In this document: positions 1-64,000 of the stretch, one piece after another
How the letters are laid out: each line of letters starts with the position of its first letter
Numbering within the stretch: position 1 is the first letter of the stretch
Assembly (NCBI RefSeq): GCF_003841465.1
Contig: NZ_REFZ01000010.1
Span: forward strand, 62,001-126,000
Reading direction: 5' to 3'
DNA: 64,000 bases
From: Natrarchaeobius oligotrophus
Lineage (GTDB): Archaea; Halobacteriota; Halobacteria; Halobacteriales; Natrialbaceae
Notes under the pieces: model-generated
The model's input: the letters and a program-made list of their open reading frames with translations, nothing else
What the model was told of the DNA's origin: nothing
The model's database searches: none
Position numbers and translations under genes: made by a program

Positions 1-2
1 CG

Positions 3-689
3 AGTACCGCGATGATGGCCCTCTCGCTGCTCGGCGAGTCCCATCCGGACGCGGTTCGACCGGTCGCCCCGACGATCGTCGATCACCTCGACGATCCGTC
101 ACCAGGCTACCGATTCAGGGCAGCGTCCGCGCTCGTTCCGCTCGCGGAGCCGTATCCCGAGTTCTTCGTCGAGCGCGCGGACGTACTCGTCGACCGCCTC
201 GTTGCGGAACCGGTCGTCACGCCGATTCGAACCGAGGCGGTTCGCGAAGAGAACCTTTCCCCGGACCGGATCAAAACGAGAGAGAAGGCGCGCGAAGCGG
301 ACAGGGGCCGATCGATCGCGTGCCGCGAGATCCTCGCGCACCTCCTCGTTCACGTCGCGAACGTTCGGCCCGACGCGCTCGCCGACCGACTCGAGGAGAT
401 CGCTGACGAACTCGAGGCGGCCGAGCCGTCGGTTCGGGAGGCGCTCGTCGACGTGTTCGGACACGTCGCGGAGGCCGACCTCTCGACCGTCGAGTTGCCG
501 ATCGATCGGACCGTCGCGCTGCTCGAGGACGACGACCCCACGGTTCGCGCTCGAGCGATCCGGACGCTCGGGTTCGCCGGAGCGGCCGACGCAGTCGATT
601 CGCTGCGAGCGGTGGCCGAGAGCGACGACGACGAGGCCGTCGCGGAGTTCGCACGTGAAACTGCCGACTGGCTCGCGGAGACCGAGTGA
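3..689 (+). CDS. HEAT-repeat protein, 5' end outside the window
   Basis: The frame is open to the left edge, so this is the C-terminal part of a longer protein; the ATG at 12 is probably internal. The visible 225 residues are alpha-helical HEAT/PBS-lyase-like repeats: a short unit of the kind DDPTVRARAIRTLGFAG recurs near residues 27-45 (DPSPGYRFRAASALVPLA), 130-150 and 170-190. Such repeats form scaffolds for protein-protein contact, so no reaction can be assigned. The composition is very acidic, as expected for a haloarchaeal cytoplasmic protein. There is no link to the downstream transporter, which has its own promoter 75 nt further on. Confidence 0.75.
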   Translation, partial: STAMMALSLLGESHPDAVRPVAPTIVDHLDDPSPGYRFRAASALVPLAEPYPEFFVERADVLVDRLVAEPVVTPIRTEAVREENLSPDRIKTREKAREADRGRSIACREILAHLLVHVANVRPDALADRLEEIADELEAAEPSVREALVDVFGHVAEADLSTVELPIDRTVALLEDDDPTVRARAIRTLGFAGAADAVDSLRAVAESDDDEAVAEFARETADWLAETE

Positions 690-763
690 CTCGGATCGCG
701 ACGGGTTCGCCGGTCTCGCTGTCTGAACCGCTACGTCTCGTCCTGTCGAATAACAAATGGGAA

Positions 764-773
764 ATTTTATATA
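764..773 (+). promoter_or_regulatory. TATA box of the Opp/Dpp-type operon
   Basis: An AT-rich TTTTATATAA stretch is centred about 28 nt before the ATG at 798. That is the normal haloarchaeal TATA-to-start distance for a leaderless mRNA. It argues against the in-frame ATG at 774, which lies inside the promoter. Confidence 0.7.
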
Positions 774-797
774 ATGACAAATCAACCAGGGAGGTGT

Positions 798-2621
798 ATG
801 GTTGACAGCCAATCGCATGGAGGCTACAGTGAGATAGTCTCCCGACGGAAGTTCGTCGAACTTACCGGAATCGCGGGAGCTGCGGCTCTCGCGGGGTGTT
901 CCGGTGGGGAGACGGACGACAACGGAAACGGTGCTGGGAACGGGAACGGAAACGGGATGGGGTCGCGGGAAGACGCGCCGGACTTCTCCGAGGCTCGTCT
1001 CAGGACCGCGAACTCGTTTTTCGATCCGGAAGACATTCAGTACAACAACCACCTGTGGGACGGGACGACCCACATCAACAACTCGCTGTTTCCGGAGCTT
1101 GCGAAGTGGAACTACATTACACAGGAGTGGACGCCGCATGCGGCCGTCGACTGGGATGCGGGCCCCGAGACGTTCACCGTCGAGCTCCGGGACGATCTCG
1201 TCTGGAGCGACGGCGAACCGATCACGGCCGACGACCTCGAGGATCGTCTCCGTATCGGCGAGGAGATGGGCGAGGAGCTACACGATTTCATCGACGACTA
1301 CGAGGCGGTCGACGATACGACCCTCGAAGTGCGGTACTCCGAGGGAACGAACCCGTTCATCGTCGAACAGTCGCTGTTGCACCACCACATCGACACTCCC
1401 CGGCAGATGTGGGGGGAGTTCGTCGACATGGACGATCCCGACATCGGGAACATCCAGTCGTTCACTCCCAGGGGTCTGGGCGGGGACGACGACGTCGACG
1501 ACGTGATCGCCGGCGGGACGGTCGTCCAGGACGAACGCGGGGCTCAGAACATCTCCTACCGCGTGCGCCACTCCGGCGTCGAGATCGACGGACGGGAGAT
1601 CGAGCCCCACCCCGACGCCGACGAGAACATCAACTTCGCCGGCTACGAGATGGGATACCGCTCGGGCAACACCGAGTATCACCAGAGCATGATGTCGGGG
1701 GAACTCGACGCGATGCACAGCGTCTTCGTCCCACCGGAGACCGTCGACCAGTTCGAACACTGGCACATGATCCCGACGCCGATGGGATTCGGACCGGGGC
1801 TCATCTTCAACCACGACGACCCACACTGGGGCCAGCGCGAGGTTCGCCAGGCCGTCGCCCACGTCGTCGATCGACAGCGAGCCGTCGACGCCGTCGGGGA
1901 CACGACGCAGGCTCACATCGAAACCCCGTCGGGAATCTCGACGTCGCTCGTCGACGAGTGGATCGACGCGAACGAACTCGACACCTACACCGGCGGCGAG
2001 GACGTCGCGGCGGACTTGCTACAGGACGCCGGCTACGAGCGCAACGACGACGACGTCTGGGAACTCGACGGTGAGCCGCTCGAGGCGGACATCCTCGCGC
2101 CGGCGGGCTGGACCGACTGGATCACGGCGGCGGACTCCGCGGTCGACGATCTCACCGGCTTCGGTATCGACGTCTCGCTCTCGCCGACGCCGCGTCCGGA
2201 GGTCACGGGCGAACGGCTGCCGGCCGGCGACTTCGAGATCGTCGTCGAGGGCTGGATTCCGGGCGGCATGAACGGCTTCTGGCCGTACTTCTCGCTCGAC
2301 CACGTCTTCCGAAACACGGACTTCGCGGAACCCGAAAATCGGCCCTGGAACAACCTGCCACAGGAGATCGACGGAATCGACACCCACGAACGCCTCGACG
2401 CGTTCGCCGCCACCCAGGACGAAGACGAGATGCGCGAGATCGCACAGGAACTCGCCGAACTGTACAACGAGGTCCTTCCGGCCGTTCCGCTCACCGAGGG
2501 ACTGGAACAGTCGTTCCTTTCCACCGACGGCTGGGGCTTCTCGACCGACGAGGGGGACGTTCACAACCAGTGGCCGCTTCACTGGCTACCCAAACAGGGC
2601 AACCTCTGGGCAACCGAGTAA
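798..2621 (+). CDS. ABC transporter substrate-binding lipoprotein, SBP family 5
   Basis: This is the extracellular binding protein of an oligopeptide/oligosaccharide ABC importer. From the chosen ATG the protein has 607 residues: a twin-arginine motif SRRKFVEL at 15-22, a hydrophobic stretch, and a lipobox LAGC with the lipid-carrying Cys at 34. A Gly/Asn-rich linker follows to about residue 58. The rest is a family-5 (DppA/OppA-like) fold with the typical FTVELRDDLVWSDGEPITADD segment near 120-145 and the C-terminal YNEVLPAVPLTEG segment. Family 5 also binds cello-, manno- and chito-oligosaccharides, not only peptides. The following GH9 gene and the chitinase array make chitobiose-type sugars a good guess, but the ligand is inferred. 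Start 798 is chosen because of the TATA spacing. Confidence 0.9.
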   Translation: MVDSQSHGGYSEIVSRRKFVELTGIAGAAALAGCSGGETDDNGNGAGNGNGNGMGSREDAPDFSEARLRTANSFFDPEDIQYNNHLWDGTTHINNSLFPELAKWNYITQEWTPHAAVDWDAGPETFTVELRDDLVWSDGEPITADDLEDRLRIGEEMGEELHDFIDDYEAVDDTTLEVRYSEGTNPFIVEQSLLHHHIDTPRQMWGEFVDMDDPDIGNIQSFTPRGLGGDDDVDDVIAGGTVVQDERGAQNISYRVRHSGVEIDGREIEPHPDADENINFAGYEMGYRSGNTEYHQSMMSGELDAMHSVFVPPETVDQFEHWHMIPTPMGFGPGLIFNHDDPHWGQREVRQAVAHVVDRQRAVDAVGDTTQAHIETPSGISTSLVDEWIDANELDTYTGGEDVAADLLQDAGYERNDDDVWELDGEPLEADILAPAGWTDWITAADSAVDDLTGFGIDVSLSPTPRPEVTGERLPAGDFEIVVEGWIPGGMNGFWPYFSLDHVFRNTDFAEPENRPWNNLPQEIDGIDTHERLDAFAATQDEDEMREIAQELAELYNEVLPAVPLTEGLEQSFLSTDGWGFSTDEGDVHNQWPLHWLPKQGNLWATE

Positions 2622-2693
2622 CGGAGACGAACGCACAGATAGCGCACATATGTCGATTTCCGATTATCATTTCACGCGTTGGATGACGGTTCC

Positions 2694-3701
2694 ATGAACT
2701 GGTGGGTCAAACGCACAGGACAGGCGCTGTTTACCATCTGGGCGGTGATTACGATCACGTTCGCCCTCATCAGAGGGTTGCCGGGTGATCCGGGTTCCCG
2801 GATCCGGGATCAGGCCCAGCGTCACAATCCGAGTATGTCGCAGGCGGCGCTCGAGCGGTTGATCGAGGCGCGGATACCGGCCAGCTACGACGATCCGATC
2901 CACGTCGCCTACTGGGAGTATCTAACGAGCGTGCTGCAGGGCGACCTCGGCTACTCGACGTTCAGACAGGGCGACGTCGCACCCGAGATCGCGTCGGTGC
3001 TGCCGTGGACGATCCTCATCATGTCGCTGAGCATGCTGTTGATGTTCGCGCTCGGACTCGGCCTGGGTGCGCTCATGGCGTACAAGGAGGGATCGCGCTT
3101 CGACACCGCACTGACCGGCGTCTCGATCTTCTTCAACTCGATTCCATACTACGTTGCGGCCGTGTTGCTGATCGCGGTACTGGGCTACCGGCTGAGCGTC
3201 TTCCCGGCGCGAGGTACCCACTCGGATGCGACGGAGCCGGGACTGTCGGTGCACTTCGTCCTGGATGCGCTCTATCACGCGACGTTGCCGACCGTTTCGT
3301 TCGTGATCACCGGCTTCGGGATCATCGCGCTGACGATGCGCGGAAACAGCATTCAGACGCTCGGAGAGGAGTACATCCGCGTCGCCAAACTTCGGGGCAT
3401 TCCGGATCGGCGCATCGCCATCCGATACGTCGGACGGAACGCGATCCTCCCGATGTGGACGACCCTGTTGATCTCGATCGGATTCATGTTCGGCGGGGCG
3501 ATCATCCTCGAGGAGATCTTCCAGTACCGCGGAATGGGATGGCTGATGTTCCGGTCGATCGAACACAACGACATCTACCTCATGATGGGAACGTTCCTGA
3601 TCGTCACGATCGCCGTCGTCGTGTCGCTGTGGATCGCCGACGCGACCTACGGCTGGCTCGATCCGCGGATCAAATCGGGTGATGAAAGTGAATCCTACTG
3701 A
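2694..3701 (+). CDS. ABC transporter permease, DppB/OppB type
   Basis: First membrane subunit of the importer. Six hydrophobic segments are visible, the first near residues 10-28 and the last near 300-320. The binding-protein-dependent transport signature that docks the ATPase is seen as EEYIRVAKLRGIPDRR near residue 225. The ATG at 2694 (MNWWVKRT) is preferred to an upstream TTG at 2679 because homologues begin with a short positively charged stretch before the first helix. The gene follows the binding protein by 72 nt and overlaps the next permease by 20 nt, so it is in the same operon. Confidence 0.9.
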   Translation: MNWWVKRTGQALFTIWAVITITFALIRGLPGDPGSRIRDQAQRHNPSMSQAALERLIEARIPASYDDPIHVAYWEYLTSVLQGDLGYSTFRQGDVAPEIASVLPWTILIMSLSMLLMFALGLGLGALMAYKEGSRFDTALTGVSIFFNSIPYYVAAVLLIAVLGYRLSVFPARGTHSDATEPGLSVHFVLDALYHATLPTVSFVITGFGIIALTMRGNSIQTLGEEYIRVAKLRGIPDRRIAIRYVGRNAILPMWTTLLISIGFMFGGAIILEEIFQYRGMGWLMFRSIEHNDIYLMMGTFLIVTIAVVVSLWIADATYGWLDPRIKSGDESESY

Positions 3702-4842
3702 CGCACCGTCCGACGACGAGTCGGGAACGGACGGCCGTCGGTCCCGATTCGAGGGATCGACGCTGTTCGATCGCGACGACGCCGACGGCGAGTATCGAAC
3801 CGACGGCGGCCAGAGCGCCGGCGACGGACAGATGTTCGCCGACTCGGAGTTCACCGAAGTCACGACGGGACAGCGTCTCTCGGAGGTGTTCTACGAGTCG
3901 ATCTACGAGCCGTTCGTGATCGCCTGGAGCGACTGGCGAACGAAAGTCGGCTTGAGCATCATCTCGCTGTATCTGTTGCTGGGTGTGGTCGCCTGGGTCT
4001 CGGCCTCGGAGCTGTTGTTCCTCGATCGGATCACGATCATCGAGCCGGCTCGCGGGGACGGGCCCATCCGACTCGCGCCCTTCCAGGACTGGAGCTACCC
4101 GCTGGGGACGGACATGATCGGTCGCGACCTGCTGGCGGCGATGATCCACGCGACGCCGCGGATGTTGCAGATGATCCTCGCCGGTGCGGTGTTCGCGACC
4201 GCCGTCGCGACGGTCGTCGGCACCGTCGCCGGCTACAAAGGCGGCGTCACCGAGCGCTCGCTCATGACCCTTTCGGACGTGCTGATGACGATCCCCGGTC
4301 TCCCGCTGGTGATCGTCCTCATCGTCCTCATCGATCCCAGCAGTCCGTACCTGATCGGGATCATCATCGTGATCAACGCCTGGGCCGGACTCGCACGGAC
4401 GATCCACTCCCAGGTGCTGACGATCCGCGAACACTCCTACGTGGAGGCCTCACGGACGATGGGAATCGGCACGCCGACGATCATCAGAAAGGACATCCTG
4501 CCGAATCTGATGCCGTACATCCTGATCAACTTCACCAGCATGGCGCGACGGGTCATCTACGACAGCGTCGCGCTGTACTTCCTCGGGGTCATCTCCGTCC
4601 AGACGATCGAAAACTGGGGCGTGATGATGAACATCGGCTACGAGAACAACGCGCTGATCATCCCCGAGGTCTCACACCTCCTGTTCGTCCCGATGGTCTT
4701 CGTCGTCGGACTCTCGTTCGGGTTGATCCTGTTCTCGCAGGGGACCGATCGACTGTTCAACCCGCGCGTTCGTGCCCGCGGTAGCGGCACCACCAAATCG
4801 AAAGACGACGAGGAGATCACGACCGGAGGTGGTGCACTATGA
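3682..4842 (+). CDS. ABC transporter permease, DppC/OppC type
   Basis: Second membrane subunit. A hydrophilic acidic N-terminal extension of about 75 residues precedes the first membrane helix (GLSIISLYLLLGVVAWV). The docking signature EHSYVEASRTMGIGTPT lies near residue 255. The gene begins inside the end of the first permease; an in-frame GTG three bases upstream (3679) is an alternative start. The end overlaps the ATPase gene in an ATGA arrangement, indicating translational coupling. The acidic extension is longer than in bacterial DppC but is common in haloarchaea. Confidence 0.9.
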   Translation: MKVNPTDAPSDDESGTDGRRSRFEGSTLFDRDDADGEYRTDGGQSAGDGQMFADSEFTEVTTGQRLSEVFYESIYEPFVIAWSDWRTKVGLSIISLYLLLGVVAWVSASELLFLDRITIIEPARGDGPIRLAPFQDWSYPLGTDMIGRDLLAAMIHATPRMLQMILAGAVFATAVATVVGTVAGYKGGVTERSLMTLSDVLMTIPGLPLVIVLIVLIDPSSPYLIGIIIVINAWAGLARTIHSQVLTIREHSYVEASRTMGIGTPTIIRKDILPNLMPYILINFTSMARRVIYDSVALYFLGVISVQTIENWGVMMNIGYENNALIIPEVSHLLFVPMVFVVGLSFGLILFSQGTDRLFNPRVRARGSGTTKSKDDEEITTGGGAL

Positions 4843-5909
4843 GTACCCACGAAACGACAGCAGCTGACGAACGGGCGCACAGTGCGTCGGATCCAATCGT
4901 CGAGATCCGCAACGCCGAGGTCGTCTTCGAGATGGACCGCGGCGTCTCGCGAGTGCTCGACGACGTAAGCCTCGAGATCGAACGCGGCGAAATCCTCGGT
5001 ATCGTCGGCGAGAGCGGCAGCGGCAAGTCCATGCTCGCCTCCTCGATGCTCGACGCCGTCGTCGATCCGGGGGTGCTCTCCGGCGAGATCACCTATTATC
5101 CGGAGGATGGCGACCCCATCGACGTGCTCGCTCTTTCCGACCACGAGCTCCGACAGCTGCGCTGGGAGGAGATCGCGATGGTCTTCCAGGGCGCGATGAG
5201 TTCGTTCAATCCGACGATGAAGATCAGGACACACTTCGAGGAGACCCTCGAGGCCCACAACTACTCCCTCGGCGAGGGAATGGATCGGGCCCGAGAACTC
5301 CTCTCGGATCTGTATCTCGATCCCGACCGCGTCCTCGACTCCTATCCCCACGAACTCAGTGGCGGGATGCAACAGCGCACTCTGATCGCGCTCTCCGTCG
5401 TCCTCCAGCCGAACGTGCTCGTGATGGACGAGCCGACTGCTGCGTTGGACCTGCTCATGCAGCGATCGATCATCTCGCTGCTCGAGGATCTGAAAGCGAA
5501 GTACGATCTGACGATGGTGTTTATCACCCACGACCTGCCGCTGGTCGCGGAACTGGCCGATCGACTGGCCGTGATGTACGCCTTCGAACTGATCGAACAG
5601 GGGCCGACCCAGGACATCCTCCACGACGCGGGCCACCCGTACACGCGCGCGCTGCTCAATTCGACGCCGAACCTGGACGCGCCGCTCGAGGAGATGCGAC
5701 CGATCGCCGGCTCCGCGCCGGATCCGGTGAACGTCCCCGCGGGCTGTTCGTACCACCCGCGGTGTTCGCTCGCCACCGACCGCTGCGTCGCGCAGGATCC
5801 GGACAGTCGGCCCGTCGACGGCGATCACGTCGTCGACTGCCACCACTGGGAGGACGCCGCCGACGAAATTCCGCTCAACCACCTCGCAAACATGGAGGGA
5901 GACCGATGA
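4839..5909 (+). CDS. ABC transporter ATPase, DppD/OppD type
   Basis: ATP-hydrolysing subunit of the importer. Walker A GESGSGKS is at residues 57-64, the ABC signature is LSGGMQQR, and Walker B is VLVMDEPTAALD. The C-terminal oligopeptide-transporter extension carries the Cys-rich GCSYHPRCSLATDRC segment that binds an iron-sulphur cluster in some relatives. The start overlaps the permease stop (ATGA) and the end overlaps the second ATPase in the same way, so the two ATPases probably assemble as a heterodimer. Confidence 0.92.
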   Translation: MSTHETTAADERAHSASDPIVEIRNAEVVFEMDRGVSRVLDDVSLEIERGEILGIVGESGSGKSMLASSMLDAVVDPGVLSGEITYYPEDGDPIDVLALSDHELRQLRWEEIAMVFQGAMSSFNPTMKIRTHFEETLEAHNYSLGEGMDRARELLSDLYLDPDRVLDSYPHELSGGMQQRTLIALSVVLQPNVLVMDEPTAALDLLMQRSIISLLEDLKAKYDLTMVFITHDLPLVAELADRLAVMYAFELIEQGPTQDILHDAGHPYTRALLNSTPNLDAPLEEMRPIAGSAPDPVNVPAGCSYHPRCSLATDRCVAQDPDSRPVDGDHVVDCHHWEDAADEIPLNHLANMEGDR

Positions 5910-7000
5910 CCGACGAACCGCTCGTTTCTCTCGAGAACGCCGAAGTCCACTTCGAAGAAGAGCAAGGGCTACTCGATTTCAGCGACCCGGACGTCGTTCG
6001 CGCGGTCGACGGCGTCTCGCTCGACATCGGCGAGAAGGACGTCGTCGCCCTGGTCGGCGAATCCGGGTGCGGGAAGACGACGCTCGGAAAGACCACGATC
6101 GGACTCCAGCGTCCGACCGGCGGCAGCGTCAAATACCGCGGCCAGGACATCTGGGACGCCAAAGACGGCACTGGCGACGTCGACATCCCCTACGAGGAGA
6201 TCCGACGCTCGCTCCAGATCATCCACCAGGATCCCGGTAGCTCGCTGAACCCCAACCGAAAGGTGCTGGGAACGCTCGAGGCACCGCTGAAGAAGTGGCA
6301 GCCGAACATGAGCTCCGGCGACCGTCGCCGCGAGATCGTCCGGATGCTCGAGGAGGTCGGCATGACGCCGGCCGCGGACTACGCGGGTCGGTATCCACAC
6401 CAGCTTTCCGGTGGAGAGAAACAGCGCGTCGCGTTGATCCGGGCGCTGTTGATGGATCCCGATCTGATCCTGGCCGACGAGGCCATCAGCGCACTCGACG
6501 TCTCGCTTCGCGTCGACATGATGGATCTCATGTTGGATCTCCAGGAGCAGTTCAACACGTCGTTCGTCTTCGTCTCCCACGACCTCTCGAACGCGCGGTA
6601 CATCGCCTCCCACGCCGGCGGACGCATCGGCGTCATGTATCTGGGTGAACTGATCGAAGTCGGTCCGCCGGAACAGATCATCAACGACCCCCAACACCCC
6701 TACACGAAGGTGCTCCGATGGGCGACGCCGGATCTGCGCACGACCGGCGAGACGGAAGCGCCGCCGGTCCGAAAGATCGACATTCCCGATCCGAAGAACC
6801 CGCCGTCGGGCTGTCGGTTCCACACGCGCTGTCCCGAAGCCCGGGAGGCGTGTACGCAGCAATCGCCCGCGTCGTACGCCAACGGGGCGAGCCACCGCGT
6901 GCGCTGTTTCCGCGTGGACGACGCACACGAGTACTGGTCGAGCCCACCCGTTTCGGACGAGCCGGACGACCAGCGACCGACCGAAGCACACTCCACGTAG
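5906..7000 (+). CDS. ABC transporter ATPase, DppF/OppF type
   Basis: Second nucleotide-binding subunit, 364 residues. Walker A GESGCGKT is at 51-58, the signature LSGGEKQRVAL near 170, and Walker B ILADEAISALD follows. The family-specific tail contains SGCRFHTRCPEAREAC. The ATG at 5906 overlaps the preceding stop codon (ATGA). A longer reading frame runs upstream to 5762, but that part lies inside the previous gene and has an arginine-rich composition foreign to haloarchaeal proteins. This is the last transporter gene; 183 nt without features separate it from the next gene. Confidence 0.92.
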   Translation: MTDEPLVSLENAEVHFEEEQGLLDFSDPDVVRAVDGVSLDIGEKDVVALVGESGCGKTTLGKTTIGLQRPTGGSVKYRGQDIWDAKDGTGDVDIPYEEIRRSLQIIHQDPGSSLNPNRKVLGTLEAPLKKWQPNMSSGDRRREIVRMLEEVGMTPAADYAGRYPHQLSGGEKQRVALIRALLMDPDLILADEAISALDVSLRVDMMDLMLDLQEQFNTSFVFVSHDLSNARYIASHAGGRIGVMYLGELIEVGPPEQIINDPQHPYTKVLRWATPDLRTTGETEAPPVRKIDIPDPKNPPSGCRFHTRCPEAREACTQQSPASYANGASHRVRCFRVDDAHEYWSSPPVSDEPDDQRPTEAHST

Positions 7001-7183
7001 CCGATCGCTTCGGAGCAGTTTCGGTTCGACTGCATCCGACCGCTACCGTTTTCGTCGACCCCGAGCGACGGTTCCCTCGAGCGACCGCGGTCGTTCCGTT
7101 CGGGTTCGCTCGTCGTTGGCCACGACTTCCCTCGCCGTTTGCCGACCGATTCGTAACCCAAAGAGTAAAATATCCTGCTTAGC

Positions 7184-8197
7184 ATGTCTCACTCGATGCT
7201 CGAGAAAGGGACGAGTTACTTTAGTGTCAGAGACCCGAAACACGCGGAAGAGGATCTCGATCGCTTCAAAGAGAACGGATTGAACGCCGTGTTACACACG
7301 TTCAGCGAGCGGGACAGACAGTACTACACCGAGACGATGGCCGAAATCGTCGAGGCGAGCCACGACCGCGATTTCACCGTCTACATGAACCCGTGGTCGA
7401 TCGGCCGCGTCTTCGGCGGCGAGGCGCTGTCCGAGTTCATCGGAAAACACCCCGAGAGCTGTCAGGTGCTGTCGACCGGCGACCGGGTCCCCACGGCGTG
7501 TTTCAACGACCCCGAGTTTCGAGAGTACATGCGCGGGTGGGTCGCGGACGCCGCGGAAATCGGTGCCGACGTTCTCTTCTGGGACGAGCCCCACTGGTAC
7601 ATCCCGGAGTGGTTCGACCACGAGGTTCCGGAAGGGACCTGGACATGCCGCTGTGAGAGCTGTCAGGAGCTGTACGAACAGGAGTACGACGAGCAGATGC
7701 CGGCGACGCGAACCGAGCGGATCGACGAGTTCCGCGAGGCGTCGCTGCTTTCGTTCCTCGACGAGATGATGGAACTCACCGCCGAGAAGGGCCTCGAAAA
7801 CGCCGTCTGTCTGTTGCCGAGCGAGGACTCGGATCACGGTCTGCGCGACTGGGAGCGACTCGCCGCCAACGAACACCTCGACGTTCTCGTCACCGATCCG
7901 TACTGGGCCGTCTTCGACGAGGAGAGTCCGGAGTTCATCTCGTATTTCACCGACACCGTCGTCTCGCTCTCCGAGGAGTACGACCTCAAGAGCCAGATCT
8001 GGATTCAGGGCTTTCGGCTCGACGACGATCCCGAAACCATCGATGACGTCCGGAAGGCGACGCGCGCGGCGATCGACGGCGGCGTCGACAGCGTGTTCAT
8101 GTGGGGCTACGACGCGTGTCGGTCGATCTCCGGCATCGCCTGCGAGGATCCCGACGCCGTCTGGAACGCCTATCTCGACGAACTTCCCGCGGAGTGA
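7184..8197 (+). CDS. TIM-barrel glycosidase-like protein of unknown substrate
   Basis: I do not recognise a named family. The 337-residue sequence has alternating strand/helix spacing expected of a (beta/alpha)8 barrel, with strand-end motifs typical of glycosidase-like proteins: MNPWSIG (68-74), LFWDEPHWYIP (131-141), DVLVTDPYW and VFMWGYD near the C-terminus. Glu135 in WDEPHW is the best candidate acid. Three cysteines at 155, 157 and 160 (CRCESC) could bind a metal. There is no signal peptide, so it acts in the cytoplasm. It ends 9 nt before the GH9 gene and is surely co-transcribed with it. A TATA-like GTAAAATAT is centred near 7169, which would fit a leaderless start at the second in-frame ATG (7196) better than the one at 7184. 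Confidence 0.7.
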   Translation: MSHSMLEKGTSYFSVRDPKHAEEDLDRFKENGLNAVLHTFSERDRQYYTETMAEIVEASHDRDFTVYMNPWSIGRVFGGEALSEFIGKHPESCQVLSTGDRVPTACFNDPEFREYMRGWVADAAEIGADVLFWDEPHWYIPEWFDHEVPEGTWTCRCESCQELYEQEYDEQMPATRTERIDEFREASLLSFLDEMMELTAEKGLENAVCLLPSEDSDHGLRDWERLAANEHLDVLVTDPYWAVFDEESPEFISYFTDTVVSLSEEYDLKSQIWIQGFRLDDDPETIDDVRKATRAAIDGGVDSVFMWGYDACRSISGIACEDPDAVWNAYLDELPAE

Positions 8198-8206
8198 CGT
8201 TCGCCG

Positions 8207-10168
8207 ATGGACGTTCTCGTCAACCAGGCCGGCTACGACCGCGACGAACGAAAGCGAGCGATACTCGCGTGTGCGGCCGGCGAAACCCCCGGCCGGGTCA
8301 GAGTGGTCGACGCCGACACCGACGCGGTCGTCGTCGAAACCGATGCGACCCGCGACGGCCCCGTCGCGAACTGGCGGGACTGGGTGTTCTGGTCGACCGA
8401 GTTCACCGCCCTCGAGGCGGCGGGCTCGTACTACGTGGCCGTCGACGTCCTCGAGGACGCGGCGGTCGACGGTGACGGGAGCGAACGCGAGACGGAGGCA
8501 GTCGGTGACGAGAACGGATTCGCGGTGGAAACCGGCAGCGACGGGAGCGAACGCGCGGTCGACGCGAACGCCGACGGAGCGCGTCGGCGTGTGCGATCGC
8601 ACGTCTTCGACGTCGACGACGACGTAATCGCCGAGGAGGTGCTCTCGGACGTTCTCTACTATTTCAAGACGCAGCGCGCCTCCGGGCGGTTCGATCGGGC
8701 CGATCGGAGCGTTCCGTTCGTCGGCGACCGGGACGACGCCGTCGACGTCAGCGGCGGCTGGTACGACGCCTCGGGCGACATGAGCAAGTACCTCAGCCAC
8801 CTCAGCTACGCCAACTACGTCAATCCCCAGCAGGCGCCGATCGTCGTCTGGGGACTGCTCGACGCCTTCGAGCAGCTGTACGCGGGCGAGCGCTCGCTCG
8901 GCGCACTGCTCGAGGAGCGGCTGCTCGAGGAGAGTCTCCACGGCGCGGACTTTCTCGTCCGAATGTGCGACGACGAGGGGTACTTCTACCACACCGTCTT
9001 CGATCAGTGGTCGAAAGAAACCGATCGGCGGGAGATCTGCGCCTACGAGGGCGAGGACGGAACGAAGACTGCGGACTATCAGGCCGGCTACCGACAGGGT
9101 GGCGGCGTCTCGATCGCGGCCCTCGCGCGCGCGAGTCGAGTCGACGAATCGTCGGAGATAGCGAAGGCGGCAGCGTTCGACCCCGACACGTACCGCTCGA
9201 GGGCGATCGACGCGTTCGACCACCTCGAGGAACGCAACGAGGCGTACCTCGACGACGGCACCGAGAACGTCATCGACGACTACTGCGCGCTGTTGGCCGC
9301 GACGGAGCTGTACGGCGCGACCGGCAAGCGGCGGTTTTACGACGCAGCGAGCGATCGCGCTCGAGCGCTGCTCGAGCGCCAGACCGCCGACGGCCGATAC
9401 GCGGGCTGGTGGTGCGCCGACGACGGCGATCGGCCGTTCTTCCACGCCGCCGAAGAGGGACTACCGGCGCTCGCGCTCTGTCGGTTCCTCGAGGTCGCTG
9501 CGGGGGCGGAGTCGGTCGCCGTCGGCGTGGCTCCGACGGCCGAGACCGCGTTTCGAGACGAGATCGTGGACGCGCTCGCGTCGTACTGGACGTTCGAACT
9601 CGAGATCACGACCGACGTGGTCAACCCGTTCGGCTACGCCCGCGCGTACGTGAAGGCGGTCGACGAACCCGAACCGCGGGCGGCGTTTTTCTTCCCGCAC
9701 CAGAACGAGACGGGCTACTGGTGGCAGGGCGAGAACGCCCGCATCGCCTCACTCGCGGCGGCCGCCGTTCGCTCGTCGCGCGTCCTCGAGAACGCGAGCG
9801 ACGGCGCTTTCGGCGGCCGTCGCGATTCGCTCGAAGGCGCACGCGACGGCTCCCTCGAAAACGAGAGCGACGACCTCGGTCGATTCGCCCAGGCGCAACT
9901 GGACTGGATCCTCGGATTGAACCCGTTCGACACGTCGATGGTCGAAGGAACCGGCCGGAACCCGCCACACTACCACGAGCGATTCAGGAACGTCCCCGGC
10001 GGGATTTGCAACGGGATCACCGCCGGCGTGACCGACGAGTCCGACGTCGCCTTCCTCCCCGAGGGGATCGGCGACGATCACGCCCACCGGTGGCGCTGGG
10101 CGGAGCAGTGGCTCCCCCACGCCGCCTGGTTCGTCGTCGCCGTCGCCTCGCGACACGCGATGGAGTAG
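8207..10168 (+). CDS. Glycoside hydrolase family 9 enzyme, probable intracellular exo-glucosaminidase or glucanase
   Basis: The 653-residue protein begins with an Ig-like CelD N-domain (MDVLVNQAGY; residues 1 to about 135) and continues as a GH9 (alpha/alpha)6 barrel. The family's catalytic Asp region is visible as GGWYDASGDMSKY (183-195, with Asp187 and Asp191), and the C-terminal acid is probably Glu633 in AEQWLPHAAW. The segment LDWILGLNPFDTSM is also typical of GH9. No signal peptide is present, unlike secreted cellulases. GH9 members without a signal next to family-5 ABC transporters include the chitosan-oligosaccharide exo-beta-glucosaminidases of Vibrio, and the chitin context favours that activity. 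Cello-oligosaccharide hydrolysis cannot be excluded. An acidic spacer (about 85-128) separates the two domains. Confidence 0.85.
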   Translation: MDVLVNQAGYDRDERKRAILACAAGETPGRVRVVDADTDAVVVETDATRDGPVANWRDWVFWSTEFTALEAAGSYYVAVDVLEDAAVDGDGSERETEAVGDENGFAVETGSDGSERAVDANADGARRRVRSHVFDVDDDVIAEEVLSDVLYYFKTQRASGRFDRADRSVPFVGDRDDAVDVSGGWYDASGDMSKYLSHLSYANYVNPQQAPIVVWGLLDAFEQLYAGERSLGALLEERLLEESLHGADFLVRMCDDEGYFYHTVFDQWSKETDRREICAYEGEDGTKTADYQAGYRQGGGVSIAALARASRVDESSEIAKAAAFDPDTYRSRAIDAFDHLEERNEAYLDDGTENVIDDYCALLAATELYGATGKRRFYDAASDRARALLERQTADGRYAGWWCADDGDRPFFHAAEEGLPALALCRFLEVAAGAESVAVGVAPTAETAFRDEIVDALASYWTFELEITTDVVNPFGYARAYVKAVDEPEPRAAFFFPHQNETGYWWQGENARIASLAAAAVRSSRVLENASDGAFGGRRDSLEGARDGSLENESDDLGRFAQAQLDWILGLNPFDTSMVEGTGRNPPHYHERFRNVPGGICNGITAGVTDESDVAFLPEGIGDDHAHRWRWAEQWLPHAAWFVVAVASRHAME

Positions 10169-10223
10169 CCCACGGTAGACGCAGATGCGCTCGGCACGTC
10201 GAATCTCCGTACAGGCGAAGCTT

Positions 10224-10230
10224 CTTTTAC
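10224..10230 (+). promoter_or_regulatory. TATA box of the Gfo/Idh/MocA gene
   Basis: A TTTTAC-type stretch lies about 25 nt before the ATG at 10252, giving a near-leaderless transcript separate from the GH9 operon. Confidence 0.5.
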
Positions 10231-10251
10231 TCGCGTGCGAACGAACACGGT

Positions 10252-11283
<1,032 letters not shown>

Positions 11284-11360
11284 CGATCGAACTCGCCGAC
11301 TCGCGGCTCGAGACACACGAGTGCGTTCGAACATTCCGTCGAAACGACGCCACGTCCCCG

Positions 11361-11496
11361 TTCGTGGGTGTTCGTGGTACAGGTTCGCCCGCGATTCGCG
11401 AACGTTCGTGGTGCGGATTCGTCCACGCTTCGTGAGCGTTCGTGGTACGGGTTCGTTCAGGTTTGTGAGCGTCTCAGTTCGTGATCCGTGAGCGTC
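11361..11496. repeat. Four degenerate 34-bp tandem units
   Basis: Units start at 11361, 11395, 11429 and 11463 and share a TTCGTGRGCGTTCGTGGT core followed by a more variable half. The third and second copies are closest; the fourth is the most degraded. The block fills most of the 227-bp gap between two convergent genes, so it may serve as a bidirectional terminator region or be a simple tandem expansion. Confidence 0.7.
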
Positions 11497-11510
11497 CAGA
11501 TACGTCCCGG

Positions 11511-12743
11511 CTAGACGCGTTGTCGTCCCCGTGCTGGCGGCGGCGTGTACGTCGAAAGGTCGACCGTCCGAAGATCGACCTCCTGTCCAGTTTCGGCGGC
11601 CCTGTAGGCGGCCATACACAACCGGAGGATTCGGCGACCGTCCTCGAGGTCCAGCATGCCGTTTTCCCCGTCGCGGAAGGCGTCGACGGCGTCGCGGTTC
11701 TCCGCGACGAATCCTCCGGTTACGGCGCTTGCGGCGTCGATCGGCATGCGGCCGCTCGTGGCGGTCTGCTTTTCGGCCCACCCCTCTCCGTTTCCGGCCG
11801 AGTCGGAGAAGAAGACGCTCGAGGACTCCTCGTCGGCGACGACCTGGCCGGAGTACTCCGGACCGAGGAGTTCGATGGTGCGACGGACGCCCGCGCCGAC
11901 GTAACACCACGACCCCGACGCCTCTGAGATTACCGGCTCGCCGTTTTCGTCCTCGTAGCGAACCGTCGCGCGAGCGTAGTCGTCGGTCGGATCCGACTCG
12001 TAGTCGACGCCGTGTTCCTCGCGCAGCTGCTGGGCGTACCGCTTTCGACTCCACTTGAGCGTCTCGGTGTCGGCGGAGACGGCGACGGCCTCGAGGTCTC
12101 CGTCCGGTCGCTCGGGATCCGAGAGGAGAACGTGATTGCCTGCCAGCGCGTGACAGAGCATGTCGGTGAGCGCGCCACCACCCTGTAGTTCGCCGTCCCA
12201 GAACCACGCCGAGTGCGGACCGCCGTGTTCGGCCTGCGAGCGCGCGAGGTACGGTCGACCCGCCGGCCGGCCGCGCTCCCACAGGAGTTCGCGCATCTTG
12301 CGAATGTCGGGCTCGTGGGGCCAGTTCTCGAGGTAGGCGTGCGAAAGACCCGCCTCCTCGATGCGGTCGATGACGTGAGCGGCCTCGCGCAGGTTCCGCG
12401 CCACCGGCTTTTCCATCGCGATGCCACGGAGCGATGCGCCGTCGTCGATCGCGTCGATTGCACCGTCGACGACGTCGACCCGCGTGAAGTTCGGACTCGT
12501 GACCCACAGGCCGTCGACGTCTGGATCGGCGGCCAGCGCCGCGACCTCCCCTTCGCCGTAGACGGTCGGATCGCCGAGTCCGGCCTCGCGACACTCGGTC
12601 GCGAGGTCGGCGGCGGTGTCGCGCGTTCGATTCTGTATACCAGCGACGTGGACGTCGGGAAGATACTCGACGCTCGGAACGTGTAGCTCCCGCGTGATGA
12701 ATCCACAGCTAACGAAGCCGATGCCGAAGCTCTCGGTCGCCAT
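11511..12743 (-). CDS. Gfo/Idh/MocA family oxidoreductase
   Basis: The protein has 410 residues, starting MATESFGIGFVSCGFI. The N-terminal Rossmann domain holds a GxxxxGxI-type nucleotide loop, and the EKP motif appears as AMEKPVARNL near residue 108. The C-terminal substrate domain contains the segment HGGPHSAWFWDGELQGGGALTD-like GGGAL loop near 190-200. The upstream extension of the frame is basic and serine-rich and is not used. It is divergent from the next dehydrogenase across a 322-bp gap. Family members act on sugars, inositols or sugar acids; the substrate here is not known. Confidence 0.87.
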   Translation of the reverse strand: MATESFGIGFVSCGFITRELHVPSVEYLPDVHVAGIQNRTRDTAADLATECREAGLGDPTVYGEGEVAALAADPDVDGLWVTSPNFTRVDVVDGAIDAIDDGASLRGIAMEKPVARNLREAAHVIDRIEEAGLSHAYLENWPHEPDIRKMRELLWERGRPAGRPYLARSQAEHGGPHSAWFWDGELQGGGALTDMLCHALAGNHVLLSDPERPDGDLEAVAVSADTETLKWSRKRYAQQLREEHGVDYESDPTDDYARATVRYEDENGEPVISEASGSWCYVGAGVRRTIELLGPEYSGQVVADEESSSVFFSDSAGNGEGWAEKQTATSGRMPIDAASAVTGGFVAENRDAVDAFRDGENGMLDLEDGRRILRLCMAAYRAAETGQEVDLRTVDLSTYTPPPARGRQRV

Positions 12744-13065
12744 ACGTTCTACAGCGACCGCCGACAGCATAGATGTGTTGATCGAGGTGACGAACGTCGC
12801 CGACCTGGACGCTCGAGAAAGGCTACCGACACCGGAGCGATCTCGAGACGCCGAGTTTCTGTCGCACGTTGCAGAACGGAGTGAACGCTCGAGTGCCCGA
12901 AAGGAGATGGGTGGTGACGGAATAATGATGGGGTGGCGGACCGGGAGACGACGACGGGGTGGCGGAACCAAGAGATGACGGGGTGGCGAAGCCGAGCGAT
13001 GACGACCGAGAGCGAAAACGGTGGCAGATGGGTGAATTGATTGTCTCCCGCGATACAATCGTGGT
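12744..13065. promoter_or_regulatory. Divergent intergenic region with short tandem repeats
   Basis: The gap separates two divergent dehydrogenase genes and must hold both promoters. Three copies of a GGGGTGGCGGA-type element start at about 12930, 12956 and 12980 (spacing 26 and 24 bp). A weak AT-rich stretch (TGAATTGATT, 13033-13042) lies about 27 nt before the plus-strand ATG and may be its TATA box. No gene is seen in it. Confidence 0.5.
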
Positions 13066-14211
13066 ATGTCCGTCGAGATAGGCATTATTGGGGCGGGAAA
13101 TCGTGGGCAGAAACACGCAGCCGAGTACGCGAGCGTCGAGGGCGCGGACGTGGTTGCAGTTGCGGACGTCGACGACGACGCCGCGCGGGCGCTCGCCCGG
13201 GATGCGAACGCGGATACGTACAGCGACTACCGGGACCTGCTCGCGGATGCGGACGTCGACGCGGTGTCGCTGTGCGTCCACAATAACCTCCACCGGCCGA
13301 TCACCGTCGACGCGGCCGACGCCGGTTGTCACGTCTTTTGCGAAAAGCCGATGGCGTCGACCTACGCCGATGCGAAGGCGATGGCCGACGCCGCGGCCGA
13401 CGCCGGCGTTCACCTCGGGGTGCAGAACAACCGGCTGTTCGATCCGGAGACGCGCGCCGCTCGGACGCTGATCGACGAGGGAAAGCTGGGCGACCCCTAC
13501 TACGCCCGAGGCGTGTTCTCGCGGCGGCGTGGTAGGCCGTTCGTCGACGGCTACGGCACGCCGTCGTTCGTCTCGAAGGAGTCGGCCGGCGGCGGACCGA
13601 TCATCGACGTCGGGACGTACGTCATCGGCCAGCTACTGTACCTGCTCGGGAACGAACGCACCGCGCGGGTGAGCGGCGCGACGTTCGAACACACCGCTGC
13701 GACCTACGACGAGGAACTGGTCGGCGACGGTCGCGAGCGGTACGCCGACCGACTCGAGACGTCGGGCTACGACGTCGAGGACGTCGGCCTTGGGATGGCT
13801 CACCTCGAGGACGGCTCCGTCCTCTCGGTGCGGGCGGCCTGGCACATGTACCTCCCCGACGACTCGAGCGCGCTCGTTGGCACTCAAGGCGGAATCGAAC
13901 TCGAGCCGTTCCGGTTGTACACGACGACCGCCGACTACGAGGCGACGGTCTCGCTCGACGTCGAGGAGTTCGAGCGCCGCCAAACGCTCCTCGAGAGCGA
14001 CTCCGGCTACGAGATGGACCGGTCGGACGGTCAGTTCCACCACTGGATCGACACCGTCCGCGGGACGGTCGACGACGCGATCCCGACCGCCGAGATCGCG
14101 CTCAACTCGATGCTCGTCATGGAGGGGATCTACCTGGCACAAGAGGAAGGTCGCGAACTCACCGCCGACGAAATCGCGGAACGCTCGGAGTCGACCGCGA
14201 TCGATCTCTGA
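13066..14211 (+). CDS. Gfo/Idh/MocA family oxidoreductase
   Basis: Third family member, 381 residues. The Rossmann loop GIIGAGNRGQKHA is canonical (residues 5-17), strand two ends in the acidic ADVDDD, and the EKP motif is FCEKPMAST near residue 92. The conserved GGGPIIDVGTYVI helix start, which supplies the Asp/His-type substrate contacts, is near 176-188. The three dehydrogenases in 10252-14211 are diverged in sequence, so they are not recent duplicates and probably have separate substrates. A sugar or sugar-acid substrate is likely. Confidence 0.9.
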   Translation: MSVEIGIIGAGNRGQKHAAEYASVEGADVVAVADVDDDAARALARDANADTYSDYRDLLADADVDAVSLCVHNNLHRPITVDAADAGCHVFCEKPMASTYADAKAMADAAADAGVHLGVQNNRLFDPETRAARTLIDEGKLGDPYYARGVFSRRRGRPFVDGYGTPSFVSKESAGGGPIIDVGTYVIGQLLYLLGNERTARVSGATFEHTAATYDEELVGDGRERYADRLETSGYDVEDVGLGMAHLEDGSVLSVRAAWHMYLPDDSSALVGTQGGIELEPFRLYTTTADYEATVSLDVEEFERRQTLLESDSGYEMDRSDGQFHHWIDTVRGTVDDAIPTAEIALNSMLVMEGIYLAQEEGRELTADEIAERSESTAIDL

Positions 14212-14344
14212 GGGTTACCTCGAGTAGTTCGTTTGAGCCAAACGCTCGAACAGTTCGGATCGTCGATCACTCGTACAGTTCGGTGACTCTCGAGTCTTCC
14301 CGAAGTGCTTCCTCGACCGACTCCGGTCGAATTGAGAACGAATA

Positions 14345-14890
14345 CTAGTGATAAGATCCTCCTTTTGGGCCCTTATTTTTCTCCTCGACGTCGAGAAAAC
14401 CTTTAAGGGTCAGTTGCGAGAGTCGATCGTGAACCGTCCGATCGCTTCGTACGTCGACACCGATCGTCGTCGATGCGATCCGATAGCGTTCGTATATCGT
14501 TCCGCGTTTCGCGGGTAACGCGTTTTCAGCCTCGAGCGTTAACAGCGCGTACAGCGTCAACTTCGATTGCGTCGGAATACAGCCCAGTTCCTCACGGACG
14601 TTATCTCGTTCGACTGCTCGATCGGCTCGTCGAACGTGTTCTTCCGTGACCGTCGAAGCACCCTCTCCACGAGCGAGGTCTCCGGCCTTGTACAATCGAC
14701 GGAGTGCCTGTCGGGCTGATCCGGAACGCTGTCCCGTAAACGCCGTTATAAGCGGAATTACGTCGGCCTCAAGAACGTCGTCGCGAAAAGCGAGTGCAGC
14801 GCGTTGCTCGAGAATGTTCCGTAGTTGGTTCGCGTCGTAGGGTGAAAACAAAATCTCCTCGTCACACAACGAATCCTCGAAGGGGTTGGG
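14345..14890 (-). pseudogene. 5'-truncated Orc1/Cdc6 remnant
   Basis: About 180 residues match the C-terminal half of archaeal Orc1/Cdc6 initiators. The FSPYDANQLRNILEQRA segment after sensor 1, the SARQALRRLYKAGDLA sensor-2/lid region, and a winged helix beginning PTQSKLTLYALL are all visible. The Walker A and B parts of the AAA+ ATPase are absent; upstream the frame continues briefly as unrelated serine/arginine-rich residues that run into the next gene. The protein could not bind or hydrolyse ATP, so this is a broken initiator gene, probably left by a plasmid or an integrated replicon. I saw no clear origin repeats beside it. Confidence 0.85.
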
Positions 14891-14948
14891 TGAAATCGTA
14901 CGTGACCGTGGCCCTCGAGCCGTGTTTTCCCGGGTTCGGAAGCGGTGT

Positions 14949-16067
14949 TCAGCGCGGATGGTCGACCGACTCGACGACCGATCCACATTCCGGCACCGTC
15001 TCGTCCGGTCCGCCCTCGAGAATCTCGATCACCCGTTCGATCGTGTCGTAGTAGTGCCGGACGTCCGACAGCGTTGGGTCCGGTTCCGCCCCCGTTCGAA
15101 CGGCAGTAACGAACGACGACAACTCCGCGTAGTAGCCGGAAGCGCCACCATCGCCGATCGGGCTCGGTTCCCACCCGGACTGCCATCGTTTCTCCGAGAG
15201 ATTCGAACAGTCGAAGGCTGGATTCGTCCCTTGGACGTCGATAGTGCGGAGCTGCGAAAGCCGTACGCAACGATTGTTCTCGCTCGTGAGATCGATGGAG
15301 AGATCGAACCGTGGTGCTATCGACGAGAGTTCGATAGTGCACAGCCTCCCCTTTCCATACGCGAGATGAAGGATAACTATCTGGTAGATGTTACCTCGGC
15401 GCGCGGCAGTGGCTACCACGTCGGTCGGTCGGCCGAAAAACAGATCAGCGATGTCAAGAGCGTGGATGCCGGTCGCGAGCAGTAGCGACCGCAGATGAGA
15501 GTCAAGCTCCCACAGCGTCTCTGCCGGTTTGTCGGTCGAGAAGTCGACTCGCAAATACTGCGGTTCGGACTCGAAGGTATTCCGCGAAAGTTCACGGAGC
15601 GTTCGCACGCGCTCTGAGTGACGAAAGTTCAGCCCGGTCCCCACGATCGCCTCCGACTCGTGTTCGAGGTCGATCAACCTCTCCAGCGTTCGTCGATCTC
15701 TTGCGGGGGGCTTCTCGAGGAACACGTTAACGTCTCGCTCCAGGCAGACTCGTGCGACCGCCTCGTGGACTTGCGGCGAACTGGCCGCGACGACGATATC
15801 GAGATCTTCTTTTTCGACCATTGCACGCAAATCCTCGTACGTCCGATCGGTCCCGCACGTCTTCGCGAGACGTTCCGCCCGATCTAGCTCGATATCGCAC
15901 AGACAGGCCGTTCGAACGCCATCGAGGCGCGTGATGTTCGGTAGCAGATTATCGCTCATCTGTTCGCCACACCCCACGATGCCGACAGCGAGCGTCCGGT
16001 CCTCGATCGCCCCCTCTCGCGTCTCCCGTCGTGCACCCCTGCGACTCGCCCCTTGATCCATGTTCAT
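14949..16067 (-). CDS. Gfo/Idh/MocA family oxidoreductase of the accessory island
   Basis: The protein has 372 residues. A charged N-terminal extension of about 25 residues precedes the Rossmann loop VGIVGCGEQMSDN; the EKP motif is FLEKPPARDR near residue 138. The later NFRHSERVRTLREL segment is typical of the family. Starts at 16067 (MNMDQG) and 16061 (MDQG) are both possible; a strongly AT-rich region just upstream (16070-16110, with TTATAAAC and AATATAAAA on the minus strand) supplies the promoter. It is the last of several same-strand genes that include a DegT aminotransferase. A dehydrogenase followed by a DegT transaminase is the pair used to make amino sugars such as kanosamine (NtdC/NtdA in Bacillus), so it may form a keto-sugar for that enzyme. 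Confidence 0.85.
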   Translation of the reverse strand: MNMDQGASRRGARRETREGAIEDRTLAVGIVGCGEQMSDNLLPNITRLDGVRTACLCDIELDRAERLAKTCGTDRTYEDLRAMVEKEDLDIVVAASSPQVHEAVARVCLERDVNVFLEKPPARDRRTLERLIDLEHESEAIVGTGLNFRHSERVRTLRELSRNTFESEPQYLRVDFSTDKPAETLWELDSHLRSLLLATGIHALDIADLFFGRPTDVVATAARRGNIYQIVILHLAYGKGRLCTIELSSIAPRFDLSIDLTSENNRCVRLSQLRTIDVQGTNPAFDCSNLSEKRWQSGWEPSPIGDGGASGYYAELSSFVTAVRTGAEPDPTLSDVRHYYDTIERVIEILEGGPDETVPECGSVVESVDHPR

Positions 16068-16258
16068 TATAATACGTTTATAAGTAAAAATCTTTTGGTT
16101 TTATATTGGAAATAATCGTAATATAGTTGTAGTGGCGTGGCCCGGACGGCTGGGCAAGGATAAATTGAACGACGACCGACCGCAGCGGTGTCGCAAACAC
16201 GCGCACGTAGCCACCACCGAAAGAGCGAAAACCACCGCGGCATCCCACCTGGCCGGCG

Positions 16259-16831
16259 TTAGGTCGAAACCCGATGAAGATCGAAGTCGTACTTCGTCAG
16301 GTTGCTTCCGATCGACCGATAGTCTCCGGTGCGCATTACCGAGAAGAAGTGATCCGCCAGTCGTTCGGTCGACTCGAACATTTCTTCCCGCGGCAGGGAC
16401 TCCTGTGTGACCCAGTCCGCGGTGGCCGCTTCCCGCTCGTTTACATCCAGTTCCCCGGAGCGTACACGAGCCAGGTAGAGACAATCAACGTGGATGTGAT
16501 CGCCGTCCTCGTAGTCGTCCCGGATGAATTCCTCGACGATCAATTCGGGCGTGATCGTTTCTCGTGCGTCGCCCAAGTCCGCGGAAAAGTGGGCGTGGTT
16601 CGAGGAGAGAAACCGTAGCTTCAGATCGAGCTCTTCGCGAACTTCTCGTACCGCCGCCTCGCACGGGTTTTCGTTCGGTTCGACGTGACCACCTGGAACC
16701 ATCCACTTCCCCAACTTCTTGTGCTCGAGTAGCGCGATCTCCCACGTCCCATCCGTCTCCCTGAAGAGGTACACGGACGACGTGAATTGCTTCGGAGCAA
16801 GATCGTGTCCGTACGACAATTCGCCCGTCAC
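16259..16831 (-). CDS. NUDIX hydrolase
   Basis: The protein has 190 residues. The Nudix box GX5EX7REUXEE is complete at residues 48-67 (Gly48, Glu54, Arg62-Glu63, Glu66-Glu67); the usual next Gly is Asp69. These acidic residues bind the Mg ions that let the enzyme cleave a nucleoside diphosphate linked to another group. The C-terminal part (STERLADHFFSVM) is a helix common in Nudix proteins with sugar-nucleotide or (d)NTP substrates. The start overlaps the aminotransferase stop by 4 nt, so the two are translated together. Sanitising a nucleotide-sugar side product is one possible role; the substrate is unknown. Confidence 0.9.
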   Translation of the reverse strand: MTGELSYGHDLAPKQFTSSVYLFRETDGTWEIALLEHKKLGKWMVPGGHVEPNENPCEAAVREVREELDLKLRFLSSNHAHFSADLGDARETITPELIVEEFIRDDYEDGDHIHVDCLYLARVRSGELDVNEREAATADWVTQESLPREEMFESTERLADHFFSVMRTGDYRSIGSNLTKYDFDLHRVST

Positions 16832-17979
16832 GGAGAATCAGCCTCGAGTACCGAATCGATGATGTAGTCGAGTTCTGATCGGTCGAGCCCTTCGTGAGTC
16901 GGGACGGTGAATATTCGTTTGGTGAGCGCTTCGGCGTTTGGACAGTCTGTGCGGTACTCCGAAAAGAGCGGATACTCGAAGAGCGGCTTAAAATTGTACG
17001 CGTACGTGTCAGAGACCACGTTATAGTTCACGAGTCGGTCCGAGATCTCACTGCCGGAGCGGTCCGGGTCTCGGCTTTCCAGGACAAGGGCGTAATAATT
17101 CGGCGAGTGCTCGGGCGGCGTCGGAATTTCTCGTGGGCCGTTTTCCTGAGCGAGTTGGTCCATAAGATACTCGGCGTTCGTTCGCCGTCGTTCGAGCTTC
17201 GAGGAGAACTTGTCCAACTGGGCGATCCCCATCGCTGCCCCCATGGCGTTGAACTTGTAATTCATTCCAAATCGGTCGCCGTAATTTGCGGAATGGTCGG
17301 CGAATTCCCGCCTCGAGAAGTAACAAATTCCGAAACTCCGCAACTCGGCGACCTTTCGTGCCAACTCGTCGGAGTCAGTGAGCAGGAATCCGCCTTCTCC
17401 GGTACAGATCACCTTCTGTTGGTGCGTGCTGAACGATCCGATGTCGGCGTTCGTCCCGACGTAATCGTCGCCGATGGTCGCTCCGTGCGCCTGTGCGGCG
17501 TCTTCGATCACTACGGTCCCGCGTTCTGCTGCGATGTCGTTCACGGCACCGATCTTGGTAGGATAGCCCCACATCGGGATTGAGATGATCGCCTTCGTAT
17601 CCGGCGTCAACCGCTCCCTGAGCGAGTGCGGACAAATCGAAAATGAATTGTGGCTCTTCGTATCGACGAACACGGGTGAGGCGCCAAGGTTCAGGATTGG
17701 TAGTGCGGTCATCACTGGGCAGGTGGGCGGGAGTGCGACCTCGTCACCCCGTCCGACACCGGCCGCGCGAAGCGCGCCTTGGAGGGACACCGTCCCATTC
17801 GCGTAAGCGATTGCGTGTGACGTGCCGAACTGTCGCTCCAGAAGCCGTTCGTATTCGTCTACGACCGGGGCATTCCCAGCGAGGCTCCCAGCGTTGATCG
17901 CGGAAACGATCTCGTCGACATCATCTTCGTCCACGCCGACGTGTAACGTCGTCAACGAACGTTCGATCCGATCGATCAT
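16828..17979 (-). CDS. DegT/DnrJ/EryC1/StrS family PLP-dependent aminotransferase
   Basis: A fold-type I aminotransferase of 383 residues that puts an amino group on a keto sugar, normally a nucleotide sugar. Asp160 in VIEDAAQAHG binds the PLP pyridine nitrogen. The Schiff-base lysine is Lys189 in STHQQKVICTGEGG; the more usual SFHxxK is replaced by STHQQK. The substrate-loop motif NYKFNAMGAAMGIAQL is conserved. It overlaps the NUDIX gene by 4 nt. The neighbouring dehydrogenase, NTP-type enzymes and exporter suggest synthesis of an amino-sugar-containing product. Confidence 0.92.
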   Translation of the reverse strand: MIDRIERSLTTLHVGVDEDDVDEIVSAINAGSLAGNAPVVDEYERLLERQFGTSHAIAYANGTVSLQGALRAAGVGRGDEVALPPTCPVMTALPILNLGASPVFVDTKSHNSFSICPHSLRERLTPDTKAIISIPMWGYPTKIGAVNDIAAERGTVVIEDAAQAHGATIGDDYVGTNADIGSFSTHQQKVICTGEGGFLLTDSDELARKVAELRSFGICYFSRREFADHSANYGDRFGMNYKFNAMGAAMGIAQLDKFSSKLERRRTNAEYLMDQLAQENGPREIPTPPEHSPNYYALVLESRDPDRSGSEISDRLVNYNVVSDTYAYNFKPLFEYPLFSEYRTDCPNAEALTKRIFTVPTHEGLDRSELDYIIDSVLEADSP

Positions 17980-18318
17980 CTGTCGACGCTTTCCTGTCCG
18001 GATATTGTCACAGGTCCTACCACGCTCTCAACCCAATTTGTGCTGATACATTTCATAGGTATCTAGTATATATTATCTGCACACACTCACCATAATATTT
18101 GCGGATTAGGCTTTCGGTACCGAGACTACGGCCGTGACGTCGTCGAGACCGATCAGCCGCGCCGCCCGTTTCCGCGATTGATGGACCGAGAGGGCGGTCG
18201 CGGAGGTTCGAACAATCGTAAACGCCCAGTCCGACGAGACCCACCGATCCACCATGCAGCGTCGTCCTACGGTGGAGCCCGCGCCGCATACCTCGGTGTG
18301 ACGGATGAGGCTTAGAAA
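17980..18318. other. Intergenic region, 339 bp
   Basis: This region holds the promoter area of the aminotransferase, with AT-rich stretches near 18045-18080 (about 80-90 nt upstream of its ATG), and the 3' flank of the nucleotidyltransferase-like gene. A 100-codon frame crosses it on the minus strand, but its composition is basic and it overlaps a better gene. No other feature was seen. Confidence 0.5.
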
Positions 18319-18885
18319 TCAGTCGGATCGCTCCCAGATTTTCGTCTTTGGACACTTTTTTTTCTGGTGATCGAACTGGGAGACGGATCCGATCATAATG
18401 TCATAATTTCGTGCCCGCCTGGCCTCGTGATCGTTTTCGTTTGCGAACAGGAATCGCTGTGTACTGTTCAACAGCGTTGTCTTCGCGCAGTCTGGTAATT
18501 GCTCCCACGCTTCCCCCGCCGAGCAATTCCACCCTTCGTCCTCCGCCGGTAGCTCGTTCCAGACGAAGTGGTCTCCGAGGTGGTCCAAGCTTTCCAATCG
18601 TGGTGCCTGTGGCGCCGCCCAGGCGATTCCGGTGTTTGCCACCGGTAACTCCCAGCTCGGAACGACGATGAACGCGTCCATGTCGCTCAACTTGTCTCCG
18701 GTGTCGATCTCCGCGTCCGGCTGGACGAAACTGCCGTGCAACCAGACGTCCCGGGTCCTCTCGAGAAGTTTTTCGTCGATTATCTCGGTCACCAGAATGT
18801 CTTTCATCTCGTTAAATTCGAGCAGCGGAGCTTTCCGTTCGAACTCCCGTTTCGCCTGCTCGTATGGAATTTCGCTGACCACCAT
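18319..18885 (-). CDS. Nucleotidyltransferase-fold protein, function unknown
   Basis: The protein has 188 residues. The motif WLHGSFVQPD...LSDMDAFIVV at about 48-74 fits the GS...DxD signature of the polymerase-beta nucleotidyltransferase superfamily, with Asp68 and Asp70 as candidate metal ligands. Family members range from antibiotic nucleotidyltransferases to toxin-antitoxin MntA/HepT-like AMP transferases. No partner HEPN gene is adjacent. The C-terminus is unusually lysine-rich for a haloarchaeon (HQKKKCPKTK). It lies between the aminotransferase and exporter genes on the same strand but has its own TATA box. Confidence 0.65.
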   Translation of the reverse strand: MVVSEIPYEQAKREFERKAPLLEFNEMKDILVTEIIDEKLLERTRDVWLHGSFVQPDAEIDTGDKLSDMDAFIVVPSWELPVANTGIAWAAPQAPRLESLDHLGDHFVWNELPAEDEGWNCSAGEAWEQLPDCAKTTLLNSTQRFLFANENDHEARRARNYDIMIGSVSQFDHQKKKCPKTKIWERSD

Positions 18886-18912
18886 CGTTGCACATTATTT
18901 TATCACACTGGG

Positions 18913-18919
18913 TTATAAA
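18913..18919 (-). promoter_or_regulatory. TATA box of the nucleotidyltransferase-like gene
   Basis: TTTATAA on the minus strand is centred about 31 nt before the start codon at 18885, giving a very short or absent leader. Confidence 0.55.
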
Positions 18920-18982
18920 TACATCGATTGTAATTAATCATTAAATGGAGGTCTGAAGCTCGCTCCGCGATTCGGGGACAGT

Positions 18983-20233
18983 TCACGATTGGTTCGGAAG
19001 CGAGAGTTCCTCTGCTCCGACCCTCGTGATTGCGGGGAGTCGCCGCAAACGCAGGTGCGACAAGAATATGATGACGACGCCAAGGAAACCGAGACCCGAC
19101 AGCGTCAGAACGAGGGCGGCGCCGAAGAGCTCTCCCAGGACACCGCCGAACAACGCACCGAACGGGTAGGAGACGACGGAAACGCTCTGTATGGTCGACG
19201 AAACGCGGCCGATCAGCTCGTTAGGGACCGTGTTTTGGATAATCGTTTGTTTGAACACGGTATAGGCGCCGACGGGTACCCAGGCCACTGCGAACAGTAT
19301 TGTCATCAGAATAGTCGACGAGGCCTGGATCGACAGTATCCACGAAACAGTACCGACGAAGAACAGCGTGATGAGTAACTTTCCGAGCGGAAGCTCCTCC
19401 AGAAGCGATGCCGTGACGGATCCGATCAACATTCCCACTGCCAGGGCGGACAACAGAATTCCGTATATCTCGGGACCGCCACGCCCATCCGAGAACGTCG
19501 GAAGGACCGCAAATGCCACGCCGAAGGCGACATTCCCGATCGCGGCGGAAAGGACTATATACAGGAGGAGGGAATTTCTGACGTAGTCGAACCCCTCCGA
19601 CACCTCGCCGAGATAGTCCCTAACGTATTCCTTCCCCAGCTGCTGACCGCTTCCGGTCTTGGCGGAGGGGATACTGGTCGTTGCGAATATCAGCGCAGCA
19701 ATCACGAACGTGAGCGCATCGACCACGAACAACACCATCGTTCCGAAGACTCCGATCAGGATCCCCCCGATGGACTTGGCCGCGATATCGAGGGATCGGT
19801 ACGAAACCGAAAACATCGTGTTGGCGCGGACGAGCTGTCTTTCGTCTACGATCCTCGGCAGCGCAGCGTTCTGTGCCGGATAGATGAACTGGTTGATCAG
19901 AGACAGTACCGGAATGACCGTGAGAACAAGCAGGATCGACAACGTGTCGGTGAGTGCAGCGATCGGAATCGAAAGGATGACGACGCCCTGGATGAGTTGG
20001 CTGGCGACGAATATCCTCCGCAGTTCCCACCGATCGACGAACGGGCCCAGGAGAAATTGCAGCGCCTGCGGAAGCTGTAACAGAAATCCGGCCACCCCCA
20101 CGTAAAACGGAGAACCACCCAACTCGTGAACGAGCCACATCGCACCTATGATGTAGAGGCTGTCACCGATATTGGAGGAGAATCGCGCGAGGAACATTCT
20201 CCGAAAAGTGATATTGGACCAGAGACCGTTCAT
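18983..20233 (-). CDS. MFS transporter, probable exporter
   Basis: A 416-residue integral membrane protein of the Major Facilitator Superfamily with about 10-12 hydrophobic segments, split by a central cytoplasmic loop near residues 180-215 (TTSIPSAKTGSGQQLGKEYVRDY). The MFS loop 2-3 motif is partly present as GPFVDRWELRRIF (residues 58-70). The overall pattern resembles the EntS/MefA type of drug or siderophore exporters rather than sugar symporters. A precise leaderless TATA box precedes it. Beside the repeat-peptide gene and the amino-sugar-type enzymes it could export the island's product; that is inference. Confidence 0.85.
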   Translation of the reverse strand: MNGLWSNITFRRMFLARFSSNIGDSLYIIGAMWLVHELGGSPFYVGVAGFLLQLPQALQFLLGPFVDRWELRRIFVASQLIQGVVILSIPIAALTDTLSILLVLTVIPVLSLINQFIYPAQNAALPRIVDERQLVRANTMFSVSYRSLDIAAKSIGGILIGVFGTMVLFVVDALTFVIAALIFATTSIPSAKTGSGQQLGKEYVRDYLGEVSEGFDYVRNSLLLYIVLSAAIGNVAFGVAFAVLPTFSDGRGGPEIYGILLSALAVGMLIGSVTASLLEELPLGKLLITLFFVGTVSWILSIQASSTILMTILFAVAWVPVGAYTVFKQTIIQNTVPNELIGRVSSTIQSVSVVSYPFGALFGGVLGELFGAALVLTLSGLGFLGVVIIFLSHLRLRRLPAITRVGAEELSLPNQS

Positions 20234-20254
20234 GGCCAGTTTTTCAGTTCCTGT

Positions 20255-20266
20255 GAATATATATTA
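20255..20266 (-). promoter_or_regulatory. TATA box of the MFS exporter
   Basis: AATATATATTC on the minus strand is centred 27-28 nt before the ATG at 20233, the ideal leaderless spacing. It shows that the exporter is transcribed on its own. Confidence 0.75.
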
Positions 20267-20753
20267 TTCCAATAAAATTTCCATCGATATTTTCGGGCGA
20301 ACCGATCGCGTTTACCGCCCCAGTCGACGAATCCGGTGGTGAGACGCCGAAAGCCGTCTGTACAGCTATCTTCGGACGGCCCGGTCTCGGCCGGAAGCGG
20401 CGCCGGCAGGATCGAACTCCCAATCCCCCGGCAGAAGACTGACTGACCCATGAAGCCAGCGGAGAGCGGGGTACGCGCGACTGCCTCGCGACCGCCAGCT
20501 TCGGTAGCGGATTCCGGTATCGTGAGCACACTCCGGGGGCGATGCTCCCCGGCGTTGTCGCTGGCGGTGATCACGGTAGCTACGTTCGCCTCACGATCAC
20601 CGCGGTCGGATCGCGGGCATCGGTCGAGTCGTCGATACGATCTGGTCTCGAACGATCCGCAACCGCCGGGTGCACAACAAGCGCACGAATACGACGATGG
20701 CACGGCGAAAAATCGGAGTCAGTTAGCGAGGTGTTTCAAGCACTCGTCAAGCG
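20267..20753. other. Intergenic region without a convincing gene
   Basis: The longest minus-strand frame here (20230-20703) overlaps the exporter start and its TATA box and has a basic, Cys/Arg-rich composition unlike haloarchaeal proteins. I see no other coding signal and no clear repeat. Confidence 0.5.
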
Positions 20754-20996
20754 CTACGACTCTTCCATCGGCGACGCGTCGGCACTAACGGTGGCTTCCG
20801 CCATCGGTGAACCGTCTGCACTAACGGTGGCTTCCGCCATCGGCGACGCGTCGGCACTAACGGTGGCTTCCGCCATCGGCGACCCGTCTGCACCGACGGT
20901 GGCCCGCTCCACGGACTTCGACAGACCGTCGATCTCGACCTCTTCAAGGTTCACGTTTGCGGTTACCGCCTCAGCGTCATTCGTATTGACACTCAT
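20754..20996 (-). CDS. Small 80-residue repeat protein, possible peptide precursor
   Basis: The N-terminal part (residues 1-31) is acidic and not repetitive (MSVNTNDAEAVTANVNLEE and on). From residue 32 the protein consists of four copies of a 12-residue unit of the form ATVSADxSPMAE, ending SPMEES. The unit variants alternate Gly and Ala at x. An acidic composition in this frame only, an ATG start, and a TATA box about 32 nt upstream all favour a real gene over the other five frames. No signal peptide or lipobox is present. The layout of leader plus repeated cores recalls multi-core ribosomal peptide precursors, but no known peptide-modifying enzyme (YcaO, radical SAM, LanM) is nearby. A repeat-expanded small protein of another kind is equally possible. 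Confidence 0.6.
   Translation of the reverse strand: MSVNTNDAEAVTANVNLEEVEIDGLSKSVERATVGADGSPMAEATVSADASPMAEATVSADGSPMAEATVSADASPMEES
20765..20908. repeat. 36-bp tandem repeat, four copies
   Basis: Copies begin at 20765, 20801, 20837 and 20873. The spacing is exactly 36 bp, a multiple of three, so the coding frame is kept. The first and third copies are almost the same, and the second and fourth share a different variant around CGAACCGTCTGCA/CGACCCGTCTGCA, suggesting duplication of a 72-bp pair. Confidence 0.85.
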
Positions 20997-21023
20997 GGTT
21001 GCAATTTCATGCTCGTGTTACAT

Positions 21024-21033
21024 AATATTAAAT
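21024..21033 (-). promoter_or_regulatory. TATA box of the repeat-protein gene
   Basis: TTTAATATTA on the minus strand is centred about 32 nt before the ATG at 20996, predicting a leader of about 5 nt. It is the main independent support for transcription of the small gene. Confidence 0.6.
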
Positions 21034-21054
21034 CTTTTGCACCATTTTCTTTAG

Positions 21055-21690
21055 TTAGGCCTCAGTAGCCGGTTTGATGGCGGTAGCAAGCAGTTCTTGG
21101 AGAATGGGATGTTGTTTGTGGATCTTCTGCGCGGCGGCGATAAGGCGGTCAAGCAGTGGTTACCCAAGGTAGCCACTCAACCGGTAGAGAATGAGCTGGG
21201 CGTGCGACCGGAAGGTCGCCGCCCAGCGTTCCGGCGGAAACACGAGGTCATCATCTGCATGCTCAACGACCAGACTAAGCAGCTCACGACTCACGACCAA
21301 GGACAACGGCGCCGCGTACAACAGAATCTCTACGACGTGCTTCTTCGTCGTATCGAACTCATTCAGTCTGTACTGCGTCTTCAGCTCCCGAAACAGAAGT
21401 TCTACTTCCCAGCGACAGCGGTAGATCGTCGCTAGATCCTCCGGTAGGAACTCCTCGCGCGAGAGATTCGTGATGTACAAGTGGTAGTCGTCGGCGTCCT
21501 CGTTGCGGACCGATGACGCGGAACCGTTTTCGTATCACGTGACTGCGCGCCCGCGTACTCTCTCCGGTCAAACTCGATCTCAACTTCGACATCGATGGAC
21601 TTGCGACAGCGATCGACGTACTCGTCGTCGAGAACGCTTTCCTTCCTCGCATTTCTCCTGTTCCAATCCGATCGCTTGCCGCACTCGAGA
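21055..21690 (-). mobile_element. Decayed IS4-family transposase remnant
   Basis: Minus-strand translation gives the C-terminal part of an IS4-type DDE transposase with the YREK-like motif YRCRWEVELLFRELK at about 21380-21425. The gene is broken several ways. Near 21500-21535 the similarity crosses three frames (EFDRREYAG..., then KRFRVIG, then NEDADDYHLYITNL), so there are at least two frameshifts. A stop codon at 21160-21162 interrupts SGYLG from PLLDRLIAAAQKIHKQHP, which continues in frame to a final stop at 21055. The N-terminal half with the first catalytic Asp is missing. No terminal inverted repeats were found. Confidence 0.85.
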
Positions 21691-21766
21691 CGAGTCGCGT
21701 GGGTCACACAGTCACTTCCTAGACGGCGGACGAAACACCTATCCCGTCCGTTTCCGACCGTAACGT

Positions 21767-22558
21767 ATGGTCGAGAGCGCGATTCAGCTGTATACGCTAC
21801 GGAACGCCGACGTACCGTTCGGCGAACTGCTCGAGCGCGTGGCCGACGCGGGGTTCGACGGCGTCGAGTTCGCTTACCGCGTCACCGACGAGAATCCCGA
21901 CGCCGTCCGCGAAACGCTCGAGGAAATCGGGCTCGCGGTCGCCGGCGCACACGTGCCGATCGAGTCGTTCGAGGAGGAGTTCGACGACACCGTCGCGTTC
22001 TACGAGACGCTCGGTTGCGACGAAATCGTCGTCCCGTGGCTCGACCAGGAGTGGTTCGCCTCTCGCGAGGGGCTCGGGTCGGGAATCGAGCGACTCGAGG
22101 CGCTCGAAGACCGCCTCGCGGACCGGGGAATCACCCTCCACTATCACAACCACGATCACGAGTACGTCGCACTCGACGAGGGGAATGCCGAAGACAACGA
22201 GGAAGGTATCGGAGACAACGAAGGAGGTGCCGGAAAGGAACCTCACACCGGCTTTCACGCGTTCGTCGAGCGGAGCGAGGTCGATCTCGAACTCGACCTC
22301 GGTTTCGTCCTGAAGGCGGGCGACGATCCCGTCGAACTGCTGCGGGCGGTCGACGGGCGCTGTCGGCTGGCTCACGTCAAAGACGTCGACATCGACTCCG
22401 GCGAGCTGGTTCCCGTCGGGACCGGCGACCTCGACCTCGCGGGGTGTGCCGACGCGTTTCGCGACTGTGGCGGCGAGTGGCTGATCTACGAGTGGGAAGG
22501 GGACGATCCCCTGGCCTCGCTCGAGGACGCCGCGGCTACGATGGATGAACTGGTGTGA
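21767..22558 (+). CDS. Sugar phosphate isomerase/epimerase (xylose isomerase-like TIM barrel)
   Basis: The protein has 263 residues of the AP-endonuclease-2/xylose-isomerase-like family. Metal-binding and catalytic positions visible are Glu near residue 44 (GFDGVEF), HYHNHDHEY (about 124-132), the ELDLGFVLKAG strand and HVKDVD (about 205). An acidic low-complexity insert lies at 138-160. Relatives isomerise or epimerise keto-sugars, inosose or related compounds. It has no same-strand partner and converges on the metallo-beta-lactamase gene with an 80-bp gap. The Gfo/Idh enzymes in the window often work with this family, so shared sugar metabolism is plausible. Confidence 0.87.
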   Translation: MVESAIQLYTLRNADVPFGELLERVADAGFDGVEFAYRVTDENPDAVRETLEEIGLAVAGAHVPIESFEEEFDDTVAFYETLGCDEIVVPWLDQEWFASREGLGSGIERLEALEDRLADRGITLHYHNHDHEYVALDEGNAEDNEEGIGDNEGGAGKEPHTGFHAFVERSEVDLELDLGFVLKAGDDPVELLRAVDGRCRLAHVKDVDIDSGELVPVGTGDLDLAGCADAFRDCGGEWLIYEWEGDDPLASLEDAAATMDELV

Positions 22559-22638
22559 GCGTCGCCGCCGATTCGATCAGCACGACGAAGTCGACGCCGC
22601 GATCGGGGTGGGCGTCGTGACCGGATCGCGATCGGTCG

Positions 22639-24507
22639 CTACCGATCGTCGGAGAGCGTGTCGATCCTGAGTTCGACGACGTCACCAGCTTCGAGATCGA
22701 CGGGCTCGAGAAGCCGGACGAACTGATCGCCATCGCCGTCGCTCAGCACGCGGCCCCGAATCGTCTCCTCCGAACGCTCGAGTTTCGCCTCGATCGCCTC
22801 GAGACGTGCGAGGAGTTCGTCCTCGATGTGATCCCCTCGCGCTCCGGACGGCTGAGTCGTTCGTTCGGATCCGTCCGCGTCGGTCGCTCGTTTAGGTCCG
22901 TCCGCGCCGTGGCAAACGAGCGCATCGTCGGGCGACGTCTCGACCTCGGAATCGGGGACGTGACGATCCGCTGCGGACGACGATCCGCCGTCCGACGACG
23001 CTTTCGGAGCCGTCGAGCGTGCTGACGCCGTCGAAGATTGCGGCGGTGTCGAAGACTCCGGCCGCGTCGACGACGGGACGAACGCGGCCTCGAGTCCCTC
23101 GAGGTCGACGCCTTCCGCTTCGAGGTCGATCGGCCGTCGACGGTCGACCGCAAGTTCGGCGTCGGCGTCGAACGGTCGCGTTCGCATCGCCTCCCACTGT
23201 CGTTTTCTGATTCGCGTCGCGGTCTCCGATGCGATCCAGTCGGGGGCGATCCACTGACCTCCCTCGTACAGGCAGTGGACGTGTTCGTCGTTCGTTCCCC
23301 AGGTGAAACAGCGATCGAACCGCCGCTGGAATCGATTGAGCGCGTCCCCGCCCGCGTGTTTGATCACGACTTCCTGGGGGGCGAGCGAGCGAACCAGTTC
23401 GTCGATCGTCTCGAGGGACGGATGGTTGCGAAACGGAAACGAACGTGTCGTACAGCGTGCGTTCGAGCGCTGATCGCGACCGTTCGTCGACAACTGGACG
23501 AACACCGCGGCGGGGTCGTCCTCGATCGTCTCGAACAACCGGCGGGCGCTCCCGGTCGCCGCCGTCTCGGGTCCCGCGATCGTCACACCGCCGTCCTCGA
23601 GGACGGTTTCGCACCGTTCGAATACCTCACGCGTCTCCACGCCGGGAACGTCGTACTCGAGTGCGGCGTACAGCTTGGCGGCCTGTCCGACGAGGGTGAT
23701 CGGAAGTGTACGGTCGATCGCAGCGGCCGCGTGTCCCAGGAGCGTCGCGTACTGCACGCCGTTCAGCGAACTAGCGGCCACGACGACCCGCGATCCGGCG
23801 TACGCTCGCTCGAGCACCGTCCGGAGCGACTCGTCGAGCGCGGACTCGTAGCCGTCTTCGTTCGAGACGTTCAACAGGAGACAGTCGACGTCGAACGGGA
23901 GCGTCGTCGGCAAACCGGGGAAGCCGGCACACGGCCGCGTCGTGAAGTCGCCGGTGACGAGGACGTGTTGGGTTCCGCCGAACAGGTCGGCGTCCGTGCT
24001 CTCGTCGCGAAACCGGATCACGAAGCCGGCCGCACCGGGGGTGTGACCGGCGGACACCGGCCGAATCTCGAGGTCGTCGAGTACCGGTTGATCGCCCTCG
24101 CCAGCCGACGCCCGTCGGTCGCTCCCGTCGTCCGATTCGCACCGGTCGAGAATCGTCGTCCATCCGTCGATCGGCTCGAGCGCCTCGAGCGCGAGCGAGA
24201 CGTCCCCGAGCGCGTTGTCCTTCGTCGCCTCCGGGAGGGCATGTTCCAGGATGGTCGCCGTCGCCGGCGAGGTGTAGATCGGCGCGTCGTCCCGGACGTT
24301 TCTCGCGAGCGTCCGGTAGTGATCGATGTGGGCGTGTGTGAGCACGATCGCGTCGAGTCGCTCGTCGTCCTCGAGGAGTTCCTCGAGATCGACGCAACTC
24401 CCCGAGTCGACGAGGACGCACGCGCGCGTCCCGTCGTCTGCGGTAAACCGCAACAGCGTAGACTCGTTTCCGCTGTGAACGTTCGCGTGTTGATAGGAGA
24501 CGCGCAT
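22639..24507 (-). CDS. Metallo-beta-lactamase/beta-CASP-like protein
   Basis: The protein has 622 residues from the ATG at 24507 (MRVSYQHANV); the frame runs on upstream but the extra residues overlap a promoter-like AT-rich region. The zinc-binding HxHxDH motif is THAHIDHY, with His58, His60, Asp62 and His63. Later residues include a GHTPGAAGF segment and a middle section resembling beta-CASP ribonucleases (VLVTGDF, then LVGQAAKLYAALEYD). From about 470 to 560 there is a Ser/Thr/Pro/acidic linker, then a short C-terminal domain. Such proteins are usually RNA exonucleases or hydrolases; which one is not decided here. Confidence 0.8.
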   Translation of the reverse strand: MRVSYQHANVHSGNESTLLRFTADDGTRACVLVDSGSCVDLEELLEDDERLDAIVLTHAHIDHYRTLARNVRDDAPIYTSPATATILEHALPEATKDNALGDVSLALEALEPIDGWTTILDRCESDDGSDRRASAGEGDQPVLDDLEIRPVSAGHTPGAAGFVIRFRDESTDADLFGGTQHVLVTGDFTTRPCAGFPGLPTTLPFDVDCLLLNVSNEDGYESALDESLRTVLERAYAGSRVVVAASSLNGVQYATLLGHAAAAIDRTLPITLVGQAAKLYAALEYDVPGVETREVFERCETVLEDGGVTIAGPETAATGSARRLFETIEDDPAAVFVQLSTNGRDQRSNARCTTRSFPFRNHPSLETIDELVRSLAPQEVVIKHAGGDALNRFQRRFDRCFTWGTNDEHVHCLYEGGQWIAPDWIASETATRIRKRQWEAMRTRPFDADAELAVDRRRPIDLEAEGVDLEGLEAAFVPSSTRPESSTPPQSSTASARSTAPKASSDGGSSSAADRHVPDSEVETSPDDALVCHGADGPKRATDADGSERTTQPSGARGDHIEDELLARLEAIEAKLERSEETIRGRVLSDGDGDQFVRLLEPVDLEAGDVVELRIDTLSDDR

Positions 24508-24738
24508 ACGTGCTGGGACGTCTATTTGCTCACAGACGCGGGCGGGTATTACAAGTATCGATCTGTGAGTAATATTCGCGTCAGAACGATGTTCGGTAAT
24601 TGCGGAGGCGGCGTGGCGGTCGACGGCTGGTCGCAACGGGATCCGGACTCGCAGCAAGACACACGACTTCAACAACCGGGACACGACCTCCTCGATGGCG
24701 GCGGTCCCGGGAACCGACCGTCGCGAACGTCACCGGGG

Positions 24739-26802
24739 CTACTGGATGCGCTCACCCGGCTCCGCATCGCCGATCGTCGTCAGTAGGTCGGCCTGGTCGC
24801 CGGCAGCGAGGAGCATGCCGTTGCTCTCGACGCCGAACAGTTCCGTCGGTTCGAGGTTGACCAGGACCACGACGCGCTCGCCGATCAAGTCCTCGAGGTC
24901 GTAGAACTCGCGGATCCCCGCAACCACCTGTCTCGTCTCGGTGCCGACGTCGATCTCCAGGTGAGCGAGCTTGTCCGCGTTCTCGATCGGTGCCGTGGTC
25001 TCGATCCGACCGACCCGCATGTCGAAATCTTGGAACTCCTCGAAACTGATTCGATCGTCGCTCAGCGGGTCGATCGCCGCCTCCGAGTCATCCTCACCGC
25101 CCGCCTCGTCGCCCCTGGACTCGATCCGATCGGCGAGCTGGGCTTCGAGCTCCGCGACGTGGTCGTCTTCGATGGACTCGAACGGCTCGGTCGGCTCCTC
25201 GAAGGGCTCGGCTGGCGGCGCCAGGGCGGCTTCGATCGTCGCATCAGCGAGGGCATCGTCCTCGCCCAGTTGTTCCCAGAGAGCTGCCATCTTCTCGGGG
25301 GCAACGGGCGCGAGTAGCACCGCCCCGGCCTTCACCAGTTGCACGCAGTCACGGACGACCTGAGCGGCCTGCTCGGGATCCTCGTCCAATAGATTCCAGG
25401 GTTCGTGGTTCTGGATGTACTGGTTCCCGAACCTGGTGAGGTCCACGCCGATCGTTCCGATCTCGCGGATGTCGTAGTCGTTGACGGCTGCTCGGAACTC
25501 CTCGATCGCCGCTTCGATCCGGTCGATCACCCGGTCCGAACACTCGACGTTCGGCGTCCCGCCGAACTCGCGGTGGGCGAAGAGCAAACTCCTGTACGCG
25601 AAGTTTCCGACGGTGTCGACGATGTCGCTGTTGACGCGTTGCTGGAACTTCGGCCACGAGAAATCGATGTCCTTCTGGAAGTTCCCGTTGGTGATCAGGT
25701 AGTACCGCAGCAGATCCGGATGGAACCCTTCGTCGAGGTACTCTTCGGCCCAGACGGCCCGATTCCGGCTGGTCGAGAAGCCCGCGCCGTCCAGGGTCAT
25801 GAAGCCGCTGGCCAGGACCGCGCGGGGCTCGTTGTACCCCACGGCCCGCAGCATGGCCGGCCAGAAGACGGTGTGGTGTTGGATGATGTCCCGACCGATC
25901 ACGTGGACAATCTCGCCGTCTTCTTGCCAGGCTTCCTCCCAATCGAAGACCTCCGGCCCGACGCGTTCGGAGTACTGCATGGTGGAGGTGATGTACTCGG
26001 TCGGCGCGTCGACCCACACGTACAGCACCAGGTCGTCTTGACCTTCCGGCGGCTCACCCGGGTAGTCGACGCCCCAGTCCATGTCGCGGGTGATACACCA
26101 GTCCTCCAGTTCGCCGTAGATCCACTCCCGCGGTTGGTTCTTGGCGTTCTCGGTTCCTTCGAGCCGGTCAATGAACTCCTGGAGGTACTCTTGGAGATCC
26201 GAGAGCCGGAAGAACTTGTGGGACTCCTCGCGGTACTCGGCCGGGTTCCCCGTCACCGTCGACACGGGGTTCTCGATCTCACCCGGCTCGAGGTGACGTT
26301 GACAGCCCTCGTCACACTCGTCACCCCGCGCGCGCTCGCCGCAGTAGGGGCACTCGCCTTCGACGTACCGGTCCGGTAACGACATCTCCTCGACGGGGTC
26401 CCAGGCGACTTTTATCTTGGACTCGACGAGGTGGCCCTCGGCCTCGAGCGTCCGGACGAATTCCTTGGTCAGTTCACGGTTCTCCTCGTCGTGGGTGTTC
26501 CCGTAGTTGTCGAACTCGACGTTGAATCGGGGAAAGAGCGATTCGATCCGCTCGTGCCAGTAGTAGGCGAACTCCTCAGGGGTCGTGTCCTCTTCCTCCT
26601 CGGCGTTCACCGTCACCGGCGTCCCGTGCATGTCCGATCCGCAGACGAACGCCGTTTTCTGACCGAGCAGCTCGAGCGCGCGCGAAAAGGTGTCGCCCGC
26701 CACGTAGGTGCGGAAGTGCCCGATGTGTAAATCGCCGTTGGCGTACGGTAACCCACACGTTACGACTGCTGGATCGCTCGTCGGATACGGGTCGCGTGTC
26801 AT
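24739..26802 (-). CDS. metG: Methionyl-tRNA synthetase
   Basis: Charges tRNA-Met with methionine in the cytoplasm. The class I HIGH motif is LHIGHF at residues 25-30. The zinc-knuckle segment CPYCGERARGDECDEGC lies near 151-167. The KMSKS loop is in its haloarchaeal form FSTSRN near 348. The anticodon-binding helical domain follows, then a C-terminal EMAP/Arc1p-like tRNA-binding domain from about 580 (DFDMRVGRIETTAP) to the end. At 687 residues it has the length expected of the form with the fused C-terminal domain. It is a housekeeping gene and probably marks chromosomal DNA. Confidence 0.96.
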   Translation of the reverse strand: MTRDPYPTSDPAVVTCGLPYANGDLHIGHFRTYVAGDTFSRALELLGQKTAFVCGSDMHGTPVTVNAEEEEDTTPEEFAYYWHERIESLFPRFNVEFDNYGNTHDEENRELTKEFVRTLEAEGHLVESKIKVAWDPVEEMSLPDRYVEGECPYCGERARGDECDEGCQRHLEPGEIENPVSTVTGNPAEYREESHKFFRLSDLQEYLQEFIDRLEGTENAKNQPREWIYGELEDWCITRDMDWGVDYPGEPPEGQDDLVLYVWVDAPTEYITSTMQYSERVGPEVFDWEEAWQEDGEIVHVIGRDIIQHHTVFWPAMLRAVGYNEPRAVLASGFMTLDGAGFSTSRNRAVWAEEYLDEGFHPDLLRYYLITNGNFQKDIDFSWPKFQQRVNSDIVDTVGNFAYRSLLFAHREFGGTPNVECSDRVIDRIEAAIEEFRAAVNDYDIREIGTIGVDLTRFGNQYIQNHEPWNLLDEDPEQAAQVVRDCVQLVKAGAVLLAPVAPEKMAALWEQLGEDDALADATIEAALAPPAEPFEEPTEPFESIEDDHVAELEAQLADRIESRGDEAGGEDDSEAAIDPLSDDRISFEEFQDFDMRVGRIETTAPIENADKLAHLEIDVGTETRQVVAGIREFYDLEDLIGERVVVLVNLEPTELFGVESNGMLLAAGDQADLLTTIGDAEPGERIQ

Positions 26803-27325
26803 GATTATTGTAGTTGACTCCGCAAGTGGTCATGTGACTATCGACCTGACACCGAGCATCCGGGTTTTACTGCACCACCGCAGCCGTATGACGGGCCGAC
26901 GTGGTCACAGTCCACCCGAAGAAGATCGAAAGTAAGCCATACCGAGTACCCGCGATTCCGGGTACGAGTCAAAATGCATGTCCGGCGATATCCAACCTCA
27001 GATTAAAAGGATTTCGATCCAGAAGCGGGTCCAGCCGTGGTGACTGCCACTAGCTGACACCGTCCGAAGACGACAGTGCCGAACTGTCTCCCGGGCGAAT
27101 ACAAAAACTGAGTGTGTCTCGAACGAATGGAGCGAACGCATCGATAGAGGGGTGTGTCTGACGGTCGTTTCATCAATCGAGACGGGCGAGAGATGTGCGA
27201 GCCAAACAATGAAGCGGACGTTCAAGCAAAGAACTGGAAGCTCGAACAGCCTTAGGTAAAACGATTGAATTTTACCAGAGTCCCCACCTCAAGAGAGAAC
27301 CGGAAAGAAACTCGGAACCGAGGGA
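26803..27325. other. Intergenic region, 523 bp
   Basis: The region lies between the start of metG and the end of the first chitinase. It contains the metG promoter near 26803-26830. A 75-codon frame on the minus strand (26998-27225) has a mixed composition and no recognised motif; I cannot tell whether it is debris of a mobile element. Nothing else was identified. Confidence 0.4.
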
Positions 27326-28687
27326 TTAGTCGCCGCTCTCGAACTGGTAGAAGACGTCCGAGAACTCGCCGCCGTCGTCCTCGCCGAGCACCCACGGCGC
27401 GATGCTGTACATCCCCTTCTCGTTGGCGTAGTCGACGAGCTCGCTCGCGACGTCGGTGGTGATCTCGCCGAGATACGGCGTCACGCCGACCATCGTCCAG
27501 AGTTCGTCTCGAGACTGATCGGGATACGCCTCTTCGAGGAAGTCGACCGCACTCTCGAGCGCGGACGTGATCGTCTCGAAGTTCTCGGGTTCGCCGTCGA
27601 AGTGCATCGCCATCGCCTGGACGTAGTCCAGTTCGAGGCCCTTCTCGACGGCGTCCTCGATGAACACCTTCCCGGGGGAGTGACCGGAGTCCGCGAGGCC
27701 GTCCGGGCTGGCCGAGACGGTGAAGCCGACGGTAACCTCGGGACGTTCGTCTTTGAGCAACGCGAGCGCCTCGTTGCGGATCTCGTGGAGGTCGTCGGGT
27801 CGGTCGGGATCCTCGGCGTTCTCGTCGTCGATGTCGAGGTGGGTGACGTCGAAGGTGTCGAGCAGGTCGGCGTACGCCTCCTTGAGCTCCTCGGGGTCGT
27901 CGGCGTCGCGGGCGACGACGGGGCTCTCCCAGCCGCCGATCGAGAGGCCGACCTCGATGCCTTCGTCCTGCAGCGTCTGTATCTCGTCGGCGTAGGTGTC
28001 GAGTGGCTCCTCGTCGCACTCGTGGTTCTGACAATCCGCGAGCCAGGCGGGCGAAATTTCGTCGTCACGCGTTCCGTCGCCGATGAACGACATGATGACG
28101 CGGTCGGTGCTTCGATCGAGGGTGCCGTCGACGACGTCGTACCAGGTGCCCTGGTACGGCGAGTAAATGCCGTCGGCGTCCGGGGGTTCGACGTCGCCGA
28201 CGTAGACGGTCGACTGGGTGCTGTCGCTTTCGCCGTCGACGTCTTCGACGGTGAGTTCGACGGTGTACTCGCCCTCGTCGCCGTAGGTGTGCGTGACGAC
28301 CTCGCCGGTCGCCGTCTCGCCGTCGTCGAACTCCCACTCGTAACTCTCGAGATCGCCGTCCGACTCGCTCGCGTCGAACTCGACGTCGTCGCCGGGGTCG
28401 GGACTCGAGTCGCTGACGGAGAACGACGCGGTCGGTCCCGGATCGTGCGTTTCGACTTCTTCCCAGGGGCCCCAGTCGCTTTCGCCGGGCTCGTCGCCCT
28501 GGGTCCACCACTGGGCCTCCCAGACGACGCCGTCGTAGACGACCCGGTCGCCCTCGGTGTACGTCTCGTCGGGATCCCACTCGGGATACTCTTCGGCGGC
28601 GACGGTCGCGCCGGCGACGCCGAGGCCGCCGAGCAGGATCGATAGTTTCGATGCGTTTCGTAGCAGCGTTCGTCGTGTCGGTTTCAT
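27326..28687 (-). CDS. Secreted GH18 chitinase A (CBM5/12-PKD-GH18, DxDxE type)
   Basis: The protein has 453 residues and starts MKPTRRTLLRN, a Tat signal ending near VAAEE. A CBM5/12 chitin-binding module (EYPEWDPDETYTEGDRV to AQWWTQGDEP) spans about 33-78, a PKD domain about 85-168, and the GH18 barrel about 175-453. The catalytic motif is HLDIDDE with Glu289 as acid and Asp285/Asp287 before it; this DxDxE form, followed by RNEALALL, resembles Pyrococcus ChiA-like GH18 domains (cd06543 type) rather than DGxDxDWE enzymes. The catalytic half is nearly identical to gene H (40014-41378), including 158 bp of identical DNA. It lies 177 bp after gene B with no clear TATA box and may be co-transcribed with it. 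Confidence 0.92.
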   Translation of the reverse strand: MKPTRRTLLRNASKLSILLGGLGVAGATVAAEEYPEWDPDETYTEGDRVVYDGVVWEAQWWTQGDEPGESDWGPWEEVETHDPGPTASFSVSDSSPDPGDDVEFDASESDGDLESYEWEFDDGETATGEVVTHTYGDEGEYTVELTVEDVDGESDSTQSTVYVGDVEPPDADGIYSPYQGTWYDVVDGTLDRSTDRVIMSFIGDGTRDDEISPAWLADCQNHECDEEPLDTYADEIQTLQDEGIEVGLSIGGWESPVVARDADDPEELKEAYADLLDTFDVTHLDIDDENAEDPDRPDDLHEIRNEALALLKDERPEVTVGFTVSASPDGLADSGHSPGKVFIEDAVEKGLELDYVQAMAMHFDGEPENFETITSALESAVDFLEEAYPDQSRDELWTMVGVTPYLGEITTDVASELVDYANEKGMYSIAPWVLGEDDGGEFSDVFYQFESGD

Positions 28688-28864
28688 CGTATTCGTAGGT
28701 ATTTCGGGGTCTCGTTTTGCGAGCGATGCGTGACGTGTTGCGAACTGCGGGCGCACTTTGCGATCCGCGCAGCCGTTCTTCGAACGACCGAGGGATCCGC
28801 GAACTACCGCGTCGAACCGACGCGTGTCTGCGACCGAGCGTCGTGTCGGAGCGCCTCGACGAGA

Positions 28865-30643
28865 CTACTCGAGCAACGTCTCGGAGAGCGCGCTCAACAG
28901 CTCGTGATCGGGCGTGTCGTGCGACAGCGCCCACAGCATCGTGCCGCCGTAGTCGTTGTCCTTGACCCACTCCATTTTCTGCTCGACGGTCTCGGTCGTC
29001 TCGTGGGAGATCATCAGCCCCTCGTTCTCGCCCCATCCTTCGCCGGGCGAGGCCGGAACGGTCTCGTCGGGGTTGTAGCTCCAGGCGGTCACCGCCTCCT
29101 CGTCGATCGTGGTCTCCCAGCCCTCTTCGCTCAGGTCTACCTGGCTCTCGGCGTCTCCGCGAATCTCCCCGGCGAGGTCCCAGTACTCGTAGATCCCGCT
29201 GACGCTCGAGCCGCCCTCGGGGTCGGGATCGGGGAACGAGCCGTCGCCGGTGTCCTCGAACTCCTGGAAGAGACCGTCGTCTTCGCCCGTCCCGAAGTCG
29301 TCCTCGGGCGGGTCGATCCCGGCGAAGCTTCGACCGTAGAACGGGACGGCCATGTTGAGATCGTCGGGATCCCAGCCCTGGTCGACCCACCACTCGAGTG
29401 CGTACGACGCGTACCAGTCGTCGGCGTAATCGTGTGGATCGTCGTCGTTCTGGTGCAGCGGCGAGTGGTGAGCCGTGTACTCGGAGAAGCCGCCGTGATA
29501 GTCGAACGTCATGAGCGAGACGAAATCGAGGTGCTCCTGGAGCGTCTCGTGATCGAAGTCTTCGTTGTGCTCGACGTTGGCCGAGTGTGCGGCGGTGAGC
29601 CAGTACCGCTTGCCGTCTTCGTCTTCGGCTTCGTCGAGTTGCTTGCGACACTCCTCGAGCAAGAGGGCGTAGTTCTCGTGGTCTTCGTCGGGTCGGACGA
29701 CGTTGCCCTCCTCGCCCTCGAAGCCCGGATACTCCCAGTCGATGTCGATGCCGTCGAAGCCGGTCTCCCGGAGGATCTCGACCGCGTCTGAGGCGAACCG
29801 CTCGCGGTTCTCCTGGGTGTGGGCGGCGTCGGAGAAGTACTCCGAGTCGCCCCAGCCGCCGATCGAGATGAGGAAGACGACGTCGTCGTGTTCGTCGACG
29901 ATTCCCTCGAACGAGTCCTCGTGGCCGTAGCCCGCCTCGTCGGGGAACAGTAGACGCGCCTCGTGGTCGTCGCCGACGATCTCGATCGAGCCGTCCTCTT
30001 CGGGGCGCATGAACGCGTACTGGAGGTGGGTGATGTCGTCGTACGGGATGTCCTCCGGGTAATAGTCGCGCTCGTACTGGGCCCACTGCATGTAGTACGA
30101 GACGACGCGCTTGTCCGCGGGACCGGTGTCCCGATCGACGACGGAAAGCTCCTCCGTGGCGGTGTCCGTTTCACCGTCGTCGTCTTCGACGGTGAGTTCG
30201 ACCTCGTACTCGCCGTCGTCGTCGAACGCGTGCTCGACGACCTCGCCGTCTGCCGTCTCGCCGTCGCCGAACTCCCACTCGTAGCTCTCGATCTCACCGT
30301 CCGACTCGCTCGCGTCGAACTCGACGTCCTCGCCGGGCTCCGGAACCGCGGGACTTACCGAAAACGCCGCCTGCGGCCCGTCCATCCCACCGCCGTTCTC
30401 ACAGGGTCCGACGAGCGTCCAGGCTCCCTCTTCCTCGTCCGGTTCCGTCCCCTGGGACCACCACTCCGCCTCGTAGAGGTCGCCCTCGAAGACGACCCGA
30501 TCGCCGCCGGTGTAGGCGGTGTCGGCGTCCCAGTCGGGGTAATCGCTACAGTCGTCTGCTGTCGCGCCGGTGGCGGTCGCACCGAGTCCGAGCGCGGACA
30601 GCGCCGATGCCTTCCACAGAACGTTTCGTCTGGTTTCTTTCAT
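28865..30643 (-). CDS. Secreted GH18 chitinase B (CBM5/12-PKD-GH18)
   Basis: The protein has 592 residues. A Tat signal (KETRRNVLWKASALS) is followed by a CBM5/12 module with YPDWDADTAYTGGDRV and AEWWSQGTEP (about 34-78), a PKD domain (about 90-175) and a canonical GH18 domain (about 183-592). The catalytic motif FDGIDIDWE carries the proton donor Glu304 with Asp300 and Asp302. The SLMTFDYHGG and VPFYGRSF strands line the substrate cleft as in processive bacterial ChiA-like chitinases. Its first 203 bp are almost identical (four mismatches seen) to the start of gene E, showing recent duplication or conversion. Confidence 0.95.
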   Translation of the reverse strand: MKETRRNVLWKASALSALGLGATATGATADDCSDYPDWDADTAYTGGDRVVFEGDLYEAEWWSQGTEPDEEEGAWTLVGPCENGGGMDGPQAAFSVSPAVPEPGEDVEFDASESDGEIESYEWEFGDGETADGEVVEHAFDDDGEYEVELTVEDDDGETDTATEELSVVDRDTGPADKRVVSYYMQWAQYERDYYPEDIPYDDITHLQYAFMRPEEDGSIEIVGDDHEARLLFPDEAGYGHEDSFEGIVDEHDDVVFLISIGGWGDSEYFSDAAHTQENRERFASDAVEILRETGFDGIDIDWEYPGFEGEEGNVVRPDEDHENYALLLEECRKQLDEAEDEDGKRYWLTAAHSANVEHNEDFDHETLQEHLDFVSLMTFDYHGGFSEYTAHHSPLHQNDDDPHDYADDWYASYALEWWVDQGWDPDDLNMAVPFYGRSFAGIDPPEDDFGTGEDDGLFQEFEDTGDGSFPDPDPEGGSSVSGIYEYWDLAGEIRGDAESQVDLSEEGWETTIDEEAVTAWSYNPDETVPASPGEGWGENEGLMISHETTETVEQKMEWVKDNDYGGTMLWALSHDTPDHELLSALSETLLE

Positions 30644-31036
30644 GATCGTGGATACTGGTACGGGATGTCGTCACCCGAACGGTCGAACGCGCGGGTAGCT
30701 GCCCTCGTACCGTAACGCCTCGTGCGAAGCGCTACCAAATGTCTAACTCCATCGGTAATAAATCTGTACATTCAAGATAGTATTTAATACACTGAGAGAA
30801 GAGTAATCGAGAGAATCGTAAGTAAAACAATAACATTTGCGGTGATTTCCCGACGCGATTCGCGGAAAGCGAAAGGCCGATTCCGGCAGTTCGTCGCTCG
30901 AGACAGTCTCTCGATTCGATCGCAGTTCGGACGGGGACCGCCGTCTCCCCGGTAGACGATGGGTGACGACGATCGGAAAGCGACGGGTTGCGATGGCGAT
31001 GGAAAGCGGTCGCCGTCGGAAGACGACGACAAACGT
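30644..31036 (-). promoter_or_regulatory. Promoter and leader region of chitinase gene B
   Basis: ATTTATTA on the minus strand (30756-30763) is a good TATA box about 115 nt before the ATG, predicting a leader near 90 nt. The flanking sequence from AAGCGCTACC (30727) to the TATA box is similar to the region upstream of gene E (36058-36095), where the same two elements are 30 instead of 29 bp apart. Nothing coding was found in the rest of the gap. Confidence 0.6.
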
Positions 31037-32035
31037 TCAGGAATTGAACTCGTTGAACGTGTGTGAGAACTCGAAGTCGTCCTGTTCGATGCCGCTGCAC
31101 TCCGCATCGACGGAGCCGTCCGGACAGTCGCCGTTGTCACGTTCGACCGACCAGAACGACAGGAGTCCGATATCGTTGTCCTGGGCGTACGACAGTACCT
31201 CAACAGCGTCTTCCGGATAGAACGCGCCGCCGACGTCGTTTTCGCCGATCATCGGCGTGATGCCGATCATGTTGTAGAGTTCGTCGTCGTCCCTGTCGGG
31301 GAACCACTCGGTTAGCTGATCGTGCGTGCTCTCGGCGGTCGAAATGACTGCGTCCGCATCCGGCGGAATCCAGCCGTAGTTCATCGTCATCGGGTTGACC
31401 CAGTGGATGTCGACGCCGTGGTCGATCGCGCTGTCGATGATGTGCTCGTCCATCACCCCCTGGGTGCTCGCGCGAACGGTGTAGGAGACCTTGACCTCCG
31501 ACCGACGATCCTGGAGGATCGACAGCGCCTCGTTTCGCAGATCGATCTCTGCTTGCGATCCGCCCTCGTCGTCGATGTCGATGTACGGGCTTCCGTACTC
31601 GTCGACGACGAACTCGAAGGCGTCGGCGAGCTCGTCCGGATCGTCGTAGTCGGAGACGAGATAGTTACCGATCGCTCCGCCGTAGGAGATGACGACTTCA
31701 CCGCCGTCGTCCCGAAAGTTCTCGATCTGATCGTCGAGTTTGCTCTCGCCGACGACGTAGTCCGGATCGCCGTCCCAGGCCGGGGTTCCGTCGCCGGTTC
31801 CCAGGACGAACGCCAGGTGAAGGTACGGCGTCTCGGCCAGATCGGACCACTTCGACGGCCCGTCGTCCGGGGCCGTCGTCATGTGATGGAACGGTGCGAA
31901 CGCGTTGCTCGGGATACCGTCCGTCGTCTCGATAGTATCCTGGGCCGCTGTGGTAGTACTGATGCCGGCAGCTCCGACCGCCAGTGCCGACAGTGCCGAT
32001 GCCTTCCGCAGGACGTTTCGTCTCGTGTGTGTCAT
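31037..32035 (-). CDS. Secreted GH18 chitinase C without accessory modules
   Basis: The protein has 332 residues from MTHTRRNVLRK, a Tat signal ending near TTTAAQ. Unlike every other gene of the array it has neither CBM5/12 nor PKD; the GH18 barrel follows the signal almost directly. The catalytic motif YIDIDDE has Glu157 as acid (DxDxE type), followed by RNEALSIL and the NPMTMNYG strand. A longer frame upstream reaches 32239 but is arginine-rich and crosses the leader. Lacking a binding domain, it probably works on soluble oligosaccharides or on already opened chitin. Confidence 0.92.
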   Translation of the reverse strand: MTHTRRNVLRKASALSALAVGAAGISTTTAAQDTIETTDGIPSNAFAPFHHMTTAPDDGPSKWSDLAETPYLHLAFVLGTGDGTPAWDGDPDYVVGESKLDDQIENFRDDGGEVVISYGGAIGNYLVSDYDDPDELADAFEFVVDEYGSPYIDIDDEGGSQAEIDLRNEALSILQDRRSEVKVSYTVRASTQGVMDEHIIDSAIDHGVDIHWVNPMTMNYGWIPPDADAVISTAESTHDQLTEWFPDRDDDELYNMIGITPMIGENDVGGAFYPEDAVEVLSYAQDNDIGLLSFWSVERDNGDCPDGSVDAECSGIEQDDFEFSHTFNEFNS

Positions 32036-32461
32036 GGTTCGTATCTCGTGGTGAGTTCGGCGTTGCACAGCGCTCGCTGTGTGGACGTCCCGATCGCGCG
32101 ATGATCCGACACAGCCGTCGGCGATGCGATCCGACCGCGGACAGCTATCGAGAGACCACCGGCGACAGAGTCGAGGCGTTCCCGTGTATTCCGTCCGTGC
32201 CGATCGTGCGTCGAGCCCAACCGACGTGCCAGTTGGCACCCCGTTCGTCTGCTCGCGACTCGTTCAATGACCCTATTTTGTTCGACGCCACATTATTCAT
32301 CAAAGGCTACAAATAAAATGCTTTTTGTCATTTCAACTCGATCAATACGTTAATTCATCGTGATTATTTTTGGTTGTAACCAGTCGGTATTGGATATGGT
32401 TCGAGCCGACGCGAACGGGCACCGAAACGCGTCAGTGAGCGTCGACGACGGTGAAACGCGG
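32036..32461 (-). promoter_or_regulatory. Promoter and long leader region of chitinase gene C
   Basis: A minus-strand TATA-like CATTTTATTTG (32309-32320) lies about 280 nt before the ATG, so the leader would be roughly 250 nt. The remaining DNA down to gene D is AT-rich near 32330-32390 and contains no gene. Confidence 0.45.
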
Positions 32462-33700
32462 TCATTGATCGTCGATACCGCCGAAGATAGTCGAAAACTC
32501 GAACGGCTCCTGCTCGATCTGGCTGCTCTCGAACAGCGCGCTCCCCTCGCCGTCGTCGCGGATCAACTCCCAGAACGAGAGCCACCTGACGCCGGTATCC
32601 GTGGCCTGCTCGAGGACGTACTGGGCATCCTCCTGGGAGAAGACGTTCTCTTCGACGTCGTTCTGTCCGATCATCGGCGTGATACCGATCATATTCCAGC
32701 GCTCGGCGTCCGACTTCTCGGGCCAGAGTTCGCCGAGCTGGTTCTGAACGTTCTCGGCGCACTCGAAAACCGTCTCCCCGTTCAGTTCGAAGTCGGCACC
32801 GTAGTTCATCGTCATCGGATTGACGACGTCGATTTCGACCCCCTTTTCCGCGGCGTCCTCGAGGACGAACAAGACGTCGTTGTCGTCGTGAGTCGGCAAT
32901 CCCTCCGGCAGTGCGGGGAGCGTGTACGAGATCTCCACGTCGGGATAGTCCGCCTGCAACAGCGCGAGCGCGTCGTTTCGCCGCTCGATGACCGCCCTGC
33001 CGTCGCGAATGTGTTGTTCCTCGTCGAAGTCGATAAACGACGCGTCGGTGGCCTCGATCACCGCTTCGTAGTGATCCCGTAGCTCGGTCGCGTCGTCCGT
33101 CGCCTCGGCGAGATACGTTCCGTCGAGGCCGCCGAAGGAGACGACGACCTCCCCGTCTTCCTGCTCGCGCAAGTCCGAGATCTGTCCTTCCACGTCGATC
33201 CAGCCGACCGACTCGCCGACGGGAACGTCGCCCGCCCAGGCCGGCTCGCCGTCGTCGCCCGCGAGGACGAACGCGACCGTGAAGTATCGCGTCCCGGCGG
33301 GCTCGACGTACTCGATCAGCTCGTCGTGGCCGTCGAGCGTCACGTCGACGTACGGGGCGAAAAAGTGCTCCGGGAGGTCGCCGGCCGAGGGAACGTCGTC
33401 GTCCTCGTCACCATCGTCGCCACCGTCGTCGCTCTCGTCATCATCCTCGTCCTCGCAGGGAGCGGTCTCCTGCCAGGGGCCCCAGTCGTTCGCGCCGGGT
33501 TCGTCGCCCTGGGTCCCCCACTGGGCTTCCCAGACGGTGTCCTGGTGGACGACCCGATCGTCGCCGCCGTAGACAGTGTCAGGTTCCCACTCGAGGAGGT
33601 CGTCGCAGTCCTCGGTCGCCGATGCGGTACCGCTTGCACCGATCGCCAGCGCGGAGATCGCCGATGCCGTCGCGAGTATCGATCGTCGAGTTCGTTTCAT
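32462..33700 (-). CDS. Secreted GH18 chitinase D (CBM5/12-acidic linker-GH18)
   Basis: The protein has 412 residues and starts with a Tat signal (KRTRRSILATASAIS). A CBM5/12 module spans about 34-82 (LLEWEPDTVYGGDDRV; AQWGTQGDEP, with one Trp of the usual WW pair changed to Gly). Instead of PKD there is a linker of almost pure Asp/Glu/Gly at about 85-103. The GH18 barrel fills 108-412. The catalytic motif FIDFDEE carries Glu228, with Asp224 and Asp226; the NDALALLQADYP helix and VNPMTMNYG strand fit Pyrococcus ChiA-like domains. Confidence 0.93.
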   Translation of the reverse strand: MKRTRRSILATASAISALAIGASGTASATEDCDDLLEWEPDTVYGGDDRVVHQDTVWEAQWGTQGDEPGANDWGPWQETAPCEDEDDDESDDGGDDGDEDDDVPSAGDLPEHFFAPYVDVTLDGHDELIEYVEPAGTRYFTVAFVLAGDDGEPAWAGDVPVGESVGWIDVEGQISDLREQEDGEVVVSFGGLDGTYLAEATDDATELRDHYEAVIEATDASFIDFDEEQHIRDGRAVIERRNDALALLQADYPDVEISYTLPALPEGLPTHDDNDVLFVLEDAAEKGVEIDVVNPMTMNYGADFELNGETVFECAENVQNQLGELWPEKSDAERWNMIGITPMIGQNDVEENVFSQEDAQYVLEQATDTGVRWLSFWELIRDDGEGSALFESSQIEQEPFEFSTIFGGIDDQ

Positions 33701-34070
33701 GGTGAGTCACGCTCCGTCGTCGGCGTCGGTCGCGGCGGTACCGACGTGACGCCCGCCAGTACTGGGCCCGTCGGTCCGGTGAGTACCGCCGCTGACGCGA
33801 TGGGAGGCGTGTCGAACGCGATTCCGTGTGTCGTTTTCGTCGTCGTTGATCGTCCGTATTTCATAGTATCGTCGTTCACTCGATCGAAGGTGATCGATCG
33901 CTTCGGATACGAGCGCGTGGTGATGTACATACGAGAGCGCTCGATGGGTGGAACAACTCGAGGAACGCACAAACGTCCTCGAGAGGCGCTCGCACGGACT
34001 ATCGTAAGTCATTGCCGGCGAGACCGCGTCCGTCTGCGGTCCCACCGGTAAATCGTTACAATAGGCCGTA
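33701..34070 (-). other. Intergenic region before gene D
   Basis: This should hold the promoter of gene D; the only AT-rich candidate is a TACTATGAAATACG-like stretch at 33857-33870, about 160 nt before the ATG. No coding sequence or repeat was found. Confidence 0.35.
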
Positions 34071-35819
34071 TCAGACGTTCTCGAGGATGGTATCGAGCAA
34101 CGTGTCGTTCCAGTCCTGGGCGAGTTCCCAGAACATCACGCCCTGCATGCCGCGTTCTTTGGCGAACTCGACTTTCGCCTCGATGGCGTCCTCGTCGTCG
34201 TAGCTGATGAGGATCCCCTCGTCCTCGTTGACGAGGTACGGCACTTCACCGGGTTCGTGACGGTTGACCTCCCAATCGTCGTCGTCGCGCATGTTCTCCT
34301 CGATATCGCCGAAGTCGAACGCGCCGGTCGCGTCCTCGTCGTCCTCGAGGATGTGATGCCAAGTTCCCTCCGGGAGGCTATCGAAGTTGCCGTAGAGGTC
34401 GATGCTGCCGAAGCTCGACTGGAATCCGCGGCCGTAGAACGGCATGCCGAGCACGAGTTCGTCGTACTCCGCGGGGTCGGCCGGCGGATACTCCCACTGG
34501 CCGGGCCAGTAGCCCTCCTCGCCGTGGTCGCCGGCGTACAGTTCGTCGACGGCGTACTCGACCCAGTACTGTTCGCCGTCCTCGTAGCCGGCCTCGGCGG
34601 TCGCTTCGTTGTCGGTGGGATGGACGTCGGGGCCGTACAGCGGCGCGTTCAGGCCGGCGGAGTCCATCCACTCGCCGGTGAAGTCGTAGGCCATGACGTA
34701 CACCGAGTCGCAGATCTCGCCGATCTGATCGTGTCGGAGGCCGCCCGCGTTCCAGTCGGAGCCGCCGTTTGCCACCGACAGGTAGTAGTAGGTGTCGTCC
34801 TCGTCGGCCGCCTCGTCGAGCGCCTCGCGCAGGTCCTCGAGCAAGAGGACGTGGTTCTCGTAATCGTCGTCGTTGCCACACTGGCACTCGCCCTGTTCGG
34901 GGCCGGGATGTTCCCAGTCGATGTCGACGCCGTCGAAGTTGTACTCGCGCATCAACTCGACGCAGTTCTGTGCGAACGTCTCCCGCAGGTCGGGATCGGC
35001 GGCGACGACGTGGAAATGTTCGGACATGGTCCAGCCGCCGACCGAGAGGTGGAACCGACAGTCGACGTCGTCGGCCAGTTCCGCGAACGCCTCCAGATTC
35101 TCCTCGTCGGACTGGCCGTCGACGTCGAACTCGGTGTCCGGATCCGTCGGCGGGAAGACGTTGCCGTCCTCGTCGAGATCGATGAACGCGTACAGCACGT
35201 CCGTGATCTTGTCGAACGGCACGTCCTCGGGGTAGTAGTCCTGTTCCTCGTTGGCCTTCCAGCCGGGGTAGTAGCCGACGACCTTGAAGTCGTCGTCGGG
35301 ACCCTCGAGCTCCTCGAGAACCTCGACGACGACCGAGGCGGTGTCGGTTTCGCCATCGACGTCTTCGACGGTGAGTTCGACCTCGTACTCGCCCTCGTCG
35401 TCGAAGGTGTGTTCGACGGCCTCGCCGTCTGCCGTCTCGCCGTCGCCGAACTCCCACTCGTAGGAGTCGATCTCTCCCTCGGAGTCGGAGGCGTCGAACT
35501 CGATCTCGTCACCGACTTCGACGCGATCGATACTCGCGTCGAAGCGGGCGACGAGTTCGTCGTCATCGTCGTCCTCGCAGGATCCGACGAGCGTCCATAC
35601 GTCCTCGCCGGCGTCGGGTTCCGTCCCCTGGGACCACCACTCCGCCTCGTAGAGGTCGCCCTCGAAGACGACCCGATCGCCGCCGGTGTAGGCGGTGTCG
35701 GCGTCCCAGTCGGGGTAATCGCTACAGTCGTCTGCTGTCGCGCCGGTGGTGGTCGCACCGAGTCCGAGCGCGGACAGCGCCGATGCCTTCCACAGAACGT
35801 CGCGTCTGGTTTCTTCCAT
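34071..35819 (-). CDS. Secreted GH18 chitinase E (CBM5/12-PKD-GH18), mosaic of B and N
   Basis: The protein has 582 residues from MEETRRDVLWK (Tat). CBM5/12 is at about 34-78, PKD at about 88-170, and canonical GH18 at about 180-582. The motif FDGVDIDWE has Glu303. A cysteine pair in GECQCGNDDD follows the active-site loop. The N-terminal 203 bp match gene B (four mismatches seen), whereas the GH18 domain matches gene N nearly throughout (for example the DIEENMRDDDDWEVNRHE stretch). It is therefore a mosaic. The gene is preceded by a leader of about 250 nt. Confidence 0.95.
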   Translation of the reverse strand: MEETRRDVLWKASALSALGLGATTTGATADDCSDYPDWDADTAYTGGDRVVFEGDLYEAEWWSQGTEPDAGEDVWTLVGSCEDDDDDELVARFDASIDRVEVGDEIEFDASDSEGEIDSYEWEFGDGETADGEAVEHTFDDEGEYEVELTVEDVDGETDTASVVVEVLEELEGPDDDFKVVGYYPGWKANEEQDYYPEDVPFDKITDVLYAFIDLDEDGNVFPPTDPDTEFDVDGQSDEENLEAFAELADDVDCRFHLSVGGWTMSEHFHVVAADPDLRETFAQNCVELMREYNFDGVDIDWEHPGPEQGECQCGNDDDYENHVLLLEDLREALDEAADEDDTYYYLSVANGGSDWNAGGLRHDQIGEICDSVYVMAYDFTGEWMDSAGLNAPLYGPDVHPTDNEATAEAGYEDGEQYWVEYAVDELYAGDHGEEGYWPGQWEYPPADPAEYDELVLGMPFYGRGFQSSFGSIDLYGNFDSLPEGTWHHILEDDEDATGAFDFGDIEENMRDDDDWEVNRHEPGEVPYLVNEDEGILISYDDEDAIEAKVEFAKERGMQGVMFWELAQDWNDTLLDTILENV

Positions 35820-36340
35820 GGGTGTAAACGGTGGTCGCGCGAGGGACATCGTCGCACGGAGCGCGGTTCGGACGAAACGCCGAGAGTGATCGGGTCGTTC
35901 GTCCGATGGCCGATCCGATCAGTCCGAGAGCGACGAACGGAGTCACCGCTCGGCGTCGGTCTCGAGGCACGTGATCGCGACGAACGCAGCCGTCGCTGTC
36001 CACCTCGCTACCGTGCTTTCGAAGACCGCCTGCCCTTCGCGCTGTGCGCTTCGTGCCAAGCGCTACCGAACATCTCACCACCCGACATAATAAATCTTGA
36101 TATTATCGGCTGCATCCATCGGCTATAATCCACAATATTTGTCTAGTTTGTACACTATATCAAGATGATCACTTCACTCTGTTTTTCCGAAAATGCTATT
36201 ATTCCTAACTTGTAAATACTTATTTTATATTCACCTCTCTCGTCGTTGTCGATCTTCGTTCACCGACGGAGACAATCGGCCGGGAAAAGAGACTCGCTCG
36301 AGCGACTCGAGACGTCGTGAAAACGTCGACCGGTGCGAGG
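35820..36340 (-). promoter_or_regulatory. Promoter and long leader region of chitinase gene E
   Basis: The minus-strand TATA box ATTTATTA (36088-36095) and the AAGCGCTACC element (36058) match the arrangement before gene B. Here the ATG is about 270 nt further on, giving a leader near 246 nt. From 36120 to 36240 the DNA is strongly AT-rich; it is the 3' flank of gene F. No gene was seen. Confidence 0.55.
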
Positions 36341-37762
36341 TCACTCCGAGGTGAACGGGCTGAAGTTCTCGGAGAACTCGAACGGTTCCTGGTCGATCCC
36401 GCTGTGTTCGGGATCGAGGCCGTCGCCGGGATTGTCGCGTTCGATCGACCAGAACGACAGCAGACTCAGGTCGTTCTCCTCGGCGTACGATCGAACTTCG
36501 GCGGCGTCCTCGGGATAGAACGGGCCACCGGAGTTCTGGACGCCGATCATCGGCGTGATGCCGATCATGTCGTAGAGCTCGTCGTCTGACTTGTCGGGAT
36601 ACCACTCCTGCAGTTGCTCGTGGGTCCCTTCGGCGCACTGGATGCAGTTTTCGGCGCTGGTTCGCACCCAGCCCCAGTTCATCGTCATCAGGTTGACGTA
36701 GCCGACGTCGACGCCGTTGTCGATCGCGTTCGTGATGATCTCGGTGTCCGCGACGCCGTCGACGCGCGTCCGGACGGTGTAGCCGACGTGAACCTCGGGA
36801 CGGCGATCCTGCAGAATCGAAAGTGCCTCGTTGCGCAGGTCGACGACGCTCATGTCGGGTGCCTCGTCGTCGATGTCGAGGTAGGGGCAGTCGTACTCGT
36901 CGACGATGAACTCGAACGTGTCGGCGAGTTCGTTCGGATCGTCGTAATCCGACGCGAGGTAGTTGCCGACCGCACCGCCGAAGGAGATGATGACCTGCCC
37001 TCCCTGTTGCTGCAGTTCGCGGATCTCGTCGTCGAACTGGCTCTCGCCGACGACGTGATCGTGGTCGCCGTCCCAGGCCGGCGTTCCGTCGCCGGTTCCG
37101 AGGATAAAGGCCAGGTGGAAGTACTCCGTCCCGGCGGGATCGGCCCACTCGAGCGGCGAGGTGTCGGGATCGGTGGTCAGGTGATGGTAGGGTGCGAACA
37201 CTCGATCCGGGATCTCGCCGGGATCGACGGGCGGGGAATCGTCCTCGGCGACGTCGACCGTCTCCGTGGTGCTGTCGGTCTCACCGTCGGCGTCGGTCAC
37301 CGTCAGTTCGACGGTATACTCGCCCTCGTCCTCGTAGGCGTGCGTAACGACCTCGCCGGCGGCCTCGGTGCCGTCATCGAGCTCCCACGCGTAGGATTCG
37401 ATCTCGCCCTCGGAGTCGGAGGCGTCGAACGTGACGTCCTCGCCGGGTTCGGGACTCGAGTCGCTGGCGAAAAACGACGCGGTCGGTCCCTCTGGCGGTT
37501 CCGGTTCGGGATCCTCGTTCTCGTCGACTTCCTCCCAGGGTCCCCACTCGTTTGCACCGGGTTCGTCGCCCTGGGTCCACCACTGGGCCTCCCAGACGTA
37601 GCCCTCGTAAATGACCCGATCACCCCCCGTGTATACGGTGTCGGGGTCCCACTCGGGATACTCGTCGCTCTCGGCAGCGACGGCACCGCCGGCTCCGATT
37701 CCGGCCAGCAGCGCGGACAGTTTCGTTGCGTTACTCAGAACGGTTCGGCGTGTTCGTTTCAT
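36341..37762 (-). CDS. Secreted GH18 chitinase F (CBM5/12-PKD-GH18, DxDxE type)
   Basis: The protein has 473 residues with Tat signal KRTRRTVLSNATKLS. CBM5/12 lies at about 35-82 (YPEWDPDTVYTGGDRV; AQWWTQGDEP), PKD at about 93-175, and GH18 at 188-473. The catalytic motif YLDIDDE has Glu300, followed by RNEALSILQDRRPE and the NLMTMNWG strand. The first 234 bp are nearly identical (two mismatches seen) to the start of gene O, 17 kb away, although the two catalytic domains belong to different GH18 types. This is clear module exchange. Confidence 0.94.
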   Translation of the reverse strand: MKRTRRTVLSNATKLSALLAGIGAGGAVAAESDEYPEWDPDTVYTGGDRVIYEGYVWEAQWWTQGDEPGANEWGPWEEVDENEDPEPEPPEGPTASFFASDSSPEPGEDVTFDASDSEGEIESYAWELDDGTEAAGEVVTHAYEDEGEYTVELTVTDADGETDSTTETVDVAEDDSPPVDPGEIPDRVFAPYHHLTTDPDTSPLEWADPAGTEYFHLAFILGTGDGTPAWDGDHDHVVGESQFDDEIRELQQQGGQVIISFGGAVGNYLASDYDDPNELADTFEFIVDEYDCPYLDIDDEAPDMSVVDLRNEALSILQDRRPEVHVGYTVRTRVDGVADTEIITNAIDNGVDVGYVNLMTMNWGWVRTSAENCIQCAEGTHEQLQEWYPDKSDDELYDMIGITPMIGVQNSGGPFYPEDAAEVRSYAEENDLSLLSFWSIERDNPGDGLDPEHSGIDQEPFEFSENFSPFTSE

Positions 37763-38142
37763 GGTCGTGTCTCTCGTTCTCGCGGTTCGTGTCCTCGTTC
37801 GGGATCCGACGGGCGCGACGCCTGTCGATCGATCCGACCGGCGATCATCGCCCTCGTTCCATGATAACTCGGAACACGAGACCGAATATGAGCACGCAAT
37901 GGAACTATAAAATGATTTCGAAATAATGTATAGAGCTAATACGATTCTACGTTGATTTTCTGTTGTTTTTCAGCAGTTAAACGGCCGCTGAATGGCGTAT
38001 ACGAGGGGGTCACGGCCGACACTCGAGCCGGTCGATCGTCGGTTGGTGAAATGGAGGTCGAACACGAGTCAAAAAAACCGGTCGTCCGGAAATCCGGATC
38101 GACTGATGTGTCGTCTCGAAAGAGCGAACCGCGGCGGCGCGG
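37763..38142 (-). promoter_or_regulatory. Promoter region of chitinase gene F
   Basis: The minus strand carries CATTTTATAG (37905-37914), a TATA box of the same form as before genes K and O. It lies about 147 nt before the ATG. The rest is AT-rich (37915-37985), then featureless to the protease stop. Confidence 0.55.
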
Positions 38143-39822
38143 TCAGCAGTCCTGGACGTGCGACCACCACATGCTATCGTGGCTCGGCGGGACCGTCATG
38201 ACCTCCATCTCAGCCTCCCAGATTGCGCCGTCGTAGGCGACGCGGTCGCCGGGGGAGTAGACCGTCGCGTTGTCGTAGGTCGGATAGTCGTCGCAGTCAC
38301 CCGGCGGGTCCGGGTCCTCGTCGACGGTGACGGTCACCGAGTCGCTGTCGGTGTCGCCGTCGCCGGAGACCGAAAGCGTCGCGGTGTACTGGCCCTCGTC
38401 GTCGTAGGCGTGCTCGACGGTTTCACCACTTTCCTCGGTGCCATCGCCGAGTTCCCACGCGTAGCTGTCGATCGGACCGGAGGAGTTACCGCCGTAGAAC
38501 GTCACGGTCTCGCCCGGGTCGACGACCGACGGCGAGGCGTCGGCGACCGCCGAAACGTCGTTCGGCGGATCGCCGTTCTCGCCGACGATGTTCGCCGCGT
38601 CGACCCGACCCGATCCCTGCTGATTTCCGGGGAGGCCGATGTCGACCGCCGTCTCCTCGAGCGCCTGTCGCAGTTCGCTCGGCCCCCACTCGGGGTTGGC
38701 CGCCAGCCCGAGCGCGGCGACGCCGGCCGCCGTGGGCGATGCCATCGACGTACCGGACATGTTGTCGTACCCGCCGTTTGGCATCGTCGAGAGGACCTGC
38801 ACGCCGGGCGCGGCGACGTCGATCTCGGGGCCGGTGCTGCTGAAATTCGCGAGACTCTCCGAGGAGTCGATCGCCGAGACGGCCACACAGTTCGAGAACG
38901 CCGCCGGGTAGGAGACGCAGTTGCTACATGGACCGTCGTTTCCTGCCGCCGCGATCGGGAGCGTCCCGTTGTCGTAGGCGTAATCGATGGCACTCTGGAC
39001 GACGCCGCTCGGTTGCTGTGCGCCGAGGCTCAGGTTGACGATGTCGGCGCCGTTGTCGGCCGACCACTGGATGCCGTCGGCGATGTCGCTCCAGGAACCG
39101 CCGCCTCCCCCGCCGAGGACGCGCACCGCGTACAGATGGGAGTTCGAGATGCCGGCGATTCCCTCGCCGTTGTCGGTCGTCGCGGAAGCGATTCCCGAGA
39201 CGTGTGTTCCGTGAGCCGAACCGCGCGCGTCGGGATCGTTCGTTCCGCCGGCGGGATCGGTCCCCGGGTTCGAGCCGAACTGCGCCTGCAGGTCGGGATG
39301 ATCGTAGTCGGTGCCCGTGTCCGCGATCGCGATCGTCACGTCCGACGACCCGAGCGTCGTCTCCCACGCCTCCGGCGCGTTGACCACCTGTGGCGCGTAC
39401 TGTTGATCGAATCCGGGATCGTCCGGCACGTACTGTGCCGGCTCGATCGACTGCTCGAGCGCGTAGTACGTTCCGTTCTCTTCGACGAACGCGACGCCGT
39501 CGGCTCGTTCGATGCGCTGTGCGACCGCCGAATCGGCCTGCGCGCTCGCCTCGTCGGGAAGCTCGACGGCGAAGTAGCCGAGCACGTCGTTTCGATGGAC
39601 GACGCTCGCGTCGGCCGGGAGCTCTCGTTCTACGTTCTGCTGTACCGATACCGTCTGTACCGTCGGTGCCGTTCCGACCAACAGCTCGTCGGGCTTCGGA
39701 CCCGGTTCGCGACCGGGTTCCGCGACCGTAACACCACTGAGCGCTGCGACACCGCCGATTGCTCCCAGACTGCGGAGCACGTCCCGCCGTCCGGGATTAC
39801 TGTGATTGTTATTTTCTGTCAT
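38143..39822 (-). CDS. Secreted subtilisin-like protease with PKD and C-terminal chitin-binding domain
   Basis: A halolysin-type S8 serine protease of 559 residues. Tat motif GRRDVL at 11-16; inhibitor-I9-like propeptide about 46-125; catalytic domain about 135-410 with the triad Asp168 (ADTGTDYDHP), His204 (HGTHVSG) and Ser359 (GTSMASP). Cysteines at 299 and 302 (CSNC) may form a disulphide. A PKD domain follows at about 428-512. The last 43 residues are a CBM5/12-like module (YPTYDNATVYSPGDRVAYDG, then MWWSHVQDC). Halolysins normally end in a PKD or other extension; a chitin-binding end would tether the protease to chitin, perhaps to strip proteins from natural chitin. A TATA box ATATAAT lies about 30 nt upstream (39851-39860). 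Confidence 0.94.
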   Translation of the reverse strand: MTENNNHSNPGRRDVLRSLGAIGGVAALSGVTVAEPGREPGPKPDELLVGTAPTVQTVSVQQNVERELPADASVVHRNDVLGYFAVELPDEASAQADSAVAQRIERADGVAFVEENGTYYALEQSIEPAQYVPDDPGFDQQYAPQVVNAPEAWETTLGSSDVTIAIADTGTDYDHPDLQAQFGSNPGTDPAGGTNDPDARGSAHGTHVSGIASATTDNGEGIAGISNSHLYAVRVLGGGGGGSWSDIADGIQWSADNGADIVNLSLGAQQPSGVVQSAIDYAYDNGTLPIAAAGNDGPCSNCVSYPAAFSNCVAVSAIDSSESLANFSSTGPEIDVAAPGVQVLSTMPNGGYDNMSGTSMASPTAAGVAALGLAANPEWGPSELRQALEETAVDIGLPGNQQGSGRVDAANIVGENGDPPNDVSAVADASPSVVDPGETVTFYGGNSSGPIDSYAWELGDGTEESGETVEHAYDDEGQYTATLSVSGDGDTDSDSVTVTVDEDPDPPGDCDDYPTYDNATVYSPGDRVAYDGAIWEAEMEVMTVPPSHDSMWWSHVQDC

Positions 39823-40013
39823 ACCGCACCTGATGTCTATCGATATCCGTATTATATTTTTCTATTGTTTATACTAAAATAATTAATTAACTAGATAGTT
39901 AACTAGAGTGGCTGGAAAAGGGAACGAAGATAGAAAATGCGCTGGATACCGGCGAACGGCGTTCAAACCGACGATAACCGAGGGTGATCGGTCTCGACGG
40001 CGAACGCGTGCGG

Positions 40014-41378
40014 TCAGTTCCCGCTTCCCTCGAACTGGTAGAAGACGTCCGAGAACTCGCCGCCGTCGTCCTCGCCGAGCACCCACGGCGCGATGCTGTA
40101 CATCCCCTTCTCGTTGGCGTAGTCGACGAGCTCGCTCGCGACGTCGGTGGTGATCTCGCCGAGATACGGCGTCACGCCGACCATCGCCCAGAGCTCGTCC
40201 TCGGATTTTTCGGGATACACCTCCTCGAGGAAGTCGACCGTTCCCTCGAGCGCGGACGTGATCGTCTCGAAGTTCTCGGGTTCGCCGTCGAAGTGCATCG
40301 TCATCGGCTGGACGTAGTCCAGTTCGAGGCCCTTCTCGACGGCGTCCTCGATGAACACCTTGCCCGGCGACTCGCCCCACTCGACGATGCCGTCCGGCGT
40401 GGCCGAGACGGTGAAGCCGACGGTGACCTCGGGACGTTCGTCTTTGAGCAACGCGAGCGCCTCGTTGCGGATCTCGTGGAGGTCGTCGGGTCGGTCGGGA
40501 TCCTCGGCGTTCTCGTCGTCGATGTCGAGGTGGGTAACGTCGAACGTGTCGAGCAGGTCGGCGTACGCCTCCTTGAGCTCCTCGGGATTGTCGGCGTCGC
40601 GGGCGACCATCGGACTCTGCCAGCCGCCGATCGAGAGGCCGACTTCGATGCCCTCGTCCTGGAGCGTCTGGATGTCGTCGGCGTAGGTATCGAGCGACTC
40701 TCCCTCACACTCGCGATTGTCGCAGTTGGCGAGCCAGGCGGGCGAAATCTCGCCGTTCCGGTAGGGATCGCCGATGAACGACATGATGACGCGGTCGGTG
40801 CTGCGGCTGAGGGTGCCGTCGACGACGTCGTACCAGGTTCCCTGGTACGGCGTGTAGACGCCGGTCGGCGTCGGCGGCTCGACGTCGCCGACGTAAATCG
40901 TCGACTGGGTGCTGTCGCTTTCGCCGTCGACGTCTTCGACGGTGAGTTCGACGGTGTACTCGCCCTCGTCGTCGTAGGTGTGCGTGACGATCTCTCCGCT
41001 CGCGGTCGTTCCGTCGTCGAGGTCCCACGCGTAGGACTCGATGTCACCCTCGGAGTCGGAGGCGTCGAGCGTGATTTCGTCGCCGGGGGCTGGACTCGAG
41101 TCGCTGACGGAGAACGCGGCGCTCGGACCCGGGTCGTACGGCTCGATCTGGTCCCACGGGCCCCATTCGCCACCTTCGCCCGGCTCGTCACCGCGCGTCC
41201 ACCAGTTGGCTTCCCAGACGTAGCCCTCGTGGATCACGCGGTCACCCCCCGTATACACCGTGTCCGGGTCCCACTCGGGATACTCCTGGGCGGAAACGGT
41301 GGTGCTCAGTCCGACGCCGACAGCCAGCGCGGACAGTGCCGATGCGTTGCGTAGTACGTCTCGTCGTGTTCGTTTCAT
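40014..41378 (-). CDS. Secreted GH18 chitinase H (CBM5/12-PKD-GH18, DxDxE type)
   Basis: The protein has 454 residues from MKRTRRDVLRN; a GTG nine bases upstream is less likely. Tat signal, CBM5/12 (about 31-78; ANWWTRGDEP), PKD (about 86-168), GH18 (about 175-454). The catalytic motif HLDIDDE has Glu289, the same number as in gene A. From the PKD end onward the protein is almost the same as gene A, and 158 bp near the 3' end are identical (40029-40186 and 27338-27495). The signal and CBM5/12 differ much more, so only the catalytic half was recently duplicated or converted. Confidence 0.94.
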   Translation of the reverse strand: MKRTRRDVLRNASALSALAVGVGLSTTVSAQEYPEWDPDTVYTGGDRVIHEGYVWEANWWTRGDEPGEGGEWGPWDQIEPYDPGPSAAFSVSDSSPAPGDEITLDASDSEGDIESYAWDLDDGTTASGEIVTHTYDDEGEYTVELTVEDVDGESDSTQSTIYVGDVEPPTPTGVYTPYQGTWYDVVDGTLSRSTDRVIMSFIGDPYRNGEISPAWLANCDNRECEGESLDTYADDIQTLQDEGIEVGLSIGGWQSPMVARDADNPEELKEAYADLLDTFDVTHLDIDDENAEDPDRPDDLHEIRNEALALLKDERPEVTVGFTVSATPDGIVEWGESPGKVFIEDAVEKGLELDYVQPMTMHFDGEPENFETITSALEGTVDFLEEVYPEKSEDELWAMVGVTPYLGEITTDVASELVDYANEKGMYSIAPWVLGEDDGGEFSDVFYQFEGSGN

Positions 41379-41627
41379 GGTTGTCACCTCCGGCGGACCG
41401 TCGACTCAGCGAGCTGCTCGTCGTCCCCGGAGTCGCATCGGAGTCGACACCGCCGGAATAGATCCCCCAGGGACAGTACATAATTCATTGCTCTATCTAA
41501 TAATAATTTTGGATAGTGTTTTAGAAATGTGTTTTTATAGCGTCACGATCTCGGAAGACGGCCGAGGAAAGCGATTCGTTCGTGAGAAACGAACGCGAGG
41601 ACCGCCGACCAGATCGAAGCGACGGCG
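41379..41627 (-). promoter_or_regulatory. Promoter region of chitinase gene H
   Basis: The AT-rich stretch 41476-41520, with AATTATTATTAG on the minus strand (41498-41509), lies about 120 nt before the ATG and is the likely TATA region. The 3' side is the tail of gene I and shows no other feature. Confidence 0.45.
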
Positions 41628-43835
41628 CTACCCGCCGTCCGGCCAGTCGATCTGGTCGGAACGGTAGTAGTTGATTTCCTGGCGGTCCCACCGTGGACCC
41701 TGTGCCGCCAGCCGCTCGCGGAAGTTCTCCCACTCGGTGTCGGCGTCGGGCGTCCAGCCGACCTCGGCGATGGAGGCGATCCGCGGGAACAGCATGAACT
41801 CGACGTCCGCGAACGTCTCGAGCGTCTCCGACCACAGCGCCGCTTCGGGACCGACGATCGAGGATTCGTCGACGTCGTCGACGTAGCTGCCAGGGTCCCA
41901 CTCGTAGGACTCTCGCACGGACGTCGTCCCGGCCCAGGTGAGGCCGAGTTCGGTCTCCCAGTGGTACTTCATATCGAGGTAGGCGTGGCTGGCCGGCGAG
42001 GCGATAATCTCGTGGCCCTCTTCGACGGCTCCCGGAACGTCGACGCCGGAGGCCGTCGAATCCGGTGCCCAGAACTGGCCGATCGTCTCCGTCGGCGGAT
42101 CCGCACCGAGGATCTCGTGCCAGCCCATCGGTCGCTTGCCGGCGTCCTGGACGATCGGTACTGCTCGATCCATGAAGTGCTCGTACTCGTCGTCGTCGAG
42201 CGGATCGGCTTCGTCGCCGCCGATGTGGAGATACGGCCCCGGAGTCAGCTCCGCGACCTCGGTGACGACGTCTTCGACCCACTCGTAGGTGAACTCCTGG
42301 TCGACACAGAGCGAACTGAACCCGACCTCGATGCCGGTGTAGGGCTCCTCGCACTCGTCGTCGCAGTTGAGTTCACAGACCGACGCCAGCGCTGCGTTCG
42401 TGTGGCCTGGCATGTCGATCTCGGGGATAACCGTGATAAATCGGTCCTCGGCGTGTTCGACGATATCGGCGTACTCCGCCTGGGTGTAGTAACAGTCCTC
42501 ACACTCGCCGTCGACCTGATACTGACCGCCGACCTCGGTCAACTCCGGCCACTCCTCGATCTCGATGCGCCAGCCCTGGTCGTCCGTCAGGTGAACGTGG
42601 AAGTGGTTGATCTTGTACTGGGCGAGGTAGTCGACGAACCGCTTCATCTCGTCGGCGGTGCGGAAGTGCCGCGCCACGTCCAAGTGTGCGCCGCGGAAGT
42701 CGAAACGCGGCGAGTCGACGATCTCGCCGCCGGGAACTGTCCACTCGGCGGACTGCTCGGAGTCAGCTTCCACCGCCGCGGGCAGGACCTGTCGGAGCGA
42801 CTGGACGCCCCAGAACAGCCCCGCGTCGGTCCCTGCACCGATCGTAACCCCGTCCTCGTCGACAGACAGCTCGTAACCCTCCTCGCCGAGGTCGTCCACG
42901 GCGTCCAGGAAGACGAGCTCGATCGCATCCGCCGCCTCCGACGGCGCATCTGCGACGGGCAGCTCGTATCCCGTCGGCGGACGAAGGAGGTCCGCGAGGT
43001 ACTCGCCGACCGCTTCGGCCTCGTCGTCGACGACGATCGCCGTCTCAGCCGTGATCTCGAACTCGGCGTCGGTCGTGCTCACGTCGGCCGGTTTCGGAAT
43101 TACGTCCTCGAGCGACCGCTCGACCGGATCGGGCACGTCGCCGCTACAGCGCGTGACCGCCCCCCAGGGACCGCCGTTTCCGGCGGGCTCATCGCTTTCG
43201 GTCCACCACCGTGCTTCCCAGAGGATACCGTCGTGGACGACCTCGTCACCGCCCTCGTAGACGGCGTCCGGGTTCCACTCCGCGATGCCGGCACAGGGGC
43301 CGTCTTCTTCGTCGCCGACGGTAACGATGACCGCGGCCGTATCCGTTCGCCCCTCGGCGTCGGTCACCGTCAGCGCCACGGCGTACTCGCCCTCCTCGGC
43401 GTAGCTGTGACTCGTCGTCTCGCCGGTCGCGTCGGCCTCGCCGTCGCCGGTGAGGTCCCACTCGTAGCTGTCGATCGACGCATCGCCGCCGCTGGAGCCG
43501 CTGGCGTCGAACTCGACCGTCTCGTCGAGTTCGACCGTCGTCGCCGAGACGGCGATCGACGCGGTAGGGTCCTCCGCTTCGCCGTTGTCCCCGCAGGCCC
43601 CCTCGAGAGCCCAGACTGCGCCATCGTCGTCGGGTTCGTCGCCTTGCGTCCACCACTCCGCGGTGAAGAGATCGGCCTCGTAGACGGCCAGATCGCCGCC
43701 GGTGTAGGCGACATCGGGGTCCCACTCGGGGATGCTCTCGCAGTCGACGGACGATGCTGCGCTCGCGCTGGCGGCGATCCCCAGCGCGGAGAGCGTCGAT
43801 GCCGATCGAAGGATCGAACGTCTGGTTGGTTTCAT
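41628..43835 (-). CDS. Secreted GH20 beta-N-acetylhexosaminidase with two CBM5/12 modules
   Basis: The protein has 735 residues. A Tat signal (KPTRRSILRSAS) is followed by CBM5/12 (about 34-80), PKD (about 90-170), a second CBM5/12 (about 177-225), the GH20 N-domain (about 240-370) and the catalytic barrel (about 380-720). The catalytic Asp-Glu pair is in HIGGDEADP (Asp541, Glu542); RGAHLDVARHF and HLTDDQGWRIEI are also typical. It removes terminal GlcNAc from chitooligosaccharides. Cys clusters (ECEDC; CELNCDDEC) may form disulphides. It starts 9 bp after gene J, and gene J starts 3 bp after gene K, forming an operon K-J-I. Confidence 0.96.
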   Translation of the reverse strand: MKPTRRSILRSASTLSALGIAASASAASSVDCESIPEWDPDVAYTGGDLAVYEADLFTAEWWTQGDEPDDDGAVWALEGACGDNGEAEDPTASIAVSATTVELDETVEFDASGSSGGDASIDSYEWDLTGDGEADATGETTSHSYAEEGEYAVALTVTDAEGRTDTAAVIVTVGDEEDGPCAGIAEWNPDAVYEGGDEVVHDGILWEARWWTESDEPAGNGGPWGAVTRCSGDVPDPVERSLEDVIPKPADVSTTDAEFEITAETAIVVDDEAEAVGEYLADLLRPPTGYELPVADAPSEAADAIELVFLDAVDDLGEEGYELSVDEDGVTIGAGTDAGLFWGVQSLRQVLPAAVEADSEQSAEWTVPGGEIVDSPRFDFRGAHLDVARHFRTADEMKRFVDYLAQYKINHFHVHLTDDQGWRIEIEEWPELTEVGGQYQVDGECEDCYYTQAEYADIVEHAEDRFITVIPEIDMPGHTNAALASVCELNCDDECEEPYTGIEVGFSSLCVDQEFTYEWVEDVVTEVAELTPGPYLHIGGDEADPLDDDEYEHFMDRAVPIVQDAGKRPMGWHEILGADPPTETIGQFWAPDSTASGVDVPGAVEEGHEIIASPASHAYLDMKYHWETELGLTWAGTTSVRESYEWDPGSYVDDVDESSIVGPEAALWSETLETFADVEFMLFPRIASIAEVGWTPDADTEWENFRERLAAQGPRWDRQEINYYRSDQIDWPDGG

Positions 43836-43844
43836 CGTTGATGA

Positions 43845-45266
43845 TTAGTTGAGTTGGTTGAATGTCCGTGAGAACTCGAACGGGTCCTGGTCGATGCCGC
43901 TGTGTCGTGGGTCGACCTCCTCGGGGCCGGGGTTGTCCCGCTCGACGGACCAGAACGCAAGCGTTCCGACGTCGTTGTCCTGGGCGTACGCCAGCACCGC
44001 CTCGGCGTCTGCGGGAGTGAACACGACTCCGGTGTTGTTCAGGCCGAGCATCGGCGTGATGCCCAGCATGGCGTAAATTTCCTCGTCGGACTTCTCGGGG
44101 AGTTCGCCCGATAGCTGCTCGTGGGCCCCTTCGACCGTTCCGATAACGGACTGGTCGTCGAACTCGCCCGCCGACCCGTAGTTCATGGTCATCAGGTTGA
44201 GCCGGTGGATCTCGACGCCGCGGTCGATCGCGTCTGCGACGATCACGTCGAAATCGCTCGGGGAAACGCCCTGGGAATTGCATCTCACAGTGTAAGATAT
44301 CTCTACCTCGGGACGACGGTTCTGCAGGATCGACAGCGCCTCGTTGCGAACCTCGTTGGTGGTGGAACTGGCCGCTTCATCGTCGATGTCGATGTAGGGC
44401 GTCTCGTACTCGTCGATGATGAACCCGAACGTGTCGGCGAGTTCCTCTGGATCGTCGTAGTAGTCGGCGAGGTACGGGCCGACGGCCCCGCCGAACGAAA
44501 GGATCGCCTGTCCGCCACGCTCCTGGAGCGCCCGGATCTGGTCACCGAACTCCGTCTCCCCGACGACGTAATCGTGGTCGGCGTCCCAGGCGGGCGTCCC
44601 GTCCTCGAGGCCGAGAATAAAGGCCAGGTGGAAGTAGTCCGTTCCGGCCTCGTCGGCCCACTCGACGGGCGTCGTCTCCGACACCGTGTTCATGTGGTGG
44701 TAGGGAGCGAAGTACTGCTCGGGCAGTTCGACGACGTCGTCCGGCGGGTCGGGTTCGTCCTCGAGGACGGTGAGTTCTCTCGAGGCCGTATCCGCGTTGC
44801 CGTCGCCGTCCGCGACCGTGAGCGAGACGGTGTGCTCGCCTGCCTCCTCGAAAGCGCGTTCGACGACTTCGCCGTCAGCCGCCGTTCCGTCGTCAAACTC
44901 CCATGCGTAGCTCTCGACGTCTCCCTCCGAATCCGACGCGTCGAACGTTACGGATTCGTCGACCGTCGGACGGCTCTCGCTCACCGAAAACGACGCGGTC
45001 GGCTCTTCCGGCGGCTCCGGGTCGAAACCACCGTCTTCGACGTACTCCCAGGGACCCCACTCGCCCTCGCCGGGTTCGTCGCCCTGGGTCCACCACCGGG
45101 CCGCCCAGATCGCCCCGTCGTGGACGACCCGGTCGCCGCTCGTGTAGACGACGTCTGGGTCCCACTCGGACGGCAGGTCCTGAGCAACGCTCGTCACGCT
45201 CGCACCCAGCAGGACCGCGGAGATCGACGATGCGCTCCGGAGGACGTTCCGTCTGGTCTCGTTCAT
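43845..45266 (-). CDS. Secreted GH18 chitinase J (CBM5/12-PKD-GH18, DxDxE type)
   Basis: The protein has 473 residues and a Tat signal (NETRRNVLRSASSIS). CBM5/12 lies at about 31-76 (SEWDPDVVYTSGDRV; ARWWTQGDEP), PKD at about 88-170, and GH18 at about 185-473. The catalytic motif YIDIDDE has Glu297, then RNEALSILQNRRPE and NLMTMNYG. It is the middle gene of the K-J-I operon: 3 bp separate it from K and 9 bp from I, so translation is probably coupled. Genes C, F and J resemble one another most among the DxDxE group in the catalytic domain. Confidence 0.94.
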   Translation of the reverse strand: MNETRRNVLRSASSISAVLLGASVTSVAQDLPSEWDPDVVYTSGDRVVHDGAIWAARWWTQGDEPGEGEWGPWEYVEDGGFDPEPPEEPTASFSVSESRPTVDESVTFDASDSEGDVESYAWEFDDGTAADGEVVERAFEEAGEHTVSLTVADGDGNADTASRELTVLEDEPDPPDDVVELPEQYFAPYHHMNTVSETTPVEWADEAGTDYFHLAFILGLEDGTPAWDADHDYVVGETEFGDQIRALQERGGQAILSFGGAVGPYLADYYDDPEELADTFGFIIDEYETPYIDIDDEAASSTTNEVRNEALSILQNRRPEVEISYTVRCNSQGVSPSDFDVIVADAIDRGVEIHRLNLMTMNYGSAGEFDDQSVIGTVEGAHEQLSGELPEKSDEEIYAMLGITPMLGLNNTGVVFTPADAEAVLAYAQDNDVGTLAFWSVERDNPGPEEVDPRHSGIDQDPFEFSRTFNQLN

Positions 45267-45269
45267 CGG

Positions 45270-46997
45270 TCAGCCCTCCTCCCAGGGGCCCCACTCGCTG
45301 TCACCGGGTTCGTCGCCCCGGGTCCACCACTGGGCTTCCCAGACCGTTCCGTCGTGGACCACACGGTCGCCGCTCGTGTACACCTCGTCGGGGTCCCACT
45401 CGGGATACTCCGGCTCGGACTCGTCGTCCTCGACGACCGTGACCGTCTGCACCGTCTCGCCCTCCCTGTCCTCGTCGTCGACGACCACGAGCCGGACGTC
45501 GTAGCTGTCGTCGGACTCGTAGACGTGCGTGAACGTCTCGCCGCGCTCCTCGAGGCCGGGCTGAAGGTCGTAGTCCCAGAGATACTCGACGATTTCGCCC
45601 GCCGGCGCGTGAGAGGCCGATGCGTCGAAGGCGACTTCCTCGCCGACGACGGGGTCGTCCGGCTCCACCTCGAAGGCCGCGACAGGCTCTTTCTCGTCTG
45701 GCTCCTCGACCGTGATGGTGGTCGTGGCCGCGTCGGTTTCACCGCGGTCGTCGGTCACCGTCAGCTCGACGACGTACTCGTCGACCGCATCGTATGCGTG
45801 CTCGACGGTTTCGCCGTCGACCTCCGTTCCGTCACCGAGGTCCCACTCGTAGGCGACGATCTCGCCCTCGGGAGCCGAGGAGTCGCCGCCGTCGAAAGTC
45901 ACCGTCTCCTCAGGTGCAACCGCGTCGTTGCTCGCTGAGATCACCGCAACCGGATCCGGGTCCGGATCGGGGCCCGATCCCGGTGCCGGATCCGTGCGGT
46001 ACTCGCGGCTGGGTTCGCCGATGTTCGTCTCGTCGCCGACTTCCGGCGCGTCGATCAGCCCCCAGAAGGAGTGAATCGACAGCCCGAGGTACTTCTGACC
46101 GGTCTCCTCGTCGATGAACTGCTGATCGGTCGGTGGCCCTTCCTCGATCCAGTTCTCCTCGACCCAGCCGTAAAGCGCGTCCGCGTCGTCCCAGTTCCGG
46201 TTGGGATGGCCGTGCTCGTTGATCCCCTGGCCCAGCGCGAACGGCGTGTCGTAAGGCTGGGTCACCCGTCCCAGGTTGGGCCAGAAGTGCTCCATGTCGA
46301 GGTCGTAGACCATTGTACAGTAGTAGTCGAGGTTCCGATGTTCCATCACCTCCCGTACGCGGTCGTCGTCGGTGTTCCGGGCCCACATCGGGTCCTGTGA
46401 CATCGAGACGATCAGGTCGTCGGGGGCGTCGTCGAGGCGGTCGAGTATCTCGGGTTTGACGTCGTAGCGATCCCCGTTCTCGACGTTGATGTGGATGCCG
46501 TCGAAGCGTTCCTCCGGCGGGTGGTTGCCGTTCCACTCGAGGATCGACTCCGCCTGGGGCCATGCCTCCGCGGCGACCCAGCCGGCGACGCCGCCGCCGA
46601 CGAGCGGTTCGACCTGAATACCCCAATCGTGGCAGACGCGGAGGAACCGCTCGACGTCCTCGTCGGGCGCTTCCCGGACGGGCTCCTCCAGGGGCTCGTC
46701 GGCGGTCGGATCGGAGTAGTGTGGATAAAAGGTCCCGATCGAGTGGGCTTCAGCTTTGTCGAAAAACAGCTCCCACCGGCCGTCGTAGCCGTCCATCACC
46801 GTTTCGCCGTCGGCGATGATCGTGTACGGAACCCAGTCCCAGAGGCCCCGGTCGTTGAAGACGGAGTAGTCGGGATCGACGTTCGTCGCCGAAACCGACT
46901 CCCCCGTGGCCTGGACCGACGAGGTGGCAGCAACCCCGAGGGTGCCGACCGAGGCCAGCGATGCTTGCATCAGTATATCGCGGCGTGTCTGTCTCAT
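45270..46997 (-). CDS. Secreted TIM-barrel-like protein K with two PKD domains and CBM5/12
   Basis: The protein has 575 residues from MRQTRRDILMQ (Tat). Domain order is inverted relative to the other array proteins: a roughly 300-residue N-terminal domain (40-340), PKD (about 347-430), PKD (about 435-520), and a C-terminal CBM5/12 (about 527-575; AQWWTRGDEP). The N-domain is probably a glycosidase-like barrel; FDGIHINVE at 165-173 mimics GH18 DGxDxDxE, but with His169 and Asn171 in place of the two Asp residues, leaving Glu173. Strands YYCTMVYDLD and LGLSIHSFWG fit a barrel. I do not recognise the family. It is the first gene of the operon with J and I, so a chitin-related activity is likely. 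Confidence 0.8.
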   Translation of the reverse strand: MRQTRRDILMQASLASVGTLGVAATSSVQATGESVSATNVDPDYSVFNDRGLWDWVPYTIIADGETVMDGYDGRWELFFDKAEAHSIGTFYPHYSDPTADEPLEEPVREAPDEDVERFLRVCHDWGIQVEPLVGGGVAGWVAAEAWPQAESILEWNGNHPPEERFDGIHINVENGDRYDVKPEILDRLDDAPDDLIVSMSQDPMWARNTDDDRVREVMEHRNLDYYCTMVYDLDMEHFWPNLGRVTQPYDTPFALGQGINEHGHPNRNWDDADALYGWVEENWIEEGPPTDQQFIDEETGQKYLGLSIHSFWGLIDAPEVGDETNIGEPSREYRTDPAPGSGPDPDPDPVAVISASNDAVAPEETVTFDGGDSSAPEGEIVAYEWDLGDGTEVDGETVEHAYDAVDEYVVELTVTDDRGETDAATTTITVEEPDEKEPVAAFEVEPDDPVVGEEVAFDASASHAPAGEIVEYLWDYDLQPGLEERGETFTHVYESDDSYDVRLVVVDDEDREGETVQTVTVVEDDESEPEYPEWDPDEVYTSGDRVVHDGTVWEAQWWTRGDEPGDSEWGPWEEG

Positions 46998-47368
46998 AGT
47001 TGGCGATCTGGCGGTCCCCGACGGACGTGCCGGGTACCGACATACATAATTATTCATTTTACAACTATAAAATTTTATTCCAGAGATAAACACATCTAGG
47101 ATAAAATTGTTGTGTATTAACACGTTCGCGCGTTCGACGATCGGACACGACGGGCGGGTTCCGTACCTGCTCGAGGGACTGCCCACGTCGATCGCCCGAC
47201 CGATCGAAATCGATCCGACCGAGTCGGTGGTCGGGACTTGGACGGATGCAGTTCGCTACCCGGTTGCGATGGCGACGCCTCGGCGAGTCCGGTCGTTCAT
47301 ACGTTGAAATTGTGTACCGGCGATCGGCAGGATGGGGTCGCCGATCGGCGGTAAGACAACAGTCCCTG
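46998..47368 (-). promoter_or_regulatory. Promoter region of the K-J-I operon
   Basis: The minus strand carries ATTTTATAG (47064-47073) in a very AT-rich block 47040-47105. Transcription would start near 47043, leaving a leader of about 45 nt. The rest of the gap up to gene L contains no identified feature. Confidence 0.6.
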
Positions 47369-48991
47369 TCAGTTCCCGAATCGATTCTTCATATCGAGCG
47401 TCTCGACCAGTTCCAGGTTCCGGTCGATGCTGTCCATCTCCTCGCGGAACTCGACGTGACAGGTGTCGAGCATCACCTCGAGCAGGTCGTCGTAGGGCCA
47501 GTCGTACTGGCTGGGGCCGGTGACGTTGTTGTAGGTACAGGAGAACTTCTGGTTGGGATAGAGCGTCCGGTACAGATAGGGGTTGTTGTGCATCGCCAGC
47601 CGGATGCCGTACGCCGACAGCGGCGCGTCGGTTCCTTCGAAAACACCCGGTTTGGCGTCGTCCGGCAACGCTACCTCGATGACGTCGCGCTGTGGATGAC
47701 CCACGGAGTAGTTCTTCCGCTGGGCGTTGTCGTAGGAGAACTGATCCAGCCCGGTGGCCTCCTTCGACGGGCCGACCCACCAGATGATCGTACCACACAG
47801 CAACAGCGGTACGTCGGTGAGGTTCTCGAAGACCAGCGCCATGTCGAACTGCCAGCCGTCACCGTGGAGTTCCGCGGTGGCCTCGAGCGGCGCGTTCGCC
47901 GTGAAGCCGTCGCCGAGGGACTCGCCCGTGAGCGGGTGGACCTTGTCGATGGTGGCGTCGATGATCGGATTGTCCGTGTTGGCGTACTGGCTGTCGCTGA
48001 CGCCGTCGCTCCAGTCGTCGCGTTCGTGTGCCTGGTCGTGAACCAGATCGAACTCGTCGCCTCGCGGCCACTCGTCCTGGACGAACACCGACGGATCGTT
48101 CGTCGCCGAGACCGGATCCGTCTGGGCCGTGAGACCGCCGCTCCGTCCGCTTCCGTCGTTGAACGGGATGTCTTCGGTCTCTTCGGCCAGGCCCGCCAGC
48201 CACGCCATGATCCGCGCGGAGTTCTCTCGCGACACGCCGTCGTCGTCGAAGCGCTGGACCAACTCGAGTCCCCGGTCGCCGAGCGCGTCGAGTTCCATCG
48301 AGCCGTCCCCGGCGTTGCTCTCGATCGCGTCGACGTCGGCGCCGAACTCGGTGGCGTCCGGGTGCAACTCGTTCTCGAGTAGCCCGGGGACGCCGCCTTC
48401 GGACTCTCTCGGGAAGAAGATTCGGTCGTACTCCGGGTAGAACTCCTCGAGGGTGGTGTCGGCTGTGACGTCGCTCTCGGGGTCGTCCTCCTCGTCGACA
48501 GTAACGGTCGTCGAATCGGTGTCGGTTTCGTCGTCGACGTCGGTAACGGTGAGTTCGACCTCGTATTCGCCTTCCTCGTCGTAGGAGTGGGTGACGCTCT
48601 CGCCGCTCGCTTCCGTGCCGTCGCCGAGGTCCCACGCGTAGCTGTCGATCTCGCCGTCCGACCCGCTCGCGTCGAACTCGATCTCGTCGCCGGGTTCGGG
48701 GCTCGGGTCGCTGACGGAGAAGCTTGCGGTTACGTCTTCGTTACCGTTGTCATCTTCGTCGACCTCCTCCCAGGGACCCCACCCGTTCGCGCCGGGTTCG
48801 TCACCCTGCGTCCACCACTGGGCCTCCCATATCGAGCCGTCGTGGGTGACGCGGTCGCCGTCCGTGTAGACGACGTCGGGATCCCATTCGGGGTACTCCT
48901 CTGCACTGACCGTCCCGGTAACGCTGAGACCGGCCAGACCCAGAGAGAGTGTCGATGCGTTGTGCAGTATCGTTCGGCGTGTTCGTTTCAT
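47369..48991 (-). CDS. Secreted chitin-binding protein L with unknown C-terminal domain
   Basis: The protein has 540 residues from MKRTRRTILHN (Tat). CBM5/12 lies at about 31-76 (YPEWDPDVVYTDGDRV; AQWWTQGDEP) and PKD at about 86-168. Residues about 175-540 are a domain I cannot assign: no DxxDxDxE, no N-terminal histidine brace of an LPMO, and no S8 triad. It contains conserved-looking Trp/Cys segments (LLCGTIIWWVGPS; QKFSCTYNN; LDTCHVEF), two histidine-rich stretches (VHDQAHERDDW) and a C-terminal amphipathic helix. Because the same signal-CBM-PKD front end delivers chitinases, a novel chitin-active or chitin-associated function is likely, but this is inference from architecture. Confidence 0.8.
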   Translation of the reverse strand: MKRTRRTILHNASTLSLGLAGLSVTGTVSAEEYPEWDPDVVYTDGDRVTHDGSIWEAQWWTQGDEPGANGWGPWEEVDEDDNGNEDVTASFSVSDPSPEPGDEIEFDASGSDGEIDSYAWDLGDGTEASGESVTHSYDEEGEYEVELTVTDVDDETDTDSTTVTVDEEDDPESDVTADTTLEEFYPEYDRIFFPRESEGGVPGLLENELHPDATEFGADVDAIESNAGDGSMELDALGDRGLELVQRFDDDGVSRENSARIMAWLAGLAEETEDIPFNDGSGRSGGLTAQTDPVSATNDPSVFVQDEWPRGDEFDLVHDQAHERDDWSDGVSDSQYANTDNPIIDATIDKVHPLTGESLGDGFTANAPLEATAELHGDGWQFDMALVFENLTDVPLLLCGTIIWWVGPSKEATGLDQFSYDNAQRKNYSVGHPQRDVIEVALPDDAKPGVFEGTDAPLSAYGIRLAMHNNPYLYRTLYPNQKFSCTYNNVTGPSQYDWPYDDLLEVMLDTCHVEFREEMDSIDRNLELVETLDMKNRFGN

Positions 48992-49368
48992 GATTGTGAG
49001 TTTCCGGGGTAGTAGCTCTCGTTCGTCGGAACGATCGTGCGCTCGGATGCGCCACCGTCCGTACCGAACGACGGCGTTCCGACCGGCATCGGACCGGCGA
49101 GCGTCGTCGTCCCCATCGTGGAATAGCAGGTGACGAGTTCTGACGAACTCGATCCCGTCGGTTGGTGGCCGCATACGTCGTGATCGTCGACCCGAGCACA
49201 GCGATGTTTTATCTTCAATATGGTAAAATAATTACGGTAAATGTAATTAGATCATTACATATTTCGCTAGCTTCTACTCGTTCCCTGGGGAACCGATGGC
49301 TCGACAGGGACGAAAACGCACGGTTCACCGCGGGCGGGCTCGTAACCGACGCGAAGCTGCGCGTCGGC
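48992..49368 (-). promoter_or_regulatory. Promoter region of gene L
   Basis: AT-rich DNA at 49203-49260 includes TTATTTTACC on the minus strand (49222-49231), about 235 nt before the ATG. This would give a leader of about 210 nt. The rest is featureless. Confidence 0.4.
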
Positions 49369-50865
49369 TTACGGTTCTAATGCGTCGTTGACCGCGTCGA
49401 CGAGCGTCTCGTTCGGATCGTGGCCCGACGCCCAGTACATCAGCGGATGGTCGTGTTCGGCAGCGTACTCGGCTTTGAGGCGGATCGACTCCTCGTCATC
49501 GTAGCCGAGCAGGTTCTCACCGTCGAACCGCCACGGCACCTTGGCCTCGGCGTCCCAGAATCGGTCGTAATCGTCGAACTGCTCCTGAATCTCCGGATAC
49601 GACGGAACGGCACCGGCGTCGGAAAACGGCTGGAACAGTCCGTCGTTCTCGTCGCGTTCGACGCCCGCGTACTCCCGTCCGTAAAACGCCAGGCCGAGGA
49701 CGAGGGCGCGTTTCGGCCACCCCTGGTCCAGCATGTACGTCATCGTGTTGTGGACCGACTTATCGGTCGGCGACTCCGGATTCGAGTACAACGGCGCGTT
49801 GTGATTTGTGTACTCGACCCAGTCCAGTCCGGGCGAGTGCATGTCGTAGGTCATCATCTTCGCGAAGTCGAGCACGTCGGCCAGAGCGTCGTGCTCGAGG
49901 ATCTCGAGGTGTTCCTCGTGAGCCGAAAGCGCCGCCGTGAGGTAGTATTCGGTACCGTCCTCCGCGCCAGCGTCGTCGAACTGTCGTCGACACTCGGCCA
50001 GCAGCGCCGTGAAGTTCTCGGGGTCGTCGTCGTAGGAAATGAGATCGTCGGGACCGAACGGACCGGGATACTCCCAGTCGATGTCGATCCCGTCGAGGTC
50101 GTGTTCGCGCATGAGCTCGACGCACTCGCTCGCGAACCGTTCGCGACTCTCGGCGTCGGCCGCGGTCTGTGGGAATCCGTCGGAGTTGCCCCAGCCGCCG
50201 ATCGACAACAACGTCACCGCGCCGTCGACGCCGCCGACGTCCCACGGTGCCGACACCGATCCGTCGGCCGAGACGTCACCGAACGTTTGGATGACGTGCG
50301 TGACCTTCTCGGCGGGCGCAGGGCCCGCGAACTCGTAGGCCATGACCGGGTGCTCTCCGCCAGGCCAGCCTTCGTCGTCCTCGTCGACCGTAACGACGGT
50401 TTCGGTGCTGTTCCGGTCACCGTCGATGCCGACGACGGTCAACGTGACGTCGTACTCACCCTCGTCCTCGTAGGTGTGGGTGACGACCTCGCCTTCGGTC
50501 TCGGTTCCGTCGCCGAGGCCCCACTCGTAGCGTTCGATCTCGCCGCTCGAGTCGGAGCCGTCGAGGGTGATTTCGTCGCCGGGATCGGGGCTCGCGTCGG
50601 AGACGTCGATCACGGCGTCCAGGTCGGGCTCGGCATCTTCGACCTCGTCCCAGGGCCCCCACTCGGTTTCTCCGGGCTCGTCGCCTCGGGTCCACCACCT
50701 GGCCTCCCAGATGGTTCCCTCGTGGACGACTCGGTCGCCGGACTCGTAGACCTCGTCCGGATCCCATTCGGGATACTTCGTGGCGACGCTGGTGGCACTA
50801 GCGCAGAGCAACAGTGCTGTTATTGACGATGCTGTACCGAGTACGGTACGTCGAGTTCGTTTCAT
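49369..50865 (-). CDS. Secreted GH18 chitinase M (CBM5/12-PKD-GH18)
   Basis: The protein has 498 residues from MKRTRRTVLGT (Tat). CBM5/12 lies at about 30-76 (YPEWDPDEVYESGDRV; ARWWTRGDEP), PKD at about 82-165, and a compact canonical GH18 domain at about 172-498. The catalytic motif LDGIDIDWE has Glu265. The barrel is shorter than in B, E, N and O and ends GHDPNETLVDAVND. The substrate-cleft strands MMTYDMHSPG and LAFYGREYAG are present. It has its own 298-bp upstream gap, with no strong TATA box seen. Confidence 0.94.
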   Translation of the reverse strand: MKRTRRTVLGTASSITALLLCASATSVATKYPEWDPDEVYESGDRVVHEGTIWEARWWTRGDEPGETEWGPWDEVEDAEPDLDAVIDVSDASPDPGDEITLDGSDSSGEIERYEWGLGDGTETEGEVVTHTYEDEGEYDVTLTVVGIDGDRNSTETVVTVDEDDEGWPGGEHPVMAYEFAGPAPAEKVTHVIQTFGDVSADGSVSAPWDVGGVDGAVTLLSIGGWGNSDGFPQTAADAESRERFASECVELMREHDLDGIDIDWEYPGPFGPDDLISYDDDPENFTALLAECRRQFDDAGAEDGTEYYLTAALSAHEEHLEILEHDALADVLDFAKMMTYDMHSPGLDWVEYTNHNAPLYSNPESPTDKSVHNTMTYMLDQGWPKRALVLGLAFYGREYAGVERDENDGLFQPFSDAGAVPSYPEIQEQFDDYDRFWDAEAKVPWRFDGENLLGYDDEESIRLKAEYAAEHDHPLMYWASGHDPNETLVDAVNDALEP

Positions 50866-51163
50866 AGTCGTGTTCGTGGTTCGAAGAGGGTGGATGAATT
50901 CGCAGGGACGTCGACCGAATCCGGAGCGAATTCGGCCGGTGTGATGCGAAGAGCACGCTCGTCTTCTCCTCAGATCAGCCGTCGATCGGAGTGCAGCTGA
51001 TCGGCTCGGTCCCGACGAAACGCAGCCGGACGTCACGGTTGCACGTCTCGAACGCACCACGTCGAATCGGAGACGTGAGCCGCTCGAGTCGTCGTTGATT
51101 CCGCTTTGCTGAATCGGCCGACGCTCCCGCCCGCCGGGACCGCCGGCGAACTGTTCGGTCGGT

Positions 51164-52906
51164 TCAGATGTTCTGGAGGATGGTGTCGAGCAGCGTCTCG
51201 TTCCAGTCCTGGGCGAGTTCCCAGAACATCACGCCCTGCATGCCGCGTTCTTTGGCGAACTCGACTTTCGCCTCGATGGCGGCCTCGTCGTCGTAGCTGA
51301 TGAAGATCCCCTCGTCCTCGTTGACGAGATAGGGGACCTCACCCATCTCGTGACGGTTGACCTCCCAGTCGTCGTCGTCGCGCATGTTCTCCTCGATGTC
51401 GCCGAAGTCGAACGCGCCGGTCGCGTCCTCGTCGTCCTCGAGGATGTGATGCCAGGTTCCCTCGGGGAGACCGCTGTAGTTCCCGCCGAGCTGGGGGGGA
51501 CTCTGCCACTCGCCGACGGAGAAGCCGCGGCCGTAGAACGGCATGCCGAGCACGAGTTCGTCGTACTCCGCGGGGTCGGCCGGCGGATACTCCCACTGGC
51601 CGGGCCAGTAGCCCTCCTCGCCGTGGTTGCCCGCCCACAGCTCGTCGACTGAGTACTCCGCCCAGTACTGTTCGCCATCCGGGTAGACGTCACGGTCGTT
51701 CGTCGGATGCGTGTCGGGACCGTACAGCGGCGCGTTCAGGCCGATGGTGTCCATCCACTCGCCGGTGAAGTCGTAGGCCATGACGTACACCGAGTCGCAG
51801 ATCTCGCCGATCTGATCGTGCCGGAGACCACCGGCGTTCCAGTCGGAACCGCCGTTTGCCACCGACAGGTAGTAGTACTGGCCGTCCTCGTCGGCCGCCT
51901 CGTCGAGCGCCTCGCGCAGGTCTTCGAGCAAGAGGACGTGAGTCTCGTAATCGTCGTCGTTGCCGCACTGGCACTGCCCCTGTTCGGGACCGGGGTGTTC
52001 CCAGTCGATGTCGACGCCGTCGAAGTTGTACTCGCGCATCAACTCGACGCAGTTCTGTGCGAACGTCTCGCGGGTGTCCGGATCCTCTGCGACGACGTGG
52101 AAGTCGTCGGACATGGTCCAGCCGCCGACCGAGAGGTGGAACCGACAGTCGACGTCGTCGGCCAGTTCCGCGAACTCCTCCAGGTTCTCCTCGTGGCTCT
52201 GGTGTGGAATGTCGAACTCCGTCTCGTCGTCCTCGGGCGGGAAGACGTTGCCCTGTGCGTCGAGATCGATGAACGCGTACAGGACGTCGGTCACCTTATC
52301 GAAGGGGATGTCGCTCGGATAGTAGTCCTGCTCCTCGTTGGCCTTCCAGCCGGGGTAGTAGCCGACGACCTTGAAGTCGTCGCCCGGCCCCTCGATCTCG
52401 TCGGTGACGGTCAGTTCGAGCGACGCGGTGTCGGTGTCGCCGTCGGCGTCGGTCACCGTGAGTTCGACGGTGTACTCGCCCGTCTCGTCGTACGAGTGGG
52501 TGACGACCTCGCCGGAGGCCTCGGTGCCGTCGCCGAGGTCCCACTCGTACTCCTCGATGTCGCCTTCGGAGCCGGAGCCGTCGAACTCGACCTCGTCGTC
52601 GACTTCGACGCGTGTTGCACTCGCCGCGACGTTCGCTTCCAGTTCCGGCGGCTCGGGATCCGATTCGACTTCGTCCCACGGACCCCACTGGCCGCCCTCG
52701 CCGGGTTCGTCGCCCTGGGTCCACCACCGGGCCTCCCAGATCGCCCCGTCGTGGACGACCCGGTCGCCGCCAGTGTAGACCGCGTCGGGATCCCATTCGG
52801 GATACTCCTGGTCCTGTGCTGCTACCACCGAACTCGCGCCGAGTCCGGCGAATAAAATCGATGCCTTCGATGCGTCGTTCAGTAGATCACGTCGTGATCG
52901 TTTCAT
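51164..52906 (-). CDS. Secreted GH18 chitinase N (CBM5/12-PKD-GH18)
   Basis: The protein has 580 residues from MKRSRRDLLND (Tat). CBM5/12 lies at about 34-80 (YPEWDPDAVYTGGDRV; ARWWTQGDEP), PKD at about 90-170, and canonical GH18 at about 178-580. The motif FDGVDIDWE has Glu303, followed by a QCQCGNDDD cysteine insert as in gene E. The GH18 domain is nearly the same as in E, while signal, CBM5/12 and PKD differ. It lies only 92 bp after gene O and may share its transcript. Confidence 0.95.
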   Translation of the reverse strand: MKRSRRDLLNDASKASILFAGLGASSVVAAQDQEYPEWDPDAVYTGGDRVVHDGAIWEARWWTQGDEPGEGGQWGPWDEVESDPEPPELEANVAASATRVEVDDEVEFDGSGSEGDIEEYEWDLGDGTEASGEVVTHSYDETGEYTVELTVTDADGDTDTASLELTVTDEIEGPGDDFKVVGYYPGWKANEEQDYYPSDIPFDKVTDVLYAFIDLDAQGNVFPPEDDETEFDIPHQSHEENLEEFAELADDVDCRFHLSVGGWTMSDDFHVVAEDPDTRETFAQNCVELMREYNFDGVDIDWEHPGPEQGQCQCGNDDDYETHVLLLEDLREALDEAADEDGQYYYLSVANGGSDWNAGGLRHDQIGEICDSVYVMAYDFTGEWMDTIGLNAPLYGPDTHPTNDRDVYPDGEQYWAEYSVDELWAGNHGEEGYWPGQWEYPPADPAEYDELVLGMPFYGRGFSVGEWQSPPQLGGNYSGLPEGTWHHILEDDEDATGAFDFGDIEENMRDDDDWEVNRHEMGEVPYLVNEDEGIFISYDDEAAIEAKVEFAKERGMQGVMFWELAQDWNETLLDTILQNI

Positions 52907-52998
52907 CGGTGTCTGTTAGTCGCGTGTTCGTCAGTTGTCCGGTGCTGTACGATGGCCGCTCGTGCGAACGAGCGTCGGAGTCGGCGGTTCGAACGGCG

Positions 52999-54813
52999 TC
53001 AGCCGTTCAGGTTGTCCCAGAGCGTGCCGATGAGGTCACCCTCGTAGGTGTCTCCGCCGATGGCCCACAGCATCGTCCCCCCGTAGGGCGACTGCCGGAG
53101 CCACTGCATCTTGGCTTCCATCGACTCCTGGGATTCGTAGCTGATCATCTCCCGGCTGTCGGCGTTCCAGGCCCACGCGGCGACCGCGTCCTCGTCGTAG
53201 TAAACCTCCCAGTCGGGGCTGTCCAGGTCGACGGAGTTGCTCCCACCGCGGCCGTCGCCCTCGAGGTCGAACCACTCGAAGACGCCGCCAAGCTGGGAGC
53301 CGGGCTCGCCGAACGCCGGGTAGGAGCCGTCCATGCTGGCGTCCTCGCCTTCGCCCTCGAACTCCTGGAAAAGACCGTCGTCCTCGCCGGTGCCGACGTC
53401 GTCTTCGGGCGGCTGGACGTCGTCCCAGCTCCGGCCGTAGAACGGGACGGCCATGTTGAGCTGGTCGGGATCCCAGCCCTGTTCCTCCCAGTACTGGAGT
53501 GCGTACTCGGCGTTCCAGGCGTCTGCTTCCTCGAACGGATCGTCCGGGTTCGGCTTCAGCGGAGCGTGGTGGCGGGTCGTCTCCGACCAGATTCCCGCGT
53601 AGTCGAACGTCATCACCAGGATGAAGTCCAGAAGCTCCGAGAGCTTCTCGTGCTCGAGTCCGTCGTTGCCGTCCTCGACGCCTTCGACGACGTCGGGGTT
53701 GGCCGAGACCGCAGCGGTGAGCTCGTAGGGCTCGTCGCGACCGACCTCCTGGGCGTGCTCGTCCAGGCGCTCGCGCACCGTCTCGCAAAGCAACGTAAAG
53801 CGCTCCTGGTCGCCCTCGCGGACGATGTTGCCGTCGCTCGGACAGACGCTGGCGGGTTCCTCGGCGTCTTCGGACGTACAGCCGCCGCCGCCGGGGAACT
53901 CCCAGTCGATGTCGATGCCGTCCAGATTGCCCCGCTCGATCCACTCGATGCAGTCCTCGGCAAAGCGCTCCCGGTTCTCCTGGGTCAGCGCCGCGTCGGA
54001 GAAGTACCGCGAGTCGCCCCAGCCGCCGATCGACAGGACGAACTTGGTGTCGTCGTGCTCGGCGGCGTGTTCGGCGAAGGTTCCGCCCTCGACGCCCTGC
54101 CACTCCTCCTCGGCCCAGAAGGCCTGCTGGCCGTGGGAGTCGCCGACGAGGTTGACCGAGCCGTCCGACTCGGGACGGGCGAACGCGTACTGCACGTGCG
54201 TGACCTGGTCGTAGGGGATGTCCGCCGGCACGAAGTCGCGGTCGTACTGCGCCCACTGGCGGTAGTACGCGACGACGCGCTTTTCGTCCGACGATGGACG
54301 GCCTGCCGTGATCCTGATCGAGTCGGTGTCGGTGTCGCCGTCTGCGTTCTCGACGGTCAGCGTCACGTCGTACTGGCCTTCGTCGAACGAGTGCGTGACG
54401 ACCTCACCGCTTGCCTCCGTTCCGTCGCCGAACTCCCACTCGTAGGATTCGATCTCGCCTTCGGAGTCGGAGGCGTCGAACTCGACTTCGTCTCCGGGGT
54501 CCGGGAACTGATCGCTGACGGAAAACGACGCGGTCGGTCCCTCGGGCGGTTCCGGTTCGGGACCGTTGTGCTCTTCGATTTCCTCCCAGGGTCCCCACTC
54601 GTTTGCACCGGGTTCGTCGCCCTGGGTCCACCACTGGGCCTCCCAGACGTAGCCCTCGTAAATGACCCGATCACCCCCCGTGTATACGGTGTCGGGGTCC
54701 CACTCGGGATACTCGTCGCTCTCGGCAGCGACGGCACCGCTGGCTCCGATTCCGGCCAGTAGCGCGGACAGTTTCGTTGCGTTACTCAGAACGGTTCGGC
54801 GTGTTCGTTTCAT
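52999..54813 (-). CDS. Secreted GH18 chitinase O (CBM5/12-PKD-GH18)
   Basis: The protein has 604 residues. Tat signal KRTRRTVLSNATKLS, CBM5/12 (about 35-82), PKD (about 95-178), canonical GH18 (about 188-604). The catalytic motif LDGIDIDWE has Glu305. The next loop holds a Cys-rich insert (GGGGCTSEDAEEPASVC). MTFDYAGIW and VPFYGRSW are the cleft strands, as in gene B. The 5' 234 bp are nearly identical to gene F. It is the first gene of the array in transcription order. Confidence 0.95.
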   Translation of the reverse strand: MKRTRRTVLSNATKLSALLAGIGASGAVAAESDEYPEWDPDTVYTGGDRVIYEGYVWEAQWWTQGDEPGANEWGPWEEIEEHNGPEPEPPEGPTASFSVSDQFPDPGDEVEFDASDSEGEIESYEWEFGDGTEASGEVVTHSFDEGQYDVTLTVENADGDTDTDSIRITAGRPSSDEKRVVAYYRQWAQYDRDFVPADIPYDQVTHVQYAFARPESDGSVNLVGDSHGQQAFWAEEEWQGVEGGTFAEHAAEHDDTKFVLSIGGWGDSRYFSDAALTQENRERFAEDCIEWIERGNLDGIDIDWEFPGGGGCTSEDAEEPASVCPSDGNIVREGDQERFTLLCETVRERLDEHAQEVGRDEPYELTAAVSANPDVVEGVEDGNDGLEHEKLSELLDFILVMTFDYAGIWSETTRHHAPLKPNPDDPFEEADAWNAEYALQYWEEQGWDPDQLNMAVPFYGRSWDDVQPPEDDVGTGEDDGLFQEFEGEGEDASMDGSYPAFGEPGSQLGGVFEWFDLEGDGRGGSNSVDLDSPDWEVYYDEDAVAAWAWNADSREMISYESQESMEAKMQWLRQSPYGGTMLWAIGGDTYEGDLIGTLWDNLNG

Positions 54814-55374
54814 TGATTATCGGTCCTCAGTGTCGATCTTCGAGTGCCGCATTCCGCTGCGGCCATTCGAGTATACTGGATCATGCTATAAAATATTATT
54901 CTAGCTTGTTAGATAATTTTAGTAGCTATCTTTCAAATGTTATCTAATTCACAATAGATCCCTAACATTTTGATGGACCGAAAGACGGCGTCTCGGTCAC
55001 GGCTGACACGAAAGCCGAAATGCAACGAACGAACTGTTTCCCTTATCGGGCTAGCAGTTTCAAGCACCACGGTTCGGTGTCATCATCCGACACGCTGTTC
55101 GAGTGACCGACAACCCACGAGACCGCACGCGACCACCGGGGCCGTAGACCATTCCTGTCATGCTACATCACCCCATACGTTGTTCGGGTATCTCCCATAC
55201 CGTAATAAATTTATTGGTTCTCTAAACGATAATATAATATTTTTCGGTGCCGATCGATCGTCGTGTTGAATACGACGGAGAAATTCGATCGGAAAAACGA
55301 GACGGAATGGGACGTATCCGGGGTACCGAAAGTGCGGTCGACGCGTCAGCGAAAATACTCTCGTGACGGCGTGA
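54814..55374 (-). promoter_or_regulatory. Promoter region of chitinase gene O and array boundary
   Basis: The minus strand carries ATTTTATAG (54886-54894), the same TATA form as before K and F, about 75 nt before the ATG. AT-rich DNA follows to 54970. A second AT-rich patch lies at 55195-55250. Between them I see no gene; this gap separates the chitinase array from the sugar ABC transporter. Confidence 0.55.
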
Positions 55375-56541
55375 TCAAGCCGTCTCGGCAGGGCTGCTGG
55401 TTTCGGGGACCGAGGTCGAATCGATCGGTTCGTCGCTGTGTTTGATCGCGTCGCCGGTTTCGGCGTCGAACAGGTGCATCTTCGCGGCCGGTACGTGCAT
55501 GTACAGCCGATCGCCGGCACTTGCACCCGTTTTCCCGTCGGTCGTGACCGTCACCGACTCGCCGCCGATGTCGAGATAGACGTTCGTCACGTCACCCATC
55601 GGCTCCGTGACGGTAACCTCCGTCTCGATGAGCCGATCGGGTTCGCCGTGGGTCTCGGGCGTATCCGTGAGTTCGATGTGTTCGGGTCGGATTCCAAGCA
55701 CGAGATTCGGCGAGTCGATCTCGGCCGCTACCGAATCGGACACCGGGAGCGTAAACATCGAATTTCGTAGCGCTCCGTTCTCGAGGTCGGCCTCGACGGT
55801 GAGGAAGTTCATCGGCGGCGAGCCGAGGAAGCCGGCGACGAACTGGTTCGCCGGCCGGTGGTAACACTCGAGTGGCGTCCCGACCTGTTGGAGCTGTCCG
55901 TCGTTGAGGACGACGATGCGGTCGCCCATCGTCATCGCTTCCGTCTGGTCGTGGGTGACGTACACCGTCGTCACGTCCAGTTCGTTCTGTAGCTGTTGAA
56001 GCTCCGTGCGCATCTGTGCACGAAGCTTGGCGTCGAGATTCGACAGCGGCTCGTCCATCAGGAACACCTCCGGATCGCGCACGATCGCCCGACCGAGCGC
56101 AACGCGCTGTTGTTGACCGCCAGACAGCGCCTTCGGTTTGTCCTCGAGCAGTTCCTCGATACCCATCATTTCGGCGGTGTCCTCGACGCGTTCGTTGATC
56201 TCTTCTTTCGAGAGATCCGTCGACATCTTGAGCCCGAAGGCCATGTTCTCTCGCGCAGTCATGTGCGGGTACAGCGCGTAGTTCTGAAACACCATCGCGA
56301 TGTCGCGCTCTTTCGGTTTCTGGTCGGTGACGTCTTCGTCGTCGAACTGGATCGATCCTCCGGTCACCGTCTCCAGACCGGCCACACAGCGAAGCGTCGT
56401 CGACTTCCCACAACCGGAGGGACCGACGAAGACGACGAATTCTCCGTCGTCGATGGCGAGATTCAGATCGTCGACCGCGACGATCGACCCGCCGGGCGAG
56501 TTGTACTCCTTCGTCAGATTATCGATGATGACACGGCTCAT
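55375..56541 (-). CDS. Sugar ABC transporter ATPase, MalK/UgpC type
   Basis: The protein has 388 residues. Walker A GPSGCGKST (about 39-47), Q-loop FQNYALYPHM, signature LSGGQQQRVAL (about 140) and Walker B VFLMDEPLSNLDAK. The C-terminal part (about 240-375) is the MalK-type regulatory OB-fold with LGIRPEHIEL. These domains define the CUT1 (oligosaccharide) importers and may receive regulatory signals. It lies 208 bp downstream of the MalG-type permease and has a TATA box at leaderless distance, so it can be transcribed alone and may serve more than one transporter. Confidence 0.94.
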   Translation of the reverse strand: MSRVIIDNLTKEYNSPGGSIVAVDDLNLAIDDGEFVVFVGPSGCGKSTTLRCVAGLETVTGGSIQFDDEDVTDQKPKERDIAMVFQNYALYPHMTARENMAFGLKMSTDLSKEEINERVEDTAEMMGIEELLEDKPKALSGGQQQRVALGRAIVRDPEVFLMDEPLSNLDAKLRAQMRTELQQLQNELDVTTVYVTHDQTEAMTMGDRIVVLNDGQLQQVGTPLECYHRPANQFVAGFLGSPPMNFLTVEADLENGALRNSMFTLPVSDSVAAEIDSPNLVLGIRPEHIELTDTPETHGEPDRLIETEVTVTEPMGDVTNVYLDIGGESVTVTTDGKTGASAGDRLYMHVPAAKMHLFDAETGDAIKHSDEPIDSTSVPETSSPAETA

Positions 56542-56564
56542 TTGTACTCATCTGGTTCGCGCGC

Positions 56565-56574
56565 ATATTTATAA
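56565..56574 (-). promoter_or_regulatory. TATA box of the MalK-type gene
   Basis: TATAAATATG on the minus strand is centred 28-29 nt before the ATG at 56541, giving a leaderless transcript. Confidence 0.7.
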
Positions 56575-56675
56575 CTACCTAACCAGATACGATCCGAATC
56601 GAACTCGACGAATGTTTCGAGTAAGAGAATCAAGACACAGTGTATTTCTCTTTACGCACGCGCGTGCTAAGAATG

Positions 56676-56707
56676 CAAAGGCGGTCAGCCACAAAGGCGG
56701 TCAGCCA
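56676..56707. repeat. Exact 16-bp tandem duplication
   Basis: Two copies of CAAAGGCGGTCAGCCA follow one another directly, in the gap between the MalK- and MalG-type genes. Two copies only; likely a slippage product. Confidence 0.9.
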
Positions 56708-56749
56708 CACCGATGGACGAAACGAAACCGAGACGAAAAGCCCGACCGC

Positions 56750-57676
56750 TTACTGCTTGACGCTGCCCTCCGTCAGCCCCTCGACGATCGGCTTCTGGAA
56801 GAGGACGAACAGGACGAGGATGGGTGCCGTCGCCACGGTCGACGCCGCCATCATCTCACCCCAGTACGCCGTCGTCTGCGTCTCGAAGCTCTGAATGCCG
56901 ATCGCAAACGGCGTCACGTCGCCACTTGCGAGAATCGACGCGAACAGCACCTCGTTGAAGGCGACGAGGAAGACGAACATTCCGGTCGCCGCAATTCCCG
57001 GTGCGGCCATCGGGAGAATAATGCGGACGAGCGCCTGTATTCGCGAACAGCCGTCGACCCGTGCCGCCTCCTCGACGGAGTCAGGGATCGTGTCGAAAAA
57101 GCCCCTGAGCATCCAAATTGCGACGGGAACGGTGAACGTCGTGTAGACGAAGATGATTCCGTGGTAGGTGTTGACCATCGGGAATCCGATGTTGTTCTGG
57201 ATCCAGATGAACATCAGGTACATCGGGAGCAGGATGAGAATACCCGGGATCATCTGCGTCCCGAGCAGGGCACCGCCAACGGCCCCCTTCCCGGGGAACC
57301 GGTACTTCGAGAAGGCGTACCCGCCCAGGCAGCCGACCACGAGGGCGAATCCGGTCGTCGTCATAGCGATGACGAGACTGTTGATGAAGTAATCTAACAC
57401 CGGGAATCGGCCCCACATGGTGACGTAGTTCTCGTAGTGGAGAATTTCGAGGAGAATCACGGGGTCCTGAACGATCAACGGAATCTCCGAGAGTTCGATC
57501 GGCAGCAGTTGCGGGTCTGCGGCCGTAATTTCGGTTCGAGTCCGGAAACTCGAGATGATCATCCAGTAGATGGGAAACAGCGCGAACAGCAACAGACAGC
57601 CTAGAATTCCTCTCGAGAGGAGGTCGAACAGCTGGTCTTTGGCGGACGGCGAGAGCCGCAGTTCGTCGGGAATCAT
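56750..57676 (-). CDS. Sugar ABC transporter permease, MalG type
   Basis: The protein has 308 residues with six hydrophobic segments, the first at about 20-40 (GILGCLLLFALFPIYWMII). The docking motif with EEAARVDGCSRIQALVRIILP near residue 200 fits the EAA loop of CUT1 permeases. Its start overlaps the MalF-type gene by 4 nt (ATGA), so the two subunits are translated together and form the membrane channel. Confidence 0.94.
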   Translation of the reverse strand: MIPDELRLSPSAKDQLFDLLSRGILGCLLLFALFPIYWMIISSFRTRTEITAADPQLLPIELSEIPLIVQDPVILLEILHYENYVTMWGRFPVLDYFINSLVIAMTTTGFALVVGCLGGYAFSKYRFPGKGAVGGALLGTQMIPGILILLPMYLMFIWIQNNIGFPMVNTYHGIIFVYTTFTVPVAIWMLRGFFDTIPDSVEEAARVDGCSRIQALVRIILPMAAPGIAATGMFVFLVAFNEVLFASILASGDVTPFAIGIQSFETQTTAYWGEMMAASTVATAPILVLFVLFQKPIVEGLTEGSVKQ

Positions 57677-58659
57677 TCGTCACCCTCCGTGAAGTCGTCG
57701 TCGAAAAGATATTTGTAATAGATCATCGCCATCGTCATCGCGATGATAAAGAGGACCACGCTCATCGCGGCCCCTCGCCCGAACTGGTAGTTCGAGAAGG
57801 CGAACTCGTAGATGTACAGAATACCGACCTGGCCCGAACGTGGCGGCTGTGCGCCCAGCAAGACGTACGGTGCGGTGAAGTTGATCATCGTCCACAGCAT
57901 CACCAGCAACACGACGACGGCTGAAACCGGCTTTAGCTGCGGGAACGTGATGTAGCGGAACTTCTCCCACCGGCCGGCACCGTCGATAGACGCGGCCTCG
58001 TACAGCTGTTCGGGAATTCCCTGGAGGCCTGCGTAGAGCATGATCATGACAAGCGGAAACTGCGTCCAGGAGTGGGTGAGGACGAGCGTCCAGATGGCGT
58101 TGTCACCGATCAACCAATAGATCGGCTCGTTGATGAGACCGATCGAGAGCAGAATGTTGTTGATGATTCCGCTCTGTTGCTGGAACATCATCCGCCAGAT
58201 GAGCAGCGTGACGACGACCGGAGCGACCCACGGGAGCAACAGGAGGGTCCGCGCCACGAATCGCCCTTTGAATTGCTGGTTGAGGACCAGCGCTGCCGTC
58301 AGTCCGAGGACGTACGTCACCACGAGCGACCCGACCGCGAAGATGACCGTCTGACGGATCGAGAACCAGAATCGACTGCCAACGACGGTGCCCGGGTCGA
58401 GCACGTCGAAGTAGTTCTCGAGCCCGACGAGCGGCGCTCTGTGCCACTGTTGGGCGTAGGTCGAGTTGACGCCCATAAAGCTGATGAGCGTACCCCAGAT
58501 GATCGGGAGAAAGTGAATAATACACATCATCGCAAGCCCCGGAGCGAGGAGCTTGTACGCAAAGCGCTGTTCTTCGGATAGCCGACTGTAAAACGGGAGG
58601 TAGTTCCCGAATTGCACGTCGGCTAGTCGTCTTCGAAACTGTCTCGTCGTACTCGCCAT
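57673..58659 (-). CDS. Sugar ABC transporter permease, MalF type
   Basis: The protein has 328 residues and six main hydrophobic segments, the first at about 36-58. The EAA loop reads LYEAASIDGAGRWEKFRYI near residue 220. The N-terminus is a short hydrophilic cytoplasmic stretch. An ATTAATCC stretch about 27 nt upstream (58681-58690, minus strand) may be a TATA box, so the permeases can be transcribed apart from the binding protein, which is typical when high amounts of binding protein are made. Confidence 0.93.
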   Translation of the reverse strand: MASTTRQFRRRLADVQFGNYLPFYSRLSEEQRFAYKLLAPGLAMMCIIHFLPIIWGTLISFMGVNSTYAQQWHRAPLVGLENYFDVLDPGTVVGSRFWFSIRQTVIFAVGSLVVTYVLGLTAALVLNQQFKGRFVARTLLLLPWVAPVVVTLLIWRMMFQQQSGIINNILLSIGLINEPIYWLIGDNAIWTLVLTHSWTQFPLVMIMLYAGLQGIPEQLYEAASIDGAGRWEKFRYITFPQLKPVSAVVVLLVMLWTMINFTAPYVLLGAQPPRSGQVGILYIYEFAFSNYQFGRGAAMSVVLFIIAMTMAMIYYKYLFDDDFTEGDE

Positions 58660-58837
58660 AACAGTTATCTGGGTTGAGTTGGATTAATGTTTTTCGCTCT
58701 CGGGAGCGCCAGGACGTGATCGACCGCCGAAGCTGTCGTCCGGACGACGACAGGACGCGACTGGTGGTCGGCGACCCGAACAAAGCGTAGAGCGCACAGT
58801 GCGATCCCGGCAGGGATAGCTGGGACGCCCGTTTCGA

Positions 58838-60115
58838 CTACAGCGTCTGGTGTGCGACTTCGGCAGCGTCGTCGAGGACATCCTCGACGTCTCCCTCTTC
58901 GAGGTCGCCGGTCACGGCGTTCTGGATGACCTCGGCGACGGCTCTGTTGAGTTCGCCCTCGATCTCGCCCCAGCCGAGCACCTGCGGGTACGTCTGTGCA
59001 ACCGGGAAAACGTCCTCGTTGAACGCCTCGTACAGATCGTGGTCGAAGTACTCGGTGTCGAATCCGTCGGGGTTAGTCGGCAGGAATCCGATCGTACTCG
59101 AAATTTCGGCGTTGGGTTCGGCGCGCAGCAGGTAGTCGATCCACTGTGCGGCCGCCTCGGGTTCGTCGGTCCACGGGTGGATGCCGAGCAGTTCCATACC
59201 GAAGAACGTGCCGCCGTCGCCGTCGGGACCGACCGGCGGGGCGGAGATCGAGAGGTCGTCCAGCGACTGGCCGTCCTCATCTTCGTACGCGCCGACCGTT
59301 CCGAGGGCGTCGACCGTGCTGGCCATCTGTCGGCCCGCGAACGCGCCGTTGATGTCGGCTGCGGCCCACTCGACCGTCTCCGACGGCATCACGTCGTACT
59401 CCTGGTACAGATCGGCGTAGAACTCGAGTGCCTGGACCCCCTCCTCGTTGTGGAACGCCGGCTCGGAGTAGTCGTCGGTGAGCAACTGTCCGCCGCTCTG
59501 CCAGAGGAACATCGCGAAGTTCCGCATGGGCTCGAAGTCCGACCCCATCAGTGCGAAGTAGTGGTTATCACCGTCGTAGGCCTGTGCCTGATCGACGAGG
59601 TCGTCCCAGTCGTCGGGATGTCCGTCGACGCCGCCATCCTCGACCTCTTCGTCGATCTGCTGCCACGCGCGCGGCCCCCAGAACCACGGGATGCCCACGA
59701 TGTCACCCTGGAACGTCGCGACGTCCATCGCACCCTCTTCGAACATGCCGGTGTCCGGGATGTGATCGACGACCTCGTCGGACTCCAGGTCCATCCAGCC
59801 GCCCGCATCGGCCTGTTCCGGAATCCACGTCGACGCGATCTCTTGAACGTCAGGGCCGGTCTGGCTCGTGATGTCGCTCAAAAGCGTCTCCTGAGCCTCA
59901 CCCCATCCGACGAACTCGAACTCCACGTGGATTCCGGTCTCCTCTTCGAAGATTTCGGCGTGTTCTTCGAAGTACTCTTCGGCACCGGGAGCATCCATGT
60001 ACCGCGTTTCGATCGTCGTCGGCCCATCGTTGTCTCCGCCGATACACCCCGCAAGACTGAATGCAGTCGCTGCACCTGTCGTTGCAAGCACCTTCCGCCG
60101 GGTATGACGTCTCAT
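58838..60115 (-). CDS. Sugar ABC transporter substrate-binding lipoprotein, SBP family 1
   Basis: The protein has 425 residues. Twin-arginine TRRKVL at 5-10 and lipobox LAGC with Cys24 anchor it outside the membrane. The family-1 (MalE/UgpB-like) fold shows YFEEHAEIFEEETGIHVEFE near 47-66 and PWFWGPRAWQ near 145. The C-terminal LNRAVAEVIQNAVTGDLEEGDVEDVLDD-type segment is typical of CUT1 proteins. It heads the transporter divergently from the enolase-family gene. Position right after the chitinase array suggests GlcNAc or chitooligosaccharides as ligand, which is inference. A TATA box (TGTATAAT, about 60145-60154) lies upstream. Confidence 0.93.
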   Translation of the reverse strand: MRRHTRRKVLATTGAATAFSLAGCIGGDNDGPTTIETRYMDAPGAEEYFEEHAEIFEEETGIHVEFEFVGWGEAQETLLSDITSQTGPDVQEIASTWIPEQADAGGWMDLESDEVVDHIPDTGMFEEGAMDVATFQGDIVGIPWFWGPRAWQQIDEEVEDGGVDGHPDDWDDLVDQAQAYDGDNHYFALMGSDFEPMRNFAMFLWQSGGQLLTDDYSEPAFHNEEGVQALEFYADLYQEYDVMPSETVEWAAADINGAFAGRQMASTVDALGTVGAYEDEDGQSLDDLSISAPPVGPDGDGGTFFGMELLGIHPWTDEPEAAAQWIDYLLRAEPNAEISSTIGFLPTNPDGFDTEYFDHDLYEAFNEDVFPVAQTYPQVLGWGEIEGELNRAVAEVIQNAVTGDLEEGDVEDVLDDAAEVAHQTL

Positions 60116-60280
60116 AGCTAAGCCTCACCCCCGTATTGTGACACATTATACATAACTTTTTCCAAAAATGCACGAGGTAAGCGCTGGAGCAAATCGGACG
60201 GGTTCCGAGCGAAAACGACGGAGGGACAAACCCAGAGCGAACGGCAGCAGCGCGACCGAAATCCGGCGATAGTGGGTGAA

Positions 60281-60287
60281 TATATAA
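60281..60287 (+). promoter_or_regulatory. TATA box of the enolase-superfamily gene
   Basis: TATATAA centred at 60284 is exactly 27 nt before the ATG at 60311. It excludes the in-frame GTG (60272) and ATG (60287) as starts. Together with the binding-protein promoter it makes a compact divergent promoter region. Confidence 0.75.
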
Positions 60288-60310
60288 TGGATCGTCACGA
60301 ACACCCTGCT

Positions 60311-61462
60311 ATGCAAATCACCGACTACGAACTGTTCGAAGTTCCGCCCCGCTGGCTCTTTCTGAAGATCGAGACCGACGCCGGCGTCGTCGGGTGGGGG
60401 GAGCCGATCGTCGAAGGGCGAGCGCGAACCGTGCGCACCGCCGTCGAAGAGGTGATGAACAGCTATCTGGTGGGGAAGGATCCGCACAACATCGAGGATC
60501 ACTGGCAGGCGATGTACCGGGGCTGTTTCTACAGAGGTGGACCAGTTCTGATGAGCGCGATCGCGGGCATCGATCAGGCGCTCTGGGACATCAAAGGAAA
60601 GAGCTTCGACGTTCCCGTCTACGAGCTGCTGGGTGGGCAGACTCGAGATCGGATCCGCGTCTACCAGTGGATCGGCGGCGATCGCGTCACCGAGATCGGA
60701 GCCGAGGCGAAACAGCTGGCCGACGCCGGATACACCGCGTTGAAGATGGACGCGTCGAACCAGATGCGCCACCTCGAGCCTCCCGAAGCGGTCGGCGACG
60801 TCGTCGAACGCGTCCGTCACGTTCGCGACGTAGTTGGAGACGGAATGGACATCGTCGTCGATTTCCGGGGACGCATCTCGAAATCGCTCGCCAAGCGGGT
60901 CATCGCGGCGCTCGAGGAGTTCGATCTGCTGTTCGTCGAAGAGCCCGTGCTTCCGGAGAACCTCGAGTATCTGCCGACGCTCGCCGAGCGAACGAACGTC
61001 GCGATGGCGACGGGTGAACGACTCTACTCCCGGTGGGATTTCAAACCGCTGTTCGCGCGGGGCGGCGTCGACGTGATTCAGCCGGACGTCTCTCATGCTG
61101 GCGGAATCTCGGAGCTGGTCCGAATCGCCGCGATGGCAGAGACCCACGACGTCGCCGTTGCACCGAACTGTCCACTCGGTCCGATCGCGCTCGCCGCGTC
61201 GCTGCAGGTGAGCGCGTACATTCCGAATCTTCTCGTACAGGATCACGGGTTCGACATCTACCCGGCACCGAAAAGCGCCGCGGACCACTACCTCCACGAC
61301 TCGTCGGTGTTCGAGTTCGTCGACGGATACCTCTCTCCGCTCGACGGTGCCGGTCTCGGCCTCGAAATCGACGAATCAGCCGTTCGAAAGCGATCACGCC
61401 AGGAACTCGACTGGTCGAACCCGATCTGGCGACACGAAGACGGCAGTATCGCCGAGTGGTAA
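60311..61462 (+). CDS. Enolase-superfamily dehydratase-like protein related to galactonate dehydratase
   Basis: The protein has 383 residues, the same length as bacterial DgoD. The N-terminal capping domain (1-120) is followed by the barrel. Metal ligands are likely Asp in VVDFRGRIS, Glu in FVEEPVLPENL and Glu in TGERLYSRWDF. In DgoD the acid/base residues are two histidines in DFHGR and HCPLGPIAL. Here both are changed: DFRGR has Arg and NCPLGPIAL has Asn. So although the fold and sequence are close, the reaction may differ, for example acting on another sugar acid or using another base. The divergent sugar transporter suggests a role in degrading the imported sugar. Confidence 0.87.
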   Translation: MQITDYELFEVPPRWLFLKIETDAGVVGWGEPIVEGRARTVRTAVEEVMNSYLVGKDPHNIEDHWQAMYRGCFYRGGPVLMSAIAGIDQALWDIKGKSFDVPVYELLGGQTRDRIRVYQWIGGDRVTEIGAEAKQLADAGYTALKMDASNQMRHLEPPEAVGDVVERVRHVRDVVGDGMDIVVDFRGRISKSLAKRVIAALEEFDLLFVEEPVLPENLEYLPTLAERTNVAMATGERLYSRWDFKPLFARGGVDVIQPDVSHAGGISELVRIAAMAETHDVAVAPNCPLGPIALAASLQVSAYIPNLLVQDHGFDIYPAPKSAADHYLHDSSVFEFVDGYLSPLDGAGLGLEIDESAVRKRSRQELDWSNPIWRHEDGSIAEW

Positions 61463-61967
61463 TCCGTCTCGGAGTCGAACTCCGAAGCCTCGCATCGTCT
61501 CGCTGTTTTATCGTGGAGACGGCTAGCGCCGTTACACTCCCTGCGTGCGTGTACGTCGCGCGTCGATTCCGCTGTGGTCGCTTTCGGCGACCGCGTCGGC
61601 CGGAGAACCCGTCCGCTCGCCGCGGCGTTTCGGTAGGAGAAACAGCGGCGGAAATAGAAGGGAACGCCGACGAACCGCCGCTCGCGCCCCGTATGCGTGA
61701 AGTTATCATTCATGCCAGTGACGTCGCCGCCGCGATCATTCGCCACCTCGTCCGAACGATTTTTTCGGAGTACGAAACAAAAGCGCGCATTGCGCCCGAT
61801 TATCACGCTCGAACCGAGAGTCAATTACAGCCGTACAGCTGTAATATACGGTCGTAATTCGGCTGTGTTTCGGCTATCGAAACGCCAGTGTCACGACGGT
61901 GTGGACTCGAACGTCGCGAGACGAACCGAACGAACCGGATCTGAACGAATACGCGTCCGACGACCGA
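61463..61967. other. Intergenic region between convergent genes, 505 bp
   Basis: The region lies between two 3' ends. A perfect inverted repeat ATTACAGC-N6-GCTGTAAT is at 61824-61845. A 54-codon frame (61693-61857, plus) has no matching motif and crosses the inverted repeat. No other feature was seen. Confidence 0.45.
61824..61845. repeat. Perfect 8-bp inverted repeat with 6-bp spacer
   Basis: ATTACAGC and GCTGTAAT are exact inverted copies around CGTACA. The size fits a dimeric regulator's operator or a small hairpin. It is not in front of a recognised gene. Confidence 0.6.
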
Positions 61968-62669
61968 TCAGCCCAGGTACTCGTCGGCCTGCTCGTGGAG
62001 CGGGACGAACCCTTCGGCGCTCGCGGCCCCCGTTCGTTTCCCGAGCGTGGCGTCCTCGGCTGCGACGCCCTCGATGAGGTTGTCGAACTCCGCATCGATG
62101 CCGCCGTGTTCCTCGAGGAACTCGACCTGTGACTCGTGGTGGTCGATAGCCGCGGCCTTTCGGTCTTCGTAGCCGGAGACGTCGACGAACACCGTCGGCT
62201 CGAACGACGACGTCGGCTTTCCAAAGAAGTAGACGTTGTCGGGATCGGACGGCTCGTGGTCCGTTTCGACCAGCGGGAGCGAGGACATGTAGTAGGCGTC
62301 GGTCACGAGGCGAGACGTCACCCGGTGGTCGGGGTGCAGGTCCTCACGGTAGTGAGTCAGGATGAGGTCCGGATCGTGTTCGCGGATCGTCTCGACGATC
62401 GCGAGGCGGTTCTCGAGGGAGTACTCGATGCGCCCGTCCTCGAAGCCGAGAAACGTCACGTCGGTCGCGCCGAGTTCCGCTCCCGAGCGGCGAGCTTCCT
62501 CGGCTCTCGTCTCCGCGATCGCGGCTTCGTTCTCGTCGAAACCACCGTACTCGCCTTTCGTCATGTGCGCGATCGTAACGGTATCCCCGCGGTCTGCGTG
62601 TTTCGCCAGCGTCCCCCCACAGAAGATATCTGCGTCGTCGGGATGTGCAACGATTGCTAACAACTCCAT
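61968..62669 (-). CDS. PIG-L/LmbE family zinc deacetylase, candidate diacetylchitobiose deacetylase
   Basis: The protein has 233 residues from MELLAIVAHPDD; a start 15 nt upstream adds only MWLLH. The zinc motif AHPDD (His9, Asp11, Asp12) and the later HPDHR (near 117) are complete. The family removes acetyl groups from GlcNAc in various compounds, and in Thermococcus and Pyrococcus a PIG-L enzyme deacetylates diacetylchitobiose in chitin breakdown. There is no signal peptide, so it works inside the cell. Next to a sugar transporter and 7 kb from the chitinase array, this role is likely but unproven; mycothiol- or GPI-type substrates do not fit an archaeon. Confidence 0.9.
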   Translation of the reverse strand: MELLAIVAHPDDADIFCGGTLAKHADRGDTVTIAHMTKGEYGGFDENEAAIAETRAEEARRSGAELGATDVTFLGFEDGRIEYSLENRLAIVETIREHDPDLILTHYREDLHPDHRVTSRLVTDAYYMSSLPLVETDHEPSDPDNVYFFGKPTSSFEPTVFVDVSGYEDRKAAAIDHHESQVEFLEEHGGIDAEFDNLIEGVAAEDATLGKRTGAASAEGFVPLHEQADEYLG

Positions 62670-62740
62670 GTGCAACAGCCACATCGAAACGGATCTATTT
62701 CAGGATAACGGACCGTCCCGGCCGAACGTCCACGGAGCGG

Positions 62741-63487
62741 TCACTCGAGCGCGGAGGTGAGCATCCGACTCGCGCTGAGTAACAGTCCCGGAATGTTCTC
62801 TTCGAACCGCTTTCCCGAAAGCTCGTCCGCCTGGCCGGAGACGTAGACGGCGGAGACGAAGTCGTCGGTCCGCAGGCTGACGGCGACGCTGTTGACGTCC
62901 GGGAACTGCTCCTGGCGATCGAGCGAGAAACCGCGCTCGCGGATGCGATTGAGCTCCATCGAGAGCTCGTCGCGATCGGTGATGGTGTGGTCGGTCAGCG
63001 CCGGACAGGTCTCGAGGATGGAATCGATCCGTCGCTCGGGTAGCTCCGCGAGAATCGCTTTTCCGGCGGCGCTGCAGTGGAGGTAGCGCGTGTTGTACGC
63101 GGGGAACGTCCCGCTGTAGTACTGGTCAGCACAGTAGACGTCGATCGCGACGCCGTCTCGCTCGACGACGAGACCCGCGACCTCGTTTGCCATCTCCGCC
63201 AGCTCGTCGACCGGATCGCGAACGGTCCGGATCAGCTCGTTGTTCCACTCGAGCCGGCGAGCACAGTCGAGCAATCGAATCGACGGTCGGTACCGACTCT
63301 CGACTTTCTCGGCGTATCCGAGGGAGACGAGCGTGTTCACGTGTTTGTACGCCGTACTCTTGGTCACGTCGGTCCGGGACGCGATCTCGGTGACGCCCAC
63401 CGGCCGTGGCGCGTCGACGAGCACGTGCAGTACCGAGAACGACCGAACGGTCGCTTCGATCGCTTCCCCCTCCGTTTGCGTACTCAT
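62741..63487 (-). CDS. IclR family transcriptional regulator
   Basis: The protein has 248 residues. An N-terminal winged helix-turn-helix (about 8-68; GVTEIASRTDVTKSTAYKHV is the recognition part) is followed by the IclR ligand-binding domain (about 80-248) with the HCSAAGKAILAELPE motif near 130-145. IclR proteins in haloarchaea control sugar catabolism genes. It is divergent from the SelA-like gene with an 95-bp gap, so it likely regulates that gene and perhaps itself. The effector could be a sugar acid or phosphate. Confidence 0.93.
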   Translation of the reverse strand: MSTQTEGEAIEATVRSFSVLHVLVDAPRPVGVTEIASRTDVTKSTAYKHVNTLVSLGYAEKVESRYRPSIRLLDCARRLEWNNELIRTVRDPVDELAEMANEVAGLVVERDGVAIDVYCADQYYSGTFPAYNTRYLHCSAAGKAILAELPERRIDSILETCPALTDHTITDRDELSMELNRIRERGFSLDRQEQFPDVNSVAVSLRTDDFVSAVYVSGQADELSGKRFEENIPGLLLSASRMLTSALE

Positions 63488-63551
63488 ACCGCGGGCTTCG
63501 GATCGAACCGATATCAGTGTTTCCCAGATCGAAACGGCAGCGGAACCGAAC

Positions 63552-63575
63552 TTTTTTATTCACTATGCACTGAAT
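63552..63575 (+). promoter_or_regulatory. TATA box and possible operator of the SelA-like gene
   Basis: TTTTTTATT (63552-63560) is centred about 27 nt before the ATG at 63583. It is followed by TTCACTATGCACTGAA, an imperfect inverted repeat (TTCA...TGAA) that overlaps the expected transcription start and could bind the divergent IclR regulator. The operator is a guess. Confidence 0.45.
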
Positions 63576-63582
63576 GGACTCC

Positions 63583-64000
63583 ATGGACAGGGCTGTCGAA
63601 GTCAAATCTATCTACGAAGAGCTAGGCGTCCCCGCTGTGGTCAATGCGACCGGAACGAAAACGCGAATCGGCGGAAGCCGCATCCGCAGCGAAGCGATCG
63701 ACGCGATGAAACGAGCCGGCGACTCTTTCGTTCGAATCTCCGATCTACAGGCCGAAGCCAGCGAACGAATCGCCGAGGTGACCGGCGCGGAAGCGGGATA
63801 CGTGACGAGCGGTGCATCCGCAGGGCTCCTGCTCAGCGCCGCCGCTGCACTCGCCGGCCGCGACGTCCACCGGATGGACCTCCTTCCCGAGACGACCGGC
63901 TTCGCCGACGAGATCGTCATGCCCCGAACGCACCGAACCGGCTACGACCACGCGTTCCGGGCCGCCGGCGCGACGATCGTCGACGTCGGCACCAACGACA
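63583..64000 (+). CDS. SelA/DgaE-like PLP-dependent enzyme, 3' end outside the window
   Basis: The first 139 residues are visible and the frame is open to the window end. ELGVPAVVNATGTKTRIGGSR and TGAEAGYVTSGASAGLLLSAAA are typical of the family of L-seryl-tRNA(Sec) selenium transferase-like enzymes that includes D-glucosaminate-6-phosphate ammonia-lyase. The PLP lysine lies further on and is not seen. The ATG at 63583 fits the TATA box for a leaderless mRNA; one at 63574 adds three residues. Selenocysteine synthesis is not expected in haloarchaea, so an amino-sugar-acid or amino-acid lyase is more likely. Together with the IclR regulator and PIG-L deacetylase this supports amino-sugar catabolism. 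Confidence 0.75.
   Translation, partial: MDRAVEVKSIYEELGVPAVVNATGTKTRIGGSRIRSEAIDAMKRAGDSFVRISDLQAEASERIAEVTGAEAGYVTSGASAGLLLSAAAALAGRDVHRMDLLPETTGFADEIVMPRTHRTGYDHAFRAAGATIVDVGTND

Follow-up and report, generated by a model that had tools for sequence, protein, structure and literature searches.

A fifteen-gene chitin-degradation array in the haloarchaeon Natrarchaeobius oligotrophus contains an apparently new polysaccharide-associated domain

Genes for secreted chitin-degrading proteins lie side by side in unusual numbers in Natrarchaeobius oligotrophus, raising the question of how such an array is built and what its members without a recognizable catalytic domain contribute. The analyzed window, a stretch of 64,000 nucleotides, belongs to a 154-kb contig of a 4.61 Mb assembly in 69 contigs. 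Between positions 27326 and 54813, 15 consecutive minus-strand genes fill 27.5 kb, as the initial annotation had described. Genes are lettered from A on the 27326 side to O on the 54813 side and are transcribed in the direction O to A. The annotation correctly read the genes as an array of secreted chitin degraders containing two types of GH18, and its proposal of a Tat signal for every member agrees with the sequences. By eye, all 15 proteins have a twin arginine and a hydrophobic stretch at the N-terminus, with the motif [STG]RRx(V/I/L)L near each corrected start. Several long open reading frames begin too far upstream, and their starts were reset to the Tat leader (A 28687, C 32035, E 35819, H 41378, K 46997, L 48991 and M 50865). 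The gaps between K and J (3 nt) and between J and I (9 nt) are so short that K-J-I look like one operon with K first, while the remaining gaps span 92-521 nt. The search for a motif common to the upstream regions returned CG-rich words typical of the base composition (11 of 13 regions; no more than 9 in any of 12 crude shuffles). Promoter and terminator scans, based on a bacterial consensus in an archaeal host, stayed at chance level.

Large chitinase clusters of the same genus have recently been reported with ABC transporters, CE14, GH20, S8 peptidase, IclR and galactonate dehydratase genes (Tulenkov et al. 2025, PMC12343721). Strain AArcht7 is listed there with 4.6 Mb, 11 GH18, one GH20 and one GH18 lacking binding domains (PMC12343721). 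The gene content described here fits AArcht7, with C as the bare GH18, which is a match of content and not proof. Given the same genus, cluster type and gene content, the array itself is already known since that publication. The published account differs in treating the non-GH18 chitin-binding proteins as lacking a catalytic domain and the remaining GH18s as reduced in length. Neither the family of gene L nor the homogenization of modules discussed below appears in its main text (PMC12343721).

The HMM search of the translated genes supported most of the proposed inventory, recovering PF00704 in five genes, GH20 in one, CBM5/12 in 12 and PKD in 13, but missed six GH18 genes or left them sub-threshold. 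Binding modules had been proposed for 14 proteins. Matches to PF02839 (CBM5/12) exceed the cut-off for A, B, E, F, H, I, J, K, L, M, N and O. D, at 19.9 bits, and G, with a partial match of 15.9 bits, fall below it, and Pfam detects no such module in C. PKD domains occur in all array proteins except C and D. The single GH20 expected is I (41628-43835; Pfam E-value 2e-83), which consists of a Tat leader, CBM5/12, PKD, a further CBM5/12 and the catalytic domain. G (38143-39822) is an S8 subtilase (E-value 8e-57) with a Tat leader and PKD; hence its description as a protease stands, while its chitin-binding module is marginal. K (45270-46997) combines a Tat leader, a diverged TIM-barrel-like domain, two PKD domains and a C-terminal CBM5/12. 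The initial annotation called it glycosidase-like; a low-confidence structure model (pLDDT 60, pTM 0.71) gives fold matches to GH18, GH99 and GH84 barrels at TM scores of about 0.45-0.5, and Pfam gives no match to its catalytic domain. Membership of K in GH18 was rejected because both the PF00704 match and the DxxDxDxE motif are missing. In all four relatives the corresponding motif is DGIHxNxE, where the Glu is kept and both Asp of DxDxE are changed. In more distant archaea, the matches to K are weak and cover only part of it. K may be an altered glycosidase or may serve in binding instead.

The count of 11 GH18 genes was correct and divides into five classical and six of another type. B (28865-30643), E (34071-35819), M (49369-50865), N (51164-52906) and O (52999-54813) share a Tat leader, CBM5/12, PKD and a classical GH18 domain. 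These five are the only ones to exceed the curated PF00704 cut-off (204-243 bits against 29.6; E-values 5e-60 to 8e-72). Their alignment holds an invariant DxxDxDxE motif (D298, D301, D303, E305) and an invariant YGR at 459-461. The latter corresponds to YxR, the motif of the chitinase insertion domain in GH18 subfamily A (PMC2805709), which is the classical subfamily. With DGxDIDWE and FYGR invariant, the five resemble the classical GH18 of Bacillus circulans ChiA1 (1itx), but are haloarchaeal, Tat-exported and equipped with an N-terminal CBM5/12-PKD. The remaining six comprise A (27326-28687), F (36341-37762), H (40014-41378) and J (43845-45266), each with a Tat leader, CBM5/12 and PKD, as well as D (32462-33700), with a leader and a marginal CBM5/12, and C (31037-32035), with a leader and no binding module. 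PF00704 matches A and H below threshold and misses or nearly misses C, D, F and J. All six nevertheless co-align, with D114, D116 and E118 of D-x-D-x-E invariant in 6/6. C (4e-53) and H (2e-30) match the Pyrococcus furiosus chitinase structure 2dsk, and A, D, F and J were assigned to the same type through their alignment with C and H. Sequence comparison thus places the six among P. furiosus ChiA-type GH18s. Truncation was rejected as an explanation for their short length, because all six can be aligned with the catalytic domain from P. furiosus, C almost from end to end. The GH18s described as reduced in length would then be full domains of this type, a point that appears new. Partial coverage of this other subfamily by the GH18 model would explain the published "approximately twofold shorter" hits.

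Two GH18 types are also combined in the ChiA systems of P. furiosus and Thermococcus kodakarensis. There, the two domains reside on one or two polypeptides, unlike the 11 separate proteins of the array with their CBM5/12-PKD modules. In T. kodakarensis ChiA, catalytic domain A acts as an exo-enzyme and domain B as an endo-enzyme; the structurally characterized P. furiosus domain is a close relative of domain B (PMC3575233). By analogy, complementary endo and exo roles of the two types are plausible, and endochitinase activity of A, C, D, F, H and J would have its precedent in these archaea (PMC3575233). The proposed alternation of the types along the array did not hold. In the direction of transcription the order is 1,1,1,2,2,2,1,2,2,1,2 (1, classical; 2, P. 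furiosus ChiA type). Strict alternation was rejected since six runs are found where 6.5 are expected, and shuffles give at least as many runs in 74% of cases.

The one protein left without a type in the initial annotation, L (47369-48991), proved to be the most novel part of the array. Behind a Tat leader, CBM5/12 and PKD, its last 369 residues (47372-48478) have no counterpart in Pfam, NCBIfam or the PDB sequences, either alone or as a 20-member set, and the domain appears to be new. Its structure is modelled with confidence (pLDDT 83.6, pTM 0.87) as a helical N-terminal part and a beta-sandwich. Foldseek found no structure in the PDB that aligns across the domain (the highest TM by query was about 0.24). 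Homologs were found in 20 of the 149 genomes searched and at 29 genome loci, which is a lower bound because the search of genome contigs used short conserved peptides. The hosts span many haloarchaeal genera as well as Herpetosiphon and Evansella. Among bacteria the domain is rare, with 3 of 350 Chloroflexota genomes positive and, among 349 relatives of Evansella, only Evansella itself. Plasmid records contain one homolog, annotated as hypothetical. Across 32 sequences, the invariant residues include His261, His297, His341, Arg254, Arg264, Asp265, Arg293, Arg304, Tyr301, Tyr307, Glu343 and the final Asn369.

The domain occurs together with CBM5/12-PKD, with CBM2, or with CBM2 and a Cip1-like domain. 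The last combination, in Herpetosiphon, recalls the cellulose-linked accessory Cip1 (cellulose-induced protein 1), but the Cip1-like core is a separate Pfam domain that L does not match. At 15 of the 29 loci, CBM5/12 adjoins L and no GH5, GH9 or GH10 match lies within 10 kb. Genes of these three families occur near L in 13 of the other 14 loci. Pfam confirms the GH5, GH9 and GH10 neighbors, and the Evansella cluster reads GH48-[CBM2-L]-GH5-GH5-GH9. In the tree of L domains, a single change separates the chitin from the cellulose set with 100/100 support (shuffled mean 10.7). Natrialbaceae and Haloarculaceae are represented in both sets and the genome YIM A00010 holds one of each; hence host ancestry does not explain the split. 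L and GH18 co-occur in 15 of 20 L genomes where 3.9 are expected (P=5e-9, 149 genomes), a P value that overstates independence given the kinship of the genomes. Judging from tree and neighborhood, the L domain follows the polysaccharide rather than the host.

Such tracking, the usual presence of a separate binding module and the retention of residues that could serve catalysis or bind a metal make it very likely that L acts on polysaccharide in some way, and they tip the balance modestly towards an enzyme over a binder. The L domain probably acts directly on crystalline beta-1,4 polysaccharide, on chitin in the version found here and on cellulose in the other, and would most likely do so as an enzyme using the invariant His261, His297 and His341 with nearby Arg, Asp and Tyr residues. 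We tentatively suggest, at little short of even odds, a new and possibly metal-dependent family of polysaccharide-cleaving enzymes with chitin and cellulose branches, similar to LPMOs in its accessory role and unrelated to them in sequence and fold. AA10 LPMOs are likewise accessory proteins with a binding module beside chitinases or GH48/GH9/GH5 cellulases. An assignment of L to AA10 was rejected, as none of 20 members matches the LPMO_10 Pfam model. The L domain is C-terminal, following leader, CBM and PKD, and therefore has no N-terminal histidine; no invariant His stands at its start to form a histidine brace. A true AA10 is encoded elsewhere in the same genome. One homolog carries a plastocyanin-like match with a score just under the cut-off, a marginal case that hints at redox chemistry. 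L could instead be non-catalytic, a large carbohydrate-binding or fiber-loosening module or a scaffold aiding neighboring enzymes. Its beta-sandwich weakly matches CBM3 modules by fold, it always occurs with other binding modules or inside a degradation cluster, and a binding or loosening role fits the neighborhood evidence equally. Such a role is nonetheless somewhat doubtful, as a dedicated CBM is already present, the fold matches are confined to a small part of L (TM by query no higher than about 0.24) and about 35 positions, many of them charged or His, are invariant across the 32 sequences. Binding modules usually keep fewer invariant positions.

The array of the window appears to have expanded around a core shared across genera. 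The loci of Halobiforma and Natrialba read O-N-L-H, while Natrinema has O-N-A-G-L and Halopiger djelfimassiliensis a similar order. In Halobacterium salinarum, L comes after a pair of classical GH18s; a literature search on the locus tags tried there turned up no paper. Within the genus, genome G002 has O-N-L-H-F-B-A and genome G003 has O-N-M-(L remnant)-K-I-H-G-(D remnant)-B-A-F. The L remnant of G003 has a stop in the CBM and has lost the L domain while the array was kept, so L is not indispensable. The impression of an unusual concentration of chitin enzymes was well founded, since the 11 GH18 genes of the window are the maximum among 149 relatives (G003 has seven and G002 six) and chance is excluded. 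With these counts and sizes of 4.6 Mb (G003) and 3.5 Mb (G002), the two genomes fit two further strains in the published list (PMC12343721). Duplication and module exchange probably enlarged a core O-N-(H/A)-(G)-L. A and H are duplicates with 86.6% DNA identity over almost their whole length. E is a chimera whose 5' part resembles B (86% over 494 nt) and whose 3' part resembles N (86.7% over 1471 nt), with the switch in the PKD region. The first 425 nt of O and F are 92% identical, though the two carry catalytic domains of different subfamilies.

A module-by-module comparison with G002 and G003 suggests that signal and CBM modules are homogenized within genomes while catalytic domains descend mostly vertically, which appears to be new. 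Catalytic domains mostly follow orthology, with O, M, F, B and I 87-91% identical to G003. The pairs A/H and N/E depart from this pattern, apparently through recent duplication or conversion in the window's lineage. CBMs, in contrast, are often closest to paralogs of the same genome. In G003, the CBMs of O, N, M and H are 88-93% identical to their closest paralog versus 74-82% to the orthologs of the window. All modules face the same substrate, and similar protein sequences would be expected if selection for one chitin surface, instead of gene conversion, kept them alike. Selection is quite improbable as the cause, though, because third codon positions are equally similar. The CBMs of O and F in the window are 96% identical both overall and at third positions. 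The O CBM of the window reaches 82% overall and 64% at third positions against its G003 ortholog. Third-position identity is 89% between O and N of G003 and 61-64% for the orthologs of O and N between the window and G003. CBM copy number also shifts jointly: G002 and G003 each have two copies in O, N and H (G003 also in M), where the window has one. High identity at third positions is better explained by gene conversion than by selection at the protein level, and conversion would have kept the signal-CBM ends alike.

Genes flanking the array complete the picture of a system for chitin use. A sugar ABC transporter (55375-60115, minus strand) comprises an ATPase with a MalK OB fold (55375-56541) and a binding protein (58838-60115), both recognized by Pfam, and two permease-like genes identified by reading of the sequence (56750-57676 and 57673-58659). 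Import of chitobiose has been proposed for its homologs (PMC12343721). Pfam further identifies a mandelate racemase/muconate lactonizing family enzyme on the plus strand (60272-61462), whose homolog was named galactonate dehydratase (PMC12343721), and, on the minus strand, a PIG-L/CE14-type GlcNAc deacetylase (61968-62684) and an IclR-family regulator (62741-63487). We consider it probable (roughly 0.75) that the locus supplies the extracellular half of the machinery by which haloalkaliphilic Natrarchaeobius uses chitin, with L included as a polysaccharide-acting domain. From their domains, we infer that the array proteins would be exported via the Tat route and that N-terminal CBM5/12-PKD modules would anchor most of them on chitin. 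Classical and P. furiosus ChiA-type GH18s might then cut chains in complementary ways, the GH20 enzyme I might trim chain ends, and the subtilase G would probably strip protein or process enzymes. The sugars could be taken up and handled by the flanking transporter, deacetylase and regulator. The close duplicates A/H and N/E, and the fact that G002 lives on six GH18 genes, would also fit a mere dosage amplification of similar chitinases, with redundant copies and no division of labor. We regard such redundancy as unlikely, since the two GH18 subfamilies, the GH20, the protease, K and L differ widely in sequence, and different genera have retained the core of O, N, H/A and L.

The binding modules homogenized within each genome provide an archaeal example of an array that keeps one anchor while catalytic domains diverge. 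If L is an enzyme, it would represent a new carbohydrate-active family in both chitin and cellulose gene sets that the domain libraries searched have missed, with a possible use for biomass processing at high salt and pH.

Traces of two genes of the chitinase array occur in a relative of the same genus (G003). L, which combines a Tat leader, CBM5/12 and PKD with an undescribed 369-aa domain, is found there as a remnant (L058, about 15200-15900) retaining the leader, a CBM containing a stop and the PKD, with the L domain lost. A remnant of D, one of the genes with a PF-ChiA-type GH18, lies at about 3850-4700 of L059. In the relative G144, a single protein (L006, 1-2601) joins an L homolog to four PKD, CBM5/12 and a plastocyanin-like domain, the latter scoring slightly under the Pfam cut-off. 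The genome of the window itself encodes, outside the window, an AA10 LPMO with CBM5/12 (G000:C33:19379-20245, L064; PF03067, 1.7e-46 in Pfam). The gene is located at the end of the small contig C33, whose G+C is lower (51% in the part read).

Within the window, a GH9 gene (8207-10168) adjoins a plus-strand gene (7184-8197) for a 337-aa protein without a match in the Pfam search. Upstream of the GH9 gene, plus-strand ABC transporter genes of peptide/oligosaccharide type (774-5909), with binding protein family 5 confirmed by Pfam and the remaining genes assigned by reading, possibly constitute a second uptake system. Between 14000 and 22000, G+C is reduced to 55-58%, and the genes there resemble, on reading, those for an aminotransferase of DegT type, for NUDIX and MFS proteins and for part of a Cdc6-like protein. 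The stretch looks like an insertion separating two carbohydrate regions.

Follow-up and report, generated by a model that had tools for sequence, protein, structure and literature searches.

The question raised by this locus is what an enzyme of the galactonate dehydratase kind may do when both of its catalytic histidines have been replaced and its gene lies among genes for chitin and amino sugars. The window (the whole stretch of DNA analysed, 64,000 nucleotides, G000:C10:62001-126000) belongs to a haloarchaeal genome of 4.6 Mb, and the gene encodes a member of the enolase superfamily, of the MR/MLE type, as seen from the MR_MLE_N and MR_MLE_C domains matched in Pfam and from the barrel fold of its AF2 model (pLDDT 87.9, with 32 sequences in the alignment). 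By sequence, its best relative in the PDB carries the name 'putative D-galactonate dehydratase' (3rr1, E 8.3e-127), and a structure comparison of the model places 3rra first (Z 51.5, rmsd 2.2, 371 aligned residues, 51% identity). The overall length (383 residues) is conserved relative to the D-galactonate dehydratase DgoD, as a preliminary description had noted. Against NF010624, the NCBIfam model of galactonate dehydratase, the protein scores 575.7 bits for a cut-off of 311, and by this measure it is a member of the family.

The active site, on the other hand, departs from that of DgoD. The preliminary description had read DFRGR in place of DFHGR and NCPLGPIAL in place of HCPLGPIAL, and both readings are found in the open reading frame (DFRGR as residues 184-188, with the R186 codon at 60866-60868), whereas 3rr1 carries the histidine forms and differs moreover by N instead of D in the KxN motif and by E instead of D in QEQ. 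In DgoD of Escherichia coli, the two histidines are presumably His185, the general acid, and His285, the general base. Such roles find some support in the title of a work cited in PMC11219438 (Wieczorek 1999), which speaks of a 'new' general acid catalyst. In the window protein, R186 stands where the beta-3 histidine would act as general acid and N286 where the beta-7 histidine would act as general base, while D259, the aspartate partner of the latter, is present. The three carboxylates expected as metal ligands at the ends of beta-3, beta-4 and beta-5 (D184, E210 and E236) are kept, as is K145, so that the remark that the motifs were otherwise conserved holds for these four residues and fails for D147, D311, G313 and F314, all of which differ from the forms with both histidines. 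The AF2 model puts residues 147 and 186 immediately after strands 143-146 and 180-184, a placement that agrees with the mouth of the barrel. The acid/base sites seem to have been replaced and not simply emptied, since an acidic residue, D147, occupies the KxN site; other residues at the acid/base positions, an outcome that the preliminary description had set against its own reading, are therefore found in part, but D147 counts for little by itself because four more distant relatives, with both histidines in place, vary at 147 as well. From these alignments, D147 with K145, or R186, could be the substitute acid/base, and a catalytic base is not evident, because the protein has neither the beta-7 histidine nor a KxK lysine.

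The same replacements recur in other haloarchaea. Among 109 distinct aligned sequences, residues 147/186/286 read D/R/N in 36, all of them haloarchaeal, N/H/H in 69, S/R/H in three and A/R/H in one, and no mixed forms occur beyond these last four. By definition, the R/N set carries D147, R186 and N286, whereas H186 and H286 define the H/H set, and the letters at these positions are therefore fixed by choice; outside the definitions, the N/H/H sequences have N147 in 69/69, D311 is present in 36/36 R/N sequences against E in 69/69 N/H/H, G313 in 35/36 against S in 69/69, and F314 in 36/36 R/N sequences. With thresholds of 93% and 85%, the positions that separate the two sets are 141, 147, 186, 286, 311, 313, 314 and 344, while K145, D184, E210 and E236 are common to both. 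Among the best 80 of 247 confirmed relatives there are 18 bacterial loci, every one of them N/H/H. In a quick tree (no bootstrap), built without ten columns that include every swapped active-site position, the R/N sequences form one clade (SH-aLRT 95), with L026 on a long branch; its sister (SH-aLRT 86) is the group of four odd sequences of Halohasta/Halobellus type, and the N/H/H sequences make up the remainder. The tree thus suggests a single recruitment, and the beta-3 change from His to Arg may have preceded the other swaps, because the sister group has R186 but retains H286.

These four odd sequences (L066, L071 and L078 of Halohasta type and L073 of Halobellus, gene from 10001 to about 11150), which stand outside both sets and outside the neighbour counts given below, combine R186 and H286 with S or A at 147. 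Residue 311 is A in the two of them shown, the metal ligand E236 has become Q in the three of Halohasta type, and genes for an FGGY kinase and a class II aldolase are found among their neighbours, with PdxA near L073 and L078.

The nearest named orthologues of the window protein come from Halobiforma nitratireducens (94%) and Natrarchaeobius chitinivorans (92%). Against four related sequences the gene gives dN/dS values of 0.05-0.16 (0.030/0.573 for L010, 0.042/0.789 for L011, 0.082/1.425 for L014 and 0.141/0.887 for L015), ratios that are rough because synonymous changes are many and that indicate purifying selection. Chance, a pseudogene or a sequencing error as the origin of the R/N pair are ruled out by the 36 distinct sequences in one clade together with dN/dS. 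Since purifying selection goes with a retained metal site, the sequences indicate that the protein is most likely an active enzyme. That it might instead be a catalytically dead enolase fold kept for binding or regulation would fit the loss of both acid/base histidines and the variable Asp of the His-Asp pair (residue 259 is D in 69/69 N/H/H sequences and V, A or N in the R/N sequences L112, L115, L118, L014 and L026); the metal ligands and K145 are nevertheless kept, and D311 and F314 are present in 36/36, none of which is obviously required in a dead site, and we regard a dead protein as quite improbable.

The genes around the enzyme are listed in Table 1 with its active-site residues.

Table 1. 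Position of the enolase-superfamily gene, its active-site codons and the neighbouring features; positions are those of the window unless preceded by L119, the locus that continues past its end.
Feature	Position	Strand	Basis or remark
R/N-type enolase-superfamily protein (DgoD paralogue), P0001, 383 aa + stop	60311..61462	+	ORF
K145-M146-D147, end of beta-2 (KxN site in DgoD)	60743..60751	+	N at 147 in 69 N/H/H sequences
D184 (metal ligand)-F185-R186 (H in DgoD), end of beta-3	60860..60868	+	alignment with 3rr1 and relatives
E210, metal ligand retained	60938..60940	+	invariant in alignment A1; E in every motif class of first set
E236, metal ligand retained	61016..61018	+	E throughout the R/N and N/H/H sets; Q in L066, L071, L078
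N286, in place of beta-7 histidine	61166..61168	+	alignment with 3rr1 and relatives
D311-H312-G313-F314, beta-8 region	61241..61252	+	N/H/H sequences mostly E-Q-S-L
PIG-L (CE14-type) deacetylase	61968..62684	-	PF02585 E 2e-33
IclR-family regulator	62741..63487	-	PF01614, PF09339
Palindrome GTTTCC-N5-CGAAAC, possible operator	63519..63535	+	between IclR and DGA genes
PLP D-glucosaminate-6-P ammonia-lyase homologue (DGA), start	63574..64000, continuing L119:3574-4812	+	7lc0 E 1.3e-47
RidA	L119:4920-5306		past window end, after DGA
Glucose-dehydrogenase-like gene	L119:5303-6364		past window end, after RidA
ABC sugar-binding protein, divergent from enolase gene	58838..60115	-	PF13416, PF01547
ABC permease	57673..58659	-	PF00528
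ABC permease	56750..57676	-	PF00528
ABC ATPase	55375..56541	-	PF00005
GH18 chitinase with CBM5/12 + PKD	52999..54813	-	PF00704 E 7.7e-72
GH18 chitinase with CBM5/12 + PKD	51164..52906	-	PF00704 E 1.7e-63
GH18 chitinase with CBM5/12 + PKD	49369..51060	-	PF00704 E 4.8e-60
GH20 beta-N-acetylhexosaminidase	41628..43835	-	PF00728 E 1.9e-83

All five GH18 matches of the genome (E <= 1e-20) fall within the window, and the neighbours rule out an ordinary DgoD in a galactose cluster. Three further proteins with CBM5/12 and PKD but no Pfam match to a catalytic domain lie among the chitinases (43845-45266, 45270-47186 and 47369-49174). The DGA neighbour is a homologue of D-glucosaminate-6-P ammonia-lyase whose substrate assignment is putative, with 223 bits against TIGR01437 (cut-off 385.3) and 213.6 bits against NF047797 (cut-off 600), below both thresholds; a second copy, 75% identical, is found at G000:C10:57343-58533 (L141), its start some 4.7 kb ahead of the window. 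In this genome, a search with the nagB model gave no match and nagA gave only short matches below threshold, so that the usual GlcNAc-6-P route is not apparent.

For haloarchaea, N-acetylglucosamine and glucosaminate together, PMC12343721 (2025) was the sole match in the open-licence literature, where no paper was found that links the enolase superfamily with glucosaminate or that treats His185/His285 of galactonate dehydratase within the superfamily. According to PMC12343721, the chitinase clusters of Natrarchaeobius contain DGA, GAD (galactonate dehydratase), GDH, IclR and RutC, and the linked gene set of its predicted haloarchaeal glucosamine oxidation pathway is present here, with DGA, deacetylase, glucose dehydrogenase, RidA/RutC and IclR genes all adjoining the enolase gene (window and L119). 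This article calls the RutC/RidA gene a repressor; its counterpart here is by score a Rid-family detoxifying hydrolase (151.9 bits against TIGR00004, cut-off 106.25) that falls below the RutC cut-off (82 bits for 169.1).

The palindrome GTTTCC-N5-CGAAAC is also found exactly upstream of DGA in L012-L018 and L069, and with up to one mismatch it gives six listed matches in the window (one site counted twice, on both strands) for 0.52 expected. That the enolase gene and DGA share an operator was rejected, since the palindrome lies ahead of DGA, but a comparison of eight loci gave no palindrome common to several species within 160 bases upstream of the enolase gene. Copies with one mismatch lie downstream of the enolase gene (61627-61643 and 61867-61883), and exact copies are present directly downstream of it in L015-L018 and L074, as well as ahead of the second DGA copy (L141:9757).

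Across loci, the company of the gene differs from that of its histidine-bearing relatives. DGA is nearby in 26/28 R/N loci versus 0/51 haloarchaeal N/H/H loci, the PIG-L deacetylase in 22 versus none, RidA in 18 versus none, the sugar-binding protein in 21 versus none, the GH18a cluster in 14 versus none, the glucose dehydrogenase in 22 versus two and IclR in 26 versus 16, counts that are not independent because many loci are close relatives, and which come from a home-made composition-based gene caller and from an N/H/H set in which some contigs are short or cut. The 18 bacterial N/H/H loci, kept outside this comparison, gave no match to DGA, PIG-L or RidA. Only two R/N loci have no counted DGA, L126, with DGA elsewhere in the genome, and L138, where it lies mostly ahead of the stretch covered (G106:C3:420665-421864). 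L133 and L134 show the same-strand run DGA-PIGL-RidA-GAD, and L020 DGA-GAD. The score against NF010624 and the identity of about 60% to N/H/H haloarchaeal relatives would also suit an ordinary D-galactonate dehydratase in which the substitutions do no harm, but both catalytic histidines are lost, an N/H/H paralogue coexists with the R/N gene in genome G272 (L105 and L123), and DGA, PIG-L and RidA are missing from all the haloarchaeal N/H/H loci, so that this origin of the conserved scores seems most improbable. Related species retain these replacements beside amino-sugar genes, and the R/N protein therefore probably has a new activity other than galactonate breakdown.

DGA can do without the R/N gene: none was found near 20 further DGA loci, three of these (L141, L157 and L159) being second or unlinked DGA copies in genomes that carry the R/N gene. 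Five of the 20 do contain an enolase-superfamily protein, of the P0005 type in L143, L146 and L147, partial in L140 and distant in L149, and with the ten queries used the other 15 gave no match. The P0005-type protein, with KxK and a beta-7 His, lies in clusters of DGA, PIG-L, RidA and glucose dehydrogenase (L143:13451-14566, L146:4645-5760 and L147:12800-13915), and its best PDB relatives are 2oqh and 4dye, named isomerase. Another protein of about 330-340 residues, cluster c31, is present in both R/N and DGA-only loci (L026:20020-21015, L143:10644-11669 and six more), with no Pfam match for the L143 copy and no NCBIfam match for the L147 copy.

At the level of genomes, the R/N variant is found in 40 of the 391 haloarchaeal genomes sampled. 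A DNA motif for N286 detected it in 36, one copy each and at the correct place in the gene (in G016, G051, G053, G076, G083, G169 and G212, N286 alone was seen by this motif, the gene not being aligned under that handle), and alignment added G183, G360, G277 and G106. DGA (E <= 1e-60) is present in 88/391 genomes, including 40/40 with the R/N gene. Because the DNA pattern had missed four R/N genomes, the 48 DGA genomes without the R/N form were checked directly, through 52 matches to the window protein at E <= 1e-100; in the 51 loci read (all except G243:C8:288836) no R/N form was found, 50 keeping both histidines and L180 ending before site 286. Eight distant relatives from DGA genomes that retain both histidines (L206, L207, L208, L210, L176, L177, L179 and L209; 51-56% identity) include four with D at metal site 210 and four with S, V, P or G at 147 (52-54% identity).

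GH18 chitinases occur in 50 genomes, namely 30/40 with the R/N gene, 10/48 with DGA only and 10/303 others, so 30/40 versus 20/351 for presence and absence of the R/N gene; the Fisher p-values of the genome-level associations are tiny, but they ignore relatedness. The ten R/N genomes without a GH18 match could mean that the enzyme handles a sugar acid unrelated to chitin, as a generalist or with another substrate, its gene being merely co-regulated. These genomes too carry DGA, however, and DGA, PIG-L and RidA accompany the gene in most or many R/N loci across several families, which makes such a substrate improbable.

A changed substrate or reaction is thus well supported by the joint active-site swaps, the intact metal site, purifying selection and the genes of glucosamine catabolism. 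The changed reaction announced in the preliminary description stands in this wider form, which does not extend to a change of reaction type as such, and its candidate substrates, glucosaminate and N-acetylglucosaminate, agree with the neighbourhood. The reading that we favour, tentatively, is that haloarchaeal galactonate dehydratase has a paralogue that was recruited into the oxidation of chitin amino sugars, where it would act on a sugar acid with an amino or acetamido group at C2, D-glucosaminate or N-acetyl-D-glucosaminate. With rather less assurance, we propose that a non-histidine acid/base set (D147/K145 and R186) eliminates water, and with RidA also ammonia, from (N-acetyl)glucosaminate, which would provide haloarchaea that feed on chitin with a second route, independent of PLP, from chitin amino sugar to ketodeoxygluconate. 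Among the possible activities, a dehydratase feeding RidA appears the most likely, because its gene partners match an oxidative GlcN route, no nag route is evident and the beta-2 change from Asn to Asp alters the charge.

In such a mechanism, the Mg2+ held by D184, E210 and E236 would bind the carboxylate of the sugar acid. D147, with K145 on the beta-2 side, would pair with the C2 nitrogen and/or take the C2 proton, and from what is known of the family, the Asn to Asp change would add a negative charge where the C2 ammonium or amide may sit. R186 would then assist the departure of the C3 hydroxyl, and the resulting enamine or imine could be hydrolysed by RidA to 2-keto-3-deoxygluconate and ammonia. 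Archaeal chitobiose deacetylases are known to remove only part of the acetyl groups of chitobiose, which would yield GlcN and GlcNAc and thereby the source of both acids, so that two lyases may work side by side, the PLP lyase on one acid (GlcN- or GlcNAc-derived) and the R/N enzyme on the other.

The dehydration step is possibly redundant, because DGA is present in all 40 R/N genomes and in 48/88 DGA genomes it occurs without the R/N form. DGA by itself could convert glucosaminate to ketodeoxygluconate, and the presence of RidA is equally explained by DGA; the two enzymes would be reconciled if one took the free acid and the other the N-acetylated acid. The R/N enzyme might also act on a chitin-derived amino-sugar acid without dehydration, through epimerisation at C2 or a step on a lactone or a lyase product. 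With DGA already a lyase, the retention of both genes would be explained by a different step, and the P0005-type proteins with relatives named 'isomerase' in comparable clusters, together with a gene near DGA in L133 that weakly resembles epimerase/isomerase models (217.7 bits for a cut-off of 600), point the same way. Nevertheless, two-base epimerisation requires bases on both faces and the beta-7 His is Asn in the R/N protein, so we consider a step of this kind unlikely, although deserving some weight.

Should the enzyme act on glucosaminate or its N-acetyl form, as we favour, it would fill an unassigned slot in the archaeal oxidative chitin route and would show how the enolase scaffold can exchange its acid/base set while retaining the metal site. 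In any case, annotation as galactonate dehydratase is likely to be wrong across the clade found in 40/391 haloarchaeal genomes, because NF010624 accepts both members tested (P0001 and L026) far above its cut-off.

Compared with known systems, the R/N protein is closest to D-galactonate dehydratase (DgoD/GalD; NF010624, 3rr1/3rra), which it resembles in length, domains, metal ligands and K145, and from which it differs by R186 and N286 for the two histidines, D147 for N, D311 for E and a chitin/amino-sugar neighbourhood. With the D-mannonate/D-gluconate dehydratases (3vcn, 3ow1 and 3tw9) it shares the fold (Z about 45), whereas identity is only about 30% and the score against NF043051 (D-mannonate dehydratase ManD) is 249.8 bits for a cut-off of 550. 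Precedent for the proposed chemistry exists in cis-3-hydroxy-L-proline dehydratase, an enzyme of the superfamily that forms an imine by dehydrating a beta-hydroxy alpha-amino acid, although the R/N protein is not a member of that family (NF043002, 80.3 bits for a cut-off of 500). Finally, the locus has the same kinds of genes as the GlcNAc pathway predicted for Natrarchaeobius in PMC12343721, which runs through deacetylation, oxidation, phosphorylation and DGA; the main text of that article names 'galactonate dehydratase' (GAD) once, in the legend of Figure 5, and its functional-genome section assigns no step to GAD and mentions no residue change.
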